From assembly GCA_009360885.1 (NCBI GenBank), contig SPEL01000004.1, positions 186,001-250,000 on the forward strand: a stretch of DNA of 64,000 bases, read 5' to 3'. The notes under the pieces were generated by a model. The model made no database searches. It saw nothing but the letters and a program-made list of their open reading frames with translations, and was not told where the DNA came from. The DNA comes from Sphingobium sp. (GTDB taxonomy: Bacteria; Pseudomonadota; Alphaproteobacteria; Sphingomonadales; Sphingomonadaceae). Shown piece after piece: positions 1 to 64,000 of this stretch (position 1 is the stretch's first letter; every line of letters starts with the position of its first letter). A program made the translations under genes and the position numbers.

Positions 1-1
1 C

Positions 2-2305
2 GGCACCATGGTGGGCGGTTATAACGTCAAGCCGCTTATCGATCTGCTCAGCGATGCTGAGGTTGGCGCTGTTGCTGCAGAGGGCCTCAAAAAGACCCTG
101 CTGATGTTCGACTTCTTCCACGATGTCGCTGAACTGGCAAAGGGTGGGAATGAAAACGCCAAGGCCGTTATTCAGTCATGGGCCGACGCGCAGTGGTTCA
201 CGGACCGTCCCGAAGTCGCCGAAAAGATCACCGTCACGGTGTTCAAGGTAACTGGCGAAACCAATACCGATGACTTGTCGCCCGCACCGGACGCATGGTC
301 CCGCCCTGACATTCCACTCCACTATCTTGCGATGCTGAAAAATGCGCGCGACGGCATCACGCCGGAAGAAGATGGCAAGCGCGGGCCGATGCAGTTCATC
401 GAAGACCTGAAGGCCAAGGGCCATCTGGTTGCCTATGTGGGCGATGTGGTTGGCACCGGTTCTTCGCGTAAATCCGCCACCAACAGTGTGATCTGGGCAA
501 CCGGACAGGACATTCCCTATGTCCCCAACAAGCGTTTTGGCGGCGTTACCTTGGGCGGCAAGATCGCTCCGATCTTCTTCAACACGCAGGAAGATTCCGG
601 CGCGCTGCCGATCGAGGTAGACGTAACCCAACTCAACATGGGCGATGTCATCGACATCTACCCCTATGAAGGCAAGGTCGTTAAGGACGGCGCAGAAGTC
701 GCTCAGTTCGAACTGAAGAGTCAGGTTCTGTTCGACGAAGTGCGTGCCGGTGGCCGTATCAACCTCATCATTGGCCGCTCACTGACCGCCCGCGCCCGTG
801 ATTTTCTTGGCTTGCCCGCATCGGACCTGTTCCGTCAGCCAACCCCGCCGAAGGAAAGCGATAAGGGCTTCACCCTCGCACAGAAAATGGTTGGTCGTGC
901 TTGCGGCCTGCCAGAAGGTCAGGGCATTCGCCCCGGCACCTATTGCGAGCCGCGCATGACCACGGTTGGGTCGCAGGATACCACCGGCCCAATGACCCGC
1001 GATGAGTTGAAGGACCTCGCCTGCCTTGGCTTCTCCGCCGATATGGTAATGCAGTCCTTCTGCCACACTGCGGCTTATCCGAAGCCGGTTGACGTTAAGA
1101 CCCACCGTGAACTGCCGACCTTCATCGCCAATCGTGGCGGTGTGGCGCTGCGTCCGGGTGACGGCGTTATCCATAGCTGGCTCAACCGCCTGCTGCTGCC
1201 CGATACGGTTGGCACCGGTGGCGATTCGCACACCCGCTTCCCGATCGGCATTTCCTTCCCGGCAGGGTCCGGCCTCGTGGCATTCGCCGCCGCGACCGGC
1301 GTTATGCCGCTCGATATGCCGGAATCGGTCCTCGTGCGTTTCAAAGGCGAAATGCAGCCGGGCATCACCCTGCGCGATCTCGTCCATGCTATCCCTTATT
1401 ATGCGATTAAGGCTGGCCTGCTGACGGTTGAAAAGGCTGGTAAGAAGAACATCTTCTCTGGCCGCGTTCTCGAAATCGAAGGCCTACCTGATTTGAAGGT
1501 TGAACAGGCCTTTGAACTGACCGACGCTTCGGCGGAACGTTCTGCGGCCGGCTGCACCGTGCATCTCAATAAGGAGCCGATTATCGAGTATATGAACTCG
1601 AACATCGTCCTGATGAAGAACATGATCGCTGATGGCTATGAGGATGCCCGCACCCTTCAGCGCCGTATCGACGCGATGGAAGCATGGCTCGCTAATCCGC
1701 AGCTTCTTGAAGCGGATAAGGATGCGGAATATGCCGCCGTCATCGAAATCGACCTTGCAGACATCAAGGAACCGATTCTCTGCGCCCCGAATGACCCGGA
1801 CGATGCCCGTCTGCTGTCTGATGTCGCAGAAACCAAGATCGACGAAGTGTTCATCGGCTCGTGCATGACCAACATTGGTCACTTCCGTGCGGCTTCGCTG
1901 TTGCTGAAGGGCAAGAAGGACATCCCGACCCGTCTGTGGGTTGCCCCGCCGACGAAGATGGATGCCGCCGAACTTACCAAGGAAGGTCATTATTCGACCC
2001 TTGGCGGGGCGGGCGCGCGCATGGAAATGCCGGGCTGTTCGCTGTGCATGGGCAATCAGGCGCAGGTGCGTGAAGGGGCCACGGTGGTTTCCACCTCCAC
2101 CCGTAACTTCCCGAACCGTTTGGGCAAGAACAGCAATGTGTTCCTGTCCTCCGCCGAACTGGCGACCGTTGCATCGAAAATTGGCCGTCTACCCACTGTT
2201 GCCGAATATATGGCGGAAATGGGCGTGATCGACGAAGCTAAGGACGAAGTTTACCGCTATATGAACTTCGACCAGATTGACGAATATGCGGATCGGGTTG
2301 CCTGA
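2..2305 (+). CDS. acnB: Aconitate hydratase B, 5'-truncated by window edge
   Basis: Bifunctional aconitase B / 2-methylisocitrate dehydratase of the TCA cycle, a cytosolic 4Fe-4S enzyme. The frame is open to base 2, and the first residues, GTMVGGYN, align with an internal segment about 90 residues into typical AcnB (GTMQGGYN in E. coli), so the start lies upstream of the window. The swivel-like domain ([32 protein letters not shown]) precedes the catalytic part, which is the B-type domain order. Cluster ligands are visible in the IGSCMTN segment and in the C-terminal CSLCMGNQ segment. A strong terminator follows at 2332-2370. Identity is clear; only the N-terminus is missing. Confidence 0.97.
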
Positions 2306-2331
2306 CCCCATCATCTGATTGACGAATGAAT

Positions 2332-2370
2332 AACCGGCTGGAGGCACATGCTTCTGGCCGGTTTTCTTTT
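2332..2370 (+). terminator. Rho-independent terminator of acnB
   Basis: Stem AACCGGC (2332-2338) pairs with GCCGGTT (2357-2363), followed by a T-rich run. It lies 27 bases after the acnB stop and separates acnB from acs. Confidence 0.85.
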
Positions 2371-2497
2371 ACCTGCCTTCTCTCCCGATCTCGCTGGCTC
2401 CAACTTAGACCATGGTATAGGATGCAGAGCTAACGGGTGATTGATAGCATCATCCCAAGATAAATAGACCAAAAGAATATAGGATGGAGAGACGACG

Positions 2498-4433
<1,936 letters not shown>

Positions 4434-4450
<17 letters not shown>

Positions 4451-5105
4451 CTCTGGCGATGGGGAGACGATCCTCATTGCCGACGATCATCCCCTTTTCC
4501 GTCAGGCGCTTGGTCTGGCGGTAAGCGGGGTCAGGCCGCAAGCCCATATTATCGAGGCGGGGACCATCTCTGCCGCGACCAACGCTGCGCGCACTGCGAC
4601 AGGGCTGGCCCTCATTCTGCTCGACCTTAACATGCCGGATGCAGAGGGCTTTATGGGGGTAGCATTGATGCATGCCCAGCGCCCCGACGTTCCCATCATT
4701 GTGGTTTCCAGCGCAGAGGCGGCCTCCGCCGCGAAAGAGGCTGTCCGTGTCGGGGCTACCGGCTTTCTGGGCAAGCACGAAGACCTTGCAACAATGGAAA
4801 AGGTTATCGCTGCGGCCATAGCCGGGGAACGCATATCACCGCCAGCCGATGAACCGCTTGATACCATGGCCAGCAAGCTAACAGACCTGACGCCTATGCA
4901 GCTTCAGGTGCTTCATGGGGTACTGGCAGGGCGGCTCAATAAACAGATTGCGCATGATCTGGGGATCGCCATCCCCACGGTGAAGGCGCATATGACCGCG
5001 ATATTGCGTAAGCTCGATGTTTCCAACCGCACGCAGGCTGTATTGGCGGCACGGGCACTGGGCCTTACCCTGAATCAGCAAAGCCCATCTGTGTTCAATT
5101 CCTGA
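4434..5105 (+). CDS. LuxR-family response regulator (CrbR/ErdR-like)
   Basis: Two-component response regulator, 223 aa. The receiver domain spans residues about 11-125, with acidic pair DD at 17-18, phospho-Asp D64 (LLDLNMPD) and K114 (GKHE). A GerE/LuxR-type helix-turn-helix spans about 153-215 (TPMQLQVL...KQIAHDLGI...[14 protein letters not shown]). It starts inside the 3' end of acs (GTG 4434 or ATG 4437), so it is translationally coupled to it. Regulators of this type beside acs (CrbR of the CrbS/R system, ErdR/AgmR) control acetate use in gamma-proteobacteria; that role here is inference. No partner histidine kinase is in the window. Confidence 0.9.
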
Positions 5106-5127
5106 TCGGTTCCGCCCCCGGCCCATA

Positions 5128-5182
5128 TTCAGATTCATGTCGTAATCCCCCAAGGGGCAGGACTTGGCCACCCGAATCTGAA
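5128..5182. repeat. Inverted repeat between response regulator and S46 peptidase
   Basis: TTCAGATTC (5128-5136) and its exact complement GAATCTGAA (5174-5182) flank 37 bases that contain a small CCCC-AA-GGGG hairpin. There is no T-run on either strand, so this is either a weak terminator or a protein-binding site. Confidence 0.45.
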
Positions 5183-5253
5183 GTTCGCCTCATGCAATTC
5201 ATCCTAAAACCCGCTAGAAGATGGTTATGGCTCAATCAGGAGTTTCCCATATA

Positions 5254-7419
5254 ATGAAATCCCCTAGTTTATCCCCTCGCGCCCCCAGCTTCATCGCTCT
5301 TGGCCTTGGCAGTGTCATGACCATCCCTGCATCCAGCGCGAATGAAGGCATGTGGGTGCCGCAGCAGGCCACCGAAATCGGTGCCGCCATGCGCACAGAT
5401 GGCCTTGAGATCGACCCGGCTCAGCTTACCAACCTCAACAGCGCACCAATGAATGCCATTGTATCACTGGGTGGTTGTTCCGCAGCTTTCCTCAGCCCGC
5501 AGGGGCTGGTCGCCACCAACCATCACTGCGTCCATGGCTCCGTCCAGTATAACAGCAAGGAAGGGCAGGACTATCTGACCAATGGCTTCCTTGCGAAAAC
5601 CACCGCCGAGGAACTGCCCGCCGCCCCCGGTTCGCGCATTTATGTAATTGAGGAACTGCGCGATGTGACCGCCGCGATGCTCAAGGGCGTGACCGCAAAG
5701 CTCTCTGGCAGCGACCGTTACGCCCTGCTCGATACCAATCGCAAAAACCTGATTGCGGAATGTGAAAAGCAGCCCAATCGTCGCTGTGACGTGCGCCCAT
5801 ATTATGGCGGAGCGGCTTATTATCTTCAGCAGCAGCTTGAAATTCAGGATGTGCGCCTCGTCTATGCCCCGGCCATGGGGATCGGCAATTTCGGCGGCGA
5901 GACGGATAATTGGATGTGGCCGCGCCACACCGGCGATTTCGGCTTTTACCGCGCCTATGTGGGGCCGGATGGGTCGTCCCGCCCTTATGCCAAGGATAAC
6001 ATTCCCTATAAGCCCAAAAGCTGGCTGAAAATCGCCAAAGAGGGCCTGAAGGAAAATGATTTCGTGATGGTTGCGGGTTTCCCCGGCACCACCAACCGCC
6101 TACGCACAGCAGACGAAGTTCGTTTCAATTTTGCCGAATATGAACCCTTGTGGCAGCGTCTGCTCAGCGATTATGCAACACAGATTGAGCGCTTCACGGC
6201 CCATGACCGCGAAGCAGAAATTCGTTATGCCGCGATTCTGGCTGGCGCAGAAAATTACGAGAAAAAGCTGGCCGGTGATCTGGTTGGCGCGGACGCCATC
6301 AACCTCGACGCCCGCAAAACCGCCGAAGAAAAAGCGTTTCGTGACTGGGTTGCCGCCGACAAAAAGCGTCAGGCCAGCTATGGTAACGCCATCGCCGCTC
6401 TCGATACGCTGGTTGCGGAAAATAATACCGCATCGCTGAAAGGGCTGCGCCTCTCGCTCATCAACCGGGCGCAGCTTCTCGATTCTGCTCGTGTGCTCTA
6501 TCGCTGGGCCAAGGAGCAGGAAAAACCCAATGCGCAGCGCGAAAGCGGTTTTCAGGACCGTGACCGCAACACAATATTGGAGCGGTTGACGCGGGTGGAA
6601 CGCCGCTTCCTCCCCGCAATCGACCGCCAGCTTTTTGTGGCCGCACTGGACGAGTATAAGAAGCTGCCTGCGGCCGATCGCTTTACTGGCTTTGAAACGG
6701 CGCTGGACGGCATTGGTATGGACCGTCTTTATGCGGATACCAAGCTGGGGGACACTGCAACCCGCCTTGGCTGGATGGGCAAGTCCGCCGCAGACTTTGA
6801 GGCATCCAATGATCCGTTCATCAAGCTCGCTATTGCGCTCTACCCCGATGACATTGCCGGGGAGGCTAAGGAAAAAGACCGTTCAGGCCGCACTCAGGCC
6901 GCTCGTTCGGTTTATATGCAGGGGCTGATGGCCTATAGAAAGGCCGCGAACATCCCGCTCTACCCGGATGCGAATAGTTCGCTGCGCCTCACATGGGGCA
7001 AGGTGACGGGCCGCGCCCGTGATGGCCAGATATGGACATCCTTCACCACCGCCGAAGGGCTGGTCGCCAAGCAGACCGGCAAGGGCGAATTTAACGCGCC
7101 CAAGGCCGTCATCGACGCGATTAACCGCAAGGATTATGGCCGCTATGCGTCGCCCGAACTGGGCACTTTGCCGGTTGATTTCATGTCCACCGTGGACATC
7201 ACCAACGGCAATAGCGGGTCATCGACCCTGAATGCACGGGGTGAATTTGTCGGCCTTGCCTTTGATGGCACGCTGGACGGGGTAATCTCCGACTGGGCCT
7301 ATGTGGCCGAACGCAACCGCACCATTCACGTCGATAGCCGCTTCATGCTGTGGACGATGGATAAGATTGATGGCGCGCATAATCTGCTGAAAGAAATGGG
7401 AGTCGAAGTCAGCAAATAA
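5254..7419 (+). CDS. S46-family dipeptidyl peptidase (DPP7/DPP11 type)
   Basis: Secreted or periplasmic serine exopeptidase releasing dipeptides, 721 aa from the chosen start. ATG 5254 is preferred over the longer frame from 5221 because AGGAG sits about 9 bases before it and the product then begins with a signal peptide (cleavage likely after PASSA). The catalytic His is in TNHHCVHGS near residue 90; the nucleophile Ser is in the GNSGSSTLNARGE motif near residue 655. S46 enzymes are chymotrypsin-fold peptidases found in Bacteroidetes, xanthomonads and sphingomonads. DPP7 versus DPP11 specificity was not decided. It is monocistronic, with terminators directly downstream. Confidence 0.93.
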   Translation: MKSPSLSPRAPSFIALGLGSVMTIPASSANEGMWVPQQATEIGAAMRTDGLEIDPAQLTNLNSAPMNAIVSLGGCSAAFLSPQGLVATNHHCVHGSVQYNSKEGQDYLTNGFLAKTTAEELPAAPGSRIYVIEELRDVTAAMLKGVTAKLSGSDRYALLDTNRKNLIAECEKQPNRRCDVRPYYGGAAYYLQQQLEIQDVRLVYAPAMGIGNFGGETDNWMWPRHTGDFGFYRAYVGPDGSSRPYAKDNIPYKPKSWLKIAKEGLKENDFVMVAGFPGTTNRLRTADEVRFNFAEYEPLWQRLLSDYATQIERFTAHDREAEIRYAAILAGAENYEKKLAGDLVGADAINLDARKTAEEKAFRDWVAADKKRQASYGNAIAALDTLVAENNTASLKGLRLSLINRAQLLDSARVLYRWAKEQEKPNAQRESGFQDRDRNTILERLTRVERRFLPAIDRQLFVAALDEYKKLPAADRFTGFETALDGIGMDRLYADTKLGDTATRLGWMGKSAADFEASNDPFIKLAIALYPDDIAGEAKEKDRSGRTQAARSVYMQGLMAYRKAANIPLYPDANSSLRLTWGKVTGRARDGQIWTSFTTAEGLVAKQTGKGEFNAPKAVIDAINRKDYGRYASPELGTLPVDFMSTVDITNGNSGSSTLNARGEFVGLAFDGTLDGVISDWAYVAERNRTIHVDSRFMLWTMDKIDGAHNLLKEMGVEVSK

Positions 7420-7428
7420 GGCCAGATA

Positions 7429-7455
7429 GGCCCGCAACCTATGGGCCGCTTTTTT
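7429..7455 (+). terminator. Terminator of S46 peptidase gene
   Basis: A GGCCC / GGGCC stem with a 9-base loop is followed by a six-T run, 10 bases after the stop codon. Confidence 0.7.
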
Positions 7456-7462
7456 ACCAATG

Positions 7463-7508
7463 ATAGAGGGCGATCCGGTTCAGCTAAATCGGATCCGCCC
7501 TCTATTTA
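7463..7508. terminator. Long hairpin in convergent intergenic region
   Basis: A near-perfect 15-16 bp stem, ATAGAGGGC(G)ATCCG against CGGATCCGCCCTCTAT with one bulged base, lies between convergent genes. It probably terminates the minus-strand leuS-lptE-holA transcript or acts in both directions. Confidence 0.6.
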
Positions 7509-7617
7509 CTTACAGCCTCCCGCATTCCGGAGGCTTCAAATGATTCTACATTGTCTTGAAATTATCTCGAAAATGCCCAAGGGACGGCCTTTCTACCGGA
7601 TTTGAGTTTTCAGGATT

Positions 7618-8664
7618 TCAGCCCCGGCGTTGTTGCCGGGCGCGGGCTGCCTGTCGGGCGATGGTCAATAATTCCTGACGCACCGCAACCTCACCGGGGC
7701 CGCGACTGTTACGCGTTGCGCGCTCAGCATCCAGCAAGCGGTGCATCAACCGCTCTATCGACGGCAGAGGCCAGCTTCGGGCCTGCTGCGTGATATTGCC
7801 CTTTTCCTTGAAGAAAATAGCCTTCCCCATGGCCTCTATCGCCTGATCCGGGCTAGTGCCATTGCGCCGCGCATCAGCATGAATTTGCCCCAGCAGAACC
7901 GCCCGTCCGATAAGGGGCCGCGTCACCGCCGCCAATGCCGTGCCGCTCACCGCTAACCGCGCGAGTTCCTGTTGCAGCCGGTCCACATCCCCACCGAATA
8001 CAGCATTTACCAGCGGGCCAATGTCCGCCTCCGCCGTTTCCGCCGAGAGAGCCGCAACGACCTCCTCCGTCACCTCTGCCGGGCGGTCCGGCGCGGCATC
8101 GAGATAAAGCGCGATTTTCTCTACCTCATTCGCCATCAGGGCGCGGTCATTCCCCGCCGCGCTGGCGACAGTCCGCGCCAGATCAGGGGACAGACGCAGG
8201 CCATTTTCCCGCGCCAGCCCCATGATGATCTGCGCCGCATCCCGTGCATCCGGTTCATAACCGATGAAGGGCATGGCCGCCGGATGGCCGATGCAATATT
8301 TGACCAGCTTTGACGTGTTTTTAAGGGTGGTGCCAATCGCTACGACAGGGTTGCCTGCTTGCGGCGCTTCCAGCAAGGCTTCCACCGCTGGCAGGCTCTC
8401 GTCGCCAATAGGCGCGATGCGAATCCAACGCTTATCACCAAACATCGAAAGAGAGGCCGCTTCATCGGCGAGGCGCGCCGGGTCGCCCTTGAGCGTCGCG
8501 CCATCAAGGTCGATACGCTCCGCCCCATCCCCCATGGCGCGCTCAAGACGCTTAACCAGTGCGATATGCCCGGCTTCATCCGGGCCATAGAGCAGATAGA
8601 GGCGAATGTCGGCAGAGGGCGCATCCAGCGCCTTCTCCATTTGCGGGCGCTTTACGGCCTTCAT
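7618..8664 (-). CDS. holA: DNA polymerase III subunit delta
   Basis: Clamp-loader delta subunit, 348 aa, which opens the sliding clamp during replication. The N-terminal region carries the AAA-like fold (LYLLYGPDEAGHIALVKRL), though like other delta subunits it lacks a working P-loop. The C-terminal collar part includes LMHRLLDAERATRNS. Its start overlaps the lptE stop by 4 bases, and lptE in turn overlaps leuS, so all three form one transcript; this order is common in alphaproteobacteria. Confidence 0.94.
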   Translation of the reverse strand: MKAVKRPQMEKALDAPSADIRLYLLYGPDEAGHIALVKRLERAMGDGAERIDLDGATLKGDPARLADEAASLSMFGDKRWIRIAPIGDESLPAVEALLEAPQAGNPVVAIGTTLKNTSKLVKYCIGHPAAMPFIGYEPDARDAAQIIMGLARENGLRLSPDLARTVASAAGNDRALMANEVEKIALYLDAAPDRPAEVTEEVVAALSAETAEADIGPLVNAVFGGDVDRLQQELARLAVSGTALAAVTRPLIGRAVLLGQIHADARRNGTSPDQAIEAMGKAIFFKEKGNITQQARSWPLPSIERLMHRLLDAERATRNSRGPGEVAVRQELLTIARQAARARQQRRG

Positions 8665-9191
8665 TGCCCTTTGGCGGGGGCCGCAGCCGATTCAGAGGCG
8701 ATTTTCTGCGCCATACGGGTAATGATCTGGTCCGCAACAATCTGAGCCAGCCGCTCCAGCGCGGTGTCTTCGGACGCGATGGTTGCATATTCGCTGCTGG
8801 CCACATCAATACCAGCATCAGAACCAGCCGTCGCGTCCAACACAACCGCACCAGTCGCCTGATCGAACAGTTGATACCGCGCACGCAAAGTACGCCGTTC
8901 GCGCGTCACCGCATCATCAGGACGCACACCGACACCGATAATCTGGTCATCCAGCTTCACCACCAGCCGATAATGCGGACCATTGCCGCCGGAGATAGCG
9001 GACAACCGATCATTCAACGCATTCCGTACCAGCCAGCCGCCCTTGCCCTCTATCGCCGCAACGTCAACACTGCCGATTTGCTGCGCGACCACGCCCGCCG
9101 TGCCCCCAGAATAAAGCGGACGGAAGCCGCAGCCAGCCAACAATGGCGTGACGGCCATCACCAAAGCGAAAGAGGTAAGCCGGTTTCTCAT
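8661..9191 (-). CDS. lptE: LPS-assembly lipoprotein LptE
   Basis: Outer-membrane lipoprotein, 176 aa, that plugs the LptD barrel for LPS export. It has a lipoprotein signal peptide with lipobox LLAGC at residues about 17-21, followed by the family's typical GFRPLYSG start of the mature protein. It overlaps leuS upstream and holA downstream by 4 bases each. Identification rests on the lipobox, the GFRPLY motif and gene order. Confidence 0.92.
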
Positions 9192-11719
9192 ATCACCAGA
9201 TTGACCAGACGATCAGGAACCACAATGATTTTTTTCGGGGTGGCCCCATCAAGGATGCGCGCTACATTGGGCGCAACGAGCGCAAGCGCCTCCAGTTCCG
9301 CCTTAGGCAAGCCCTTCGCAACGGTGATGGTATCGCGCAATTTACCCATCACCTGCACGGCGATGGTGACCTCATCATCCACCAGCAAGGCAGGATCAAC
9401 CGCAGGCCATGCGGCATCAGCGATCAGGCCGCCACCGGTGATCTCCTGACCAAGATCAGCCCATGCTTCTTCCGCAAGATGCGGCACCATGGGCGACACC
9501 AGCAGGGCGAGCGTGCGGATAGCCGTGCTACGACTGGCCGACGGTTTCGCCTTTTCAATGGCATTGGTCAGTTCATAGAGCTTCGCGACGGCCTTGTTGA
9601 AGGACAGCGACTCTATATCTTTTGCGATGCCGTCAATGGCCTGATGCAACTTGCGGTCGAGCGCCTTATCCTCTCCGCCTTCGCCCCGTTCTGCAGCCTC
9701 GCCAAAGAGACGCCACAGACGATTGACGAAGCGCCAGCTACCTTCGATGCCGCTGGCGGTCCAGGGAAGGTCACGTTCAGGCGGGCTGTCAGAGAGCATG
9801 AACCAACGGACCGCATCCGCGCCATATTGTTCGATAATATCATCAGGATCGACGACATTTTTCTTGGACTTGGACATTTTCTCAACACGGCCAACCGACA
9901 CCGGTTCGCCTGTTTCGACAATCACATAGCCCTCACCCTGCTTTTCAATGTCTTGCGGGGCGAGCCATGCACCAGCGGGCGACTTATAGGTTTCATGCGT
10001 CACCATACCCTGTGTGAACAGACCCGCAAAAGGCTCTTTCACATCGATTTTGCCGCAATAAGCAAGGGCGCGGGTCCAGAAACGGGCATACAGCAGGTGA
10101 AGAATCGCATGTTCCACCCCGCCAATATATTGGCCAACAGGCAGCCATTTTTCTGCCTCAGCCTTATCAAAGGGCTGATTGTCCGGCTGGCTGGCAAAAC
10201 GGATGAAATACCAACTTGAATCAACGAACGTGTCGAGCGTGTCGGTTTCACGGCGCGCAGCCTTGCCGCAATTGGGGCAATCCGCATTTTTCCATGTCGG
10301 GTGCCGTTCCAGCGGGTTGCCGGGGATGTCAAAGCTGACATCTTCGGGCAGTTTAACAGGAAGCTGATCCTTCGGCACGGGAACCACGCCGCATGTCTCG
10401 CAGTGGATGAAGGGAATGGGTGTGCCCCAATAACGCTGACGGGAAACGCCCCAGTCGCGCAGACGCCAGATGGTGGTGCCTTTGCCCCAACCGCCTTCTT
10501 CGGCGCGGGCGATGACCTCTGCCTTGGCCGCATCCACCGCCATACCGGTGAGGAAATCACTGTTCACCAGCTTGCCGGGGCCAGTATAGGCCTCATCATT
10601 GATTGGCGCGTTTTCATCGCCCTCTGCGGCTACAACGCGGGGGGTGGGCAACATGTATTTACGGGCGAAATCAAGATCGCGCTGGTCGTGACCAGGCACC
10701 GCCATAACCGCGCCCGTACCATATTCCATCAGCACGAAATTAGCGATGAACAACGGCAGTTTCGCCCCGGTGAACGGGTGGATCACCGACAGGCCGGTAT
10801 CATATCCCTTTTTCTCCTGCGTTTCGATGTCCGCCGCCGCAGTGCCAGACTGACGACATTCATCGGCGAAGCCCGCCAATGCCGCGTCATTTTTCGCTAG
10901 CGCCAGTGCAATCGGATGATCCGCCGCAATGGCCGCAAAGCTCGCGCCGAAAATCGTGTCGGGGCGGGTGGAGAACACCTCCAGCTCTGTGATGTCACCA
11001 ACCGGTGCATCCAGCTTGAACCGGAATTGCAGGCCAACCGACTTGCCAATCCAGTTTTCCTGCATCAGCTTCACTTTGTCCGGCCAATGCTCCAGCCCCT
11101 TCAGGCCATCGAGCAGATCATCGGCGAACTGCGTGATCTTGAGGAACCATTGATTGAGCTTGCGCTTTTCCACCGTCGCACCGGAGCGCCAGCCCTTACC
11201 ATCGATCACCTGCTCATTAGCAAGGACGGTCATGTCAACCGGGTCCCAGTTGACCGCGCTTTCCTTGCGGTAAACAAGGCCAGCCTCATAGAGATCAAGG
11301 AACAGCGCCTGTTCATGGCCGTAATAGTCCGGCTCGCACGTGGCGATTTCGCGGCTCCAATCCAGCGCAAAGCCCAGTTTCTTAAGCTGAGTTTTCATGT
11401 TGGCGATATTGGAACGGGTCCAGTCGCCGGGATGGACTTTCTTTTCCATCGCCGCATTTTCAGCAGGCATCCCAAAGGCATCCCACCCCATCGGGTGCAG
11501 CACCTCATAACCCGTCATACGGCGGAAACGCGCCAGCACATCGCCCATGGTATAGTTGCGCACATGGCCGATATGAATACGCCCAGACGGGTAAGGAAAC
11601 ATTTCCAGCACATAAGAACGCGGCTTGGCCGAGTCACTGTCTGCACGGAAACTCTGCTTCTCGTCCCAGATGCGTTGCCACTTGGCGTCTGCTTCCAGCG
11701 GGTTGAAGCGCCTTTGCAT
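9188..11719 (-). CDS. leuS: Leucyl-tRNA synthetase
   Basis: Class I aminoacyl-tRNA synthetase, 843 aa from ATG 11719. That start is chosen over the longer frame at 11773 because AAGGAG lies 9 bases upstream and the protein then begins MQRRFNP, as usual. HIGH motif at residues 49-52 ([14 protein letters not shown]), KMSKS near residue 600-610, and a CP1 editing domain between them ([15 protein letters not shown]). The class I zinc-binding CETCG / CPNCG pairs are also present. First gene of the leuS-lptE-holA set. Confidence 0.97.
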
Positions 11720-11797
11720 GATGATAGGCTCCTTGACAGGCGGGACGCCTGCCCGGCGCGCCGCCCCGTTCATCTAATGAAATAACTGCGCGGAAAA

Positions 11798-12268
11798 TCA
11801 GCCCTCGCTGATCGCCATATGACGCAGCGCACGGGCGCGGGTAAGGATAATTTCCTCCAGCTTTTGCACAGTTGCGGCCTTTACCGGCGCATCAACCCAC
11901 TGCCCATTTTGCAGCACCTGACGGCTGGCCGCAACGCGCAGAGCATCGGCCCGCAAATCCTGATCGAGAATCGAAACCGTCAGCTTCATCCGCTCATTGG
12001 CAACGTCAGGATTGGCATACCAGTCGGTTACAATCACGCCGCCATTGCTGTCCGTCTGGGCCATCGGCATGAAAGACAGAGTATCCAGCGTCGCACGCCA
12101 CAAATAGCTGTTAACGCCGATTGTCGTCACCTTCGCGGCGGCGATATCGGTTCTGGGCCGCTTATTCCCGCCACCACAAGCGCCGAGCGCCGCAAGGGCC
12201 GTGAGGGCAACAAAGCCGGTCAGGAAACGAGACCCGTTAAAGAAGGGGGACGCGGGGCGCACAGTCAT
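11798..12268 (-). CDS. DUF3576 lipoprotein
   Basis: 156-aa predicted lipoprotein. A hydrophobic N-terminal segment ends in a lipobox-like LAALGAC, then a DUF3576-type domain (GVNSYLWRATLDTLSFMPMAQTDSNGGVIVTDW). Function unknown; the family is an alphaproteobacterial outer-envelope protein commonly found upstream of leuS, as here (78-base gap, same strand). Confidence 0.88.
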   Translation of the reverse strand: MTVRPASPFFNGSRFLTGFVALTALAALGACGGGNKRPRTDIAAAKVTTIGVNSYLWRATLDTLSFMPMAQTDSNGGVIVTDWYANPDVANERMKLTVSILDQDLRADALRVAASRQVLQNGQWVDAPVKAATVQKLEEIILTRARALRHMAISEG

Positions 12269-12645
12269 GGCACACTTTCTTCAATCACTAAGATTGCAGG
12301 CGCAATCGGAACATCTGGTGCATCTATAACCAGACCGGGCCAATCGGCAACCCCGGCTGATAGAGGAAATAGCAGGAAATGCATTCTCCCCCAGCGCTTC
12401 CCCCGTGAAAGACCATATGCGACGCCTGCCTGTCATGACAATGCAACATTATAGTGAGAACAGCCCGACCCATTGCGGAGTTCCCGCACTGGCGTGGCGA
12501 CTCGTTGGAATATACGGCCTGCCGAACGCGCCTGTGGATTTTACGCAACAAGACAGAAAATAAAGTGCATGTGGCTGGTCATCTGCGAATCATTTGCTAT
12601 GTTCAGTCCTATAAAATGAAATAATCGAGCTATTGGGCAAATCAA
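12269..12645. other. Intergenic region, no gene seen (divergent promoters expected)
   Basis: 377 bases between the divergently transcribed DUF3576 and a hypothetical gene. No convincing ORF, RNA gene or terminator was found; both promoters should lie here, but I could not assign -35/-10 boxes with confidence. Confidence 0.5.
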
Positions 12646-13365
12646 ATGGTTGGGCTTAGGGGGTATATTGCAGCGCTTACGCTAATTGGGGCGGCATCGG
12701 CTATGGTCGGGGCGCCAGCCATTGGTGCAGCCAGCAACCTTCTGAAACACTCCTCCTCTTTCACCCCTGTTTCGCTGAATGATCTGGGCAGCATTTCTTC
12801 TTTCACGCCCAGCATTAAGGATGAGAAGCTCTCTTCGGCCTATGCACAGGCTTCGCTGAACCGCCATGAAAATGGTTTCCGTTTCACCCCGACCAGCGGT
12901 TCGATGAGCGGGCGGCGCTCCATCACTGTTCTGGTGCGCGCTGACCGCGCTGCACCACGCAGTGAAGAACGCAACACCACGCTCAATATTCAACCACTGG
13001 CCTTCAATCTGGATGCCTCACGCGGGTGGCGCAAATTCGCCCTTCCTGAAACAGTTGGCCGCAAGCCGCTAGACCCTGTTTCAATGGATCTGGCCGGTGC
13101 GAAAAATTTCGCTCTGGAAAAGGCACCGACCCAGAAAAAGGCCCTCACGCAGCCCGAATCGCAGGGTGAAGGGGCTTCCGCCTCACAATTGCTAAGCGGC
13201 AATCGTCCGCTCAGCGTTGATCTGGGCAGCAGCTATTCTCTGACCCGCAACCTCAACGTAACGGCAGGCGTACGTTATAGCGGACCGGATAACCGCATGG
13301 CACCGCTCACTGATCCGCGTCAGGATAATCAGGCGGTTTATGTCGGGACGATCTTCAAGTTCTGA
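12646..13365 (+). CDS. Hypothetical exported protein, possibly outer-membrane associated
   Basis: 239 aa, function not recognised. An N-terminal signal-like hydrophobic stretch (GYIAALTLIGAASAMVGAPAIGAAS) is followed by low-complexity Ser/Thr-rich sequence with the motif SSFTP repeated twice (residues about 37 and 51). The C-terminal 50 residues look like two amphipathic beta strands ending in phenylalanine (SVDLGSSYSLTRNLNVTAGVRYS ... YVGTIFKF, broken here for length), a pattern typical of outer-membrane proteins. It stands alone, with no obvious partner. Confidence 0.7.
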   Translation: MVGLRGYIAALTLIGAASAMVGAPAIGAASNLLKHSSSFTPVSLNDLGSISSFTPSIKDEKLSSAYAQASLNRHENGFRFTPTSGSMSGRRSITVLVRADRAAPRSEERNTTLNIQPLAFNLDASRGWRKFALPETVGRKPLDPVSMDLAGAKNFALEKAPTQKKALTQPESQGEGASASQLLSGNRPLSVDLGSSYSLTRNLNVTAGVRYSGPDNRMAPLTDPRQDNQAVYVGTIFKF

Positions 13366-13576
13366 TTTTTTCGTCGGGCCTCATTCAAAATCCTGCTTCA
13401 TAAGGATTTAAAGGGGCAGTTATATTTGCGGATATTGAGATAGAGCTCGACTCTGCGCTTACTCTATATGGAACGCAATACTCGGCCCGTTATAGCATCC
13501 ACTACCAATAGTATTACCGGCCCAACGCAACGCGCGGGACGCTGCTTACGCCAGCATGGTCAGCAATGGATAGCTA

Positions 13577-14194
13577 TCATCTCAGCGCATCTATGCCAGC
13601 CCAGCCATCAGCGCCGAGTCCTTTCAAACGCCGGAAGCGTTGTACGGACATACCCCCCAGCGCCATCACCTTCATATCCGCGCCCCGCACCAGCCTCCCA
13701 AAGCCTATTGCCCCTAATGCTTCACCGCCGGGGTGAGAGCGTGTCGGAAACACCGGTGACACGAACACCATATCCGCACCTGCTCGCCGCGCCATCACCA
13801 TATCACGCGCATCATGCACCGGCATGGACAGAAGCGCGGCCCGCTTATTCTTCTCTGCGCCGCCCCGTGCCCTTCGCCCCCGCATCCATCCCGGTGTGTG
13901 CCGCCCAGCAATGCGCCGCATAGGCCCGCCCGGCCATTCCCCGGCGACCAGCAGCACAAGCCGCCGGCGCAGTGCAATCGCCCGAACCTTTTCAAATAAT
14001 GCCCGCCGCTCAGTCCGCTCAGTCCGATAGTGCCGGAACACCACTCCGCTTCCCTTTGGCAGGCGCGCCACCGCCGCCAGCAAAGCCTCATCGCCCAGCC
14101 GTTCATCCGTCATCAGCCACAGAGAGGGCAAGGGTTTCGCGCATTTGCGCATTATGCGCACCCTTTGCGCACTATTTTGGTGGAACCCGTGCAT
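13577..14194 (-). CDS. ThiE/TenI-like protein, diverged active site
   Basis: 205-aa TIM-barrel protein resembling thiamine-phosphate synthase: LWLMTDERLGD at the start of the barrel, and the phosphate-binding part GADMVFVSPVFPTRSHPG then MALGGM near the C-terminus. The residues that bind HMP-PP and magnesium in ThiE (the QxRxK-like and ND motifs) are not evident: the corresponding stretches read VVFRHYR and LLVAGEW. It may therefore be a non-canonical ThiE or a TenI-like protein. The start could be 14194 or the internal Met at 14152. Divergent from the neighbouring YggS-type gene. Confidence 0.75.
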   Translation of the reverse strand: MHGFHQNSAQRVRIMRKCAKPLPSLWLMTDERLGDEALLAAVARLPKGSGVVFRHYRTERTERRALFEKVRAIALRRRLVLLVAGEWPGGPMRRIAGRHTPGWMRGRRARGGAEKNKRAALLSMPVHDARDMVMARRAGADMVFVSPVFPTRSHPGGEALGAIGFGRLVRGADMKVMALGGMSVQRFRRLKGLGADGWAGIDALR

Positions 14195-14216
14195 CCCCTT
14201 TTATATAGCGGCCAGC

Positions 14217-14954
14217 ATGACAAGTGCCAGCCCTGCCTCAATCGCCTCCTCCCCTCTCGCGGAGATCCGCGCCACCATTGACCGCACCGCCAGCCTGACG
14301 GGCCGCAGCGGCGATGATGTGCACCTGATTGCCATTTCCAAGACGCAGCCAGTAGAGGCCATACGCCCGCTCATTTTGGCCGGACAGCGGGATTTTGGCG
14401 AAAACCGGGTGCAGGAAGCGCAGGATAAATGGCCCGCATTAAAGGCGGAGTTTCCAGACATCATCCTGCACTGCGTTGGCCAGCTCCAGAGCAATAAGGC
14501 CGCAGACGCAGTGAAGCTGTTCGATGCCATCCACTCGCTCGATCGGCCTTCGCTGGTAAAGGCGCTGGCCCATGCAATGGATGCGCAAGGCCGCCGCCTG
14601 CCCTGCTTTGTTCAGGTCAATATCGGTGGTGAAGAACAAAAAGGCGGCTGCCCGATAGCCGAACTGCCAGCCCTTCTCACCAGTGCGCGGGACGCAAATA
14701 TTGATGTTGCGGGCCTGATGTGCGTCCCCCCGGCTAATGTGGAGGCCGCGCCTTATTTCGCGCTGCTCGCTAAAATGGCGCGAGACCATGGGCTGGATCA
14801 ACTTTCCATGGGCATGTCAGGCGATTATGAAACCGCCATCATGCTGGGGGCAACCCATGTCCGTGTCGGCACGGCCTTATTCGCGCACGCCCGGCGGCAT
14901 GACAGAGGCTGCCCCCGACTAACGGAGGCAGCCCCTTACCGGATCAGAATTTAG
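14217..14954 (+). CDS. YggS/PROSC-type pyridoxal-phosphate homeostasis protein
   Basis: 245 aa. Single-domain PLP-binding alanine-racemase-fold protein that buffers PLP in the cytosol. The PLP lysine is in LIAISKTQPVEAI; other family motifs are GENRVQEAQDKW, HCVGQLQSNKA, MGMSGDYETAI and HVRVGTALFA. ATG 14217 gives the usual family length and leaves a short divergent promoter region to the ThiE-like gene. Its 3' end overlaps the stop of the convergent TBDR gene by 11 bases. Confidence 0.93.
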   Translation: MTSASPASIASSPLAEIRATIDRTASLTGRSGDDVHLIAISKTQPVEAIRPLILAGQRDFGENRVQEAQDKWPALKAEFPDIILHCVGQLQSNKAADAVKLFDAIHSLDRPSLVKALAHAMDAQGRRLPCFVQVNIGGEEQKGGCPIAELPALLTSARDANIDVAGLMCVPPANVEAAPYFALLAKMARDHGLDQLSMGMSGDYETAIMLGATHVRVGTALFAHARRHDRGCPRLTEAAPYRIRI

Positions 14955-17745
14955 AACGCAGCGTCACCCCATAAGTGCGCGGCTCTGCCAGATAGGCGGA
15001 GAATAGCTGGGTCGCACTGCCACCCAGAGCCTGCACCTGCCCGATAGAACCCGACCCTTGCAGGGGTGAGTTAAAGCCGACCTGCGTATATTTGGTGTTG
15101 AAGATATTCTGGCCCCAGAATTCCAGCGCCCATCTTTCTTCCTTGCCCCGCACACCAATGCGGGCATTCCACACGCTATAGCCCTGCTGCTGCTTTTCCA
15201 CGAACAGATCGGACCCGGTATTATAATCGCTGGTCATACGGCCATCGAGGTAAACCAGCCCACTAAGGCCGCTTGACCCCAATGGCGGGGTCCATGCAAA
15301 ACTGACCGTTGTCACCAGCTTTGGCGCATTACTGTTGATCGCGCCGGGCAGCAGGAGCAAAACAGGGTCCAGAGGCGTCTTGCCGTCGCTGCTCCCGACC
15401 AGAGGATTACGGAATTTCGCTTCGGCATAAGTAAGGCCGCCGCTGACCCGCACATAACGGGAAGGCGATGCAGTGAGTTCCAGCTCCACACCCTGACTGA
15501 CGAGGCCCGCAGTTACATCTTCACAACTGCGCGCCGCCGACAACCCACCGTCACAGCCATTGATATTCTGCACGACAAAGCTGGTGCCGTTAAAGGTGTT
15601 AAGCTGAAAATCGCTGAATTCCTGACGGAATACGGCAATATTCGCACTCCATTTGCTACGGCTATATTTCAGGCCGACCTCAAAAGCATCCACCTTCTCC
15701 GCCGCGAACCGCAGGGACGGCGCATCCGCCGCTGTGCGCGGGAAGAAATAAGTGACAGGGGCAGAACTGAGGGCCGACAGACCCGTATTTCCTAGCTCAA
15801 AGCGATCAAGATTATAGCCGCCGGCCTTATATCCACGGGAATAGCTGGCGTAGATCAGCATAGCCGCCATGGGCTTATAAGACAGCACCGCCGTGCCCGA
15901 CAGTTCATCATCACTAAACCCATCAGACAGGCTGAGCGCATTCAGGCCCGTGCCGCCATTACCCAGACATCCCAGAGTTAAAATTCCCTGAGCAAGCTGG
16001 ATCGCCTGCGCCTGCTGCGGCGGGGTGCTGCCCGTCACCGGGGTAGTCGCCAGACCGATCAAACCGGGATTGCCTTGCAGCGTAGAACAAGCCGCATTGT
16101 CATTGCTGAAACTGGCGCGCAGCTTCTTCTTTTCATGCGTCCACCGCAGGCCGAGGGTCAGGTCGAGCTTGTCCGTGATGTGGATGATATTATGGGTGAA
16201 GGCCGCAAGGCTCTCGCTCGTCTGACGATAACGCGCATCACGGTCGCCCGCTGTGGTGCCATTCGCGCCGATATTAAGAACCGTCGTGAGACCCTGATTG
16301 AGCACTGCCGACGCACCACCAGCCGCGAGCGGGAACTGCGCATTGATAACGCCCGCCTGCATCATCGGGCGACTGTTGCAGGGAAGGACACTCGCCACCG
16401 CTTGTGATGTCGCCAGCATACGGCAGGTGGCAAACAGACCATAATCGCTGCCAAAACGGATATTATCCACCAAAGTCAGCTTCTCATGCGAATAATAGCC
16501 GCCGATCAGCCAGTCGACCCGCTCATTAAATGCCGCGCCCTGCAGCCGCAGTTCCTGCGTGAATGTTTTGAACTGGCGATATGTATTGGGGTCACGATAG
16601 AGGATATCCGCAGCATTATAATCATAATCCCCATAATCGCGGGATTTATAATCACGATAGGCAGTGATGCTGGTCAGCTTCGCGCCGCCAAAATCAACAT
16701 TGATTTCGCCGGATACTCCCCAATCCTTCAGCTTGCTGACATAATCCCGCCCCGGCGTGATGCTGGCCTTGCGGGAATATGGGTCCAGCACGATTGGCTG
16801 GCCGCTGATACGCCCCAAAACGGTGGCAATACGGCTGAGGCCATTGTCCTGCCAATCCCCCGGCACGCCCGGCGTAGGATCATAGCTTTCGCGGGTTGAA
16901 ATATACATCGCCCCGCAGCAGCTCTCATCCCTGTTGGTATAATCGCCAATCAACCGGACGGAAAAGCTGTCGCTGGGTTCCAGCAGCATCTGCCCACGCA
17001 CAAAATAGCGATCACGGTTGTTGGTTTCACCAACCTGCTGGCCAGTGCGATCCACCAGCTTCATGAACCCGTCGCGCTGCGACCACACACCATCCACCCG
17101 CACCGCGAGGGATTCACTGACCGGCCCGGTAATACTGGCCGCCGCCCGCCAGAAATCATAATTGCCATAGGTGATTTCACCTTTGGCACCCCAGGTAAAT
17201 TCCGGCATTTTGGTGACGATGTTGATAAGGCCCGCCGAAGCGTTACGCCCAAAGAGCGTCCCCTGCGGCCCGCGTAGCACCTCAACCCGCTCTACCTCAC
17301 CCAGATCGGTAAGGCCCGCGCCAGTGCGGGAACGATATACCCCGTCAATAAACACCGCGACCGAACTTTCGAGGCCGGGATTATCCCCGACCGTACCGAT
17401 GCCACGGATACGGGCAGACCCATTGGCCTCCGTCCCGCTGGAGGACACCAGCAAAGACGGCGCGAGCTGGTTCATCTGGCGAATATCGTTGGCGCCACTA
17501 TTCTGGAGACTCGCCGCTGTGACCGCCGATACCGCAACCGGCACATCAGATAGCGGACTGGCGCGTCGCGTCGCGGTGACGATGATGGCATTAGGGTCAA
17601 CATCCGAAGACCATTGCTCATCTTCCGCAGGCACGGCATTTTCCCCTTGCTGCGCTATGGCAGGTGCGGAAAACGCAACCATCGACAGCGCAAGGACAGT
17701 CATTGCTGTTCCCGAAAACATGATATGGACGCCTTGTTTCATCAT
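14944..17745 (-). CDS. TonB-dependent receptor (orphan)
   Basis: Outer-membrane ligand-gated transporter, 933 aa. The start at 17745 is preferred because AAGGAGG lies 8 bases before it and a signal peptide follows (ending APAIAQQG). A TonB-box-like IIVTATRR precedes the plug domain (SDVPVAVSAVTAASLQNSGANDI; LRGPQGTLFGRNASAG), and a long 22-strand barrel ends in the C-terminal signature YGVTLRSKF. The plug type resembles sphingomonad receptors for sterols, aromatics or siderophores. No enzyme or regulator adjoins it, so the substrate is unknown. Confidence 0.92.
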   Translation of the reverse strand: MMKQGVHIMFSGTAMTVLALSMVAFSAPAIAQQGENAVPAEDEQWSSDVDPNAIIVTATRRASPLSDVPVAVSAVTAASLQNSGANDIRQMNQLAPSLLVSSSGTEANGSARIRGIGTVGDNPGLESSVAVFIDGVYRSRTGAGLTDLGEVERVEVLRGPQGTLFGRNASAGLINIVTKMPEFTWGAKGEITYGNYDFWRAAASITGPVSESLAVRVDGVWSQRDGFMKLVDRTGQQVGETNNRDRYFVRGQMLLEPSDSFSVRLIGDYTNRDESCCGAMYISTRESYDPTPGVPGDWQDNGLSRIATVLGRISGQPIVLDPYSRKASITPGRDYVSKLKDWGVSGEINVDFGGAKLTSITAYRDYKSRDYGDYDYNAADILYRDPNTYRQFKTFTQELRLQGAAFNERVDWLIGGYYSHEKLTLVDNIRFGSDYGLFATCRMLATSQAVASVLPCNSRPMMQAGVINAQFPLAAGGASAVLNQGLTTVLNIGANGTTAGDRDARYRQTSESLAAFTHNIIHITDKLDLTLGLRWTHEKKKLRASFSNDNAACSTLQGNPGLIGLATTPVTGSTPPQQAQAIQLAQGILTLGCLGNGGTGLNALSLSDGFSDDELSGTAVLSYKPMAAMLIYASYSRGYKAGGYNLDRFELGNTGLSALSSAPVTYFFPRTAADAPSLRFAAEKVDAFEVGLKYSRSKWSANIAVFRQEFSDFQLNTFNGTSFVVQNINGCDGGLSAARSCEDVTAGLVSQGVELELTASPSRYVRVSGGLTYAEAKFRNPLVGSSDGKTPLDPVLLLLPGAINSNAPKLVTTVSFAWTPPLGSSGLSGLVYLDGRMTSDYNTGSDLFVEKQQQGYSVWNARIGVRGKEERWALEFWGQNIFNTKYTQVGFNSPLQGSGSIGQVQALGGSATQLFSAYLAEPRTYGVTLRSKF

Positions 17746-17902
17746 CACATCTCCCTCCTTTTTAATCATGGCTTCTGCCATGTTTTTATGTCTTTATTTT
17801 TATTGAGTTTTGTTATTCCTCAACCATCAATACGCGCAATGTTTCCTATTATATGGGTAGAAATCTAAAAATATTCATATCAAAGGAATGACCCGGCGAA
17901 TA

Positions 17903-17919
17903 GATTGAGTTTTTCAATC
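17903..17919. repeat. Inverted repeat in the TBDR/trhO intergenic region
   Basis: GATTGA-GTTTT-TCAATC, a perfect 6-bp palindrome between the divergent TBDR and trhO genes. It is a candidate operator; nothing identifies the binding protein. Confidence 0.3.
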
Positions 17920-17975
17920 ATGTGACACTTCGCCCTCTATTCTCTGGCCGATCAGACGCCTATAGGGTTTAACCT

Positions 17976-18863
17976 ATGTCTATTACTTCATCCTCTTCTT
18001 CCCTTGCCGCTACGGCATCTGCCGACAACGCCCCTTTTTGCGTTGCAGCGCTCTATCGCTTTACCCATTTTGATACCCCCGCCGCCTTGCAGCGCCCATT
18101 GCAAGATCAATGTGCCGCCCTTGATATTTGCGGCACATTATTGCTGGCACGAGAAGGGATAAACGGCACCGTCGCAGGCACTGAAGACGCGATTCGTCAG
18201 CTAATAACCGCGATTCGTGCTTTACCGGGCTGCGCAGAAATTGACGTTAAATATTCAACCGCGCTGGAACGCCCCTTTGCCCGCATGAAAGTGCGCCTGA
18301 AAAAAGAAATCGTCACCATGGGGGTGCCGGACCTCGACCCGACACAGGATGTCGGCATCTATGTCGAGCCTCAGGACTGGAACGCCCTCCTCGACCGACC
18401 CGATATGGTGTTAATCGATACCCGCAATGATTATGAGGTAGAGATTGGCACCTTTGCCGGGGCGATAGACCCCCGCATCAAAACCTTCCGCGAATTTCCC
18501 GGCTGGTTCGCACAGATGCAAGACCAGTGGAAAGCCGAAGGTAAGCCAACGCCGCCTGTCGCCATGTTCTGCACCGGCGGCATCAGATGCGAAAAATCCA
18601 CTGCGCTCGCCCGCCATATGGGCATAGAGGAAGTGTACCATCTGAAGGGGGGCATCCTCAAATATCTGGAAGACGTGCCTCAGGACGAGAGCAAATGGCA
18701 GGGCAATTGCTTTGTTTTTGATGAGCGTGTTTCTGTCACCCACGGCCTTGCGCTGACACAGGACCAGACCTGCCAGCAATGCGGATTTCCCTTTGGCCCG
18801 GAAGATGCGCATCGCTGCTCATCCGATGGCGATTGGCACAGGCAAAACCCACGCCAAGGCTGA
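17976..18863 (+). CDS. trhO: tRNA uridine-34 hydroxylase, rhodanese family
   Basis: 295 aa, YceA/TrhO family, which forms 5-hydroxyuridine at the wobble position of tRNA using oxygen. The N-terminal acylphosphatase-like domain (residues about 17-115) contains LLAREGINGTVAG; the central rhodanese domain has active-site loop FCTGGIRCEKS with Cys near residue 199. A C-terminal cysteine-rich tail (CQQCGFPFGPEDAHRC) completes the family pattern. Confidence 0.95.
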   Translation: MSITSSSSSLAATASADNAPFCVAALYRFTHFDTPAALQRPLQDQCAALDICGTLLLAREGINGTVAGTEDAIRQLITAIRALPGCAEIDVKYSTALERPFARMKVRLKKEIVTMGVPDLDPTQDVGIYVEPQDWNALLDRPDMVLIDTRNDYEVEIGTFAGAIDPRIKTFREFPGWFAQMQDQWKAEGKPTPPVAMFCTGGIRCEKSTALARHMGIEEVYHLKGGILKYLEDVPQDESKWQGNCFVFDERVSVTHGLALTQDQTCQQCGFPFGPEDAHRCSSDGDWHRQNPRQG

Positions 18864-19051
18864 ACGCAAATGGGCGCCGATAGCTACTTACCAGCGCATT
18901 AACAGGCGCGGCTTTCACCACCAAAGGTTGCAATATAAACTAATGCCATCCGCCAAGAGGAGCAAATGGTAGGCATGTTCGCATGAAAAAGCCTGCCATT
19001 GTGGCTGTAGAATAAAGCCACTTAAGGAGCTTACTCACAGATTTTGAACAA

Positions 19052-19079
19052 AAAAAAAGCCGCCCCGAAGGACGGCTTT
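19052..19079 (-). terminator. Strong minus-strand terminator of the sRNA candidate
   Basis: Stem AAAGCCG / CGGCTTT with a CC-TTCG-GG core, then a run of nine Ts on the minus strand. Confidence 0.85.
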
Positions 19080-19205
19080 GAAGTTCTAGGAGAGGATGCC
19101 TGAAAGGCAGGTCCCTTTTGTGCTTTTGCGACAATTCCCGCAAGTGCGAAGAAATTGGGCACGATTGCAAAAAATGCAATTGAAGAAACTCACCCTAGTT
19201 TCCGT
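19052..19205 (-). ncRNA. Candidate structured small RNA with anti-Shine-Dalgarno motif
   Basis: On the minus strand four hairpins follow one another: GAAACT-AGGGTG-AGTTTC (19202-19185), ATTGCA-TTTTT-TGCAAT (19180-19164), TGCCT-TTC-AGGCA (19109-19097) and the terminator AAAGCCG...CGGCTTT (19079-19056) followed by nine Ts. Between hairpin 3 and the terminator lies an unpaired CCTCTCC (19095-19089), complementary to a ribosome-binding sequence, as in several alphaproteobacterial trans-acting sRNAs. A separate terminator upstream (19316-19345) means this is not just the tail of the next gene. The exact 5' end and a promoter are unverified. A 35-codon GTG frame with two CxxC motifs overlaps it (19192-19085). 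Confidence 0.5.
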
Positions 19206-19315
19206 AGCGTAAACCAGCGCATTTTGAATCAGGTGAAATCACCCGATGAAGGGGAAAGCATAGAAAACTAAAAATTAATTTGGTCATCGATACAGATTAA
19301 TCGGCACCGAATCTA

Positions 19316-19345
19316 AAAATGCCGAACCTTACGGCCCGGCATTTT
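19316..19345. terminator. Bidirectional hairpin terminator downstream of pgm
   Basis: AAAATGCCG (19316-19324) pairs with CGGCATTTT (19337-19345) around a 12-base loop. It lies 34 bases past the stop of the minus-strand phosphomannomutase gene and has T-runs on both strands. Confidence 0.8.
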
Positions 19346-19379
19346 ACTGATGAATTACAGCACTAATAAGCGCTGCGAA

Positions 19380-20771
19380 TCAATGTCCGGCCTGTTCACC
19401 CCGGACCAGACCAGATTCCGCGAGCTGGCCATCAATTTGCGCCAGCAACCGTTCAAGGCCTGCTTCATCCTTTGCTTCGGCCCGCGCCACCAGTACATCC
19501 TGCGTATTGGACGCACGGAGCAACCACCAGCCATCGTCAGTATTCACCCGCGCACCATCAGTGGCGTTAACCGTCGCCCCAGCAGCCGTTAGGCGTGCAA
19601 GCACCTCATCGACCACCGCGAATTTACGGCTTTCATCGACCTGAAAACGCATTTCCGGCGTATTGACCATGGCAGGCATATCACTGCGCAACTGCGTCAC
19701 GCTCTTCCCCAGCGATGTTGCCGCACGGATGAGGCGTACTGCCGCATAAAGCGCATCGTCAAAGCCATAATATTGATGTTTGAAGAAGATATGACCGCTC
19801 ATTTCCCCGGCGAGCGGGCTATCGATTTCTTTCATCTTCGATTTGATGAGGCTATGGCCGGTTTTCCACATCAATGGCTGACCGCCCAGCTTGGCAACCT
19901 GATCGTAAAGCGCCTGACTGGCCTTTACATCCGCAATGATGGTTGCGCCCGGTACATCTTTCAGCACCGCTTCGGCGTAAATCATCAGGAGCTGATCGCC
20001 CCAGATTACCCGGCCTTCACCGTCGATCGCGCCGATACGGTCACCATCCCCATCAAAAGCCAGTCCGAAATCGAGCTTCTTCTCCGCGACAAGAGCGCGC
20101 AGATCAGCCAGATTTTTCTCTTCCGTGGGGTCAGGATGATGGTTAGGGAAATTACCGTCTACATCGGTGAAGAGCGTGTAATGCTCACCCGGCAACAGCT
20201 TAACGAGCTTATCAACCACCGGCCCGGCGGCACCATTGCCTGCGTCCCAGCCAATGCGATAGCCCGCACCGTCAAATCCTTCGATCAGCCGCGCGACATA
20301 ACGGTCCATAATGTCGATGCGCTCATTCCCCTCGCCGCCGGTCGGCGCATCAGTCCAGTCACCTTCAGCCGCCATCTGGCCCAGCGTCTGAATATCCGCA
20401 CCGAAAAAGGGACGGCCCTGAAACACCATTTTGAAGCCATTATAATTGGCGGGATTATGGCTGCCGGTTATCTGGATACCGCCATCGACCTCCTCCGTCG
20501 CCTCGGCATAATATAGCATCGGCGTTGGCCCCATGCCGACCGACAGCGCCTTAATGCCACTGTCATTCAGGCCACGGATCAACGCGCCTTCCAGCACCGG
20601 AGAGCTTGTGCGGCCATCATAGCCCACCACCACGCGGGAACCACCCGCCCGACCGATCAGCGTGCCAAAACCACGCCCAATGGCATATGCATCATCCTCA
20701 CCCAGTGTTTCACCAATAATGCCGCGAATATCATATTCGCGCAGGGAGGTCGGATGGAAATTATGGGTCAT
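19380..20771 (-). CDS. Phosphomannomutase/phosphoglucomutase
   Basis: 463-aa alpha-D-phosphohexomutase of the PMM/PGM type, interconverting hexose 1- and 6-phosphates for LPS and exopolysaccharide precursors (compare PgmG of gellan-producing Sphingomonas). Phosphoserine loop TGSHNP at 102-107 (Ser104), metal-binding loop DGDGDRIG, sugar-binding loop GEMSGH, and C-terminal phosphate-binding loop RASNTQDVLV. Monocistronic with its own terminator. Confidence 0.94.
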   Translation of the reverse strand: MTHNFHPTSLREYDIRGIIGETLGEDDAYAIGRGFGTLIGRAGGSRVVVGYDGRTSSPVLEGALIRGLNDSGIKALSVGMGPTPMLYYAEATEEVDGGIQITGSHNPANYNGFKMVFQGRPFFGADIQTLGQMAAEGDWTDAPTGGEGNERIDIMDRYVARLIEGFDGAGYRIGWDAGNGAAGPVVDKLVKLLPGEHYTLFTDVDGNFPNHHPDPTEEKNLADLRALVAEKKLDFGLAFDGDGDRIGAIDGEGRVIWGDQLLMIYAEAVLKDVPGATIIADVKASQALYDQVAKLGGQPLMWKTGHSLIKSKMKEIDSPLAGEMSGHIFFKHQYYGFDDALYAAVRLIRAATSLGKSVTQLRSDMPAMVNTPEMRFQVDESRKFAVVDEVLARLTAAGATVNATDGARVNTDDGWWLLRASNTQDVLVARAEAKDEAGLERLLAQIDGQLAESGLVRGEQAGH

Positions 20772-20826
20772 GTCGATCCTGTTTATCTGTGAAGAGTTTC
20801 AGAGGAATAGGCTTAGGGCCAAGACC

Positions 20827-21318
20827 CTAACGATTATGCGACCTTGTGGTTTCGTGAATATGACGTAGCAATATAGTACGCGCATCATTAATTTTTTCTG
20901 CAAGCGCCTGTGTTCCACCGGCATCCGGGTGGATTTTTGCGATCAACCGCCTGTGTGCTGCGCGAATGGCGGCTTCGTCGGCGCTGGCATCCACCCCCAA
21001 TAGGGCGCGAGCCTCCTGCAAACGGGTAGCAAAACTATAATCAGGGGCAGCAGACAGCCCATCCCGCTTGCCCTTTAGCGCCTTTGCGGGCCTCAGCCCT
21101 TTGCCTGCCCGTTTTGCCCGAATGAAGCGGCGCGCAGTATAAAGCGCGGCAATGGCAAGCGGCACCCCACCCAGTAACGGATTGCCCCGCGCCACCAGCG
21201 CCCCGACGATGGCGATACCCAGCATCACCCCATCCAGCGCAGTCATGCGTTGCAGGCGGCCCGTGAAAATCAGCCAGGCGGCCAGAAGAACCAGCAGCAG
21301 GCCCAGCAACGCCATCAA
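20827..21318 (-). CDS. Membrane-anchored J-domain protein
   Basis: 163 aa. The N-terminal half is hydrophobic (MMALLGLLLVLLAAWLIFTGR and AIVGALVARGNPLLGGVPLAIAALY, two likely membrane segments, shown in part). A C-terminal J-domain runs from about residue 108, with HPD near 131-133 (LIAKIHPDAGG). Such TIM14/DjlA-like proteins stimulate DnaK at the membrane. It overlaps the stop of mipZ by 4 bases. Confidence 0.88.
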   Translation of the reverse strand: MMALLGLLLVLLAAWLIFTGRLQRMTALDGVMLGIAIVGALVARGNPLLGGVPLAIAALYTARRFIRAKRAGKGLRPAKALKGKRDGLSAAPDYSFATRLQEARALLGVDASADEAAIRAAHRRLIAKIHPDAGGTQALAEKINDARTILLRHIHETTRSHNR

Positions 21319-22148
21319 CCGACGCTCATCTCGCTACTCTGGCCACCGCCCTGACCAATCATATTTTTATCCGCATCGGAAATCAGTGGCAAAGCAAGGC
21401 TCGCCACCATTTCACGCAGTTCCTGCCGGGCAGTCAGATGGCTAAAGCCCAGATCACCCAAATGCCCTTTATCCAGCAAAGTCAGGCCTGATGGGAACAA
21501 CTCACGGAAAATCACACGTTCCGACAGGCCCGGTATCACGCGGAAGCCTACCCGGCGGCTCAGTTCATTGAGGGCATCGCCCACGCGCTTCTTATTGCGC
21601 GCATCATGATGCTGCACACGGTTACGCAGCACCACCCAGTCAATCGAAACACCATCGGCGCGGGCGCGGCTCTTGCGCGCATCAAAAATCAGTTCGGAAT
21701 AGAAAGACAGGCGCTTCACCTTGAAGGTTTCCGCATCCACCTGACCGATCAGGTCAAAATCAACAAAGCTGTCATTCATGGGCGTCACCAGCGTATTGGC
21801 GCGGGCGGCCATATGGCGGGCAAAGGGGTCATCACGGCCCGGCGTATCAGCGACCAGAAAATCCTTACCTTCTGCCAGTTCCTGACAAAGGGCATCGAGT
21901 TCCTCGGTCGTGTTGCCGGTAAATACGCGAAAATCGGGTGCGGGCAGGTCAATGCCGCGGCGCTGCGCGGTTTCGGCCCGGTTTTCCAGATAGCGCGTTA
22001 CAGTGCGCTGGCGCGGGTCAAGGTCAATCATCCCAACCTTATGCCCCATCATCGCCAATGCAACGCCGGTATGCACGGCAGTAGTGGACTTGCCGGTGCC
22101 CCCTTTTTCATTAGCAAAAACGATATTATGCGTCTGCTGACCGGCCAT
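21315..22148 (-). CDS. mipZ: Division-plane positioning ATPase MipZ
   Basis: 277-aa ParA/MinD-superfamily ATPase. The deviant Walker A KGGTGKST is at residues 15-22, the switch I/II regions are MIDLDPRQRTVTRYLENR and VADTPGRDD. In Caulobacter, MipZ forms a gradient from the ParB-bound origin and blocks FtsZ at the poles; MNDSFVDFDLIGQVD and FRELFPSGLTLLD are characteristic of the family. It sits upstream of the J-domain gene in one transcript and is divergent from panC. Confidence 0.95.
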   Translation of the reverse strand: MAGQQTHNIVFANEKGGTGKSTTAVHTGVALAMMGHKVGMIDLDPRQRTVTRYLENRAETAQRRGIDLPAPDFRVFTGNTTEELDALCQELAEGKDFLVADTPGRDDPFARHMAARANTLVTPMNDSFVDFDLIGQVDAETFKVKRLSFYSELIFDARKSRARADGVSIDWVVLRNRVQHHDARNKKRVGDALNELSRRVGFRVIPGLSERVIFRELFPSGLTLLDKGHLGDLGFSHLTARQELREMVASLALPLISDADKNMIGQGGGQSSEMSVG

Positions 22149-22256
22149 AGATTATTTCCGAACCCTTTTGAATCTGTAGTAATGCGGCCCTATATCCGCA
22201 CGAAGCCCCGCCTGTCTGCCGGGGCATCGACGTGCCTTACCGGAGCCTTGACCGAC

Positions 22257-23123
22257 GTGCAAATAATCCGTGACCTTGTTTCGCTGCGTACTGCTGTTTT
22301 TTCCCTGAAGACCAGTTCCTCCCCGCAAGGGCAGGGCGGCGGGCACATTGCGCTGGTCCCTACCATGGGCGCGCTGCATGATGGGCATCTCAGCCTCGTT
22401 CGCGCCGCAAAAGCCCATGCCGATCATGTGATCGTTTCCATTTTCGTGAACCCCATCCAATTTGGCCCTAATGAAGATCTCGACGCCTATCCCCGGCAAG
22501 AGGCACAGGATGCCGCGTTGCTGGAAAGCGAAGGCGTATCCATATTATGGGCGCCCACAGTCAGTGAAATGTATCCCACCGGCTTTGCTACCAATATTTC
22601 GGTAGGCGGGGTGAGCGAAGGCCTGTGCGGCGCATCTCGCCCCGGTCATTTTGATGGCGTGGCGACCGTCGTTACCAAGCTGCTCAATCAGGTGCAGCCC
22701 GATGTCGCCCTGTTTGGCGAAAAAGACTATCAGCAACTTGCTGTTATTCGCCGCTTCGTTGCGGATCTTAATTTACCGGCCCAGATTATCGGCGTGCCGA
22801 TTGCCCGGGCGGCGGATGGTCTCGCTTTATCCTCGCGCAACGCCTATCTCTCAGTGGAAGAACGGGAACAGGCCCCCGCTTTGTATCAGGCAATGCAAAA
22901 TGCCGCCCGTCAAATAACCAGCGGCATGAATATTACAGAAACTTTGGACACGCTAAAACAACAACTTCTGAACAGCGGTTTTGCGTCGGTTGAATATGCC
23001 GAATTACGTGATGCCGAATCACTCTCTCCCATCGCTGATATAACGAAAGAGGGCCGCTTACTGGTGGCAGCGCGGTTAGGCAAAACAAGGCTGATCGATA
23101 ATATAGCGGTAAAAACCAAGTAA
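22257..23123 (+). CDS. panC: Pantothenate synthetase
   Basis: 288 aa. Condenses pantoate and beta-alanine with ATP for CoA synthesis. The frame is open far upstream, but only the part from GTG 22257 is real: GGAG lies about 11 bases before it, and upstream sequence is antisense to mipZ. TTG 22248 is an alternative start. HIGH-like motif VPTMGALHDGHLSLV, then FVNPIQFGPNEDLDAYPR, FGEKDYQQL and the KMSKS-like ALSSRNAYLS are all present. Confidence 0.95.
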   Translation: MQIIRDLVSLRTAVFSLKTSSSPQGQGGGHIALVPTMGALHDGHLSLVRAAKAHADHVIVSIFVNPIQFGPNEDLDAYPRQEAQDAALLESEGVSILWAPTVSEMYPTGFATNISVGGVSEGLCGASRPGHFDGVATVVTKLLNQVQPDVALFGEKDYQQLAVIRRFVADLNLPAQIIGVPIARAADGLALSSRNAYLSVEEREQAPALYQAMQNAARQITSGMNITETLDTLKQQLLNSGFASVEYAELRDAESLSPIADITKEGRLLVAARLGKTRLIDNIAVKTK

Positions 23124-23226
23124 AATTCGATACATAATTCATTTTACATCGGTGAATATTTGATATTAACCATTTATTAGCCATGAATGACGATCTTCAC
23201 CCCTGACACAAAGGTCAGGGGGTTTT

Positions 23227-23538
23227 ATGGGAAATAGTCTGCAATCGGCACAGTTCCTGATGGACAGCCGCTATAGTGATGCCGCGCGGGGGGATGCGCA
23301 GGCCTGTTATGATCTCGGTATCGCCTATAGCTGCGGCACAAGCGGGATAGAAGTTGATCTGATCGAAGCGCATAAATGGTTCAACCTTGCCGCCCTCGCT
23401 GGCAGCGAAGAAGGGCAAGCCCTGCGCAGCGAAATGGCCGACGATATGACCGCCCGCGAAGTGATTGAGGCACAAAAGCGCGCCCGCGCATGGCTGGTGA
23501 TGACTGGGATGATGACAATGCAGCAGCAGGCCGCTTAA
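23227..23538 (+). CDS. Sel1-repeat protein
   Basis: 103 aa. Small cytosolic protein with Sel1/TPR-like helical repeats: GDAQACYDLGIAYSCG and LIEAHKWFNLAALAGSEEGQALR, then a charged helix. No signal peptide. Sel1 repeats mediate protein-protein contacts; the partner is unknown. 103 bases after panC, possibly co-transcribed. Confidence 0.85.
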   Translation: MGNSLQSAQFLMDSRYSDAARGDAQACYDLGIAYSCGTSGIEVDLIEAHKWFNLAALAGSEEGQALRSEMADDMTAREVIEAQKRARAWLVMTGMMTMQQQAA

Positions 23539-23573
23539 AGCGTTTCCCGGTTGATCTGAATCGGAAAACCGCT
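23539..23573. repeat. Intergenic palindromic element (AGCG-TTTCC type)
   Basis: An imperfect palindrome: AGCGTTTCCCGGTT on the left, GAATCGGAAAACCGCT on the right, with a short GATCT centre. Very similar palindromes, often ending in CGGAAAACGCTCT, are scattered between genes in many alphaproteobacterial genomes. It may also terminate the Sel1 gene. Confidence 0.55.
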
Positions 23574-23600
23574 CTCAAATTATAGCCTCTGCGGCTTCTT

Positions 23601-23681
23601 AACGGGCAGGCTATGTCATCTGCCTGCAACGGGCAGGCTATGTCATCTGCCTGCAACGGGCAGGCCATGTCATCTGCCTAC
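23601..23681. repeat. Three tandem 27-bp repeats, each a small hairpin
   Basis: Units at 23601-23627, 23628-23654 and 23655-23681. Units 1 and 2 are identical; unit 3 differs at two positions. Each has GGCAG and CTGCC arms around a 10-base centre. The array lies between convergent genes, so it is non-coding or part of a 3' UTR. Confidence 0.85.
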
Positions 23682-23715
23682 GCATCGACACGCTAATAGC
23701 AGGCCAAACAACCCG

Positions 23716-24867
23716 TCACTCCTTACGAAAAGGAGTATGCGCACCCATCCACTGCCGGTCCTGCTGCACCGAATCGCGCTCCTGCGTGAGGAAGCCCGCG
23801 ACGGCGCACCGAAAGTGCGGATCATCAATATAATGGGCTGACCATGTCGGCACCGGACGATACCCGCGCACCAGCTTATGCCCGCCCTGCGCGCCCGCCT
23901 CAACCCGGCTGAGGCCATGGGCTAGCGCGAAATCTATCGCCTGATAATAGCAAAGTTCAAAATGGAGGAACGGCACATCCTCTATGCACCCCCAATAGCG
24001 GCCATAAAGCACATCTGCGCCAATGAAATTCAACGCCCCGGCAATGGGCACACCACCCCGCAACGCAAGAATGAGCAAGGTACGATCCGCCATAGTTGCA
24101 CCGACCAGATCAAAAAATTCACGGGTCAGATAGGGCTGCCCCCATTTGCGTGCGCCGGTATCCTGATAAAATTGCCAGAACGCATCCCAATGCTCTGGCC
24201 GGATGGCATCCCCTGTCAGATGGACGATTTCCAGCCCCGCCTGCGCCTTGGCCCGTTCCTTACGCAGATTTTTGCGCTTATCGCTCGATAATGCGGCGAG
24301 GAAACCCTGAAAATCTCCATAGCCTTCATCCTGCCAATGAAACTGGCTATCCTCTCGCAGGAGCCAGCCAGCCTCTTCAAATAATGGCACCTGCTCCGGC
24401 GCAATGAAGGTGACATGGGCAGAGCTAAGCTCATTCTGGCGTACCAGTTCTTCCATTCCCTGTATCAGCGCCAGGGCGAGACGGCCTGCGTCCTCCCCCT
24501 CTCCTGCCAGCAACCGCCTGCCGGTAACGGGTGTGAACGGCACGCTGACCTGTAATTTGGGATAATAAGCCCGTCCGGTACGTTCCCATGCATCCGCCCA
24601 TGCATGGTCAAACACATACTCCCCCTGACTATGCATTTTCACATAGGCTGGCGCGCAGGCTAGTAACGCCCCATCCGCTTCTCTTTCCGCCAGTAAGGGG
24701 AGAGGTCGCCACCCTGTATCCGGCCCGACACTGCCGGATTCCTCCAGCGCAGAAAGAAAGGCATGGGAGAGAAACGGGTCATCCGTTCCGGCACATCTGT
24801 CCCAGCTTTCCGGTGCGATAGCACGAATGCCGCCCGGTTCCAGCCGCAGGATAAGCTCTCTATCCAT
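23716..24867 (-). CDS. GNAT-fold peptidogalycan-type protein (DUF482)
   Basis: 383 aa from ATG 24867, which overlaps the previous stop by 8 bases; a longer frame from 24939 is less likely. FemAB/GNAT-like protein of the DUF482 family: DPFLSHAFLSALEESG near the N-terminus, FLAALSSDKRKNLRKER in the middle, EAGAQGGHKLVRGYRP and WSAHY near the C-terminus. The biochemical role is not established; it is annotated as putative peptidogalycan biosynthesis. Last gene of a four-gene overlapping set. Confidence 0.88.
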   Translation of the reverse strand: MDRELILRLEPGGIRAIAPESWDRCAGTDDPFLSHAFLSALEESGSVGPDTGWRPLPLLAEREADGALLACAPAYVKMHSQGEYVFDHAWADAWERTGRAYYPKLQVSVPFTPVTGRRLLAGEGEDAGRLALALIQGMEELVRQNELSSAHVTFIAPEQVPLFEEAGWLLREDSQFHWQDEGYGDFQGFLAALSSDKRKNLRKERAKAQAGLEIVHLTGDAIRPEHWDAFWQFYQDTGARKWGQPYLTREFFDLVGATMADRTLLILALRGGVPIAGALNFIGADVLYGRYWGCIEDVPFLHFELCYYQAIDFALAHGLSRVEAGAQGGHKLVRGYRPVPTWSAHYIDDPHFRCAVAGFLTQERDSVQQDRQWMGAHTPFRKE

Positions 24868-25729
24868 GCAAAGCAGCCCGCTTTTCTTCGAGGTACGCAA
24901 GAGCCTCAGCCGGTAGATTGCCGCCCGCATCCCGTTCAAAAATCGGGGCCGCGCCCTGTTCTATTACTGCCTGCCATTGCGCAGGTTCACGCACAGTCCA
25001 GCTTAGCACCGGTCGGCCCTTTCGCTGCTGCCTGCACACAAAGGAACCTGATAGATTACGCACATCATAAGCAATAAAATCGGGCCTCGCCCAGTCCATT
25101 GCAAGGGCGCGCAGCGCGCCATGCCAATATCCTTTGCGGCCTTCCTCTGTTATCACAAGGCCACGGACCAACTCCGGCGCGTGGGAGCGAAACCACCGCA
25201 CCGCATCCGGGTGGAAGGACATGATGACGGCGGGCGCAAACGCCGCGCCCTCTCCGCCCGCATAATTCCTCAAATCCCACGCCACTGCCGAACAAAGGGG
25301 GCCTACCTGCTGGCCTGGCTCTATCTTTATCTCAATCAACACCGGCACCCGCCCGGCGACCAGAGCCAGTAGTTCCGACAAGCGGGGGATTGGCCCGCTA
25401 TCCTGCCGCAATTCGCGCCGAGAGAGGTCCGCACTGGTCATTGCGCTGACTTTGCCTACTTTGCCGGTAAGGCGCCTGAGTTCCGCATCATGAATGACAT
25501 ATGCCACGCCATCGGCGGAGAGATGCACATCGCATTCAATGCCATAGCCAGCATCCAGCGCTGCCCGAAAGGCAGGCATGCTGTTTTCCACCGGGCCACC
25601 TTGTTGACCGCCAGCCCCGTGCAACCCACGATGGGCATAGACGTGATTCAGCAAAAAGGCCGCGCGATGGCGAGGAACCTGAGGGACATGCTCATCCCTA
25701 CCACCAGCCACGGCATAGTGCCTCTTCAT
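24860..25729 (-). CDS. Glycerophosphodiester phosphodiesterase
   Basis: 289 aa, GDPD family TIM barrel that hydrolyses glycerophosphodiesters to glycerol 3-phosphate and alcohol. Motifs: HRGLHG (catalytic His), ENSMPAFRAALDAGYGIECDVHLSADGV (catalytic Glu and Asp, shown split here), VIHDAELRRLTG and LIEIKIE. The start at 25729 forms an ATGA overlap with the HAD gene. No signal peptide is evident, so a cytosolic role in lipid turnover is likely. Confidence 0.92.
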   Translation of the reverse strand: MKRHYAVAGGRDEHVPQVPRHRAAFLLNHVYAHRGLHGAGGQQGGPVENSMPAFRAALDAGYGIECDVHLSADGVAYVIHDAELRRLTGKVGKVSAMTSADLSRRELRQDSGPIPRLSELLALVAGRVPVLIEIKIEPGQQVGPLCSAVAWDLRNYAGGEGAAFAPAVIMSFHPDAVRWFRSHAPELVRGLVITEEGRKGYWHGALRALAMDWARPDFIAYDVRNLSGSFVCRQQRKGRPVLSWTVREPAQWQAVIEQGAAPIFERDAGGNLPAEALAYLEEKRAALHG

Positions 25730-26406
25730 GGCTGGGCCGCTTCCTCCCCTAATACCGGCCCCACCGCCAACGGCGCTGGCCCTTCGGCAAAACGCGCCCT
25801 GATCCACGCCTCGGCCTCTTTCCAGCTATCAATACGCGCATGGGCGTGAGGCGAAGGGGCGATATTCACTGCAATTTCCGGCTCACCTACCATATGCAGC
25901 CGCCACACATCGCCCGCATGGTTCGCGACTGATTCATGATGCGCGCCCAGATCATCCACAAACAACGCAACCGAGGGCTGGCGTTCTTCAACGATGCGAC
26001 GCAGCGGTGCGCCCTTACCGCCCTGATTCCAATAAACACGATGATGCACGCCGACATTCGCCAGTTGATCGACCCGAAGCTGATGCAATTCCTCGCCGAT
26101 ATTGGTGAGAATCACGATGTCAGCAATGTCGGAAAGACTGGAAAGCGCCTCCAATGCGCCCTCAATTGGCCCCTGCCGCCCCATTTCCGTCAGAAAGAAA
26201 TCGCGCAGCAAATCCCACACTTCACCCTGCTCCAACACCGTACCACATCCCTTGCGACGCAAAGCATTGACGAAATTCTGATCTTCAAAGCTGAAATGCA
26301 CATCGTGCACCTCGTCCAACCATTCCCGAAAGGGAACGACCATGTGCAGCAACACCTCATCGCAATCGGTAATGAGCAGGGGGCGGTTGGTGGGGGATAT
26401 GGTCAT
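25726..26406 (-). CDS. HAD-superfamily hydrolase
   Basis: 226 aa. HAD motif I LLITDCDEVL (DxD), motif II VILTNIG, motif III lysine in NQGGKGAPLRRI, motif IV LFVDDLGAHHESV. Cytosolic phosphatase-type enzyme, substrate unknown. It overlaps DUF3572 upstream and the GDPD gene downstream by 4 bases, so it is expressed with phosphodiester metabolism. Confidence 0.9.
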   Translation of the reverse strand: MTISPTNRPLLITDCDEVLLHMVVPFREWLDEVHDVHFSFEDQNFVNALRRKGCGTVLEQGEVWDLLRDFFLTEMGRQGPIEGALEALSSLSDIADIVILTNIGEELHQLRVDQLANVGVHHRVYWNQGGKGAPLRRIVEERQPSVALFVDDLGAHHESVANHAGDVWRLHMVGEPEIAVNIAPSPHAHARIDSWKEAEAWIRARFAEGPAPLAVGPVLGEEAAQP

Positions 26407-26675
26407 CGGCGAATCTCCTTCGCAGTCATCATTAATTTCTCCGGGGCTAAGCCCAGCCAGTCGGCGCAGGCCAGCAAATCCGGCTCATGCGCGGCAAGAA
26501 AATCAAACACCGCGCCTAAAATAGCAGGATCATCCACCCCGGCACGGAGTTGATCCGCATCCAGCCCGGTGAGCGCCAGCAGGCGCGCGGCGCGGTCCTC
26601 ATCCCCCAATACCCAGACCAGAGCCTGCAATGCGATAATTTCAGCACCATTGCCATTTTCATTCGGGGGGAGCAT
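26403..26675 (-). CDS. DUF3572 family protein
   Basis: 90-aa helical protein (ALVWVLGDEDRAARLLALTGLD, ILGAVFDFLAAHEPDLLACAD, both split families of helices), typical of the alphaproteobacterial DUF3572 family. Function unknown. In other genomes it also lies near divK, as here (divergent, 54 bases apart). Confidence 0.88.
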   Translation of the reverse strand: MLPPNENGNGAEIIALQALVWVLGDEDRAARLLALTGLDADQLRAGVDDPAILGAVFDFLAAHEPDLLACADWLGLAPEKLMMTAKEIRR

Positions 26676-26729
26676 GACATTCTTTCAGGAAACAGGAAAA
26701 TCCGGCGACAGCCGGGTCCGGGGTGAAGT

Positions 26730-27092
26730 GTGACGAAGCGCATATTGATTGTTGAGGACAATGAACTCAACCTCAAACTGTTCAGCGATTTGTTACGCGC
26801 CCATGGCCATGAGATTCGCGCCGTTGCCGATGGCCGCCACGTCCTGCGCGAAGCACAGGATTTTCAGCCTGATCTCATCATCATGGACATCCATCTTCCC
26901 CATGTCAGCGGGCTGGACCTCATCGTCACGTTGAAAAATGATGCTATGCTGAAATCCGTGCCGGTGATGGCCGTGACCGCTTATGCTGGTAAGGGGGACG
27001 AAGAGCGGATCAGGGAAGCAGGCGCAGAAACCTACGTGTCAAAGCCTATTTCCGTCATGAAATTCATTGAAGAAGTAGGGCAGCTCCTCTGA
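26730..27092 (+). CDS. divK: Single-domain response regulator DivK
   Basis: 120-aa stand-alone receiver domain with GTG start. Acidic residues in LIVEDNELN, phospho-acceptor D53 (IIMDIHLP), T83 and K105 (VSKPIS) are in place, and there is no output domain. In Caulobacter, DivK with PleC and DivJ sets cell polarity through DivL and CckA. The surrounding sequence (LNLKLFSDLL, HVSGLDLIVTLK) matches DivK rather than CpdR. Confidence 0.93.
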   Translation: MTKRILIVEDNELNLKLFSDLLRAHGHEIRAVADGRHVLREAQDFQPDLIIMDIHLPHVSGLDLIVTLKNDAMLKSVPVMAVTAYAGKGDEERIREAGAETYVSKPISVMKFIEEVGQLL

Positions 27093-27396
27093 TTCGTCGG
27101 TAATCGCGAACAACAGGGCGGAGCAAAAGTGCACCCATAACCAAGCCATCCATGCCATGAGGCCACCGGGCCGATTCGGGGCAAGCGGTCCATACACGGT
27201 GACGCCATAGGGGGCCTGACCCTGACGTGATTTGGCAGGCTGTTTTGCGCGCGCCCTTTTTCCGTCGCCATGAAGAATACAGAAAACCATCGCGAAAACA
27301 GAAAAAGCCCGCACCACAGGGGTCGGGCTTTACCTAATTTTTACGCCCCGCAGGGGATTGCCTCTGCCCCAACGGAGCAGAGAGCGGTAGAAAGCC
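27093..27396. other. Convergent intergenic region
   Basis: 304 bases between divK and rpmG. Apart from the rpmG terminator at 27304-27336 no gene is supported. Confidence 0.5.
27300..27331 (-). terminator. Terminator of rpmG
   Basis: AAAGCCCG (27304-27311) pairs with CGGGCTTT (27324-27331). On the minus strand the stem is followed by a T-run. Confidence 0.8.
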
Positions 27397-27564
27397 TTAC
27401 TTAATCTTGGCTTCCTTGAATTCCACATGCTTACGCACAACCGGATCATATTTGCGGAAGCTGAACTTCTCGGTCTGGGTGCGCGGGTTCTTCTTCGTTA
27501 CATAGAAAAAGCCGGTGTCAGCGCTGCTCACAAGCCGGATCTTCACTGTGGCTGGCTTAGCCAT
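27397..27564 (-). CDS. rpmG: 50S ribosomal protein L33
   Basis: 55 aa, translated from the reverse strand: it begins [20 protein letters not shown] and ends [11 protein letters not shown]. Typical length and sequence of alphaproteobacterial L33, including the YVTKKNPRT motif; no zinc-binding cysteines, so it is the C-minus form. Encoded alone with its own terminator. Confidence 0.97.
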
Positions 27565-27595
27565 TGGCCTAATCCTTCAAACTGTTAAAAAATAA

Positions 27596-27614
27596 GGCGG
27601 CTGCATGCGCCGCC
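27596..27614 (-). terminator. GC-rich hairpin upstream of rpmG
   Basis: GGCGGC (27596-27601) pairs with GCCGCC (27609-27614). On the minus strand it is followed by a TTATTTTTTAA tract, so it could end a short antisense transcript entering from the right. No gene for it was identified. Confidence 0.4.
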
Positions 27615-27778
27615 CCGTTTCAGCGGCGGTCCTTGCGGCAATCCAGTCAGATTGTCAATATGGCATGAGCCAGACAGGCATCATTATCGCCTTCATATGC
27701 GGGCAAATGCTCTTTACCCCGCATTTATTGGGGAATGACGGCTATTCCCCATGCCGTAATCTGTGCCATAGGCAGGTA

Positions 27779-28360
27779 ATGGACGCTCTGATGCTTGCCT
27801 TGTTGCTCTGCCTGTTTGTCGAATCGGGTGGTAAAATGTCGATTCTCTATCGGGCATTGCATCATCTTTATGACACTCCGCCCAACAGGCAGGGCATGGC
27901 GATCAGCCTTGGCATGATAATCGCCGTCGCAGCCCATGCCGCTATTGCCGCCTGTGCTGGTTATTTCATCGCCCAGATGCTGACGCCAGAGGCACGCTGG
28001 CTTTTTCTGGCCCTTGCGCTGGCCTCCTCCGGGGCGAGCCTGCTCTGGTCGAAGAAATCTCCATTTCTGCCTGAAAAGCGACGAGCCTCCCCCTTGTTCA
28101 GCAGCGCCCTTATCCTTTTTCTGCGCGGGTTGGGGGAAAATGGCCCTTTCCTTATCATCGGCGTGGCAACCGCAACCGCATGGCCAGCCTTTGCGGGCAT
28201 TGGCGGGGCAATGGGCAGCATCGCAGCCTGCTTTCTGATGCGCGGCGTAGGCCCCGCCCTTTCACCTCAAACCACACGCATCATTCGCGCCATTATAGGA
28301 TGCGGCTTGCTGGTGGCGGCGCTCTTCATCTCTGCGCAGGCAATGGGCCTTAACGGATAA
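27779..28360 (+). CDS. GDT1/TMEM165 (UPF0016)-like membrane protein, atypical motifs
   Basis: 193 aa from ATG 27779, the usual family start (MDALMLALLL); an in-frame open stretch continues upstream to 27605 but looks non-coding. Six predicted membrane segments form two similar halves, the UPF0016 layout for Mn2+/Ca2+ export. The two signature motifs, normally E-x-G-D-(K/R)-(T/S), read ESGGKMS (residues about 16-22) and LGENGPFL, so each lacks the conserved Asp. It may be a regulatory or altered-specificity member. Divergent from rpmG. Confidence 0.7.
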   Translation: MDALMLALLLCLFVESGGKMSILYRALHHLYDTPPNRQGMAISLGMIIAVAAHAAIAACAGYFIAQMLTPEARWLFLALALASSGASLLWSKKSPFLPEKRRASPLFSSALILFLRGLGENGPFLIIGVATATAWPAFAGIGGAMGSIAACFLMRGVGPALSPQTTRIIRAIIGCGLLVAALFISAQAMGLNG

Positions 28361-28367
28361 GCCCTCC

Positions 28368-28390
28368 ACTGATCGAAAATCCCGATCAGT
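28368..28390. repeat. Inverted repeat between membrane protein gene and dps
   Basis: ACTGATCG (28368-28375) and CGATCAGT (28383-28390) around a 7-base loop. No clear T-run follows, so it could be a weak terminator or an operator for dps. Confidence 0.45.
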
Positions 28391-28477
28391 CATAGCGCCA
28401 TTATCTGCGGGATTTATGGCACAATATCGGGCATAAGAGCGTTGTTCGCTTGAATGATCAAAAAGGAGGGCTTTTTC

Positions 28478-28990
28478 GTGGCACCCAAGAAACAGAAAGC
28501 ATCTGTAAGCAAGCTGAAAACACCGACTGATCTCCCCGACAACGCAACCTTATCGGTCGCGCAGGCGCTGAATCAGGCATTGGCCGACAGCTATGCCCTT
28601 TACCTCAAGACCAAGAATTTCCACTGGCATGTGTCCGGCCCGCATTTCCGTGATTATCATCTGTTGTTTGATGAACAGGCTGCGGAAATTCTCGCTGTTA
28701 CCGATGCGATAGCCGAACGTGTCCGCAAGACCGGCAACACCACCTTGCGGTCGATTGGCGATATTGCCCGTCACCAGACAATCAAAGACAGCGATGCAGA
28801 ATTCGTAACCCCGCAGGATATGCTGGTTGAACTGCGCGAGGATAACCTCTCGCTCGTTCAGACATTCCGTGCTGTCAAATCCGCAGCGGCAGAGGCAGGC
28901 GATAACGCAACCGAAGGCGTAGTGGATGACTGGACGGATCAGGCAGAGCAGCGCGCATGGTTCCTGTTTGAAACCAGCCGCAGCGCCTGA
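28478..28990 (+). CDS. dps: Dps-family ferritin-like DNA-protection protein
   Basis: 170 aa from GTG 28478. This start is chosen over ATG 28454 because AAGGAGGG lies 8 bases before it; the product then begins APKKQKASVSK, a lysine-rich DNA-binding tail. Ferroxidase residues are in KTKNFHWHVSGPHF and the following HLLFDEQAAEILAVTDAIAER helix (D and E ligands). Forms a dodecamer that oxidises Fe2+ with peroxide and protects DNA. Confidence 0.94.
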   Translation: MAPKKQKASVSKLKTPTDLPDNATLSVAQALNQALADSYALYLKTKNFHWHVSGPHFRDYHLLFDEQAAEILAVTDAIAERVRKTGNTTLRSIGDIARHQTIKDSDAEFVTPQDMLVELREDNLSLVQTFRAVKSAAAEAGDNATEGVVDDWTDQAEQRAWFLFETSRSA

Positions 28991-29073
28991 CCGAAAACAG
29001 AGTGAGGTGGGGGCGGCAACAGCTTGCCTCCCCCATTTCCGATTACTCCCCCGATGAAGGAAGTTTACGCCTG

Positions 29074-29766
29074 TCAGGGCATGTTTCTAATCACCACAGC
29101 CCGGGCATAATCCCGGTAAAGTGGCTGTGTCTGGCATATCAGGCCATGTTCTGATGCCAGCCTCTCACTCACCGCAAACAGGTCCACTCGCGGCGTCACA
29201 TGAAATTGCGCCAGCCATGTTGTGAGGAACTTCCGAAAAGGCTTCGGTAAATCATCCTGCTCGCCAAAATCCACGATATGCAGTTCACCGCCGGGGGCCA
29301 GCAAACCGCACCCCAGCGCTATCGCCTTTTCCCAACCAGGAATCATCGAAAGCGTATAGGAACAAAAAACACGGTCGAACTGCGTGCGCCCCCACAGGTT
29401 CGCCGCATCAAAATCCGTCGCATCCCCCTGCGCCAGCACGCAACGCCCGGCAACACCATGGCGATTCGTATTTTTCTGCGCCGATTTCAGCATTTCTTCT
29501 GATATGTCGAGGCCATAGAAATGCGCCGTCAGGTAGCACCCCGCCGCCACGACAATATTGCGTGCCGTGCCGCACCCCAGTTCCAGCACATGCCCGCCAT
29601 CCGGCACCGCCAAATTGCGAATCAGCCGATCTCGTCCCAGCAGATAATATTTGCGCGTCACATCATAAATATGGCGCTGCATCGCATAATTGGCGTCCAT
29701 CAGCCGCGCATGATGCGGTTTGGCGGATATATCAGGCGCGGCGGACATAAAGATGCGTCCCGCCAT
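29074..29766 (-). CDS. btaB: Betaine-lipid N-methyltransferase BtaB
   Basis: 230-aa SAM-dependent methyltransferase that trimethylates diacylglyceryl-homoserine to DGTS. The family-specific opening RHIYDVTRKYYLLGRDRLI is followed by the SAM motif I VLELGCGTARN and a motif II-like RVFCSYTLSMIPGW. It overlaps the end of btaA by up to 35 bases (start 29766 or 29748), so the two are translated together. DGTS replaces phospholipids under phosphate limitation in Rhodobacter and Sinorhizobium. Confidence 0.92.
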   Translation of the reverse strand: MAGRIFMSAAPDISAKPHHARLMDANYAMQRHIYDVTRKYYLLGRDRLIRNLAVPDGGHVLELGCGTARNIVVAAGCYLTAHFYGLDISEEMLKSAQKNTNRHGVAGRCVLAQGDATDFDAANLWGRTQFDRVFCSYTLSMIPGWEKAIALGCGLLAPGGELHIVDFGEQDDLPKPFRKFLTTWLAQFHVTPRVDLFAVSERLASEHGLICQTQPLYRDYARAVVIRNMP

Positions 29767-30988
29767 AAATGGATGACCTATCTTGCTGCGTCAGTTCAAG
29801 GGAGCGCGCTTCCTGATATTCCCACATCGCGAGCAGGCTATCTTGCACCCGCCCCGGCAACAGAGAAGGCTCTGCTGCTGTGCGGAACAGCACCCGCGCA
29901 TCCTTCGTGGCGGTGCGGCTGATCTGGCTCCACAGCGCATTAAGCTGTTCATCCGTCATCCAGTCCTGCGCATCCAGCAGGATGAAACGATCAACACTCT
30001 GCGCATCCTGCCCGGCCAGAAAATCGGTCATATTGGCCTGCTGCACGCTCAGCCGGTCAACCCGCACCCGCACCGCTTCATAATGTGCCTGCTGTAAATA
30101 AGGCGGCAGGCTGGCCTCCGGCTTTTTCTCATATCCACGCGAGAAAGCCTGCCATGCGAAATAATTATCGCGGAAATCAAAGTCGCATACCAGTTTTTCC
30201 AGCCTTTGGCGCAAGACGGTCGCCATGGGCTTACCGCCTGCCAGCTTCTCATATTGCGCGGGGGGAATACCCAGCCCAAAGAGAGAGGCGGGCTGGCTCG
30301 TCAGCCACCGGATCAGCGGCTTATCAAAAAGGGGCAGGAAATGCGCATCGAAATAGGCGCGCTGCTCGGCCATATTCGTTGCCTTCAGCACATTGCGCGG
30401 ATTTTCCCCATGCAGGCGGGCGACCAGATGCGCCAGACCGATGAATTTCCCCAATAGTCCATAACGATAGACATTATTGGCGAACATTCTGATGCGCTTA
30501 CGCCCGGAAATGCCGCGCGATTCCCAATATTGGCGCGACCGTTCATCCAGATAAGGCGCAATATGCCGGAAATAGGCGTCCACATTATCCTGATGGGCCG
30601 CATCGCCAAAGAAACGGCGAAACTCCTCATAGCCCGGCAGATGGAGCAAGGCCGCGCGCTTCAGATTGCCCAAGGCCACATGGGCGGTGTTCAAATCCAC
30701 CGCACTCACCCGCGCCGGGTTTGCCGTTAAATAGCTGAGCGCATTGCAGCTCCCGCTGGCGATGGTGACGACATGATGGCCTTCACCAATTTCGAGGCCA
30801 GCCATATCCGCAATCGGGTCTTCCCATATCTGAGCATACACCAACCAGCGAAAGGCAAAGGCAAAGGCGCGTTCCAGCAGTGCCTCTTTATTCAGCCCCT
30901 CGGTGCTGACCGCAGCCCCCTCAATGAGCTTGCCCCCTACCGCTTCCCCGCCTGCGGCATTTCTCTTCATGCGCCTGTTCCATTCCAT
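29732..30988 (-). CDS. btaA: SAM:diacylglycerol 3-amino-3-carboxypropyltransferase BtaA
   Basis: 418 aa, DUF3419 family. First step of DGTS synthesis: transfers the aminocarboxypropyl group of SAM to diacylglycerol. Characteristic motifs are FRWLVYAQIWEDPIADM near the N-terminus, the SAM-binding VVTIASGSCNALSYL, AVDLNTAHVALGNLK, and RFILLDAQDWMTDEQL near the C-terminus. Length and motifs match BtaA. Upstream sequence shows no convincing Pho box. Confidence 0.92.
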   Translation of the reverse strand: MEWNRRMKRNAAGGEAVGGKLIEGAAVSTEGLNKEALLERAFAFAFRWLVYAQIWEDPIADMAGLEIGEGHHVVTIASGSCNALSYLTANPARVSAVDLNTAHVALGNLKRAALLHLPGYEEFRRFFGDAAHQDNVDAYFRHIAPYLDERSRQYWESRGISGRKRIRMFANNVYRYGLLGKFIGLAHLVARLHGENPRNVLKATNMAEQRAYFDAHFLPLFDKPLIRWLTSQPASLFGLGIPPAQYEKLAGGKPMATVLRQRLEKLVCDFDFRDNYFAWQAFSRGYEKKPEASLPPYLQQAHYEAVRVRVDRLSVQQANMTDFLAGQDAQSVDRFILLDAQDWMTDEQLNALWSQISRTATKDARVLFRTAAEPSLLPGRVQDSLLAMWEYQEARSLELTQQDRSSIYGGTHLYVRRA

Positions 30989-31154
30989 CTATGGGGGGAA
31001 GAGAAACGCCCTGCCCCTCTATGATGGAAATCGCCTTTATTATGGCTGCGTGACCAGCAGGCGACGATATGGTTACAGTTCCGCGTCTTTCACATCAGGC
31101 GTGCCATGATTTTACTGGCATATGGCGGCGGGACAGCAGCTTCCTCACGTTCCC

Positions 31155-32042
31155 TCACCAGCCAGAGCGCATCCCATAAAAACATTTGTTGAGCAGAACC
31201 TCCATCTGCTGAATCTGCCCATCGGTGATTTTCAGCATATCCATAATCTGCCAGCTAAAGGGCTGTTTGATGGCGACGGGCATGATGCGCCCATCGGTCA
31301 GTTCTACCTCATGCATGGTTCCAGCGTGATCGAGGAAGGCCAGCGCGAACACCGTGCCCGCTTCCTCATCAATAATCGGGTAGCGCCGGTCCCGCACACG
31401 CGAAACGAAACGGAAATAGCCCAGCGCCAGTTGCTCGCCCGCACCCAGCGCATAAAAAGGCTGCGCACCGGGCGGGTCAAGATCCGGCGCATGGGTTGCC
31501 CGGCGACCATTATCCCACCGCTCCACCCCCGGCGCGAAGGGCGCGGTTTTCGTGCCATCATTGCGCTCGACCACCGAGAAATAGGCATTCGCAAGGGCAG
31601 CCAGTTGCGCACGGTCCGGGCGGTTTTCAGGCCGCACCCTCTGTTGCCAGATCGGTAATGGCTCGCCCATCGCCTCTAGCCGCTGCGGCCCGTCAGGGTT
31701 GAAAAACAGCGGGTCACGGGAAACCATTACCTCTATCTCGGTGATTTTCCCCTGTTCCACAGATAGCCGCGCACCGAAGATCACCGCTATCTCATTTTCA
31801 TACAGGACCGCCATCACGCCCGCCTGCTGTGTCACCGGATCGGCCACGATATGCCGATAGGAGCCTGCCCGGTTGCAGGTCGCCCAAAAACCATCGCCTA
31901 TCGGCAATAGCTGCCCATTTTCGGTATAGCGGGCCTGCGCTGAGAGCGGGAGCAAAGCTGCGTCCCGCGCCACGAAAGCGTCAAGACAGCGTTCCACCAA
32001 TGCCACCAGTTCTGCCCTGTTGAGAATATCCGGCGCTGTCAT
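31155..32042 (-). CDS. NTF2-like protein of unknown function
   Basis: 295 aa, no signal peptide. The N-terminal half resembles SnoaL/NTF2-like domains (LVALVERCLDAFVARDAALL, AVIFGARLSVEQGKITEIEVMVSRD, given in part) and the second half repeats the pattern (LAALANAYFSVVER ... FRFVSRVRDRRYPIIDEEAG), so it may be a tandem duplication. Possible roles include small-molecule isomerase or dehydratase. It follows the GMC oxidoreductase by 32 bases on the same strand, which suggests a shared pathway. Confidence 0.65.
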   Translation of the reverse strand: MTAPDILNRAELVALVERCLDAFVARDAALLPLSAQARYTENGQLLPIGDGFWATCNRAGSYRHIVADPVTQQAGVMAVLYENEIAVIFGARLSVEQGKITEIEVMVSRDPLFFNPDGPQRLEAMGEPLPIWQQRVRPENRPDRAQLAALANAYFSVVERNDGTKTAPFAPGVERWDNGRRATHAPDLDPPGAQPFYALGAGEQLALGYFRFVSRVRDRRYPIIDEEAGTVFALAFLDHAGTMHEVELTDGRIMPVAIKQPFSWQIMDMLKITDGQIQQMEVLLNKCFYGMRSGW

Positions 32043-32074
32043 GATAAGCTCCTCTTTATCCTATGGCTTCCTGC

Positions 32075-33730
32075 TCATGCTTTCTCACCGAAATCTTCGT
32101 CCGGATATTCCGCCGGCAAAGGAGACAGGCCCAGAATCATGTCCGATGCCTTTTCCGCCACCATGATCGTCGGCGCATTGGTGTTGCCGCCCGGAACATC
32201 CGGCATGATGGACGCATCGACCACGCGCAGCCCCTCTATGCCATGAACGCGAAGCTGCGGATCAACCACGCTCATCGGCCCGTGGCCCATGGTGCAGGTG
32301 CCAACGGGATGTTGCGTCACCTGAGCGGTAGCGCGGATATGCGCATCCAGTTCCTCATCGCTTTGTAAATGCGCACCGGGCAGCACTTCGTCGCCTGTCA
32401 GGCTGGCTTGCGGCTCTGTCCGGTAAATATGGCGGGCAATGCGAATGGCATCTCGCGCCGTTTTCAAATCCCGTGGGTCAGCGAAATTATTGAGCGTAAT
32501 ACGCGGGGCCGCCGCCGGGTCTGCCGAGCCAAGCTCCAGCCAGCCCCGGCTATGGGGATGCAGCAATATGGCATCGGCGGTGATGAGGTCTTTCTGACGC
32601 GGCTTGATGAAAGGAAACCAGATTTCCGCATCCATACGAACCGGGTTGCTCCATAGCTGAATATCCGGACGGGTGAGGGCGTTATCGGTGCGGATGATGA
32701 TGTTGCAGCTATTAAGCTGGCTGGCGAACGCCCCGGTGCCGTTGAGCCGCCATTGCAGCACCCAGCGCGCGACCTTATCCGCCCGCAATTCATTTAGGAA
32801 ACTCAGCGGCTTTTTGAGGGCAAACAATATCGGCACACGGGGGTGTTCAGACAGGTTACGCCCCACTCCGGGCAGGTCCAGCGCCACTTCTATGCCCTGA
32901 TCACGCAAATGCTGCGCAGGGCCAATGCCGGACAGCATCAGCAATTGCGGGCTGTTATATGCCCCGCCAGAGAGGATGACCTCTTTCCCGGCCTGCGCCA
33001 CCTCAACCACGCCATCACGGCTATATTCGATACCGGTTGCGCGCTTTCCATTCAGCACGACCCGGCGCACCAGTGCATTTTGCACAACCGTCAGATTAGG
33101 CCGGGACAATGCCGGGTCGAGATAGGCCCGCGCCGTGCTGGCCCGCCGCCCGGATGGATCGATCGTCAATTCGCCCCGCGCAAAGCCTTCCTGCTGCTCC
33201 GCCGACAGATCATCCGTGGTGTGGAAACCCGACGCCTGCGCCGTCGCCATCAACGGATGATGCAGCAGCCTTTCGGTATCAACCGGCGAAACATGCAGCG
33301 GACCGTCGCCGCCATGCCATGGCCCAGCCCCACGCCAGCTTGTTTCCATGCGTTTGAAATAAGGGAGAACCTCGGCAAAGCTCCAGCCCTCACACCCGGC
33401 CTGCCGCCAGCCATCATAATCCAGCCGGTGGCCGCGCATATAAAACATGCCGTTGATGGAGGAGGAACCGCCCAGAACCTTACCGCGCGGCAAATAGATA
33501 CGACGGTTGTTAAGATGTGGTTCCGGTTCCGACCAAAAGGGCCATGTGAAGCGCGGCTGACGCAGCGCCCGCAAAAAGCCCAGAGGCATATCCAGCAGGA
33601 AATGCCGGTGGCTTCCCCCCGCCTCCAGCAGCAACACCCGGTTGCGCGGGTCCGCACTCAGCCGATTCGCCAGCACACAGCCCGCAGACCCGGCACCAAC
33701 GATGATATAATCATACCCATTATCAGCCAT
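32075..33730 (-). CDS. GMC-family FAD oxidoreductase (choline-dehydrogenase-like)
   Basis: 551 aa from ATG 33730, which has AGGGG 7 bases upstream. The Rossmann FAD motif DYIIVGAGSAGCVLANRL opens the protein. GMC signature 1 is RGKVLGGSSSINGMFYMRG, signature 2 GAYNSPQLLMLSGIGP; catalytic His is in QHPVGTCTMG and the second active-site pair is in PGGNTNAPTIMVAE. Oxidises an alcohol; the choline/betaine pathway is not implied because no partner enzyme is present. In one transcript with the NTF2-like gene. Confidence 0.92.
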   Translation of the reverse strand: MADNGYDYIIVGAGSAGCVLANRLSADPRNRVLLLEAGGSHRHFLLDMPLGFLRALRQPRFTWPFWSEPEPHLNNRRIYLPRGKVLGGSSSINGMFYMRGHRLDYDGWRQAGCEGWSFAEVLPYFKRMETSWRGAGPWHGGDGPLHVSPVDTERLLHHPLMATAQASGFHTTDDLSAEQQEGFARGELTIDPSGRRASTARAYLDPALSRPNLTVVQNALVRRVVLNGKRATGIEYSRDGVVEVAQAGKEVILSGGAYNSPQLLMLSGIGPAQHLRDQGIEVALDLPGVGRNLSEHPRVPILFALKKPLSFLNELRADKVARWVLQWRLNGTGAFASQLNSCNIIIRTDNALTRPDIQLWSNPVRMDAEIWFPFIKPRQKDLITADAILLHPHSRGWLELGSADPAAAPRITLNNFADPRDLKTARDAIRIARHIYRTEPQASLTGDEVLPGAHLQSDEELDAHIRATAQVTQHPVGTCTMGHGPMSVVDPQLRVHGIEGLRVVDASIMPDVPGGNTNAPTIMVAEKASDMILGLSPLPAEYPDEDFGEKA

Positions 33731-34024
33731 GGAAAGCCCCTGCGCCACAATAAGGTTGAAAGATAATTGATTTTACACGCGCCAGATCAGGGCGATGCCT
33801 ATCATTGCCGCCGGGGTTGTACAAAATGGCAAAAGGGCACAATAACAGGTTATCCCTGCTTTTTATGAACATATATCCTCTCCGGCGCTTCATATTTTAT
33901 TTCCCAAATGGGCGAGCGCAACAAATTCTCTTCACAAACTAGTCTGGTTGATTACAATTATCAATCAATAAACAAGATACGCCACCCCCTTATCGGTCTG
34001 GCGAATGACGAAAGGAGACTTGCC

Positions 34025-34534
34025 TTGAACACCCCCGCCCCTACTCCGCCGGTTACCCCGCCACACCCCTTCGCGCCACAATTTGAATATGCTTTCTCCA
34101 TCGCCATCACTTTATCAGGCGCACATTTCCTGACGCCCACCAGCATGGGCGCTACCCGCGCTGCGGTTTATGCAGCCGAAGGAACAATTGATGGGCCAAA
34201 GATCAAGGGCCGCGTCATTCCGATGAGCGGCGGCGACTGGCCGTTGGTGCGTCCTAATGGCGTGATTGATTTTGATGCCCGCTATTTGCTGGAACTGGAA
34301 GACGGCACGATCGTCTATCTGCAAAGCAGGGGCTATCGCTGGGCCAACACGCCCGAAGTCGCCGAACGCATGGCCCGCAATGAACCCGCCGAACATGACG
34401 AATATTATATGCGCGTCAGCACCAAATTTGATGTTCCCGAAGGGCCACATGACTGGCTGGGCAAACATATTTTCGTTGGCGTGGCAGAAAAAGTCCCCGG
34501 CGCCAATCGCATCCATTATTTCAAGATGCTCTGA
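34025..34534 (+). CDS. DUF3237 protein
   Basis: 169 aa from TTG 34025, which has AGGAG about 7-8 bases upstream; the frame is open to 33908 but that part is less likely coding. DUF3237 lipocalin-like beta-barrel fold: GRVIPMSGGDWPLVRPNGVIDFDARYLLELEDG (split across strands) and the late FVGVAEKVPGANRIHYFKM. No signal peptide. Divergent from the GMC/NTF2-like pair, with which it often clusters in aromatic or terpenoid catabolic loci. Function unknown. Confidence 0.8.
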   Translation: MNTPAPTPPVTPPHPFAPQFEYAFSIAITLSGAHFLTPTSMGATRAAVYAAEGTIDGPKIKGRVIPMSGGDWPLVRPNGVIDFDARYLLELEDGTIVYLQSRGYRWANTPEVAERMARNEPAEHDEYYMRVSTKFDVPEGPHDWLGKHIFVGVAEKVPGANRIHYFKML

Positions 34535-34679
34535 TATTTCTCGTCGGGCAGGGGGGGGGGAGGGCCTCATCTCCCAGATCTACCCAAATCTCTTACCCGC
34601 CTGATACAGAAAACCGCCCGCCTCCGCGCCAGATCAATGGCAAGGAGACGGACGGCTTATTAGCCAGCAAAGGCCTTTT

Positions 34680-35843
34680 TTATTTCATGATTTGCGGTGG
34701 GAAGGGGAGTTCAAAGTCGGAGAGCTTAGGATCAATCCCGAAGGTTTTCTCACCATTTTTCCCGGCATAACGGTTAAGCACCGGGGAATAAGTGGTGAAT
34801 TTGATCTTCTTGCTGTCCGTGTCAAACTCCATGAAACGCGTCCAGCCCGCGCCCCCATTGTCTGATCCCGGTGTGCCGTCTGCGCCGATGGTATTGCCCT
34901 GATAATCCTGCAATATCTGATAGACCGGATAGCCCGCATCATTTTTGTCGATGCGCAGATTTTCCCCTTGCGATACGCCATTTTCCGTCGATGTCCAGTG
35001 ATGGCCGGACAGGATCATGAAAATGCCCGTATTCTTGCGAATGAAGCGGTCCCAAATTTCGTCGGGGGAGAGGTTATCGGCCCCCTTGAAATAGGCATCA
35101 TAACCGCTGGGCCGCTTATCCTTTTGCGCAACTGGCGCGGGGCTAAGCCATTCATGCGTGGTGACGATGACCGGCAGGCCGGGATTGGCGTCAATCACCG
35201 TCTGCGCCCAATCAAGAGCCTTCTGGTTGGGGTCCATCTCCAGCGACAGATGCAGGAATTTCTTACCGCCACCGGTGAAATATTGATAGCTGTTGAGACC
35301 CTGATTGAACGAACCACCATACCATTTCTTACCCGCGAAATGGCGCGATTCCGGCCCGAAATAGAGGTTCCACACCCGACCACCAGACAAAGGACGGCCC
35401 GCGCCGGGGCTGTTTTCGCCAGACCACCAGCTATAATTATCATAATCATGATTGCCCGGCACCATGCCAAAGGGGATGGAGGAGCGGCTCAGGATAGAAA
35501 CGGCCCGGTTGGCCACATCCCACTCTGCGCGGGTATCCCAATATTGATAGTGCCCTTCGGCCCCGCCCGGAGCTTTCTTGCGGAACTGGCCATCGCCATG
35601 CTGCACAATATCCCCAACAAAGCTGGTGAAGACGATGTTGCGCGCGGCTTGCTGATCCACAATATACTGGATTTGCCGGGCATAAGTATCTGCGCCGCGC
35701 GGCTGCGGCAAAGACGCGTCAGAATAATTCTGCGTATCAGGGACGACGGCTACGGTGAACTTCTCCGCCTGCGCGGGTAGTGCAGACCCCAACAGCCCCA
35801 GCGCCATCACGGCCGAAAAATATCGGCGGCTCATCTTAATCAT
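34680..35843 (-). CDS. Secreted calcineurin-like metallophosphoesterase
   Basis: 387 aa with a signal peptide (cleavage near LPAQA-EKF). Metal-binding motifs are in order: VVPDTQNYS (D-x-Q/H), SFVGDIVQHG (GD), GMVPGNHDYD (GNHD), TTHEWL (H) and LSGHHW (GH). Hydrolyses phosphomono- or diesters in the periplasm. It abuts the glycoprotein-degradation island but has no copy of the shared operator, so membership is uncertain. Confidence 0.88.
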   Translation of the reverse strand: MIKMSRRYFSAVMALGLLGSALPAQAEKFTVAVVPDTQNYSDASLPQPRGADTYARQIQYIVDQQAARNIVFTSFVGDIVQHGDGQFRKKAPGGAEGHYQYWDTRAEWDVANRAVSILSRSSIPFGMVPGNHDYDNYSWWSGENSPGAGRPLSGGRVWNLYFGPESRHFAGKKWYGGSFNQGLNSYQYFTGGGKKFLHLSLEMDPNQKALDWAQTVIDANPGLPVIVTTHEWLSPAPVAQKDKRPSGYDAYFKGADNLSPDEIWDRFIRKNTGIFMILSGHHWTSTENGVSQGENLRIDKNDAGYPVYQILQDYQGNTIGADGTPGSDNGGAGWTRFMEFDTDSKKIKFTTYSPVLNRYAGKNGEKTFGIDPKLSDFELPFPPQIMK

Positions 35844-36201
35844 TCGCGTCCCTTTTCAATGTCAGAATATAGGGCATCTGCACCGAAGCTGTTACGACTA
35901 TGTGACGGTCTTCCCGGCCGTGATTGAGGATCAAAGGCGCGGGATTTTTCAAGACCGCAGTTCACGTAGTAATCAGGGATAATAGATAGCGCCGCAAAGA
36001 AACAAATGGCGGGTCAGCAACATTCCGCTGGCGAAGCAAATCAGCATGGACTTCATCTTCAATAAGATCGAGTCCCTCTCTACCGTCATAATCGACATAA
36101 ATAATTGAGCCCGGGATGAAAGTGGCCCTGTATAAAAGAAGCGCGCCAGACCGGCCCGGCCCAGCGCGCCTCTTATTGCGTCATTTTATAAACTGATGCG
36201 G
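35844..36201. other. Intergenic region, no gene
   Basis: 358 bases holding the promoter region of the metallophosphoesterase gene and the GH127 terminator at 36131-36172. No ORF or RNA gene supported. Confidence 0.5.
36131..36172 (-). terminator. Terminator of the GH127 gene
   Basis: GCGCGC (36141-36146 and 36164-36169) with flanking AGA/TCT pairs forms a long stem around a GGCCC-rich loop. On the minus strand a TTCTTTT tract follows. Confidence 0.75.
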
Positions 36202-38553
36202 TTATTTCGCCGTGAAAATTTTCACACCAAATACCGGACCGGCAGAGCTGCGTTCATGCGGCTGGAACCGGATACGCACCTTCTGCTTACCCTTGGTCAT
36301 GGCTTCGGGAATTGGCGTTTCCACATCAAAGAATTTACCCGGATTATCGTTGTTCAGCTTCTGCGTCACCAGCAGCTTGCCATCAATCAATATGTCAAAG
36401 CCGCGTGAACGCTCGCTACCCCAATAGCTATGCTGCAGGATGAGCGGACCCGGCTTCACCTTCATATCAAATTCAAAGAAGCCACCGGACCGCGCATCAC
36501 GGCAGTTACGGCCACGATAGGAACCCGGGAAAGATATTTCAGAGGTCAGATCATGGTCACGTTCCGGCTGCATCTCACCCAGATGCATCACGTCGACCGA
36601 CCGCGCCGCTATGTCACGTTGGCGGGCCTGCTCTGCCACAAACGCGGCTTCTTCCTGCTTCCACGCGGCTTCACTGAAACGCTTGAAGTACACAGCGCTG
36701 CGCCGTTCATATTGGCTGTAGAAAGGCACAAAGTTAAGGTCTGCCGGGCGAATAACACCGCGCGTCATATAATGCGGCTTTTCAGCAGGATAAGGATAGA
36801 ATGCCGCTAGCGGGTTTTCACCCACCATCGCAGGCTCCACGCCCGTCCAGTCGACTTCTGCCGGGCCAAGATCGGCTGCCATCACCATCGGCCCGCGCAT
36901 CACGGCCACAACGTCCTTCGCTCCCGCAGCCGATTCAAAACGCAAATCCAGCGGCAGAATGAGGGAAACCACATCGCCCGTTTTCCAGCGACGCGCCAAC
37001 AAGGCATAACCACCTTCAACCGGCGCAGAGAAAGCCTCACCATTGACGGCAATCAACGCCCGGCCACTGGCCCAGCCAGGAATACGCAGTGCCAGTGTGA
37101 AGCGACCTTTGCCCGCATTGGCGATGGTGATCTTCGTTTCCGGCTCAAACGGATAGCGCGTGTCAAGGCGAAGATCGACGCCCTTGGCCGCCCATTGCGC
37201 CTTTGATGCGATGTAGAGATTGACGAACAGCGTGTCATCACCTTGCCAATAGATGGAATCACCGTGCTTAGAGTGGCTTTCCATGCCCGACCCCACGCAG
37301 CACCAGAAACCATCTTCGCCCGGCTGAGAATAACCGCGCGCCGCGCCGCTCATCAGCGGAGTCATATAGGTGAAACCACCATTATTGGGGTTCTGCGCCG
37401 ACATGACATGGTTAAGGTGCGCCCGTTCATAATAATCAAAGAACCGGCCATCCGGGTGCCAGGACCAGAGCTGACGCGTCAGTTTCAGCATATTATAGCT
37501 GTTACAATGTTCGCAGGTCTGTTCGGTCAGATGATCGGCGATATGATCGGGCTCGAAGAAATATTCACGGTCCGCATTACCACCAATCACATAGCTGTGG
37601 TGGTCAGTAACCGTCTGCCAGAAGAACTCTGCAGCCGTTGCGGGCTCTGCCTTGCCGGTCAGTTCATGAATACGCGCCAGACCGATCAGTTTCGGAATCT
37701 GTGTGTTCGCATGGAAATTCGCGAGCTTGTCCTGCTTTTGCGTCAGCGGGTCCAGCACGCGATTATCATAAAGCCGCTCTGCATTTTTCAGCCAGCGCGG
37801 GTTTTTCGTGCGGGCATATAATTCGGCGTAGCTCTCGTTTAGGCCACCATATTCACATGCGAGCATGGATTGCATCTGCTCGTCATTCAGCGCCTCAAAC
37901 ACCTTGGCGAAGTAATCCGCCAGCGTTTCGACGACTTTGATCGCCTTGGCATTGCCCCATGCGGCGTCAATATCGAGCAAGCCTGCAAAGGTCTTATGCA
38001 CGGTGTAAAGCGGTGCCCAGGAACCATTAAGGTCAAACCCGCCAGATTTAATCTCGCCACGCGCTACTTCGCGGAAGATTTCTTCGCCATCGACGATCTT
38101 GCCTTCTTTATTCTTGCGGCCCAGACCACCGACATAGCCGTCACCGCGCTTTTCCTGACATAATGCCAGTTCATCGACGATATAATCGGCCCGACGGCGA
38201 CATTCCGCATCACCCGTCTGCTGCCATGTCAGCGTGAGCGCGGTCATATAATGGCCCAGAGTGTGACCAGCGATAGTATCGCTTTCCCACCCGCCATAAA
38301 TCTCCGCCTTTGGTTCAAGGCCAGCATATTTACGGAAATTATGCAGGAAACGATCAGGGCTGAGCGACAGCAGATATTGCCGGTTTACATCAACAGCCGT
38401 GGCATAATCGGACGGAGCGAGCCGTACAGCCTCCAACGGCAAGGGCTGCGCCTTACGCGGCAGGGCACCCGATGCGGCGCGGCCAATGTGAGGAAACCCA
38501 AGGGTTGCCATCAAGGCCGCACCGGCCATTAATTCTCGACGTGATGCTTTCAT
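36202..38553 (-). CDS. GH127 beta-L-arabinofuranosidase, Tat-exported
   Basis: 783 aa from ATG 38553 (AGAAGAG just upstream). The Tat signal SRRELMAG is followed by a hydrophobic stretch ending IGRAASG. DUF1680/GH127 (alpha/alpha)6 catalytic domain: the zinc/nucleophile set of HypBA1 (E-x-C then CC) is visible as CEHCNSYNM near residue 348 and GFWCCVGSGMESHSKHG near residue 417. A DUF6805-like beta domain ends the protein. Family members release beta-L-arabinofuranose, including from hydroxyproline-linked chains of extensin. A palindromic operator lies 29-40 bases before the start. Confidence 0.9.
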   Translation of the reverse strand: MKASRRELMAGAALMATLGFPHIGRAASGALPRKAQPLPLEAVRLAPSDYATAVDVNRQYLLSLSPDRFLHNFRKYAGLEPKAEIYGGWESDTIAGHTLGHYMTALTLTWQQTGDAECRRRADYIVDELALCQEKRGDGYVGGLGRKNKEGKIVDGEEIFREVARGEIKSGGFDLNGSWAPLYTVHKTFAGLLDIDAAWGNAKAIKVVETLADYFAKVFEALNDEQMQSMLACEYGGLNESYAELYARTKNPRWLKNAERLYDNRVLDPLTQKQDKLANFHANTQIPKLIGLARIHELTGKAEPATAAEFFWQTVTDHHSYVIGGNADREYFFEPDHIADHLTEQTCEHCNSYNMLKLTRQLWSWHPDGRFFDYYERAHLNHVMSAQNPNNGGFTYMTPLMSGAARGYSQPGEDGFWCCVGSGMESHSKHGDSIYWQGDDTLFVNLYIASKAQWAAKGVDLRLDTRYPFEPETKITIANAGKGRFTLALRIPGWASGRALIAVNGEAFSAPVEGGYALLARRWKTGDVVSLILPLDLRFESAAGAKDVVAVMRGPMVMAADLGPAEVDWTGVEPAMVGENPLAAFYPYPAEKPHYMTRGVIRPADLNFVPFYSQYERRSAVYFKRFSEAAWKQEEAAFVAEQARQRDIAARSVDVMHLGEMQPERDHDLTSEISFPGSYRGRNCRDARSGGFFEFDMKVKPGPLILQHSYWGSERSRGFDILIDGKLLVTQKLNNDNPGKFFDVETPIPEAMTKGKQKVRIRFQPHERSSAGPVFGVKIFTAK

Positions 38554-38581
38554 CTCTTCTACCCGCTTCTCTTCAACCAGA

Positions 38582-38593
38582 ATCGTATACGGT
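38582..38593. promoter_or_regulatory. Shared operator, GH127 promoter
   Basis: ATCGTATACGGT, a near-palindrome around GTATAC, 29-40 bases before the GH127 start. Identical to the site at 52605, and the similarity extends into GT(T)GCAGGATGA. The TnGTATAC core is typical of FadR-type GntR operators. Confidence 0.7.
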
Positions 38594-38654
38594 GTTGCAG
38601 GATGAAAGCCCCCTGTCAATTGTCGGAGCAATTAAGCAACCAGATTCACCTCCG

Positions 38655-39566
38655 TCAGCACACTTCCGCAGTGCTGACAGGTGCCTTACCGCCGGGTACA
38701 CGGGCCGGATGCATCCAATAGCCATCGCGGTCGATCCGATGACGATCACCATAGATTTTGCGCAGCAGCACCGCCAAGGTCGGATCATAGGAGGTCAAAT
38801 CAGTATCAGACAATATTCGGCGCCCATTAATTACGCCCAACTTATTGTTATTAAACCAATATTGTGTGCCTTCCGCCCAATATTCCTGAACCGTGGTTTC
38901 CGCATACTCCCCTTTCCACAGGCCCTTTTTCTTTGCCGCAGCATAGGCCTTTTCTACCTCGGCATAAAAGGCCGGGTCGGTCTGCTCTAACGTGCTGAGG
39001 ATTCCATGAGAAAATTCATGGACGAGGATGCTCTCACCAAAATAACGGTCATTTCCAGTACCGAAGAGATTTTCGACGCCTACGCTGGTTAATATGCCGC
39101 CCATACCCCGCGCACGCTTATTCCAATATTGCTGATCGGTCAGGCTGCCGATGCGCTGCTGATAATGCTTTCTCTCGCAAAAGGTCAGGCGTGGATCATC
39201 CGGGGTCGGCTTCTTCCAGTCACGCTGTTCCGGCAGGTCAGTCGTGCCTTCGCTCTGCGCCATAATCGCGATACGTTGGCCATTACGTACCATTGCGGCC
39301 GCAATATCAGGCCGATTTTGCAGCATAGACCGGATCATTGCCGCAGCGATAGTAAGGCCCGCATCCGGTACAGCGGAAGAAGCCACGATGGGAATGCCAT
39401 CAGCAAAGATCACTTTGGTGTAGAAAGGATCAAGATTCAGCTCTGACGGTGGAGCACTGATTTCGGTCGCAGATGCAGCCCCGCACGATAAAAAAGCCAG
39501 CGCAGCAAAGCCCACCGGGCGAAGAGAGGAGCGGATGGCCCCCATAAAATAATCAGGCAAAGACAA
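38655..39566 (-). CDS. Secreted HExxH zinc metallopeptidase-like protein
   Basis: 303 aa. TTG 39566 has GGAGG 5 bases before it and gives a signal peptide (SLRPVGFAALAFLSCGAASA); a Met at 39545 is the alternative. The zinc motif VHEFSHGI is near residue 183 and a second glutamate lies in VQEYWAEGTQYWF near residue 229, an arrangement like gluzincins (ATLF/lethal-factor-like). The family was not recognised further. It sits between the shared operators of GH127 and the divergent pair, consistent with a role in digesting the same substrate. Confidence 0.65.
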   Translation of the reverse strand: MSLPDYFMGAIRSSLRPVGFAALAFLSCGAASATEISAPPSELNLDPFYTKVIFADGIPIVASSAVPDAGLTIAAAMIRSMLQNRPDIAAAMVRNGQRIAIMAQSEGTTDLPEQRDWKKPTPDDPRLTFCERKHYQQRIGSLTDQQYWNKRARGMGGILTSVGVENLFGTGNDRYFGESILVHEFSHGILSTLEQTDPAFYAEVEKAYAAAKKKGLWKGEYAETTVQEYWAEGTQYWFNNNKLGVINGRRILSDTDLTSYDPTLAVLLRKIYGDRHRIDRDGYWMHPARVPGGKAPVSTAEVC

Positions 39567-39623
39567 GAAAACCTCCGATATAACAGCCCCCAGCCCATCG
39601 GCGTCGGGCACCATTGCCGAATA

Positions 39624-39635
39624 ATCGTATACCAT
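39624..39635. promoter_or_regulatory. Shared operator between the divergent HExxH and DUF5695 genes
   Basis: ATCGTATACCAT contains TCGTATACCA, the fullest match to a GntR/FadR-type tNGTaTACNa site. It is 58 bases before the minus-strand HExxH gene start and about 200 before the plus-strand DUF5695 start, so it could control both. Confidence 0.65.
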
Positions 39636-39833
39636 ATTTACAAGACATGCACCTTATGTCATTTGACGGAGTAATTATTTCTATATTACATTCTGATGAG
39701 TGTTAAAAAACGGATTACCCACATTATGCTGCCGTTTACCCGTCGCCATTCCAATCCCGCTTCATGCAGGCCCAGCCCGCAACGCGGCCCATGATTGATA
39801 ATTACCCCTTACCGAGTTGAGGATTTCCGACCT

Positions 39834-42584
39834 ATGAAAAAGCATTTCCGTTCCCTCCCGCTATGCGCGCTGATACTCGCTGGCATGGCCGTGCCGATGA
39901 CCAGCCTGTCCGCGCAGGAAAAGCCCGCAGAGGCGGCGAAAACCTACCCGCCGATTGCGCGCACACCCTATCAGACACCGTCTTTCGCGCTTGATCTGCG
40001 CACGGACACACAAACATTGGCGCGCCTGTCCCCCGTGGGCGAACCAGCCTTTGATTTCGTACCGGGCGGGCGCGAGGCCGAACGGGCCGGGGACGGATAT
40101 AATCATATCGGTGACATCAACATTCGCCTGAAAACCGCCGGTGGCGACTGGCAGGATTTCTCCTCCGCTCATCAGCGTAAGACCATCACCCTGTTGGCGG
40201 GTCGCGGCAATGTGCTGGCCGCTGCGGATATTACGGCCTCCATGGGCGCAGGCATTCCGTTGAAGGTCGAACGCGAATGGGTGAACGACAATGGCGTGCT
40301 GGCCCTGCGGTTCCGCATCAGCAACCCCAGCGGACAGCCAGTGGAAATTGGCGGGCTGGGCCTGCCGATGGTGTTTGATAATATCATCCTCGACCGCGAT
40401 CTGGATACGGCCCATGCACAGGCCAGCTTCGTTGACCCTTATATTGGCCGCGACGCAGGCTATTTGCAGGTAACGCGCCTCAACGGCCAGGGTCCGGCAT
40501 TGCTGGTCCTTCCGGAAAAGGGCACCCCGCTGGAGGCTTATCGTCCGCTCGATCAGGCTGGCCGCACCAAGGGCAGTCCGGTTTTTACCGAGAAAAGCCA
40601 GCGCAGTCAGGTATCAGAAGGCTTTTATGACTGGACCGTGGCCAGCAAAGGCTTTGCCGAAAAAGAATGGGCCAACGCCGGAAAGCAGTGGAATGATCCC
40701 ACCAGCATCACCCTGACGCCCGGTGAAACACGCGTCTTTGGCCTACGCTTTGTTACATCGCCCAGCATTCGCGCCATAGAAGACACTCTCGTCGCCCAAA
40801 AACGCCCAGTGGCCGTTGGCATTCCCGGCTATGTCGTGCCGACGGATCAGACCGCCAGCCTATTCCTGAAATCGCCCAGCAAGGTGAAACAGATCACCTC
40901 CTTCCCCGAAGGCGCGTTGACGGCTAAGCCCGTGCAGTCCGGCAAAGGCTGGTCACGCTATTCGGTGCAGGCCAATGGCTGGGGCCGGGCACGCCTGACC
41001 ATCAGCTATGCCGATGGCGAGCAACAAACCGTCAGCTATTACATCACCAAGCCATTGGATCAGGTGATGACTGATCTGGGCAATTTCACCACCACCAAGC
41101 AATGGTATGAAGACCCTAAGGACCCCTTTGGCCGTTCGCCCGGTATCCTGACCTATGACCGCGAACAAAATAAGATACTGACGCAGGATGGCCGTGTCTG
41201 GGTCGCGGGGATGAGCGATGAAGGTGGCGCGGGTAGCTGGCTATCGGCCATCGTCAAGCAGCTCGATAATCCTGATGCGCAGGAAATCGCCAAGCTGGAA
41301 CGGATGATGAATGAAACCATCCTTGGCAATTTGCAGGTAAAGGATGGCCCACAAGCAGGCGCGGTTAAGAAGAGCCTGTTCTATTACGAGCCGAAGGAAT
41401 TCCCCAACTATTACGACCCTAAGATTGACTGGTCGCAATGGACGGCATGGAATAAGAAAAACTCAGACGATCTGGGCCGCTCCTATAATTACCCCCATGT
41501 CGCTATCGCGCATTGGACCATGTATCGCCTTGCCCGCAACACCAATGGGCTGGTGAAGCAGCATGACTGGCGCTTCTATCTGGAATGGGCTTATCGCACC
41601 TCCGTCGCGATGATGCGGGATGCGCCTTATTATGCGCAATTCGGCCAGATGGAAGGCGATATTTTCCTTGATATCCTCAAGGATCTGAAGCGTGAAAATA
41701 TGACCGCCGAAGCCACCAATATGGAAAAGCTGATGAAAGGACGCGCCGACCATTGGCGGACGCTGAAATTCCCATTCGGCAGCGAAATGGCATGGGATTC
41801 CACCGGCCAGCCTGAAGTCTATGCGTGGATGCGCTATTTCGGCTATCAGCCGCAGGCCGATATAACCAAAGAAGTTATATTGGGCTATGACCCGACCGTG
41901 CCGAGCTGGGGTTATAATGGCAATGCCCGCCGGTATTGGGACTTCCTTTATGGGGGTAAAATTTCGCGAATTGAGCGGCAGATTCACCATTATGGCTCCG
42001 CGCTCAATGCGGTTCCGTTATTTGATGCCTTCCGCCAGAACCCCAATGATTTACATCTGTTGCGTGTTGCTTATGGCGGCATGATGGGCGGCATCACCAA
42101 TATCGATCAGGAAGGCTTTTCCTCCTCCGGCTTCCATAGCTGGCCAGATGTTATGAACTGGGATGTAATCAATGGTGACTATGGCATGGGCTTTTATGGC
42201 CACGCCATCGCCGCAGCAACCTATATGGTGAATGATCCTAAATTCGGCTGGCTAGGCTTTGGCGGCGATCTAACACAAAAGGGCAAGACCATCAGCATCA
42301 CCCCGCGCGATGGTGCACGCCGGCGTCTGTTCATTGCCCCGGCGGGTCTGTGGATCACGCTGGAGTCTGGTCGCATCGCCTCCGCCGATTATGATAGCGG
42401 CAAGGGCACCGTTCGACTGACGCTGGACCCGGCAACAGCAATCACGCCCAAGGCGCGGCTGCTGTATGAAACGACAACCACCAATGGGCGGCCTTACAGC
42501 CTCTCAACCGGGACCGTGGAACGCGAGGGCTATAACATCCCATTGGGCACCACCCCCACCGTCATCACCTTTACCCCGCGCTGA
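39834..42584 (+). CDS. DUF5695 secreted protein, probable glycoside hydrolase
   Basis: 916 aa from ATG 39834 (GAGG about 10 bases upstream); signal peptide cleaved near SLSAQ. A large beta-rich N-terminal half (residues 30-330) precedes a helical, Trp/Tyr-rich part (WYEDPKDPFGRSPGI, YNYPHVAIAHWTMYRLAR, EVYAWMRYFGYQPQAD) that looks like an (alpha/alpha)6 barrel, then a beta-sandwich tail. It matches the DUF5695 family seen in Bacteroidetes and sphingomonad polysaccharide loci; activity is unknown. 51 bases upstream of the Svx-like gene, same transcript. Confidence 0.75.
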   Translation: MKKHFRSLPLCALILAGMAVPMTSLSAQEKPAEAAKTYPPIARTPYQTPSFALDLRTDTQTLARLSPVGEPAFDFVPGGREAERAGDGYNHIGDINIRLKTAGGDWQDFSSAHQRKTITLLAGRGNVLAAADITASMGAGIPLKVEREWVNDNGVLALRFRISNPSGQPVEIGGLGLPMVFDNIILDRDLDTAHAQASFVDPYIGRDAGYLQVTRLNGQGPALLVLPEKGTPLEAYRPLDQAGRTKGSPVFTEKSQRSQVSEGFYDWTVASKGFAEKEWANAGKQWNDPTSITLTPGETRVFGLRFVTSPSIRAIEDTLVAQKRPVAVGIPGYVVPTDQTASLFLKSPSKVKQITSFPEGALTAKPVQSGKGWSRYSVQANGWGRARLTISYADGEQQTVSYYITKPLDQVMTDLGNFTTTKQWYEDPKDPFGRSPGILTYDREQNKILTQDGRVWVAGMSDEGGAGSWLSAIVKQLDNPDAQEIAKLERMMNETILGNLQVKDGPQAGAVKKSLFYYEPKEFPNYYDPKIDWSQWTAWNKKNSDDLGRSYNYPHVAIAHWTMYRLARNTNGLVKQHDWRFYLEWAYRTSVAMMRDAPYYAQFGQMEGDIFLDILKDLKRENMTAEATNMEKLMKGRADHWRTLKFPFGSEMAWDSTGQPEVYAWMRYFGYQPQADITKEVILGYDPTVPSWGYNGNARRYWDFLYGGKISRIERQIHHYGSALNAVPLFDAFRQNPNDLHLLRVAYGGMMGGITNIDQEGFSSSGFHSWPDVMNWDVINGDYGMGFYGHAIAAATYMVNDPKFGWLGFGGDLTQKGKTISITPRDGARRRLFIAPAGLWITLESGRIASADYDSGKGTVRLTLDPATAITPKARLLYETTTTNGRPYSLSTGTVEREGYNIPLGTTPTVITFTPR

Positions 42585-42634
42585 TTGGCGCGGGCGAAAA
42601 CACTACCCTTATCAAGAAGAAGAGGCAGGTCATA

Positions 42635-44533
42635 ATGCGTAAGAAGATAATGAGCCGATTTTCCAAAGGCCCGTTTTCAATAGCCATTGCGACCTGCCTC
42701 CTTCATGCCCCAGTCAGCACTGCGGCCGAAGCACAGGCTGCATCCCCCGCTGTTGCCTCCGACAAAATTGACCAGCACTGCGTCGCGGGCGCATGGCGCG
42801 TTCCCGCGCCCGACCCCGATGACACCGCCAACGCCCCGATGCCCGTGCGCATGGAAAGCCAGCATTTCGCGCTGCGATGGCTCGACGCACCGGTAGATCG
42901 CAAGGACGCGCAGGCCGCACTCGATCATCTCGAATATGTGTGGGATTATTTTAACGACATCATCGGCTTCCCCACGCCTTATTGCGATACCCCCACCAAA
43001 TATAAGGCCAATATCTTCATTGGTAAGGATTATGGCCTGTCCGCCGGGATGGATGGCAAAGATCATATGGGCATATGGGTGGGGCCGGGCGCGCTGAAGG
43101 ATCGCTTCGGGCTGGCCCATGAATTCACCCATGCCCAACAAGGGGCAACAGGCCGCTATCGCGACACGCCTTATGCAGGCTGGATGTGGGAAAGCATTGC
43201 CAACTTCATGGCGCTGCAATTACCGGAATTCCGTAACAGCACCCATTGTTCGGTGTTTCAGGTCAATTATCCGCATCTCTATTATGGCACCACGCGGATG
43301 CGCTATTGCAACATCCAGTTGTGGGAATATCTCAAAAACCGCTTCGGCTACTCCATCATAACCGATCTGATGCGCAACGCCCCGCCGCGCCACAGCGCAG
43401 GGGAAGCCACGGCCGATCCTTTTATCGTCCTGATGCAGAGCCGCGGATGGTCGATTGCACAGTTTAATGACATCATGGCGGACTGGGCGATGCATAATGC
43501 GAACTGGGATTATAAAGACCCGGATGGCACCGACCATGGCGCGGTATTTCGCGCTAATTATGGCGGTTATGAGCCGTATCGTAACGACGCCCCCTTGCGC
43601 ACCACGATGCTCGACCCGATGGATATGAAGAAGCGCCGCTTTTCCGTGCCAGAGGCATGGGCACCGCAGCGCTGGGGATATAATCTTGTTCGCCTGCACG
43701 CTGACACAGGCGCAAAAAGCATTGGCGTCACGTTTCGCGGCGTTGTGCAGGACAACCCTGCCACACAGACATTGCCGGGTCTGGCCGACGAACCGACGGC
43801 TATCCCTCAGCCCGATTCCGATTGGCGCTGGGGCGTGGTATCCGTGGGGGCCGATGGCAGCAGCCGCTATTCCGCCCTGCAAACTGGTGCGCGCGGCGAT
43901 GTGACCGTGGATGTTCGCCCAGATGATAGCGCCCATTATCTGATGGTGATGGGCACACCATCAAAAATGCACCAGATACGCTGGGACCAGCCTTATTATT
44001 CCATCTATCGTTATCCGTGGATGGTGGAATTGCGCAATGCACTGCCGGAAGGGTTTCAACCCAATGCCCCGGCCCCGATTGCGGGCGCGCATCGCCACCC
44101 CAATGGTGGCGGCTGGGTAGGCCCGCAAGCACAGGTTGCACCTTCGGCCTTTGTCGGCCCTTATGCCCGCGTGGAGGGTGGCACGGTCTCAGATCAGGCC
44201 AGAATTGAGGACCATGCGGTTGTTTTAAGTGGCGAAGTACGCGATCAGGCCGTGGTCGGTGCGCTGTCTGTCATTCGCGGCAATACGATCGTCAAGGATC
44301 GGGCGCGGGTAATGACCAGCTTTCTGGGCATTGGGGAATATGAGAAGGGCATCGTCCTATCGGGCGATACGCAGTTGATCGGTGACGCAGAAGAACGCGG
44401 CGCCTCTCTCTCCGGTGGGGTATATTATGGCTTTGTGGACGCCGAAACTGCGGCGGACCCGAAACGCGGTGCCAATCTCTCCGCCCCGGTGCCAGAGGTT
44501 ACAGCCCTCGCGCGCTATAAATGGAAACCATGA
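42635..44533 (+). CDS. Svx/AvrXca-like gluzincin with left-handed beta-helix tail
   Basis: 632 aa, signal peptide at the N-terminus (residues 1-35). DUF6055-type metallopeptidase domain: zinc motif LAHEFTHAQQG near residue 162 and third-ligand motif WESIANFMALQ near residue 186. Relatives are Svx of Pectobacterium and AvrXca of Xanthomonas, secreted plant-interaction proteases for which plant extensins have been proposed as targets. Residues about 488-565 form hexapeptide repeats (GPQAQVAPSAFVGPYARVEG-like; the SDQARIEDHAVVLSG and DQAVVGALSVIRGN steps), i.e. a left-handed beta-helix, perhaps for carbohydrate binding. Confidence 0.8.
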   Translation: MRKKIMSRFSKGPFSIAIATCLLHAPVSTAAEAQAASPAVASDKIDQHCVAGAWRVPAPDPDDTANAPMPVRMESQHFALRWLDAPVDRKDAQAALDHLEYVWDYFNDIIGFPTPYCDTPTKYKANIFIGKDYGLSAGMDGKDHMGIWVGPGALKDRFGLAHEFTHAQQGATGRYRDTPYAGWMWESIANFMALQLPEFRNSTHCSVFQVNYPHLYYGTTRMRYCNIQLWEYLKNRFGYSIITDLMRNAPPRHSAGEATADPFIVLMQSRGWSIAQFNDIMADWAMHNANWDYKDPDGTDHGAVFRANYGGYEPYRNDAPLRTTMLDPMDMKKRRFSVPEAWAPQRWGYNLVRLHADTGAKSIGVTFRGVVQDNPATQTLPGLADEPTAIPQPDSDWRWGVVSVGADGSSRYSALQTGARGDVTVDVRPDDSAHYLMVMGTPSKMHQIRWDQPYYSIYRYPWMVELRNALPEGFQPNAPAPIAGAHRHPNGGGWVGPQAQVAPSAFVGPYARVEGGTVSDQARIEDHAVVLSGEVRDQAVVGALSVIRGNTIVKDRARVMTSFLGIGEYEKGIVLSGDTQLIGDAEERGASLSGGVYYGFVDAETAADPKRGANLSAPVPEVTALARYKWKP

Positions 44534-44672
44534 CAGCATCAGTATAGAGCGGTTTTGTTGGCGTGCTGCGAATTGGCCGGGCCGCTTTATGATTGTGTTT
44601 ACCGCCACTGAGCTGCGTTTCTCAGGGCCGCAGATGATGCCATCTGTTTGGCAATTGCCCTAGCGATAGAGA

Positions 44673-44706
44673 AGGGGAGGCCTCCAGCGAAGCCTCCCTC
44701 TATTTT
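44673..44706 (+). terminator. Terminator of the DUF5695/Svx-like transcript
   Basis: AGGGGAGGC (44673-44681) pairs with GCCTCCCT (44692-44699), followed by a T-rich tract. Confidence 0.75.
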
Positions 44707-44721
44707 TATACCGTAGATATG

Positions 44722-44750
44722 AAAAGGGCCGCACGATCGCGGCCCTTTCC
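44722..44750. terminator. Bidirectional terminator between convergent genes
   Basis: AAAGGGCCGC-ACGATC-GCGGCCCTTT, a 10-bp perfect stem with A/T runs on both sides. Ends the minus-strand TBDR transcript. Confidence 0.85.
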
Positions 44751-44772
44751 TTATGTCTGTGCCCAACGCCCG

Positions 44773-47541
44773 TCAGAAACGGAAACGCACGCTCGTCTGC
44801 ACCGTGCGCGCCAATGTACGCACACCCAGCGGCAGCAACTTATCCTGTCCGAAATACCGATAGACATCGTTTTTCAGCAGATTCGTGCCTTCAACCGACA
44901 AAGTCATGAACTTAACCGGGGTGAAGTTAATCGCCGCGTCGAGACGCTGTGTCTTATCGTTATAGGGTGAATATTCGGGATTATCCGTATAAACGCCCAT
45001 GCGATAAGACGAACGATAGTTATAGGCGACACGGGCACTGAACTGCGGCGTATCATAGAAAAGGGTGGCATTCGCCGTCCATTTCGATGTGTTCGGGGAA
45101 TCGAACGCGCCTGGAAAGTCTTCGGGATAAGGATATTCAATCCGCGCCTTACCAATATAGCTGGCGTTGAGGTTTACCCCGAAATTCTTCCAAATGCCCG
45201 GCAGGAAGTCAAAGAAGCTCTGCACCGTGCCTTCGATACCAGCGAACTTACCATCGCCAGCGTTACGCTGCTGCTCCAGGAAGCCAGACCCTGTGACGCC
45301 ATAAGCCGACAGGTCAGCTATTGCTTCACGGCTGTAATACAGGAAGTTCTTCGCCTTCTTATAATAGCCAGCAAGGGATACCATGCCACCCCGGCCAAAA
45401 TAATATTCGCCACTGATATTAAAGGACTGCTCTTTCTGCGCCTTTAATTCAGGGTTACCACCGATTACCACCGGAGGGTTGGCGACTGTATCCACAACAT
45501 AAAATGGCCGCATGTCATAGAAACTAGGGCGCTGCACATTGGTGCTATAAGACAGACGCACCTGCATTTGCGGCGTGAAGTGGATTACCGCACTCGCGCT
45601 GGGCAGAATATCATAATAATTGCCCCGGCCCGATGATGGCTCTCTTGTTTCAACAACGATGTTTGTTCCGTCCGGCTGAGCAACCGATTGAACATTATAG
45701 ATCGTGCTATTGGTGCTGCCCCAACTGTTGGTATAACGTGCCCCTACGACACCATCAACCGGGATGGATCCGATATTGAAGCCGTAATTTGCCTGACCAT
45801 AAAAGGCAAAATTCTTCTCAATCGAACCCCATTCCTGCCCTTGATCTCCGCTAGGAAATTGGGTTGAAAAGCGGCCAGCATTGCCCGGGTCATTTGTCTG
45901 AATATATTGGCGGATCGCGTCAATATTCGACAGGACGGTCGAACCGGGGATGCGATACCATTCAAAACCGGTACCAAAATCAGGGCCAATCATCGCAAGA
46001 TCAGACCCGCCGGGGAAGGCCGAGAGAGGGGCATATTCACCATTCACCCGCGGGAAGCCGTCGCGATAACCATAAATACGGCTGGTATTGCGGCGGTTAT
46101 ACCGGAAACCCGTCTGAAGCGACCGGATGAAACCAGTATCGCTCGTCCGCAGCGTCAGATCGGTCTGCGCCGCGAATTCACGGTTCTTTGACCGTCCACG
46201 ATTATCCTGAAAGCGCTCAACACCATAGCCACTGCTGTCAGCAAGATCGACACCATGCAAGGTGATGGACGGCACGCCATTCTTATGAATATCCGACGTG
46301 AAATCAACGGTAGCAGATGTCAGATTATTACCGGGCCGGATAATCTGCTGTACGAAATAATTGCCGTCCTTGCTCCAGTTATACTGAACACTAGACCGGA
46401 TTTCGGCGCGATCATTATGCCATTTTGCTTCGAAATTACTGGTATAAAGATCTGAATAGAAACTATTATACTGCCCATCAACGCGAGCTGGGATGCCATT
46501 GGGATTGGATATAGTCAGCGTATCGATGGTTTTACCATCGGCAGCGAACCCAACATTGCTATAGATAGGATTGCCATCCCATAATTGTACATATACCCGA
46601 TCAATAGACCGCTTCTCACGCGAACCTATATAGCCGCCTTCCAAGACGAATTCGAGTTGATCGCTTGGTTTCCACTGAAACGCCGCATTAATGGATGGCT
46701 GGGTGCGATGGCCGCTTTCCAGCCCATATTGGGCACGATATGGAATAATGGCATTCCGCATCTGGTCAGACATACCCCAATACCAGAGTTGATCGGCACC
46801 TGGCGGGTTGGGGGAATTAGGATCTATTGCGCCCCGTTCTGGGATAGTACGCGGCGATTCACTTTCAATGTAATTTTCGCGATAGTTCAGGCGCGACCAC
46901 GCCCCGTTGATGAGGAAACCCATCTCGCCAATATTGGTTTCAAAACGATCGGCGATCAGCAAGCTGCCTGACGGGCTGACCTTATCAGCAATATCGTCAT
47001 AGCCGCCCTTCACACTGCCTGCGATAGTCCATCCCTTTTGGAGGTCCAGCGGACGGCGCAGGTCAACATTGACGGTGCCAGCGATACCGCCTTCAACCTG
47101 ATCGGGCGTGCGGGTCTTATAAACATCAACGGATTTCAACAGTTCGGCGGGAATATCCGCAAGGTTGAGCGAACGCCCTTCACCCAAATTGGTCTGATTA
47201 CCATTAACGGTTGTCTGAATTTCAGAAAGCCCACGAATAGTAACGCCCTGCCCCTGTCCCCGCGCACGATCAATTTGTACACCGGTAACACGCGAAAGAG
47301 CTTCTGGTACGTTATTGTCTGGCAATTTGCCAACGTCCTCGGCCACAACCGAGTCCACTAATTGCTTGGCACCACGCTTCTTCTTAACGGCTGTTTCGGC
47401 GCTACCACGGACGCCGACTACAACGACACTTTGCGCTTCTGTGTCAGCATTATCTTGCGCGAATACTGGACTTATAGCGGTATTGACGGCCACCCCCGCC
47501 GTCAGCGCTGTTGTCACCTGTAATATGAGTCTAATACGCAT
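44773..47541 (-). CDS. TonB-dependent receptor, TIGR01782 (carbohydrate) type
   Basis: 922 aa. Signal peptide, then TonB-box-like SVVVVGVRGSAE. The plug contains the diagnostic DSVVAEDVGKLPDNNVPEAL and RVTGVQIDRARGQGQGVTIRGL motifs, and VYKTRTPDQVEGGIAGTVN, of the Xanthomonas/Caulobacter receptor family, which imports oligosaccharides in CUT-type loci. C-terminal barrel ends TVQTSVRFRF. A shared operator lies 35 bases before the start. Probably takes up arabino- or galacto-oligosaccharides released by the neighbouring hydrolases. Confidence 0.93.
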   Translation of the reverse strand: MRIRLILQVTTALTAGVAVNTAISPVFAQDNADTEAQSVVVVGVRGSAETAVKKKRGAKQLVDSVVAEDVGKLPDNNVPEALSRVTGVQIDRARGQGQGVTIRGLSEIQTTVNGNQTNLGEGRSLNLADIPAELLKSVDVYKTRTPDQVEGGIAGTVNVDLRRPLDLQKGWTIAGSVKGGYDDIADKVSPSGSLLIADRFETNIGEMGFLINGAWSRLNYRENYIESESPRTIPERGAIDPNSPNPPGADQLWYWGMSDQMRNAIIPYRAQYGLESGHRTQPSINAAFQWKPSDQLEFVLEGGYIGSREKRSIDRVYVQLWDGNPIYSNVGFAADGKTIDTLTISNPNGIPARVDGQYNSFYSDLYTSNFEAKWHNDRAEIRSSVQYNWSKDGNYFVQQIIRPGNNLTSATVDFTSDIHKNGVPSITLHGVDLADSSGYGVERFQDNRGRSKNREFAAQTDLTLRTSDTGFIRSLQTGFRYNRRNTSRIYGYRDGFPRVNGEYAPLSAFPGGSDLAMIGPDFGTGFEWYRIPGSTVLSNIDAIRQYIQTNDPGNAGRFSTQFPSGDQGQEWGSIEKNFAFYGQANYGFNIGSIPVDGVVGARYTNSWGSTNSTIYNVQSVAQPDGTNIVVETREPSSGRGNYYDILPSASAVIHFTPQMQVRLSYSTNVQRPSFYDMRPFYVVDTVANPPVVIGGNPELKAQKEQSFNISGEYYFGRGGMVSLAGYYKKAKNFLYYSREAIADLSAYGVTGSGFLEQQRNAGDGKFAGIEGTVQSFFDFLPGIWKNFGVNLNASYIGKARIEYPYPEDFPGAFDSPNTSKWTANATLFYDTPQFSARVAYNYRSSYRMGVYTDNPEYSPYNDKTQRLDAAINFTPVKFMTLSVEGTNLLKNDVYRYFGQDKLLPLGVRTLARTVQTSVRFRF

Positions 47542-47575
47542 ATTTCCCCCTTCCCTCTGATATAAGCACTTATAT

Positions 47576-47587
47576 ATCGTATACTTA
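47576..47587. promoter_or_regulatory. Shared operator, carbohydrate-type TBDR promoter
   Basis: ATCGTATACTTA, 35-46 bases before the TBDR start; the left half and GTATAC core match the other sites. Confidence 0.65.
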
Positions 47588-47933
47588 CAGATAATTATTT
47601 ACTCTGTGTAATTGGGTTCGGTCAAGCGTTCTTGTTACAGTTTTACGAACATCCCGGCGTCCGCAGATAACGCCCTGCCTCAAACATGAGGCAACCTCAG
47701 CTAGACATCTTCAACATGATGATTTTGCATGGAAAAATCTTTCCGGATTAAGCATCCAGAGAGAGTGGCCCAAGGCGCCACTGTAGCTAACAGCCCCCTA
47801 GACGGACAGATAGGAGGGTATAGGAGGCAATTTTCCTCGGTTTCGTCATCTTTTTCTCAGGACCAGAATCAATCATTTTTACTCCTAAGTCCGACAATAT
47901 CCTCCGAGTCGCAGACGCCATGAACAAGAACAA

Positions 47934-47957
47934 CCCGGCCTCCATATGGAAGCCGGG
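47934..47957 (-). terminator. Hairpin downstream of GH43 gene
   Basis: CCCGGC (47934-47939) and GCCGGG (47952-47957) pair around a CTCCATATGGAA loop, itself partly palindromic. A short TTGTTCTTG tract follows on the minus strand. Confidence 0.6.
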
Positions 47958-48021
47958 CTAATGAAATTTACACGATCTTCGTTTCAGCTATCAGCGCCGG
48001 ACAGGCACTGGAAATCGACGC

Positions 48022-49638
48022 TCAATCGCAGGCTTTTGCTGTTGCATCTCCTGATCGTTTAACAGGAAGGGCCGCCTTGGGGGCCAGAACCTCCCATTCC
48101 TGCACCGCCATACCGGCATAGCTCTTGCCATCGCCCGATGCCGTTAGCACAGCCCGCAGGCAACGAGTGCGAAGGGGCGAAAAACCCACCTCTTCAAACC
48201 GACCGGCAACAGGACCGGCCCCCGCACCGCCCGGAACCGGTTTCCATCCCTTATTCCAATATTCCAGCCGCCATGCAGCAGGTGGTGCAACGCCAATGGC
48301 TGAACCAGCGGGCTGATCCGCCCAGAACAGTATGCGGGCACCATTGATCGTCACCGGCTCATCCCACCGATATTCAATCCACTGCTTCGGCGGATTATTG
48401 GGGGACCAGCTTCCCCACAAATCGGGCGGCAAAGGCGCTGCCTTGGTAATGCCGTCATTGAGCGCCTTTATCCAATATTGCACTGGCACAGGCTCATTGG
48501 ATGCCGCAGCGGAAGCGGACATCGCTATATTTCGGGTCGCCACAGGAGGCGCGGAGGGGCGTTTGGTGGGCGTCACAACCTTAATCGCGGCGGGAGAAAC
48601 GCTATCATCCCACTCCATCGGGTCGAGCGCCACATTGCGGCGGAAATGGCCGCCACCCTTGGCATCTGCCGCATGATAAGCGAGATACCAGCGCCCCTTA
48701 TACTCAACCGCACCGGGGTGAGATGTCGTAGACGAAACAGGCTTTAGCACTACGCCCCGATATGTCCACGGCCCCATCGGGTCTGGCGCACTGGCATAAG
48801 CGATGCAGGCGTGATAAACCGCCGGAGTACAGTCAGACTGCGGCCCGGCATGGTTCGCCGCATAAAGCATGTAATAAGTGCCATTCCGCTTCAGCACCCA
48901 TGGCGCCTCGAAAAATCCCTTCAGCCCCTCAACCGGGCGCACCGGTCCCTTTGGGGTTATCATATCGCGCTCCAGCTCCATCGACAATATTTTGCCGAAG
49001 GTGCCCCAATAAATATAAACGCGGCCATCATCATCGATCAAAATAGTAGGATCGATATTCTGAATGTCGTTGGCAACAGGCACGCGCTGCGACAATATCG
49101 GGCCAGAAGGATGCGCATCCTTCCATGGGCCGGTCGGGCTATCCGCGACTGCAACACCAATGGCAAAGCGGTCCTTCGCATCGCTGTTCCGTTCCATCAC
49201 CGGCGCATAGAAATAATAACGCCCATCAGGCCCGGTAATGATCTGTCCGGCATAAGCGCGGTCTTTCTCCGCCCAGGCAAACACATCGCCAGGGCTGGCA
49301 ATGCGCGGATAATGCGTCCACTTGCCGGATGCCGGGTCGGTGGTGCGCAATAACTGCCATTCCTTCATGATGAAATCATTGACGTCAGCCGGAGCTTCAT
49401 CACGTCCGGCCAATATCCACAAGGCTCCGTCCGCCACAAAGGGAGCCGGATCCGCGGAATAATAATCCCCCTCTGCCAGAATGGGGTTGCCCGTTATGGT
49501 CACAGAGCGGGGAGCAGGCGCACCCGGCGCAGCAGGCGGCGGAGGCACATCCCCGCCTTGCGCGCACCCAGCCATAGGCAGGGCAGCCACGCAAAGCGCA
49601 GCCACAGCCGCCATTACATTCTTCTTATTCGCCATCAT
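48022..49638 (-). CDS. GH43-like lipoprotein (arabinofuranosidase/xylosidase type)
   Basis: 538 aa, lipoprotein signal with lipobox PMAGC at about residues 20-24. GH43 five-bladed propeller: catalytic base in YYSADPAPFV, pKa modulator in QNIDPTILIDDDG, general acid in GFFEAPWVLKRNGTYYM. The last 150 residues look like a discoidin/F5-8 carbohydrate-binding domain (WIEYRWDEPVTINGARILFW). Likely removes alpha-L-arabinofuranose or similar side chains at the outer membrane. The start overlaps the DUF885 gene by 14 bases, third gene of the operon. Confidence 0.85.
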   Translation of the reverse strand: MMANKKNVMAAVAALCVAALPMAGCAQGGDVPPPPAAPGAPAPRSVTITGNPILAEGDYYSADPAPFVADGALWILAGRDEAPADVNDFIMKEWQLLRTTDPASGKWTHYPRIASPGDVFAWAEKDRAYAGQIITGPDGRYYFYAPVMERNSDAKDRFAIGVAVADSPTGPWKDAHPSGPILSQRVPVANDIQNIDPTILIDDDGRVYIYWGTFGKILSMELERDMITPKGPVRPVEGLKGFFEAPWVLKRNGTYYMLYAANHAGPQSDCTPAVYHACIAYASAPDPMGPWTYRGVVLKPVSSTTSHPGAVEYKGRWYLAYHAADAKGGGHFRRNVALDPMEWDDSVSPAAIKVVTPTKRPSAPPVATRNIAMSASAAASNEPVPVQYWIKALNDGITKAAPLPPDLWGSWSPNNPPKQWIEYRWDEPVTINGARILFWADQPAGSAIGVAPPAAWRLEYWNKGWKPVPGGAGAGPVAGRFEEVGFSPLRTRCLRAVLTASGDGKSYAGMAVQEWEVLAPKAALPVKRSGDATAKACD

Positions 49639-51448
49639 AAGGGCCTTTTCCTCCATCAGCGATTAACTTATCCACGCGCTGATCCACCACCGTCAGAGGC
49701 ACAGAGCCCAGTTCCAGCACGGCATCGTGAAATGAACGAACGTCGAATTTTTCACCAAGCGCCTTTTCGGCGCGCGCCCGCGCATTCATGATGGTGAGCT
49801 GCCCCATATAATAAGACAGCGCCTGACCCGGCCATGCGATATAGCGGTCAACCTCGGTCTGTATTTCATGCTGCGCCAACGCTGTATTATCATGCAGATA
49901 CTGAATGGCCTGTTCCCGCGACCAGCCCATTGCATGAATGCCGGTATCCACCACCAGACGCGATGCACGCCATGCCTGATAGCTCAGCATCCCGAAAAGA
50001 TCATAAGGCGTTTCATACATGCCCATCTCAACACCCAGCTTTTCACAGTAGAGCGCCCAGCCTTCGCCATAAGCCGATAGATACATATCCCGACGGAAGG
50101 CGGGCAGGTCCTTATTTTCGGCAGCCAGCGGCATCTGCATCGCATGGCCCGGCGCACTTTCATGCAGCGTTAGCGCAACCTGCGAATAAAGCGGCCTTGC
50201 AGGCAGATTATAGGTATTCACCAGATAAATGCCCGGTCCCCCGCGCCCTCCGGTATAAAAAGGCGCAACATCATCCGGCACTGGCTTAATAGCGAAACGA
50301 CGGCGCGGCAGGCGGTTGAAATATTCATCTGCCTTGCCATCAAATGTCTTGGCGATCCATGCAGCCCGGTTCAGTAATTCCTGCGGGGTTTTCGCGTAAA
50401 ATTGCGGGTCTGTACGCAGGAAGGTAAGAAATTCACCCAAAGTTCCGGTGAACTTCACCTCTTTCATTACATCAGCCATTTCGGCCCGAATTTTGGCCAT
50501 TTCATCAAGGCCAATCTGGTGGATTTCCTCAGGCGATTTATCGAGCGTGACAAATTCCCGTACCTTGGAACGGTAATAGGCCTTACCATCGGGCAGGCTA
50601 TAAGCATCAAGTGGTTTACGCGCACCAGGAATATAATCCTTGCGCAGAAACGTCAGCAGCTTCTGATGCGCCGGGACAACAGAGGTGCGGATGGTATCCA
50701 GCGCCTGTTTGCGCAAATCCGCCTGCGTTGCCGCCGGAATGGAGGCGGGGAGATTTTTGAAGGAGCTGTAAAATACAGATTCCTCACTCGCCCCGGCATC
50801 CACCACCTGCGCAACACCAATATCACGCCCCTGCAACGTTATAGCAGGCGGCGTAAAACCGCGTTTCAGACCAGCACGCATATTGGTGATCTGCTGATCA
50901 TAATAACGCGGCAGATCGTGCATGATGGCAATGAAATTGCGGGCGTCTTTTTCAGTGCGAAAACCGCTCCGCGCCCAATCCGCCATATTACCCCAGAAGC
51001 TGGTGTCGGAGTTTAAGGGTTTTTCATATTCCCGATATTCCTGCGCCTCCAGCAAAGCATCTATTTGCTGCTTATAAACCTCAAAGTTCACTTTGTTGGC
51101 ATCAGACAGCTTGGCCGTATCAATGGCCGAGAGCTGCTGCTGAACCGAGCGCCAGCGAGCCTCTCTGCGATCCTGCGACGCCTTGCTTTCATCAGGGAGT
51201 GACGGCGTGTCATTCTTAGGGCCGTCTTCACTCGGGCCATATTGCGTCAGCCGCCAGGCATATTCGCTGCTATAAATGGCTTCGAAAGCCTTATCCGTAT
51301 CGGATTGCGCCGCCCCTGTATCAGAAGCTGCGATCGCGGGATTTGTCATAATAGCTGCCCCAATTACTGGCGTACCCAGCATCAATAAACCAAAATGCAC
51401 CCATTGTGCGGCGGTCTTCGTGCGACCGGACGCCATGCGAAGTGTCAC
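49625..51448 (-). CDS. DUF885-family secreted metallopeptidase
   Basis: 607 aa with N-terminal signal sequence (WVHFGLLMLGTPVIGAAIM). Zinc motif LHESAPGHAMQM near residue 428 and a downstream SAYGEGWALYCEKLG, both diagnostic of DUF885. The family contains dipeptidases and other exopeptidases. The GTG start overlaps the stop of the Ldh/DpkA-like gene (GTGA), and the gene overlaps GH43 downstream, so translation is coupled across all three. Confidence 0.88.
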   Translation of the reverse strand: MTLRMASGRTKTAAQWVHFGLLMLGTPVIGAAIMTNPAIAASDTGAAQSDTDKAFEAIYSSEYAWRLTQYGPSEDGPKNDTPSLPDESKASQDRREARWRSVQQQLSAIDTAKLSDANKVNFEVYKQQIDALLEAQEYREYEKPLNSDTSFWGNMADWARSGFRTEKDARNFIAIMHDLPRYYDQQITNMRAGLKRGFTPPAITLQGRDIGVAQVVDAGASEESVFYSSFKNLPASIPAATQADLRKQALDTIRTSVVPAHQKLLTFLRKDYIPGARKPLDAYSLPDGKAYYRSKVREFVTLDKSPEEIHQIGLDEMAKIRAEMADVMKEVKFTGTLGEFLTFLRTDPQFYAKTPQELLNRAAWIAKTFDGKADEYFNRLPRRRFAIKPVPDDVAPFYTGGRGGPGIYLVNTYNLPARPLYSQVALTLHESAPGHAMQMPLAAENKDLPAFRRDMYLSAYGEGWALYCEKLGVEMGMYETPYDLFGMLSYQAWRASRLVVDTGIHAMGWSREQAIQYLHDNTALAQHEIQTEVDRYIAWPGQALSYYMGQLTIMNARARAEKALGEKFDVRSFHDAVLELGSVPLTVVDQRVDKLIADGGKGPYDGE

Positions 51449-52476
51449 GCTTCATTTCCTTCCAGTAATGCATGAATGTCATCATATAACGGCTTGGGAA
51501 GGCGAACGCCTTCGACCAGCGATTTTGCCCGCGCCACATAGCGGCGAACGGACGGCAAGCGTGCGCCCTGCCCTTCAATCGCATCAAACATGGCCTCGGC
51601 GCTACGCTGATGCTGCGCAACAGCGTCCCCCAGAAAACCGGCGGGATCAATCGCAATAATCAGCTCCCCGCCAATGGGCGACCCCATACGCCCCTCATCC
51701 GCCGCAATAGATTCAATGCTGGTCATGTCGCCAATGAGCGGCCCGGCCAGCAATTCTACCATAGCTGCAAGGGCAGAACCTTTATGCCCGCCAAAAGTGC
51801 GCATTGCGCCCGCCAATATCGCTTCGGGGTCGGTGGAGGGTTTACCATCTGGGCCATAGCCCCATCCTTCCGGGGTTTGCTTACCAGCGCGGCGATGCAG
51901 TTCAATTTCCCCGCGTGCGGTGGCGCTGGTAGCGAAATCAAATACAAAAGGCGGCTTTTCCGGGCGAGGCCAGCCGAAGGCAATCGGATTGGTACCAAAA
52001 ACCGGTACAGTACCGCCCTCCGGCGCAACCCACGCATGGCTGGGGGTGCAGGCGAAGGCGACCAGCCCCTGCTCTGCCAGCGTTTCCACCTCCGGCCAGA
52101 GTGCGGCAAAATGCACAACATTATTGAGAGCCATTGCCGCAATGCCTAGCTTACGCGCTTTCTCAACCAATAAAGGCAGACCGCGTTCAAAAGGCAGTTG
52201 AGCAAAGCCCCCACGCCCATCCACCCGCACCAACGCAGGCGACGGTTCGCTCACTACCGGTTCCGCATCCGGAACAACAACACCCTTTGCAACGCTATTT
52301 GCCGTCACCAAAAGGCGATATAGGCCGTGGGAGGCGCAGCCATCCCGCTCTCCCGCCACCATCGTGCGTGCAACAGCGGCGGCATGATCGGGCGCCAATC
52401 CCTGTTTCAATAGAACTTTCCGGGCCAGTTCCCCCGCCTCATCCAGACTGAGGGTGATGGTGTCGGACATGCTCAT
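51445..52476 (-). CDS. Delta1-pyrroline-2-carboxylate/piperideine-2-carboxylate reductase-like (Ldh2 family)
   Basis: 343 aa from ATG 52476 (AGGAG 5 bases upstream). NAD(P)H-dependent oxidoreductase of the malate/lactate/ureidoglycolate dehydrogenase fold. It resembles DpkA of Pseudomonas more than malate dehydrogenases: GERDGCASHGLYRL, NNVVHFAALWPEVETLAEQG, PVFGTNPIAFGWPRP and FGGHKGSALAAMVELLAGPL. DpkA-type enzymes reduce delta1-pyrroline-2-carboxylate to L-proline, the second step of trans-3-hydroxyproline breakdown. First gene of the reductase-DUF885-GH43 operon. Lactate or malate as the substrate cannot be excluded. Confidence 0.78.
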   Translation of the reverse strand: MSMSDTITLSLDEAGELARKVLLKQGLAPDHAAAVARTMVAGERDGCASHGLYRLLVTANSVAKGVVVPDAEPVVSEPSPALVRVDGRGGFAQLPFERGLPLLVEKARKLGIAAMALNNVVHFAALWPEVETLAEQGLVAFACTPSHAWVAPEGGTVPVFGTNPIAFGWPRPEKPPFVFDFATSATARGEIELHRRAGKQTPEGWGYGPDGKPSTDPEAILAGAMRTFGGHKGSALAAMVELLAGPLIGDMTSIESIAADEGRMGSPIGGELIIAIDPAGFLGDAVAQHQRSAEAMFDAIEGQGARLPSVRRYVARAKSLVEGVRLPKPLYDDIHALLEGNEA

Positions 52477-52604
52477 TTCGTCTCCTGCCTTTATTTGCAT
52501 TGATTGCGCCATTTTGTGACCGAGCGACGTGATAGGCCATGCCAGCGATAAAGCCCATAACCCATCGCATATATTTCACAATTACTCGGTCTAATAGCGT
52601 TTAT

Positions 52605-52616
52605 ATCGTATACGGT
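52605..52616. promoter_or_regulatory. Shared operator between reductase operon and TBDR
   Basis: ATCGTATACGGT, identical to 38582-38593 and followed by GTGCAGGATGA. It lies 129 bases before the reductase operon start and 258 before the TBDR start. Confidence 0.7.
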
Positions 52617-52817
52617 GTGCAGGATGAGCCTGATGCTGTCAATCACAGATTGATCTAAGATTTGTCCAGTAAAATCAAATTATTCTGCGCATTTATTGGA
52701 AACTTGACCGTGAAATCATCCAATTCAAGAGCACGAATCATCAGTTACAGATAATTTAATTGCACGACAAATTAGTCAAACACTCCGACTGAATGGATGT
52801 CAAAGCCGCACATTCCC

Positions 52818-52846
52818 TTGACAATGGCAAATTAGTATAATTTATA
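52818..52846 (+). promoter_or_regulatory. Sigma70-type promoter of TBDR gene
   Basis: TTGACA (52818-52823), 17-base spacer, TTTATA (52841-52846). ATG 52874 follows with GGGGAAAG as ribosome site. Confidence 0.6.
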
Positions 52847-52873
52847 TTTGTTACAAACAGGGGAAAGTCTTCT

Positions 52874-55807
52874 ATGAACAACAAAAGAAATCGCTACCTA
52901 CGCCGTCTCTTGCTCGTTAGCTGTCTGGGCCTGTCCACAGGGGTTCATGCCCAAACCGTTGCTTCCTTCGAAGAAAATAGCGATGGCGCTTCTGCAGCTG
53001 AAATCATCGTTACCGGATCGCGCATCCGCCGCTCCTCCGCCGACAGCCCAGCCCCGCTCTCCATCGTAGATGCAGCCCAAATCAAGGCCGCTGGTACACA
53101 GAACATCGCTGATGTCGTAAACCAGCTACCCGCCCTCGCCATTACCCAGACCAACCAGACCAGCAACCTTGCAGGCAACGCTGGTATCAACGCGCTCGAT
53201 CTGCGCGGGATGGGAACGCAACGGACGCTGGTGCTGGTTGATGGCCGCCGTCAGGTGCCTGCTATTCCCGGAACGTCAGCCGTTGACCTCAGCAACATTC
53301 CATCCAGCCTCGTTGAGCGGGTCGAAGTTGTCACAGGCGGTGCATCGGCCCTTTATGGTGCGGATGCTGTGGCTGGCGTCGCTAACTTCATCCTCAAGAA
53401 GGATTTCGAAGGCATCGAGGCCAATGGCCGCTATAGCGCATCCACGCGCGGCGATATGGACACCTATGGCTTTGACCTTCTGGTCGGCACCAACTTCGCG
53501 GATAAGCGCGGCAATATAACCGTTTTCGGCTTTTATGAGAACACGCCCGGCACCGTTGCGGGGCAGGACCGCCCGTGGACGGCCAATGGCTATCCGCTCT
53601 ATGCACGCACGGCCGCAGCAGCAGGCAGCCCAGCCAATCCTTATTTCATCACTGATGGCAACCGGAACATCAACACCGCGAATGCCGCACAGGTAATTTT
53701 GGACGGCAAGCATTATGCCTTTAATGATGATGGCTCATTGCGCGCACCGATCCTTGGCCCCGGCGGCTATGTCAATGTTCAGCCTGTTAACATCAACACC
53801 GTAACCGACCCTTTAGGCCAGTTACTAACTGACGGCGGCGAATATAATGGCCGCTATGACGGCTGGTATCTCAGCGTGCCCTCGGAACGTATTACCACCC
53901 GCGCCTCTGCCAGTTTTGAGGTAAGTGATGCACTGAAACTCTTTGCCAACGCCTCTTTCTCTCACAACAAATCGCAATCAGGTTCGTTGCAGATGACGTC
54001 TTTTGGTTCGGAAGTCGTACCAGCAGACAGCCCGTTCATCACGCAGAACATCATTGACGCTAATGGCGGCCCCATTGCGGCAGGTGGTTTGCAATTCGCC
54101 CGTCGCTTCATGGAAATGCCTGCGCCGCGCACAGAATATGACCGCAAATTATTCCAGTCAGTCCTTGGTGCAGAGGGAGATTTCAGTTTCCTCTCGCAAG
54201 ACTGGAATTATTCCGCTTATTATTCCTACGGCAAGACGACCCAGCGCATCCGCGATATAAACTCTGTCGCTTATGATCGCTGGTATATGGGGCTGGATTC
54301 AACCACCGGGCCGGATGGTGCAGCGATCTGCCGCAGCACCCTGACTGACCCCAATGATGGCTGCGTAGCCCTCAACCCGCTGGTTCCATTGACGCAGAAA
54401 ATGATAAGCTACATCATGTATGACTCGCATTGGTCTAAATCGACCATGACGCAGCAGGTGATGTCCGGCTATCTTTCCGGCGGCTTGTTCAACCTGCCCG
54501 GTGGCACGGTACAGGCCGTTTTGGGCGGCGAATATCGCAAAGAGAAGAATAAAATCGGCGCTATTCCTGAATATGATCCGAATAGCCCGCTTTATGATCC
54601 CACGATCGGCACCACCGCTTCTTCGTTAACCGGCAAATATTCGGTGAAGGAAGTTTATGGCGAATTGCATGTTCCAATTCTCCGTAACACGCCTTTCTTT
54701 GAAACATTGTCACTTGATGGCGCTGTACGCCTTTCCGATTACAGCACTGCTGGCTCCACCACGACATGGAAATTCGGCGGCGAATGGGCGCCCATTCGTG
54801 ACATTCGTTTCCGCGCCACTTATGGTCAGGCTGTTCGCACACCGAATATCGGCGAGCTTTATACCGCTAACAGCATTTCTGGCTTGTGGGTCACAGATCC
54901 CTGCAACACATATAATAAAGAAAATCGCACCGACCGTACCGAATATACGGCGGCGAACTGCGCCATACTCAACCCCGGCACGACAAATTACTGGGTATAT
55001 AAGGACATCATCAACCGCGGTAACCTCGACCTGAAACCGGAAACGGCCAAGACACTGACCATCGGCGCAGTGCTTCAGCCGCGCTTCATCCCGGGATTCT
55101 CTTTCACGGTCGATTATTACAATATCGATCTGACAGGCGCGATTGATGCCTTTGGCGCGCAGACGCTGATTAACAAATGCGTCGATCAGCCAACGCTCAA
55201 CAATGCCTTCTGTGATCTGGTTCAGCGTGACAGCACCAATAATATTGAATCTGTCATCACGCAGAAAATGAACCTGTCGCAATATCTGACCCGCGGCATA
55301 GACTTTGGCGCATCCTATTCCTTGCCCTTGTCGCGTCTGGGGCTGGGTGAGAATTCCGGGCGCTTGTCCGTCGACGCCAACTACACCCGTCTGCTCAAGC
55401 GGCGCTATACGCTGGACCCGGCAGACCCGAATTCTGTAACGGAATTTACTGGTGTATTTGGTTCACCAAAGTGGAAAGGCGTTGTTCGCACGACCTATGC
55501 CAATGAAGGCTATGGCCTGACATGGACACTGCGCCACTTCTCTCCGATGCGGCCCAATACGACGACGACCAAGCCTGCCTATAGCAAAATATGGACCCCG
55601 AACGTGTTCTATAACGACCTGTCGGCCTATGTTTCGCTGACGCCGAACATCGAACTATCCGGCGGCATCAACAACCTGCTCGATCGTAAACCGCCCCGTA
55701 TTCCGGGCGCAGAAGCAGGCGGCGCTAACTTTGAGCTGTCTTATCAGGCAGGGGTCTATGACGTCATCGGTCGTACATTCTTCCTGACGCTGAGATTCCA
55801 TCGCTAA
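52874..55807 (+). CDS. TonB-dependent receptor, peptide/glycan type
   Basis: 977 aa. Signal peptide ends GVHAQ. TonB box AEIIVTGSRI, plug with SSADSPAPLSIVDAAQI, DLRGMGTQRTLVLVDGRR and VVTGGASALYGADAVAGVANF, C-terminal barrel ending RTFFLTLRFHR. The long Oar/SusC-unrelated plug type is common beside peptidase genes in sphingomonads. Lying between the peptidase operons, it probably imports peptides or glycopeptides. Its terminator follows at 55828. Confidence 0.93.
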   Translation: MNNKRNRYLRRLLLVSCLGLSTGVHAQTVASFEENSDGASAAEIIVTGSRIRRSSADSPAPLSIVDAAQIKAAGTQNIADVVNQLPALAITQTNQTSNLAGNAGINALDLRGMGTQRTLVLVDGRRQVPAIPGTSAVDLSNIPSSLVERVEVVTGGASALYGADAVAGVANFILKKDFEGIEANGRYSASTRGDMDTYGFDLLVGTNFADKRGNITVFGFYENTPGTVAGQDRPWTANGYPLYARTAAAAGSPANPYFITDGNRNINTANAAQVILDGKHYAFNDDGSLRAPILGPGGYVNVQPVNINTVTDPLGQLLTDGGEYNGRYDGWYLSVPSERITTRASASFEVSDALKLFANASFSHNKSQSGSLQMTSFGSEVVPADSPFITQNIIDANGGPIAAGGLQFARRFMEMPAPRTEYDRKLFQSVLGAEGDFSFLSQDWNYSAYYSYGKTTQRIRDINSVAYDRWYMGLDSTTGPDGAAICRSTLTDPNDGCVALNPLVPLTQKMISYIMYDSHWSKSTMTQQVMSGYLSGGLFNLPGGTVQAVLGGEYRKEKNKIGAIPEYDPNSPLYDPTIGTTASSLTGKYSVKEVYGELHVPILRNTPFFETLSLDGAVRLSDYSTAGSTTTWKFGGEWAPIRDIRFRATYGQAVRTPNIGELYTANSISGLWVTDPCNTYNKENRTDRTEYTAANCAILNPGTTNYWVYKDIINRGNLDLKPETAKTLTIGAVLQPRFIPGFSFTVDYYNIDLTGAIDAFGAQTLINKCVDQPTLNNAFCDLVQRDSTNNIESVITQKMNLSQYLTRGIDFGASYSLPLSRLGLGENSGRLSVDANYTRLLKRRYTLDPADPNSVTEFTGVFGSPKWKGVVRTTYANEGYGLTWTLRHFSPMRPNTTTTKPAYSKIWTPNVFYNDLSAYVSLTPNIELSGGINNLLDRKPPRIPGAEAGGANFELSYQAGVYDVIGRTFFLTLRFHR

Positions 55808-55867
55808 TATCTTAGCGCCTATGACTATAAAAAGCCCGGCTTCGCTCAACGTGTGAGGTCGGGCTTT
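55801..55867 (+). terminator. Terminator downstream of TBDR
   Basis: CGCTAA-TATC-TTAGCG (55801-55816) spans the stop codon; the main stem is AAAAAGCCCG (55828-55837) with CGGGCTTTT (55859-55867). A T-run is present within the right arm. Confidence 0.8.
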
Positions 55868-56034
55868 TGCATGCAATGAGCAAGAAGTTGACAGGACACA
55901 TTGCAATCCGGCTGTCGCCAGCACTCCTTATGGATCTGACGATCCATCTATGCACGCCCATGATTACGACGAACCGTAGATTCGGGGCCACGAGTACCTT
56001 TCCTACTTTACTGCCATTGCCAAATTCACCATAT

Positions 56035-56049
56035 AATATACGGTATATT
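56035..56049. promoter_or_regulatory. Palindrome related to the shared operator, S9 peptidase promoter
   Basis: AATATAC-G-GTATATT, a perfect 7-bp palindrome 46 bases before the S9 start. It shares TATACGGT with the other sites but has a one-base-longer centre, so it may be a relative rather than a copy. Confidence 0.45.
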
Positions 56050-56094
56050 TTTCAGGCTGTGACCTGTCACCTCTCAACGGAATGATGACACCCC

Positions 56095-58521
56095 ATGCAC
56101 CTTCTGCATCTGCCAACCCAGCCATCAATGATCGGACAGGCGCATATCCGCTCACACAGGCCCGCAGTTTCCACCAGATATTGGTCACTACGGAACGCCT
56201 TCCTGAGCTGCGCGGCATTTGCCGCAGTCCTGTTACCGCACCCCATATTCGCTGCCCCGGCAGGCCAGAGCGTAGAAACGGCTTCCTCAGCCGAAATGGC
56301 CCTGCGTTATGCTCAGGCAGACCGATTTGCGGGTAGATCTCTTGCCGAAATGGTCGACAATACAACCATCGCCCCCAAATTTGTCGGACAAGGTGAGAAA
56401 GCGGGCCTGTTGTACCAGACCGGCAATTGGAAGCGCGCCAGCTATGTTTTCCTTGATCTGGCGACCATGCAAAAGCGCGAAATTGCCACCAGCGCCAGCC
56501 TGATGGCGGCAACGGGCCGCCCCAATGAGACAGAGCCCGACATAAGCAATGTCTATTATGATCCGACAAGCAGCACCATCTATTTTCAGGCCGCAGGCAA
56601 AAGCTGGACAATGGCGGCTGGCGAAGCTGCTAAGGCGATACCATCCACAGCGCCAGCCTCCATGGACCTTCCTTCCCCCGATGGAAAAACCCGTATCGTT
56701 GCGCGCAATTTCAACCTTTATGCGGTAGACGTCGCCAGTGGCCGCGAAGTCGCCCTGACCACCGATGGCACACGGGAACAGCCTTATGGCCGCCCCATCC
56801 CGCATCTACCTGATATGCTTCGCGCAAACAGTGAAGAGCCGGACATGCCGGTTTCAGCCATCTGGTCCCCCGATAGCCGTTATTTGCTAACATGGCGGCT
56901 GGATGTACGCGGCGTCCGCAAGCTGAGCATGACTCAGCAAAACCCACCGGGGGAATTCTATCCCCGCAGCTTTTCCTATATCTATCCGTTGGCCGGGGCC
57001 AGGGTTCTACCGCAATCCCAGCGCCTGACGATTGATGTTGCCGCCGCAATGAAGAGCGGCCAAGCAAAAATTATCCCACTTGCGATTCCCAGCGAATCCA
57101 TCCTCTATCCTTCCCCGCCAGATATGGGCTGGCAGGATGGCAAGGTGCGCGCCCAGTGGACTGAACGCGGCTATAAGCAGATTGCCGTTTATCATGCCGA
57201 CCCTGCAACGGGGAAATCCACCATCGTCGCGCATGAAAGCGTGAAGCCGCTGGTAACGGTTACGTCCAGCATGATTATGCCTGCACCGAAACTGGGCGGG
57301 GAACTCTCCATTTCAGAGCGTACTGGCTGGGCGCAGCTATACCTCGTTCACCCGAATGACCCCGATGGGGGAACGCCCCTCACCAAAGGGGAATGGGAAG
57401 TTCTCTCTGTAGACCACATAGCGGATGATAGGAAATCTTTGCTCGTCACCGGCGTGGGGCGCGAGGCAAAACGCAATCCTTATTGGCGGTCGCTCTACCG
57501 CGTGGCCACCAATGGCAGCAGCATCACCGAACTGACCCCCGAACCGCTCGACCATGATGTCAGCATTTCCGATGATGGCCGCTGGATTGTCGATGAAATG
57601 TCCAGCCCAACCTCCCCCACCCGCTCGGTTCTGCGTGATGGTGCGACGGGCAAAATCATAATGGAATTGGCCAAGGCCGATATGTCGCGCCTGATGGCCG
57701 CGGGATATACTCCCCCAGAACCCTTTAAGGGCGTAGCTGCGGATGGGAAAACGCCAATTTATGGCATGCTTTATCGCCCGGCCAATTTTGACCCGAAGAA
57801 AAATTACCCCATCATCGACAATGTGTATACCGGCCCCACAACCACCGATGTCCCCGCAACGTGGAACGAAACCATCCGCGTTTCGGGCAATAGCGTCGCA
57901 CAGCTAGGCGCGATTGTTGTTATGATCGACGGCACCGGCACATCACGCAGAGGACAGAAATTCCGTCTGCCTGCCTATGAAAATCTGGGCGAGGTCGGAC
58001 TGGATGACCATATCAGCCTCATTCGTCAGATGGCGCAAAAATATCCTTATATGGATACACAGCGCGTCGGTGTTTTTGGCGGATCAGCCGGCGGATATGA
58101 CACTGCGCGCTTTCTGTTGCGTCGCCCTGATTTCTTCAATGTGGGCGTCAGTTCGGCAGGGAACCATGAACTGAGGCTCGATAAAACATGGTGGCCAGAA
58201 GTGTCCATGGGCGATGCCGATGATGCTATATGGGAAGCTAATTCCAACATCTCCGTCGCAGGCAATCTGCAAGGCAAGCTGTTGCTGGTCCATGGAGATA
58301 TTGATGATAATGTGCCCATCACGGCCAGCTATCGCCTCGCTAAGGCGTTAATTGATGCTGGACGAGATGTGGACATGATCGTCATGCCCAATACCGGCCA
58401 TGGCATATATCAGCCCTTCTATGTGCGGAAAATGCGGGATTATTTCACCCGGCATCTTCTGGGCGAAACACCGCCGCCGCTACCGCCCGTTAAAGGCAAA
58501 GCGCAGGCCGCCACCCAATAA
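56095..58521 (+). CDS. S9-family prolyl/dipeptidyl peptidase (DPP4-like)
   Basis: 808 aa. A hydrophobic signal-like stretch (FLSCAAFAAVLLPHPIFA) ends near residue 53; the true start may be an internal Met such as 56128. Eight-bladed DPPIV_N propeller (repeats such as SPDGKTRIVARNFNLYAVD and SISDDGRWIVDEM), then an alpha/beta-hydrolase domain: Ser in GGSAGGYDTA near 663, Asp in HGDIDDNV near 735, His in NTGHGIY near 767. S9 enzymes favour cutting after proline, fitting a Pro/Hyp-rich peptide substrate. Followed by the alpha-galactosidase after 109 bases. Confidence 0.9.
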   Translation: MHLLHLPTQPSMIGQAHIRSHRPAVSTRYWSLRNAFLSCAAFAAVLLPHPIFAAPAGQSVETASSAEMALRYAQADRFAGRSLAEMVDNTTIAPKFVGQGEKAGLLYQTGNWKRASYVFLDLATMQKREIATSASLMAATGRPNETEPDISNVYYDPTSSTIYFQAAGKSWTMAAGEAAKAIPSTAPASMDLPSPDGKTRIVARNFNLYAVDVASGREVALTTDGTREQPYGRPIPHLPDMLRANSEEPDMPVSAIWSPDSRYLLTWRLDVRGVRKLSMTQQNPPGEFYPRSFSYIYPLAGARVLPQSQRLTIDVAAAMKSGQAKIIPLAIPSESILYPSPPDMGWQDGKVRAQWTERGYKQIAVYHADPATGKSTIVAHESVKPLVTVTSSMIMPAPKLGGELSISERTGWAQLYLVHPNDPDGGTPLTKGEWEVLSVDHIADDRKSLLVTGVGREAKRNPYWRSLYRVATNGSSITELTPEPLDHDVSISDDGRWIVDEMSSPTSPTRSVLRDGATGKIIMELAKADMSRLMAAGYTPPEPFKGVAADGKTPIYGMLYRPANFDPKKNYPIIDNVYTGPTTTDVPATWNETIRVSGNSVAQLGAIVVMIDGTGTSRRGQKFRLPAYENLGEVGLDDHISLIRQMAQKYPYMDTQRVGVFGGSAGGYDTARFLLRRPDFFNVGVSSAGNHELRLDKTWWPEVSMGDADDAIWEANSNISVAGNLQGKLLLVHGDIDDNVPITASYRLAKALIDAGRDVDMIVMPNTGHGIYQPFYVRKMRDYFTRHLLGETPPPLPPVKGKAQAATQ

Positions 58522-58630
58522 CCCCCATTCATAAGACCAGCCCGAAAGCTGAGTTTATGAACCGGACCTTTTCTTTACGGGGCCAGGGGCAACAACCCCG
58601 GCCTTATGACTATCTATAGGAATCTATCTG

Positions 58631-60160
58631 ATGACCAAAAAGCGTCTGCCTTATTTACTGGCCGCCTCTCTGATGTTTACCGGCGGTATGACGACCACTA
58701 TCGCCCATGCCAAAACCCCCTATGATGGTGTCTGGCTGTTTGACGATACCCCCGCCCGGCCCGGCGTGACGATGGCGGAAATCAGCAGCAAGGGGGATAA
58801 GATTTCCGGTCGTATCACCACCTTATGGTATGGTCCGGTTGAAATGCAGAATGCCCGTATCGAAAACGGCAAGCTGCTGTTTGAAGCCCGGAATATCAAC
58901 GACAAGGCCAATCCGACACGCCAGTGGAGCCTGTCTCTCGCCGGGGGCAAGGTCCATCTCAACGGCCAGATATGGTTCAACGAAGTGCTGGTTTCGGGCG
59001 AACGCGGTTCAGCCAAAGATGCTGCGCAGCGCGCCTTCAAATTCTCGCCCATGCCGCAAACCGGCGCGCCGATTGAACTGAAAATCGCAGCAACCCCGCC
59101 CATGGGCTGGAGTAGCTGGAATAAGTTCGCCGAACATATCGATGATAAGACCATCCGCGCCATGGCCGATGCGATGGTAGAAAAGGGTCTGAAGGACGCG
59201 GGTTATCTCTACATCAATATTGATGATGGCTGGCAGGGGGAGCGCGACGCCAATGGCGTGTTGCAGCCTAATGAGAAGTTCCCCGACATGAAGGCCCTGA
59301 CCGCCTATGTGCATTCCAAGGGCCTGAAAATCGGCATTTATAGCTCGCAAGGCCCGAAAACCTGCGCCGGTTATCTGGGCAGCTATGGCCATGTCGAACA
59401 AGACGCCAAAACCTTTGCCGAATGGGGTTTCGACTATCTGAAATATGACCTTTGCTCTGGCGAATGGTTCTACGACACCGCCGAAACGGTGAAGGCCAGC
59501 TATTATGAAATGGGCAAGGCGCTGCAGGCCACTGGCCGCGAATTCATCTATTCGCTGTGCCAATATGGCCGCTTTGATGTCGGCTCATGGGGCCGCGCTG
59601 TCGGTGGCCAGTTGTGGCGCACAACGGGCGACATCACCGATGATTATGAAACCATGGCGAAAATCGGTTTCGATAAAAATGGCAACCCCGAATATACCGG
59701 CCCCCATGGCTTTAATGACCCGGATATGCTGGAAGTCGGCAATGGCGGCATGACCGCTGATGAATATCGCACGCATATGAGCCTGTGGGCCATGTCCGCA
59801 GCCCCATTAATGATGGGACATGACCTGCGTGAAACATCGGCAGAAACGCTGGATATCCTCACCAACAAGGCGGTTATCGCGGTCGATCAGGACGCACTGG
59901 GCATTCAGGGCAAGGCCGTTCGTAAGGCTGGTGACGTGGAAATCTGGCGCAAGCCTTTGGCCGATGGCCGCGTTGCCGTCGCCCTGTTCAACCGTGGGAC
60001 AAAGCCGGCATCTACGCAACTCAGTGCATCTGACACCGGCCTTGCCTCTGTCACAAAGGCAGAGAATCTGTGGAAGGGCAAAATCGCCGGTAAAAACGGG
60101 CTGGGCGAATATAGCCTGCCTGCCCATGGCGTTGAAATGCTGATCCTGTCTGGTCGCTGA
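58631..60160 (+). CDS. GH27 alpha-galactosidase with N-terminal extension
   Basis: 509 aa, signal peptide ends TIAHAK. Residues about 30-150 form an extra beta-rich domain (WLFDDTPARPGVTMAEISSKGDKISGRI split in part) that I cannot assign firmly. The GH27 barrel starts PPMGWSSWNKFA; LYINIDDGWQG, nucleophile YLKYDLC near residue 272, acid/base in LWRTTGDITDDY near 335, then a beta C-terminal domain. Extensin serines carry single alpha-galactose, a plausible substrate; raffinose or galactomannan are alternatives. Probably co-transcribed with the S9 gene. Confidence 0.92.
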   Translation: MTKKRLPYLLAASLMFTGGMTTTIAHAKTPYDGVWLFDDTPARPGVTMAEISSKGDKISGRITTLWYGPVEMQNARIENGKLLFEARNINDKANPTRQWSLSLAGGKVHLNGQIWFNEVLVSGERGSAKDAAQRAFKFSPMPQTGAPIELKIAATPPMGWSSWNKFAEHIDDKTIRAMADAMVEKGLKDAGYLYINIDDGWQGERDANGVLQPNEKFPDMKALTAYVHSKGLKIGIYSSQGPKTCAGYLGSYGHVEQDAKTFAEWGFDYLKYDLCSGEWFYDTAETVKASYYEMGKALQATGREFIYSLCQYGRFDVGSWGRAVGGQLWRTTGDITDDYETMAKIGFDKNGNPEYTGPHGFNDPDMLEVGNGGMTADEYRTHMSLWAMSAAPLMMGHDLRETSAETLDILTNKAVIAVDQDALGIQGKAVRKAGDVEIWRKPLADGRVAVALFNRGTKPASTQLSASDTGLASVTKAENLWKGKIAGKNGLGEYSLPAHGVEMLILSGR

Positions 60161-60198
60161 TTTCTCCTATCGGCCAGCCGGTTATCCCGGATTCCATG

Positions 60199-60226
60199 CG
60201 GCGCGCTTTCCCATCGAAGGCGCGCC
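60199..60226 (+). terminator. Terminator of the S9/alpha-galactosidase transcript
   Basis: GCGGCGCGC pairs with GCGCGCCG around a 12-base loop, about 40 bases past the stop. Weak T-run, so confidence is moderate. Confidence 0.55.
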
Positions 60227-60288
60227 GTTCTGGTTTCAAGCCAGATCGCAGAACAGAGACAGTTGCATAATAAGGTCATAATTCGTAG

Positions 60289-60300
60289 ATAGTATACCAA
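60289..60300. promoter_or_regulatory. Shared operator, semialdehyde dehydrogenase promoter
   Basis: ATAGTATACCAA, including TAGTATACCA, a full match to the tNGTaTACNa form, 69-80 bases before the dehydrogenase start. Confidence 0.6.
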
Positions 60301-60368
60301 TTCACCTTAGCGGGCAGACCCAACCCATAGGGTAAAACGACCATCACGAAACAATTACGGAGCATATA

Positions 60369-61937
60369 ATGGACGGCGTCATCCTGATAGGACAACAGGA
60401 AACCCGCGAAGGGAATGGTTTTTTTCAGGCAACGGACCCGTCCAGCGGCACATTGATCGAAGCACGCTTCCCAGAAGCAACGGCAGATCATGTGGCTGCG
60501 GCCTGCGCCCTCGCCAATGTTGCATTTGATGAATATGCGATGCTGGCCCCCGAAAAAACGGCACAGTTCCTTGAAACCATCGCCGAAGAGATTTTAGCCA
60601 TCGGCGATGATCTGATCGTCAACGCGATGCAGGAATCTGGCTTGCCCCGCGCTCGTCTGGAAGGGGAACGGGGCCGCACTGTAGGCCAGCTTCGCCTGTT
60701 CGCCGCGCTAGTGCGCAAGGGCGAATGGCTGGACGCCCGGTTGGACCCCGCTTTGCCTGATCGTCAGCCCATGCCCCGCGTTGAATTGCGGTCGCGCAAA
60801 ATTGCCGTGGGGCCAGTTGCTGTCTTTGGTGCCTCCAACTTCCCGCTCGCATTCTCGGTCGCTGGCGGCGACACCGTGGCCGCGCTGGCCGCTGGTTGCC
60901 CGGTTGTGTTCAAGGGCCACCCTGCCCACCCCGCAACCGGCGAACTGGTCGCCAAGGCCATTGGCCGGGCCGTTGCGAAATGCGGCTTGCCCGCAGGTGT
61001 TTTCTCTTATCTGCCCGGCACGACCCATAAACTGGGCGGCGCACTGGCGGCAGACCCCAATATCAAGGCCGTGGGCTTTACCGGATCCCGCGCTGGCGGC
61101 CTTGCGCTGATGAGAATCGCGGCCTCTCGCGCAGAACCCATCCCCGTTTATGCGGAAATGAGCGCGGTGAACCCTGTTCTGCTCCTCCCCGCAAAGCTGG
61201 CGGCGGACGCAGAGGCACTGGGCAAGGCGTTCATCGCATCGCTGACAATGGGCGCGGGGCAATTCTGCACCAATCCCGGCCTGTTACTGGCAATTGACGG
61301 ACCCGATACCGACCGTTTCACCGCTTCTGCGGCTGAAGCCCTTGCGGGTAATGCCGCGCTGACCATGCTGACGCCGGGCATTCACGCCGCCTATTGCAAG
61401 GGTGTTGACGCCCTCTCGGCCCATGCCTCCGTTCGCTTGGTGGCGCGCGGGCTGGTGGGCGAAGGCCCGCATCAGGCGCAGGCTGCTTTGTTTGAAACCG
61501 ATGCCGCCAGCTTCCTTGCCGACGAAGCATTAGGCGCGGAAATCTTCGGATCCACCTCATTGCTGGTTCGTTGCCGGGATGCTGAGGAGTTGAAGCGCAT
61601 ATTGTCAAAGCTGGAGGGGCAATTAACTGCAACGCTGCATATGTCGGCGGCGGATGAACAGCTTGCTGCTGCGCTGATGCCGCTGCTGGTACGCAAAGTT
61701 GGCCGTATACTCGCCAATGGCTGGCCTACCGGCGTCGAAGTATCCCATGCAATGGTGCATGGTGGCCCCTTCCCCGCAACATCCGATGGCCGCAGCACCT
61801 CGGTTGGCACCATGGCGATTGAACGCTTTCTGCGCCCAGTCTGCTTTCAGGACATAGCCGATGCGTTACTGCCCGAAGCATTGAAAAGCGCCAATCCGCT
61901 GTCCCTGCCGCTGCGCGTGGATGGCGCACTGAAATAA
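60369..61937 (+). CDS. Alpha-ketoglutarate semialdehyde dehydrogenase
   Basis: 522 aa NAD(P)+-dependent aldehyde dehydrogenase. The long form with [37 protein letters not shown] and [11 protein letters not shown] matches 2,5-dioxopentanoate (KGSA) dehydrogenases of the type-II/III group rather than the short AraE form. Catalytic Cys is in [10 protein letters not shown] near residue 300 and the general base Glu in [10 protein letters not shown] near 263. It makes 2-oxoglutarate, the last step shared by hydroxyproline, L-arabinose and glucarate breakdown. It has its own shared operator, so it belongs to the island regulon. Confidence 0.88.
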
Positions 61938-62007
61938 GGACCGAATCGAGGGGCGAGCTTAAAATGCCTGCTCCTCTTCTCTTGTAATCCCTCTCGCTTG
62001 GGCAATG

Positions 62008-62044
62008 AAAAACCCCCGCTCCATCACCGGAACGGGGGTTTTCC
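62008..62044. terminator. Bidirectional terminator between KGSA dehydrogenase and M24 peptidase genes
   Basis: AAAACCCCCG pairs with CGGGGGTTTT; A- and T-runs lie on both flanks. Serves both convergent genes. Confidence 0.9.
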
Positions 62045-62064
62045 TTTATTCGGTTGCCGAGAAA

Positions 62065-63267
62065 TCAGGCCTCAAAGGGCTGTTCTATCGACGGCGAAGG
62101 ACGGGTGAACCACTGCGCCCCGGTTTCGGTGACATAAAAATGGTCCTCCAGCCGAACGCCGAACTTCCCCGGTACGACGATCATCGGCTCGTTGGAAAAG
62201 CACATGCCCAGCTCCAGCGGGGTAGTGTCGCCACGCACCAGAAAAGGTGCTTCATGAATCGACAGACCAATGCCATGGCCGGTCCGATGAGGAAGACCGG
62301 GCAGGCGATAATCCGGGCCAAGTCCTCCTGCCTCCAGCACATCACGCGCCGCCTGATCGATCGCGCCGCAGGGAACGCCGGGCTTCACCGCTTCAAAGGC
62401 CGCCTTTTGCGCGGCTTTTTCGAGGTTCCAGATGAAGCGCTGTTCCTCATTCGCCTCGCCATAGACATAACTGCGCGTAATGTCAGACGTATAGCCCTGC
62501 ACGAAACAGCCCGTGTCGATCAACACCATATCGCCTTCCTTCAGCACCCCGACACCAGGGAGACCATGCGGATAAGCGGTCGCTTCACCAAACAGCACGA
62601 TGCAGAAGCTGTTCCCCGATGCGCCCATGGCGCGGTGCGCAGCCTCGATGAAGCGATAGACCTCCGTCGTGGTGATGCCGGGGCGCAATATGCGGGCGGT
62701 GCGGCGTTGTACCTCCAGCGTCATATTCTTGGCTTGCTGCATCAATGCCAGTTCCGCCGGGGATTTGGTACGGCGGCAGCCATCAATGATGGGCGTGCCT
62801 TCCAATATCTTTACATCTGGCGCAGCGCGGCGCACACGGTCCATGAAGTGGAAACTCATATCCGGCGCAATTGCCAGCGTGCGCACGCCAAAGCCCTTAA
62901 GCGCATCTGCGATCAGGGCTTCGGGGCTTTCATCTTCTTCCCACAGGCGGATGTCGCCGGATACCTTCTGGTCCGCTTCGAAACTGCCCAGTTCAAAACG
63001 GGGGCAGATGAAGATAGCCTCCCCCTTTACCGGGATAATCATCGCCACCATGCGTTCCGTCGCGCCCCATGGCACGCCAGAGAAATAATTGAGGCTGGCC
63101 CCCGCGCCCACCAGCAAGGCATCGGCCCCCTGCGCCTCTGTCAGCCGCCGCACTTTTTCGAGGCGCGCCGCGTATTCGGCCTGAGTAATAGCTGAGGCAA
63201 GATCTGCCCAAGGGGTGATTTCTGCTAATTCAGTAGCGTAGTCGGAGCCACCGATCATTTGTGACAT
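62065..63267 (-). CDS. M24 Xaa-Pro-type aminopeptidase/dipeptidase
   Basis: 400 aa from ATG 63267 (AAGGAAATATC upstream); the frame also opens at 63288. Creatinase/prolidase N-domain (residues 1-150), then the pita-bread fold with metal ligands in LIDTGCFVQGYTSDITRS (two Asp), HRTGHGIGLSIHE (His), SNEPMIV and GVRLEDHF (two Glu). Cytosolic, releases amino acids next to proline; could finish Pro/Hyp dipeptides. 35 bases downstream of the DadA-like gene, same transcript. Confidence 0.88.
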   Translation of the reverse strand: MSQMIGGSDYATELAEITPWADLASAITQAEYAARLEKVRRLTEAQGADALLVGAGASLNYFSGVPWGATERMVAMIIPVKGEAIFICPRFELGSFEADQKVSGDIRLWEEDESPEALIADALKGFGVRTLAIAPDMSFHFMDRVRRAAPDVKILEGTPIIDGCRRTKSPAELALMQQAKNMTLEVQRRTARILRPGITTTEVYRFIEAAHRAMGASGNSFCIVLFGEATAYPHGLPGVGVLKEGDMVLIDTGCFVQGYTSDITRSYVYGEANEEQRFIWNLEKAAQKAAFEAVKPGVPCGAIDQAARDVLEAGGLGPDYRLPGLPHRTGHGIGLSIHEAPFLVRGDTTPLELGMCFSNEPMIVVPGKFGVRLEDHFYVTETGAQWFTRPSPSIEQPFEA

Positions 63268-63302
63268 GATATTTCCTTCATGCTTCATATATACAGAACG
63301 GC

Positions 63303-64000
63303 TTATCCAAAGCGTTCCAGCGACAGGTGCGGAGAGGGTGCGTCGCCAGAGAGCAGCGCCGCCAGACTCTCGCCCGTCGTCGCAGCCAGCGTTAGACCCA
63401 GATGCTGATGACCGAAAGCATAATATAAATTATCTGCTTTATCGCTGCGCCCAATGGCAGGCAGATAATCCGGCAATGTCGGACGCGACCCGAACCATGG
63501 CGCAGCATCACCGGCAATCGGCAGGCCCACGGCACTGGCATGCTGGTGCAACCGTTCCCATTTGCTTTTATCCGCAGGGGCATGGGGGGCGCTGAACTCA
63601 ACAAAGCTGGCCGCACGCAGTCCGCTGGTGAAGCGGGTTGCAATCATCGATCGCTCCTCAAACACGACCGGAGGCATAGCGGCAGGCCACGCCTCTTCGC
63701 TGACCGGCGACTGGATGTGATAGCCCCGCTCATCGATGATCGGCACATTGTGGCCCAGCGGGCGCAATAGTTCCCCCGACCGCGCGCCAGCGGTGACGAT
63801 AATCTGGGCCGGACGCAGCATCCGCCCATCCTCCAGATCGGCAACCGCCTTCCCGCCTTCTGTTCTGATAGCAACGACCCGCCCTTGCTGAAGTATCCCC
63901 CCCAGTTTCAACAGAGAGTTACGCAATCCATCAGCCAGCAAACCCGTATCCGCGATCTGACCGCTGCCTTCACAATAAATAGCGCCCGCAAGCGGCTTAT
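63303..64000 (-). CDS. D-amino-acid dehydrogenase-like flavoprotein, truncated by window edge
   Basis: The C-terminal part of a DadA/D-hydroxyproline-dehydrogenase-like FAD oxidoreductase. The frame stays open to base 64000 (KPLAGAIYCEGSGQIADTGL), so the N-terminal FAD-binding domain lies outside the window. Visible motifs are RPAQIIVTAGARSGELL, PWFGSRPTLPDYLPAIGR and NLYYAFGHQHLGLTLAATTGE. Such enzymes oxidise D-amino acids to imines; in hydroxyproline catabolism the D-hydroxyproline dehydrogenase gives delta1-pyrroline-4-hydroxy-2-carboxylate. The specific substrate is inferred from context. Confidence 0.8.
   Translation of the reverse strand, partial: KPLAGAIYCEGSGQIADTGLLADGLRNSLLKLGGILQQGRVVAIRTEGGKAVADLEDGRMLRPAQIIVTAGARSGELLRPLGHNVPIIDERGYHIQSPVSEEAWPAAMPPVVFEERSMIATRFTSGLRAASFVEFSAPHAPADKSKWERLHQHASAVGLPIAGDAAPWFGSRPTLPDYLPAIGRSDKADNLYYAFGHQHLGLTLAATTGESLAALLSGDAPSPHLSLERFG

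What the first reader, a model, noticed from the sequence alone, without database searches (positions are those of the whole stretch)
36202..64000. Candidate locus for degradation of plant hydroxyproline-rich glycoproteins (extensin-like)
About 28 kb combine enzymes that match each layer of an extensin-type substrate: GH127 (beta-L-arabinofuranose on hydroxyproline), GH43-like (alpha-L-arabinofuranose), GH27 (alpha-galactose, which extensins carry on serine), two secreted HExxH peptidases including a Svx-like one, S9, DUF885 and M24 peptidases suited to Pro-rich peptides, two TBDRs, and inner enzymes of hydroxyproline/arabinose catabolism. Polysaccharide loci usually lack so many proline-type peptidases, and peptide loci usually lack GH127/GH27. 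The enzyme families are seen in the sequence; the common substrate is inference. I do not know of a described sphingomonad locus of this composition.
Basis: partly seen in the sequence, partly recalled or inferred. Interest (0 to 1): 0.9.

Follow-up and report, generated by a model that had tools for sequence, protein, structure and literature searches.

The report
Plant cell-wall glycoprotein-eating gene locus
A sphingomonad-like bacterium carries one block of genes that looks able to strip the sugars from hydroxyproline-rich plant wall proteins such as extensin, cut up the protein and burn the released hydroxyproline; similar blocks recur in many related bacteria and include two protein families with no known function.

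Summary
The missing hydroxyproline (Hyp) genes lie just past the window end: a DHDPS-family deaminase candidate and a 4-Hyp epimerase over its curated cut-off, then a permease, a second S9 peptidase and a GntR regulator. Near 80 related DUF5695 genes, GH146 lies within 10 kb in 60, DUF885 in 59, Ldh2 in 51; eleven control proteins in 0-1. Carriers mostly have a Hyp epimerase: 9 of 9 sampled order genomes against 22 of 287 non-carriers, and 38 of 46 further carriers searched. Svx directly follows DUF5695 in all 15 of 80 loci with Svx; a published Svx cleaves extensin (PMC13164431, abstract). Best reading: a locus for eating Hyp-rich glycoproteins, extensin-type most likely. Arabinogalactan-protein is the main rival, because DUF5695's predicted fold is closest to a PL27 lyase. 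Nothing was tested biochemically.

The parts
36202..38631 (-). GH146-like beta-L-arabinofuranosidase with GH127-type catalytic and middle domains and DUF6805 C-terminal domain; Tat-like signal near residue 27 (by eye)
   Evidence: Pfam; best PDB 5opj 475 bits, HypBA1 52 bits; ExC and CC motifs; within 10 kb of DUF5695 in 60 of 80 loci
38655..39635 (-). 'M326': exported (by eye) HExxH metallopeptidase without Pfam family; predicted fold like PRO-PRO endopeptidases (PPEP/Zmp1)
   Evidence: no Pfam/NCBIfam hit; AF2 pLDDT 77.5; Foldseek ranks 1-20 all PPEP-1/2/3, best E 1.7e-5; accessory: 7 of 80 loci
39795..42584 (+). DUF5695 protein, exported (by eye), function unknown; predicted beta-sandwich + alpha-helical barrel like PL27
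   Evidence: PF18951 1278 bits; AF2 pLDDT 80.9; Foldseek 5no8 E 3.8e-25, TMt 0.81; query of the comparative scan
42635..44533 (+). Svx/AvrXca-family gluzincin metallopeptidase (DUF6055)
   Evidence: NF040510 832 bits, cut-off 625; 75-243 bp after the DUF5695 match, same strand, in 15 of 15 loci with Svx
44773..47541 (-). TonB-dependent receptor 1 (Xanthomonas/Caulobacter type)
   Evidence: TIGR01782 541 bits, cut-off 310; 7 of 80 loci
48022..49656 (-). GH43 protein, lipoprotein-like signal (by eye); alpha-L-arabinofuranosidase candidate; C-terminal part weakly like the end of HypBA2
   Evidence: PF04616; NF041578 28.8 bits; best PDB 3qee/3qed; 33 of 80 loci
49625..51448 (-). DUF885 peptidase-like protein (HExxPGH), exported (by eye)
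   Evidence: PF05960 526 bits; 59 of 80 loci
51445..52512 (-). Ldh_2-family reductase, closest to delta1-piperideine/pyrroline-2-carboxylate reductase
   Evidence: PDB 1wtj 240.7 bits, next 128.5; 51 of 80 loci
52874..55807 (+). TonB-dependent receptor 2
   Evidence: Pfam; at least 40% identity in 1 of 80 loci, any match in 25
56095..58521 (+). S9 DPP-IV-type peptidase, exported (by eye)
   Evidence: Pfam; 28 of 80 loci
58631..60160 (+). GH27 alpha-galactosidase-like protein, exported (by eye)
   Evidence: Pfam; 6 of 80 loci
60369..61937 (+). NADP-type aldehyde dehydrogenase, candidate alpha-ketoglutaric semialdehyde dehydrogenase by position
   Evidence: PDB 3v4c 503 bits; NF042993 69 bits against 770; 2 of 80 loci
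62065..63288 (-). M24 Xaa-Pro dipeptidase-like peptidase, no signal seen (by eye)
   Evidence: Pfam; NF040821 148.5 bits, cut-off 630; 27 of 80 loci
63303..64000 (-). FAD D-amino-acid dehydrogenase-like (DAO), D-Hyp oxidation candidate; its start lies beyond the window end (to C3:250622)
   Evidence: Pfam; NCBIfam, below cut-offs; 21 of 80 loci. Beyond the window (L005): DHDPS family 2610-3527+, 4-Hyp epimerase 3476-4540+, APC permease 4787-6199+, S9 6322-8649+, GntR 8759-9466+

Best explanation
A locus for utilisation of Hyp-rich plant cell-wall glycoproteins, extensin-type most likely. Proposed order (inferred): exported peptidases (Svx, which in a pathogen reads extensin arabinans; the PPEP-like HExxH protein; DUF885) and DUF5695 open the glycoprotein; two TonB receptors take up glycopeptides; GH43 removes alpha-L-Araf, GH146 beta-L-Araf from Hyp, GH27 alpha-Gal from Ser; S9 and M24 peptidases cut Xaa-Pro/Hyp bonds; 4-Hyp epimerase, FAD D-Hyp oxidase, DHDPS-family deaminase and an aldehyde dehydrogenase turn Hyp into alpha-ketoglutarate; the Ldh_2 reductase returns pyrroline-2-carboxylate to L-proline; GntR is the likely regulator. 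Shown here: gene content, family membership, motifs, conserved linkage, predicted folds. Inferred: substrate, order, locations, the roles of DAO, DHDPS and ALDH.
For: 4-Hyp epimerase over cut-off and a deaminase candidate next door. The latter has Ala where the genome's other DHDPS copy has Arg (LYNNPTAYR against LYNVPGRT; role of that Arg in DapA recalled). The 8 other sampled order genomes with DUF5695 all have GH146 beside it and 7 of 8 also DHDPS, APC and DUF885. In 80 named loci: GH146 60, DUF885 59, Ldh2 51, DHDPS 26, epimerase 16 of 80 within 10 kb; eleven controls 0-1. Genome level: epimerase over cut-off in 9 of 9 DUF5695 genomes against 22 of 287 others, Fisher p 4.7e-10, not corrected for kinship; in 38 of the 46 further carriers without Hyp genes in the flanks, 21 of these with it 11-22 kb from DUF5695 on the same contig. 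Svx directly follows DUF5695 in 15 of 15 loci with Svx. Literature seen: Svx cleaves extensin and recognises its arabinans (PMC13164431, abstract); XeHypBA1 and Bll4HypBA1, both GH146, act on Araf-beta-Hyp (PMC10850190, passages); XeHypAA (GH43) acts on Ara4-Hyp (PMC6085000, abstract and discussion).
Against: DUF5695's nearest predicted fold is PL27, lyases that act on the arabinogalactan-protein gum arabic. Svx (15/80), GH27 (6/80), M326 (7/80), TBDR1 (7/80), ALDH (2/80) and TBDR2 (1/80) are not conserved at 40% identity; 20 of 80 loci, 18 of them full-length and 7 of them Duganella, lack GH146 within 10 kb. GH121, which in Xanthomonas removes beta-Ara2 from Ara3-Hyp, was not found in the own genome (assembly 79.6% complete). 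GH146 and GH43 relatives also act on arabinan (GH43 recalled). DAO and ALDH reach no curated cut-off. No L-arabinose catabolic genes were identified in the locus. The scan of named genomes saw close DUF5695 relatives only.
Confidence: 0.68

Rival explanations
1. The locus eats arabinogalactan-proteins (also Hyp-rich) rather than extensins: DUF5695 is a PL27-like lyase that uncaps AG side chains, GH43/GH146/GH27 trim Ara and Gal, the peptidases and Hyp genes use the core protein.
For: Foldseek 5no8/5nok (BACCELL_00875) E 3.8e-25, TMt 0.81, far ahead of rank 3 at 3.4e-6; BACCELL_00875 is a PL27 Rha-GlcA lyase acting on gum arabic (PMC8377490, passages); a GH146 acts on rice AGP (PMC10850190, passages).
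Against: 13% identity, and no relevant PDB chain found by profile; catalytic residues could not be compared. GH88/GH105, which clears the unsaturated product in a published AGP system (PMC8406133, passages), is not found in the own genome (79.6% complete) nor in 5 of 8 other DUF5695 genomes; 3 of 8 have it. No other galactanase or beta-galactosidase family appeared among the 20 proteins scanned at 29.7-64 kb and the 10 in L005; GH43_24 cannot be told from GH43 by Pfam.
Confidence: 0.18
2. Two neighbouring but independent functions: a pectic-arabinan trimming set (GH146, GH43, TBDR) beside an ordinary Hyp/proline amino-acid cluster.
For: BtGH146 (BT0349) is an arabinan enzyme (PMC10850190, passages); nearest solved GH43 3qee/3qed is an arabinan-specific arabinofuranosidase as I recall; weak NCBIfam hits to endo-arabinanases.
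Against: In 56 of 80 loci GH146 occurs with a Hyp gene or Ldh2, and most DUF5695 carriers searched have the epimerase. No second GH43 among the proteins scanned.
Confidence: 0.08
3. A general proline-rich or collagen-peptide scavenging locus; glycosidases are incidental.
For: DUF885, S9 and M24 peptidases, a PPEP-like predicted fold and imino-acid enzymes suit any Pro/Hyp-rich peptide; the M326 family occurs in 37 of 296 order genomes, 36 of them without DUF5695.
Against: GH146 is as conserved near DUF5695 as DUF885 (60 and 59 of 80), and collagen carries no arabinose (recalled).
Confidence: 0.06

Closest known systems
Xanthomonas euvesicatoria XeHypAA (GH43) / XeHypBA2 (GH121) / XeHypBA1 (GH146) system (PMC6085000, PMC10850190)
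   Same: GH43 plus GH146; the published discussion mentions a neighbouring prolyl-oligopeptidase gene
   Different: GH121 not found here; here the set sits with Hyp catabolism, TBDRs, DUF5695 and more peptidases; the authors state that X. euvesicatoria cannot use L-arabinose and that deletion mutants stay pathogenic
Svx peptidases of Pectobacterium/Dickeya (PMC13164431, PMC10815107, PMC9266454)
   Same: family over curated cut-off, HExxH...E; Svx-like proteins of Sphingomonas, Novosphingobium and Sphingobium are already listed in PMC9266454 (passages)
   Different: here it follows DUF5695 in what looks like a nutritional locus; HExxH-to-E spacing 19 against 22 reported for Pba Svx
Bacterial trans-4-hydroxyproline catabolic clusters (rhizobia, Pseudomonas; recalled)
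   Same: epimerase, FAD oxidase, DHDPS-type deaminase, aldehyde dehydrogenase, GntR
   Different: coupled to exported glycosidases, peptidases and TBDRs
PL27 Rha-GlcA lyase BACCELL_00875 (5no8)
   Same: predicted overall fold of DUF5695
   Different: 13% identity, no profile-level sequence relation, activity unknown
PRO-PRO endopeptidases PPEP-1/2/3
   Same: predicted fold of M326; HExxH followed by a Tyr 37 residues after the Glu, against 35 and 36 between the mutated residues named in the PPEP-1 and PPEP-3 titles
   Different: 14-18% identity in the PPEP rows, TM-scores 0.31-0.43 by query length; longer; from alphaproteobacteria

Membership tests
Svx/AvrXca family (NF040510) | score over curated cut-off | tested here: met
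   832 bits against 625
Svx/AvrXca family (NF040510) | gluzincin motif HEXXHX(8,28)E | tested here: met
   HEFTH, 19 residues, E, at residue 162 of the ORF; motif definition from PMC9266454, where Pba Svx has 22
Svx/AvrXca family (NF040510) | cleaves extensin | not testable with these tools
   published for P. atrosepticum Svx (PMC13164431 abstract)
GH146 | sequence closer to GH146 than to GH127 enzymes | tested here: met
   5opj 475 and 8k7x 182 bits against 4qjy 102 and 3wkw 52 bits
GH146 | Zn-Cys site (ExC and CC) | tested here: met
   EHCNSYNML and WCCVG; ligands as in PMC10850190 passages
GH146 | activity on Araf-beta-Hyp | not testable with these tools
   -
4-hydroxyproline epimerase (NF010578) | score over curated cut-off, two catalytic Cys | tested here: met
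   544 against 376 bits, best of six families; CGHGT and PCGTG (role recalled)
Hyp deaminase (DHDPS superfamily) | DHDPS family without the DapA Arg, next to Hyp epimerase | tested here: inconclusive
   family and position met, Arg replaced by Ala, another Arg two residues on; no curated deaminase model hit, best TIGR00674 dapA 180.8 bits under its cut-off 206
alpha-ketoglutaric semialdehyde dehydrogenase | curated equivalog score | tested here: not met
   NF042993 69 bits against 770; best PDB 3v4c 503 bits
PL27 | overall fold (predicted model) | tested here: met
   5no8 TMt 0.81, TMq 0.60
PL27 | sequence relation | tested here: not met
   not found by profile A2 in the PDB at E up to 10
PL27 | conserved catalytic residues | not tested
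   5no8 coordinates not at hand; the paper that I took for the PL27 one was not held
PPEP (Pro-Pro endopeptidase) | fold (predicted model) | tested here: met
   ranks 1-20 of Foldseek, best E 1.7e-5, TMt 0.59 for rank 1
PPEP (Pro-Pro endopeptidase) | HExxH, later Tyr and Glu | tested here: met
   HExxH and a Y-6-E motif found in all 23 loci examined; that PPEP-1 uses Tyr178 and Glu185 is recalled
PPEP (Pro-Pro endopeptidase) | cleaves Pro-Pro bonds | not testable with these tools
   -

The most novel reading that the evidence does not exclude
DUF5695 is an undescribed carbohydrate-active enzyme family specific to the glycans of Hyp-rich glycoproteins, working as a pair with Svx and taking the place of GH121, and M326 is a Gram-negative Pro-Pro/Hyp-Hyp endopeptidase; together with Hyp catabolism they form a widespread extensin-to-ketoglutarate utilisation system of sphingomonads and Caulobacter.
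Probability: 0.4. Interest if true: 0.85.

Novelty: new variant of a known kind. Interest (0 to 1): 0.72.

Why it matters
Extensins and other Hyp-rich glycoproteins are tough parts of the plant wall, and a dedicated bacterial route from the intact glycoprotein to central metabolism was not seen in the listings of the papers searched. The locus gives DUF5695, a family named in one paper of the searched library (by its title on fungal velvet regulators, not opened), a testable role. It would offer enzymes for Hyp-arabinosides and Pro-rich peptides, and a food-based reason why plant-associated bacteria carry genes such as svx that are known from pathogens.

Tried and rejected
GH127 proper: rejected for GH146. 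Lactate/malate dehydrogenase or arabinose enzyme for the Ldh_2 protein: rejected for an imino-acid reductase. DapA for the DHDPS protein: unlikely, the copy with the Arg is on C4, though dapA is its best, below-cut-off, NCBIfam hit. GH121 elsewhere in the genome: only a 26-bit hit to the tail of the GH43. DUF5695 by sequence: no solved relative. M326 as extensin-specific: rejected as a general claim; the family is in 37 of 296 order genomes and a second own copy sits with TldD/PmbA-type peptidases and an SbmA/BacA-type transporter. PutA as part of the locus: no match at 40% identity in 80 loci. Neighbours of DUF5695 in loci without partners (L101, L110, L111): the ORFs that I picked mostly had no family, some probably spurious; nothing learned. 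GC content: only a slight dip (0.554 against 0.568). IlvD/EDD count (3) did not settle L-arabinose catabolism. Structure search 'pdb_via' was not available.

Presence means at least 40% identity and 40% coverage by tblastn; with any match at E 1e-8 one control (14944-17781) reaches 7 of 80. One search covered 46 of the 80 genomes (those without HypRE, DHDPS or DAO in the flanks at those thresholds); of the other 34, 16 have HypRE in the flank and 18 were not searched for it. Counting also matches under the cut-off, 45 of 296 order genomes have a relative of the epimerase. Alignment A2 holds the window protein and 32 of 80 loci; I chose these for spread, and dropped L087 and L108 because the matched stretch holds a stop.
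Full report
Setting. The window is G000:C3:186001-250000 of a 2.93-Mb, 8-contig assembly, 79.6% complete. The closest named DUF5695 relatives are from Novosphingobium (77% identity), so the organism is probably of or near that genus (inference).

Observation. Three labels change. The GH127 protein is GH146-like: 475 bits to BtGH146 (5opj) over catalytic and C-terminal parts, 52 bits to HypBA1. This helps the Hyp idea, since XeHypBA1 and Bll4HypBA1, which act on Araf-beta-Hyp, are GH146 (PMC10850190, passages). The Ldh_2 protein is closest to delta1-piperideine/pyrroline-2-carboxylate reductase (240.7 bits, next 128.5). The second HExxH protein (M326) has no Pfam family, but its model (pLDDT 77.5) matches Pro-Pro endopeptidases in the first twenty Foldseek rows (E 1.7e-5 to 3.0e-3; TM 0.31-0.43 by query and 0.48-0.66 by target length), before the next fold at E 0.03. 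HExxH and a following Tyr-6-Glu motif are found in all 23 M326 loci looked at; the Glu-to-Tyr distance is 37 in the 10 where it was computed, against 35 and 36 in PPEP-1 and PPEP-3 by the residues named in the titles.

Beyond the window. The DAO gene is completed past 64000 and is followed, in L005, by a DHDPS-family gene, a 4-Hyp epimerase (NF010578 544 bits, cut-off 376), an APC permease, a second S9 peptidase, a GntR-FCD regulator and PutA. The DHDPS protein has Ala where the genome's other copy has Arg, as expected for a deaminase rather than DapA (recalled), but no curated deaminase model confirms it. The DAO and the aldehyde dehydrogenase reach no curated cut-off; their roles rest on position.

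Conservation. Svx passes its cut-off in 1 of 296 order genomes, the own one; four others have weak partial matches. DUF5695 occurs in 9 of 296. In the 8 others, fetched stretches of 20 or 40 kb hold GH146 in 8, GntR in 8, DHDPS, APC and DUF885 in 7, Ldh2 in 5, the epimerase in 4, GH27 in 1, a 34%-identical GH43 in 1, and Svx and M326 in 0. A scan of named genomes with a DUF5695 alignment kept 80 loci of at least 452 relatives, from Sphingomonas, Novosphingobium, Sphingobium, Caulobacter, Duganella and others, ten of them with Leaf or Root in the strain name. Within 10 kb at 40% identity and 40% coverage: GH146 60, DUF885 59, Ldh2 51, GH43 33, S9a 28, M24 27, DHDPS 26, GntR 23, DAO 21, APC 18, epimerase 16, Svx 15, S9b 12, M326 7, TBDR1 7, GH27 6, ALDH 2, TBDR2 1, PutA 0 of 80; of eleven control proteins ten are in 0 and one in 1 of 80. 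The controls were not matched for how common they are. Twenty of 80 loci lack GH146, among them all seven of Duganella. In 15 of 15 loci with Svx, its match starts 75-243 bp after the DUF5695 match on the same strand.

Genome-level link. The epimerase is over cut-off in 31 of 296 order genomes: 9 of 9 with DUF5695, 22 of 287 without (Fisher p 4.7e-10; kinship not corrected, and six of the nine carry one genus label). It lies on the same contig within 30 kb in 5 of the 9 (by coordinates). Of the 80 named genomes, the 46 without a Hyp gene in the flanks were searched whole: 38 have an epimerase over cut-off, seven (Duganella) a relative at 212-218 bits, one (a 2.4-Mb MAG) none. Contig lengths show that 29 of the 38 lie on the DUF5695 contig and 21 within 30 kb (11-22 kb), just outside the 10-kb flanks.

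DUF5695. The model (pLDDT 80.9, pTM 0.82) has beta-rich parts, an alpha-helical middle and a C-terminal beta part. The closest solved fold is PL27 BACCELL_00875 (E 3.8e-25, TMt 0.81; rank 3 is at E 3.4e-6), an enzyme that removes rhamnose from glucuronate on gum arabic (PMC8377490, passages). No relevant solved sequence is found by profile. The GH88/105 enzyme that clears the unsaturated product in another AGP system (PMC8406133, passages) is not found in the own genome nor in 5 of 8 others, while 3 of 8 have it; this argues against the same chemistry but does not exclude it. GH121 is not found in the own genome, so DUF5695 is a candidate for the missing step on Hyp-arabinosides; that is a guess.

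Literature. Seen: PMC13164431 abstract (Svx cleaves extensins; its second domain is needed and recognises their arabinans), PMC9266454 passages (Svx homologues already listed in Sphingomonas, Novosphingobium and Sphingobium), PMC10815107 abstract, PMC6085000 abstract and discussion, PMC10850190, PMC8377490 and PMC8406133 passages. Searches for Hyp epimerase with extensin, for Pro-Pro endopeptidase with extensin, and for Hyp in phyllosphere sphingomonads returned no paper; one for sphingomonads with extensin and utilisation loci listed four, none of which by title and abstract start describes such a locus. The library is open-access only. DUF5695 is named in one paper (listing only).

Verdict. 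A conserved Hyp-rich-glycoprotein utilisation locus is well supported by linkage; extensin as the main substrate is likely, not shown. The conserved core is DUF5695, GH146, DUF885, Ldh2 and the Hyp genes; Svx, GH27, M326 and GH43 vary, and it is Svx and GH27 that point most directly to extensin.

Noticed in passing
L052 (G000:C7:264001-284000), 320-2701 and 9690-10679: A second GH146 gene (64% identical) and a second M326 copy lie 7 kb apart, the latter next to a PmbA/TldD pair and near an SbmA/BacA-type ABC protein and a TBDR. M326 may serve peptide processing more widely.
   Followed up: partly
L039 (G210:C17:53563-58215): A second, very divergent DUF5695 protein (26% identical) lies about 6 kb from the first in genome G210, hinting at a subfamily with another substrate.
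   Followed up: no
L111, L114, L122, L125, L127, L135, L137: Seven Duganella loci carry DUF5695 without any partner within 10 kb; their genomes hold an epimerase-family gene that scores below the cut-off.
   Followed up: partly
window 29732-30988: DUF3419 protein, a family that I recall as BtaA of betaine-lipid synthesis; its neighbour 29074-29766 was not examined.
   Followed up: no
window 48022-49656: The C-terminal part of the GH43 protein weakly matches the end of the beta-L-arabinobiosidase HypBA2 (28.8 bits), perhaps a shared sugar-binding domain.
   Followed up: no
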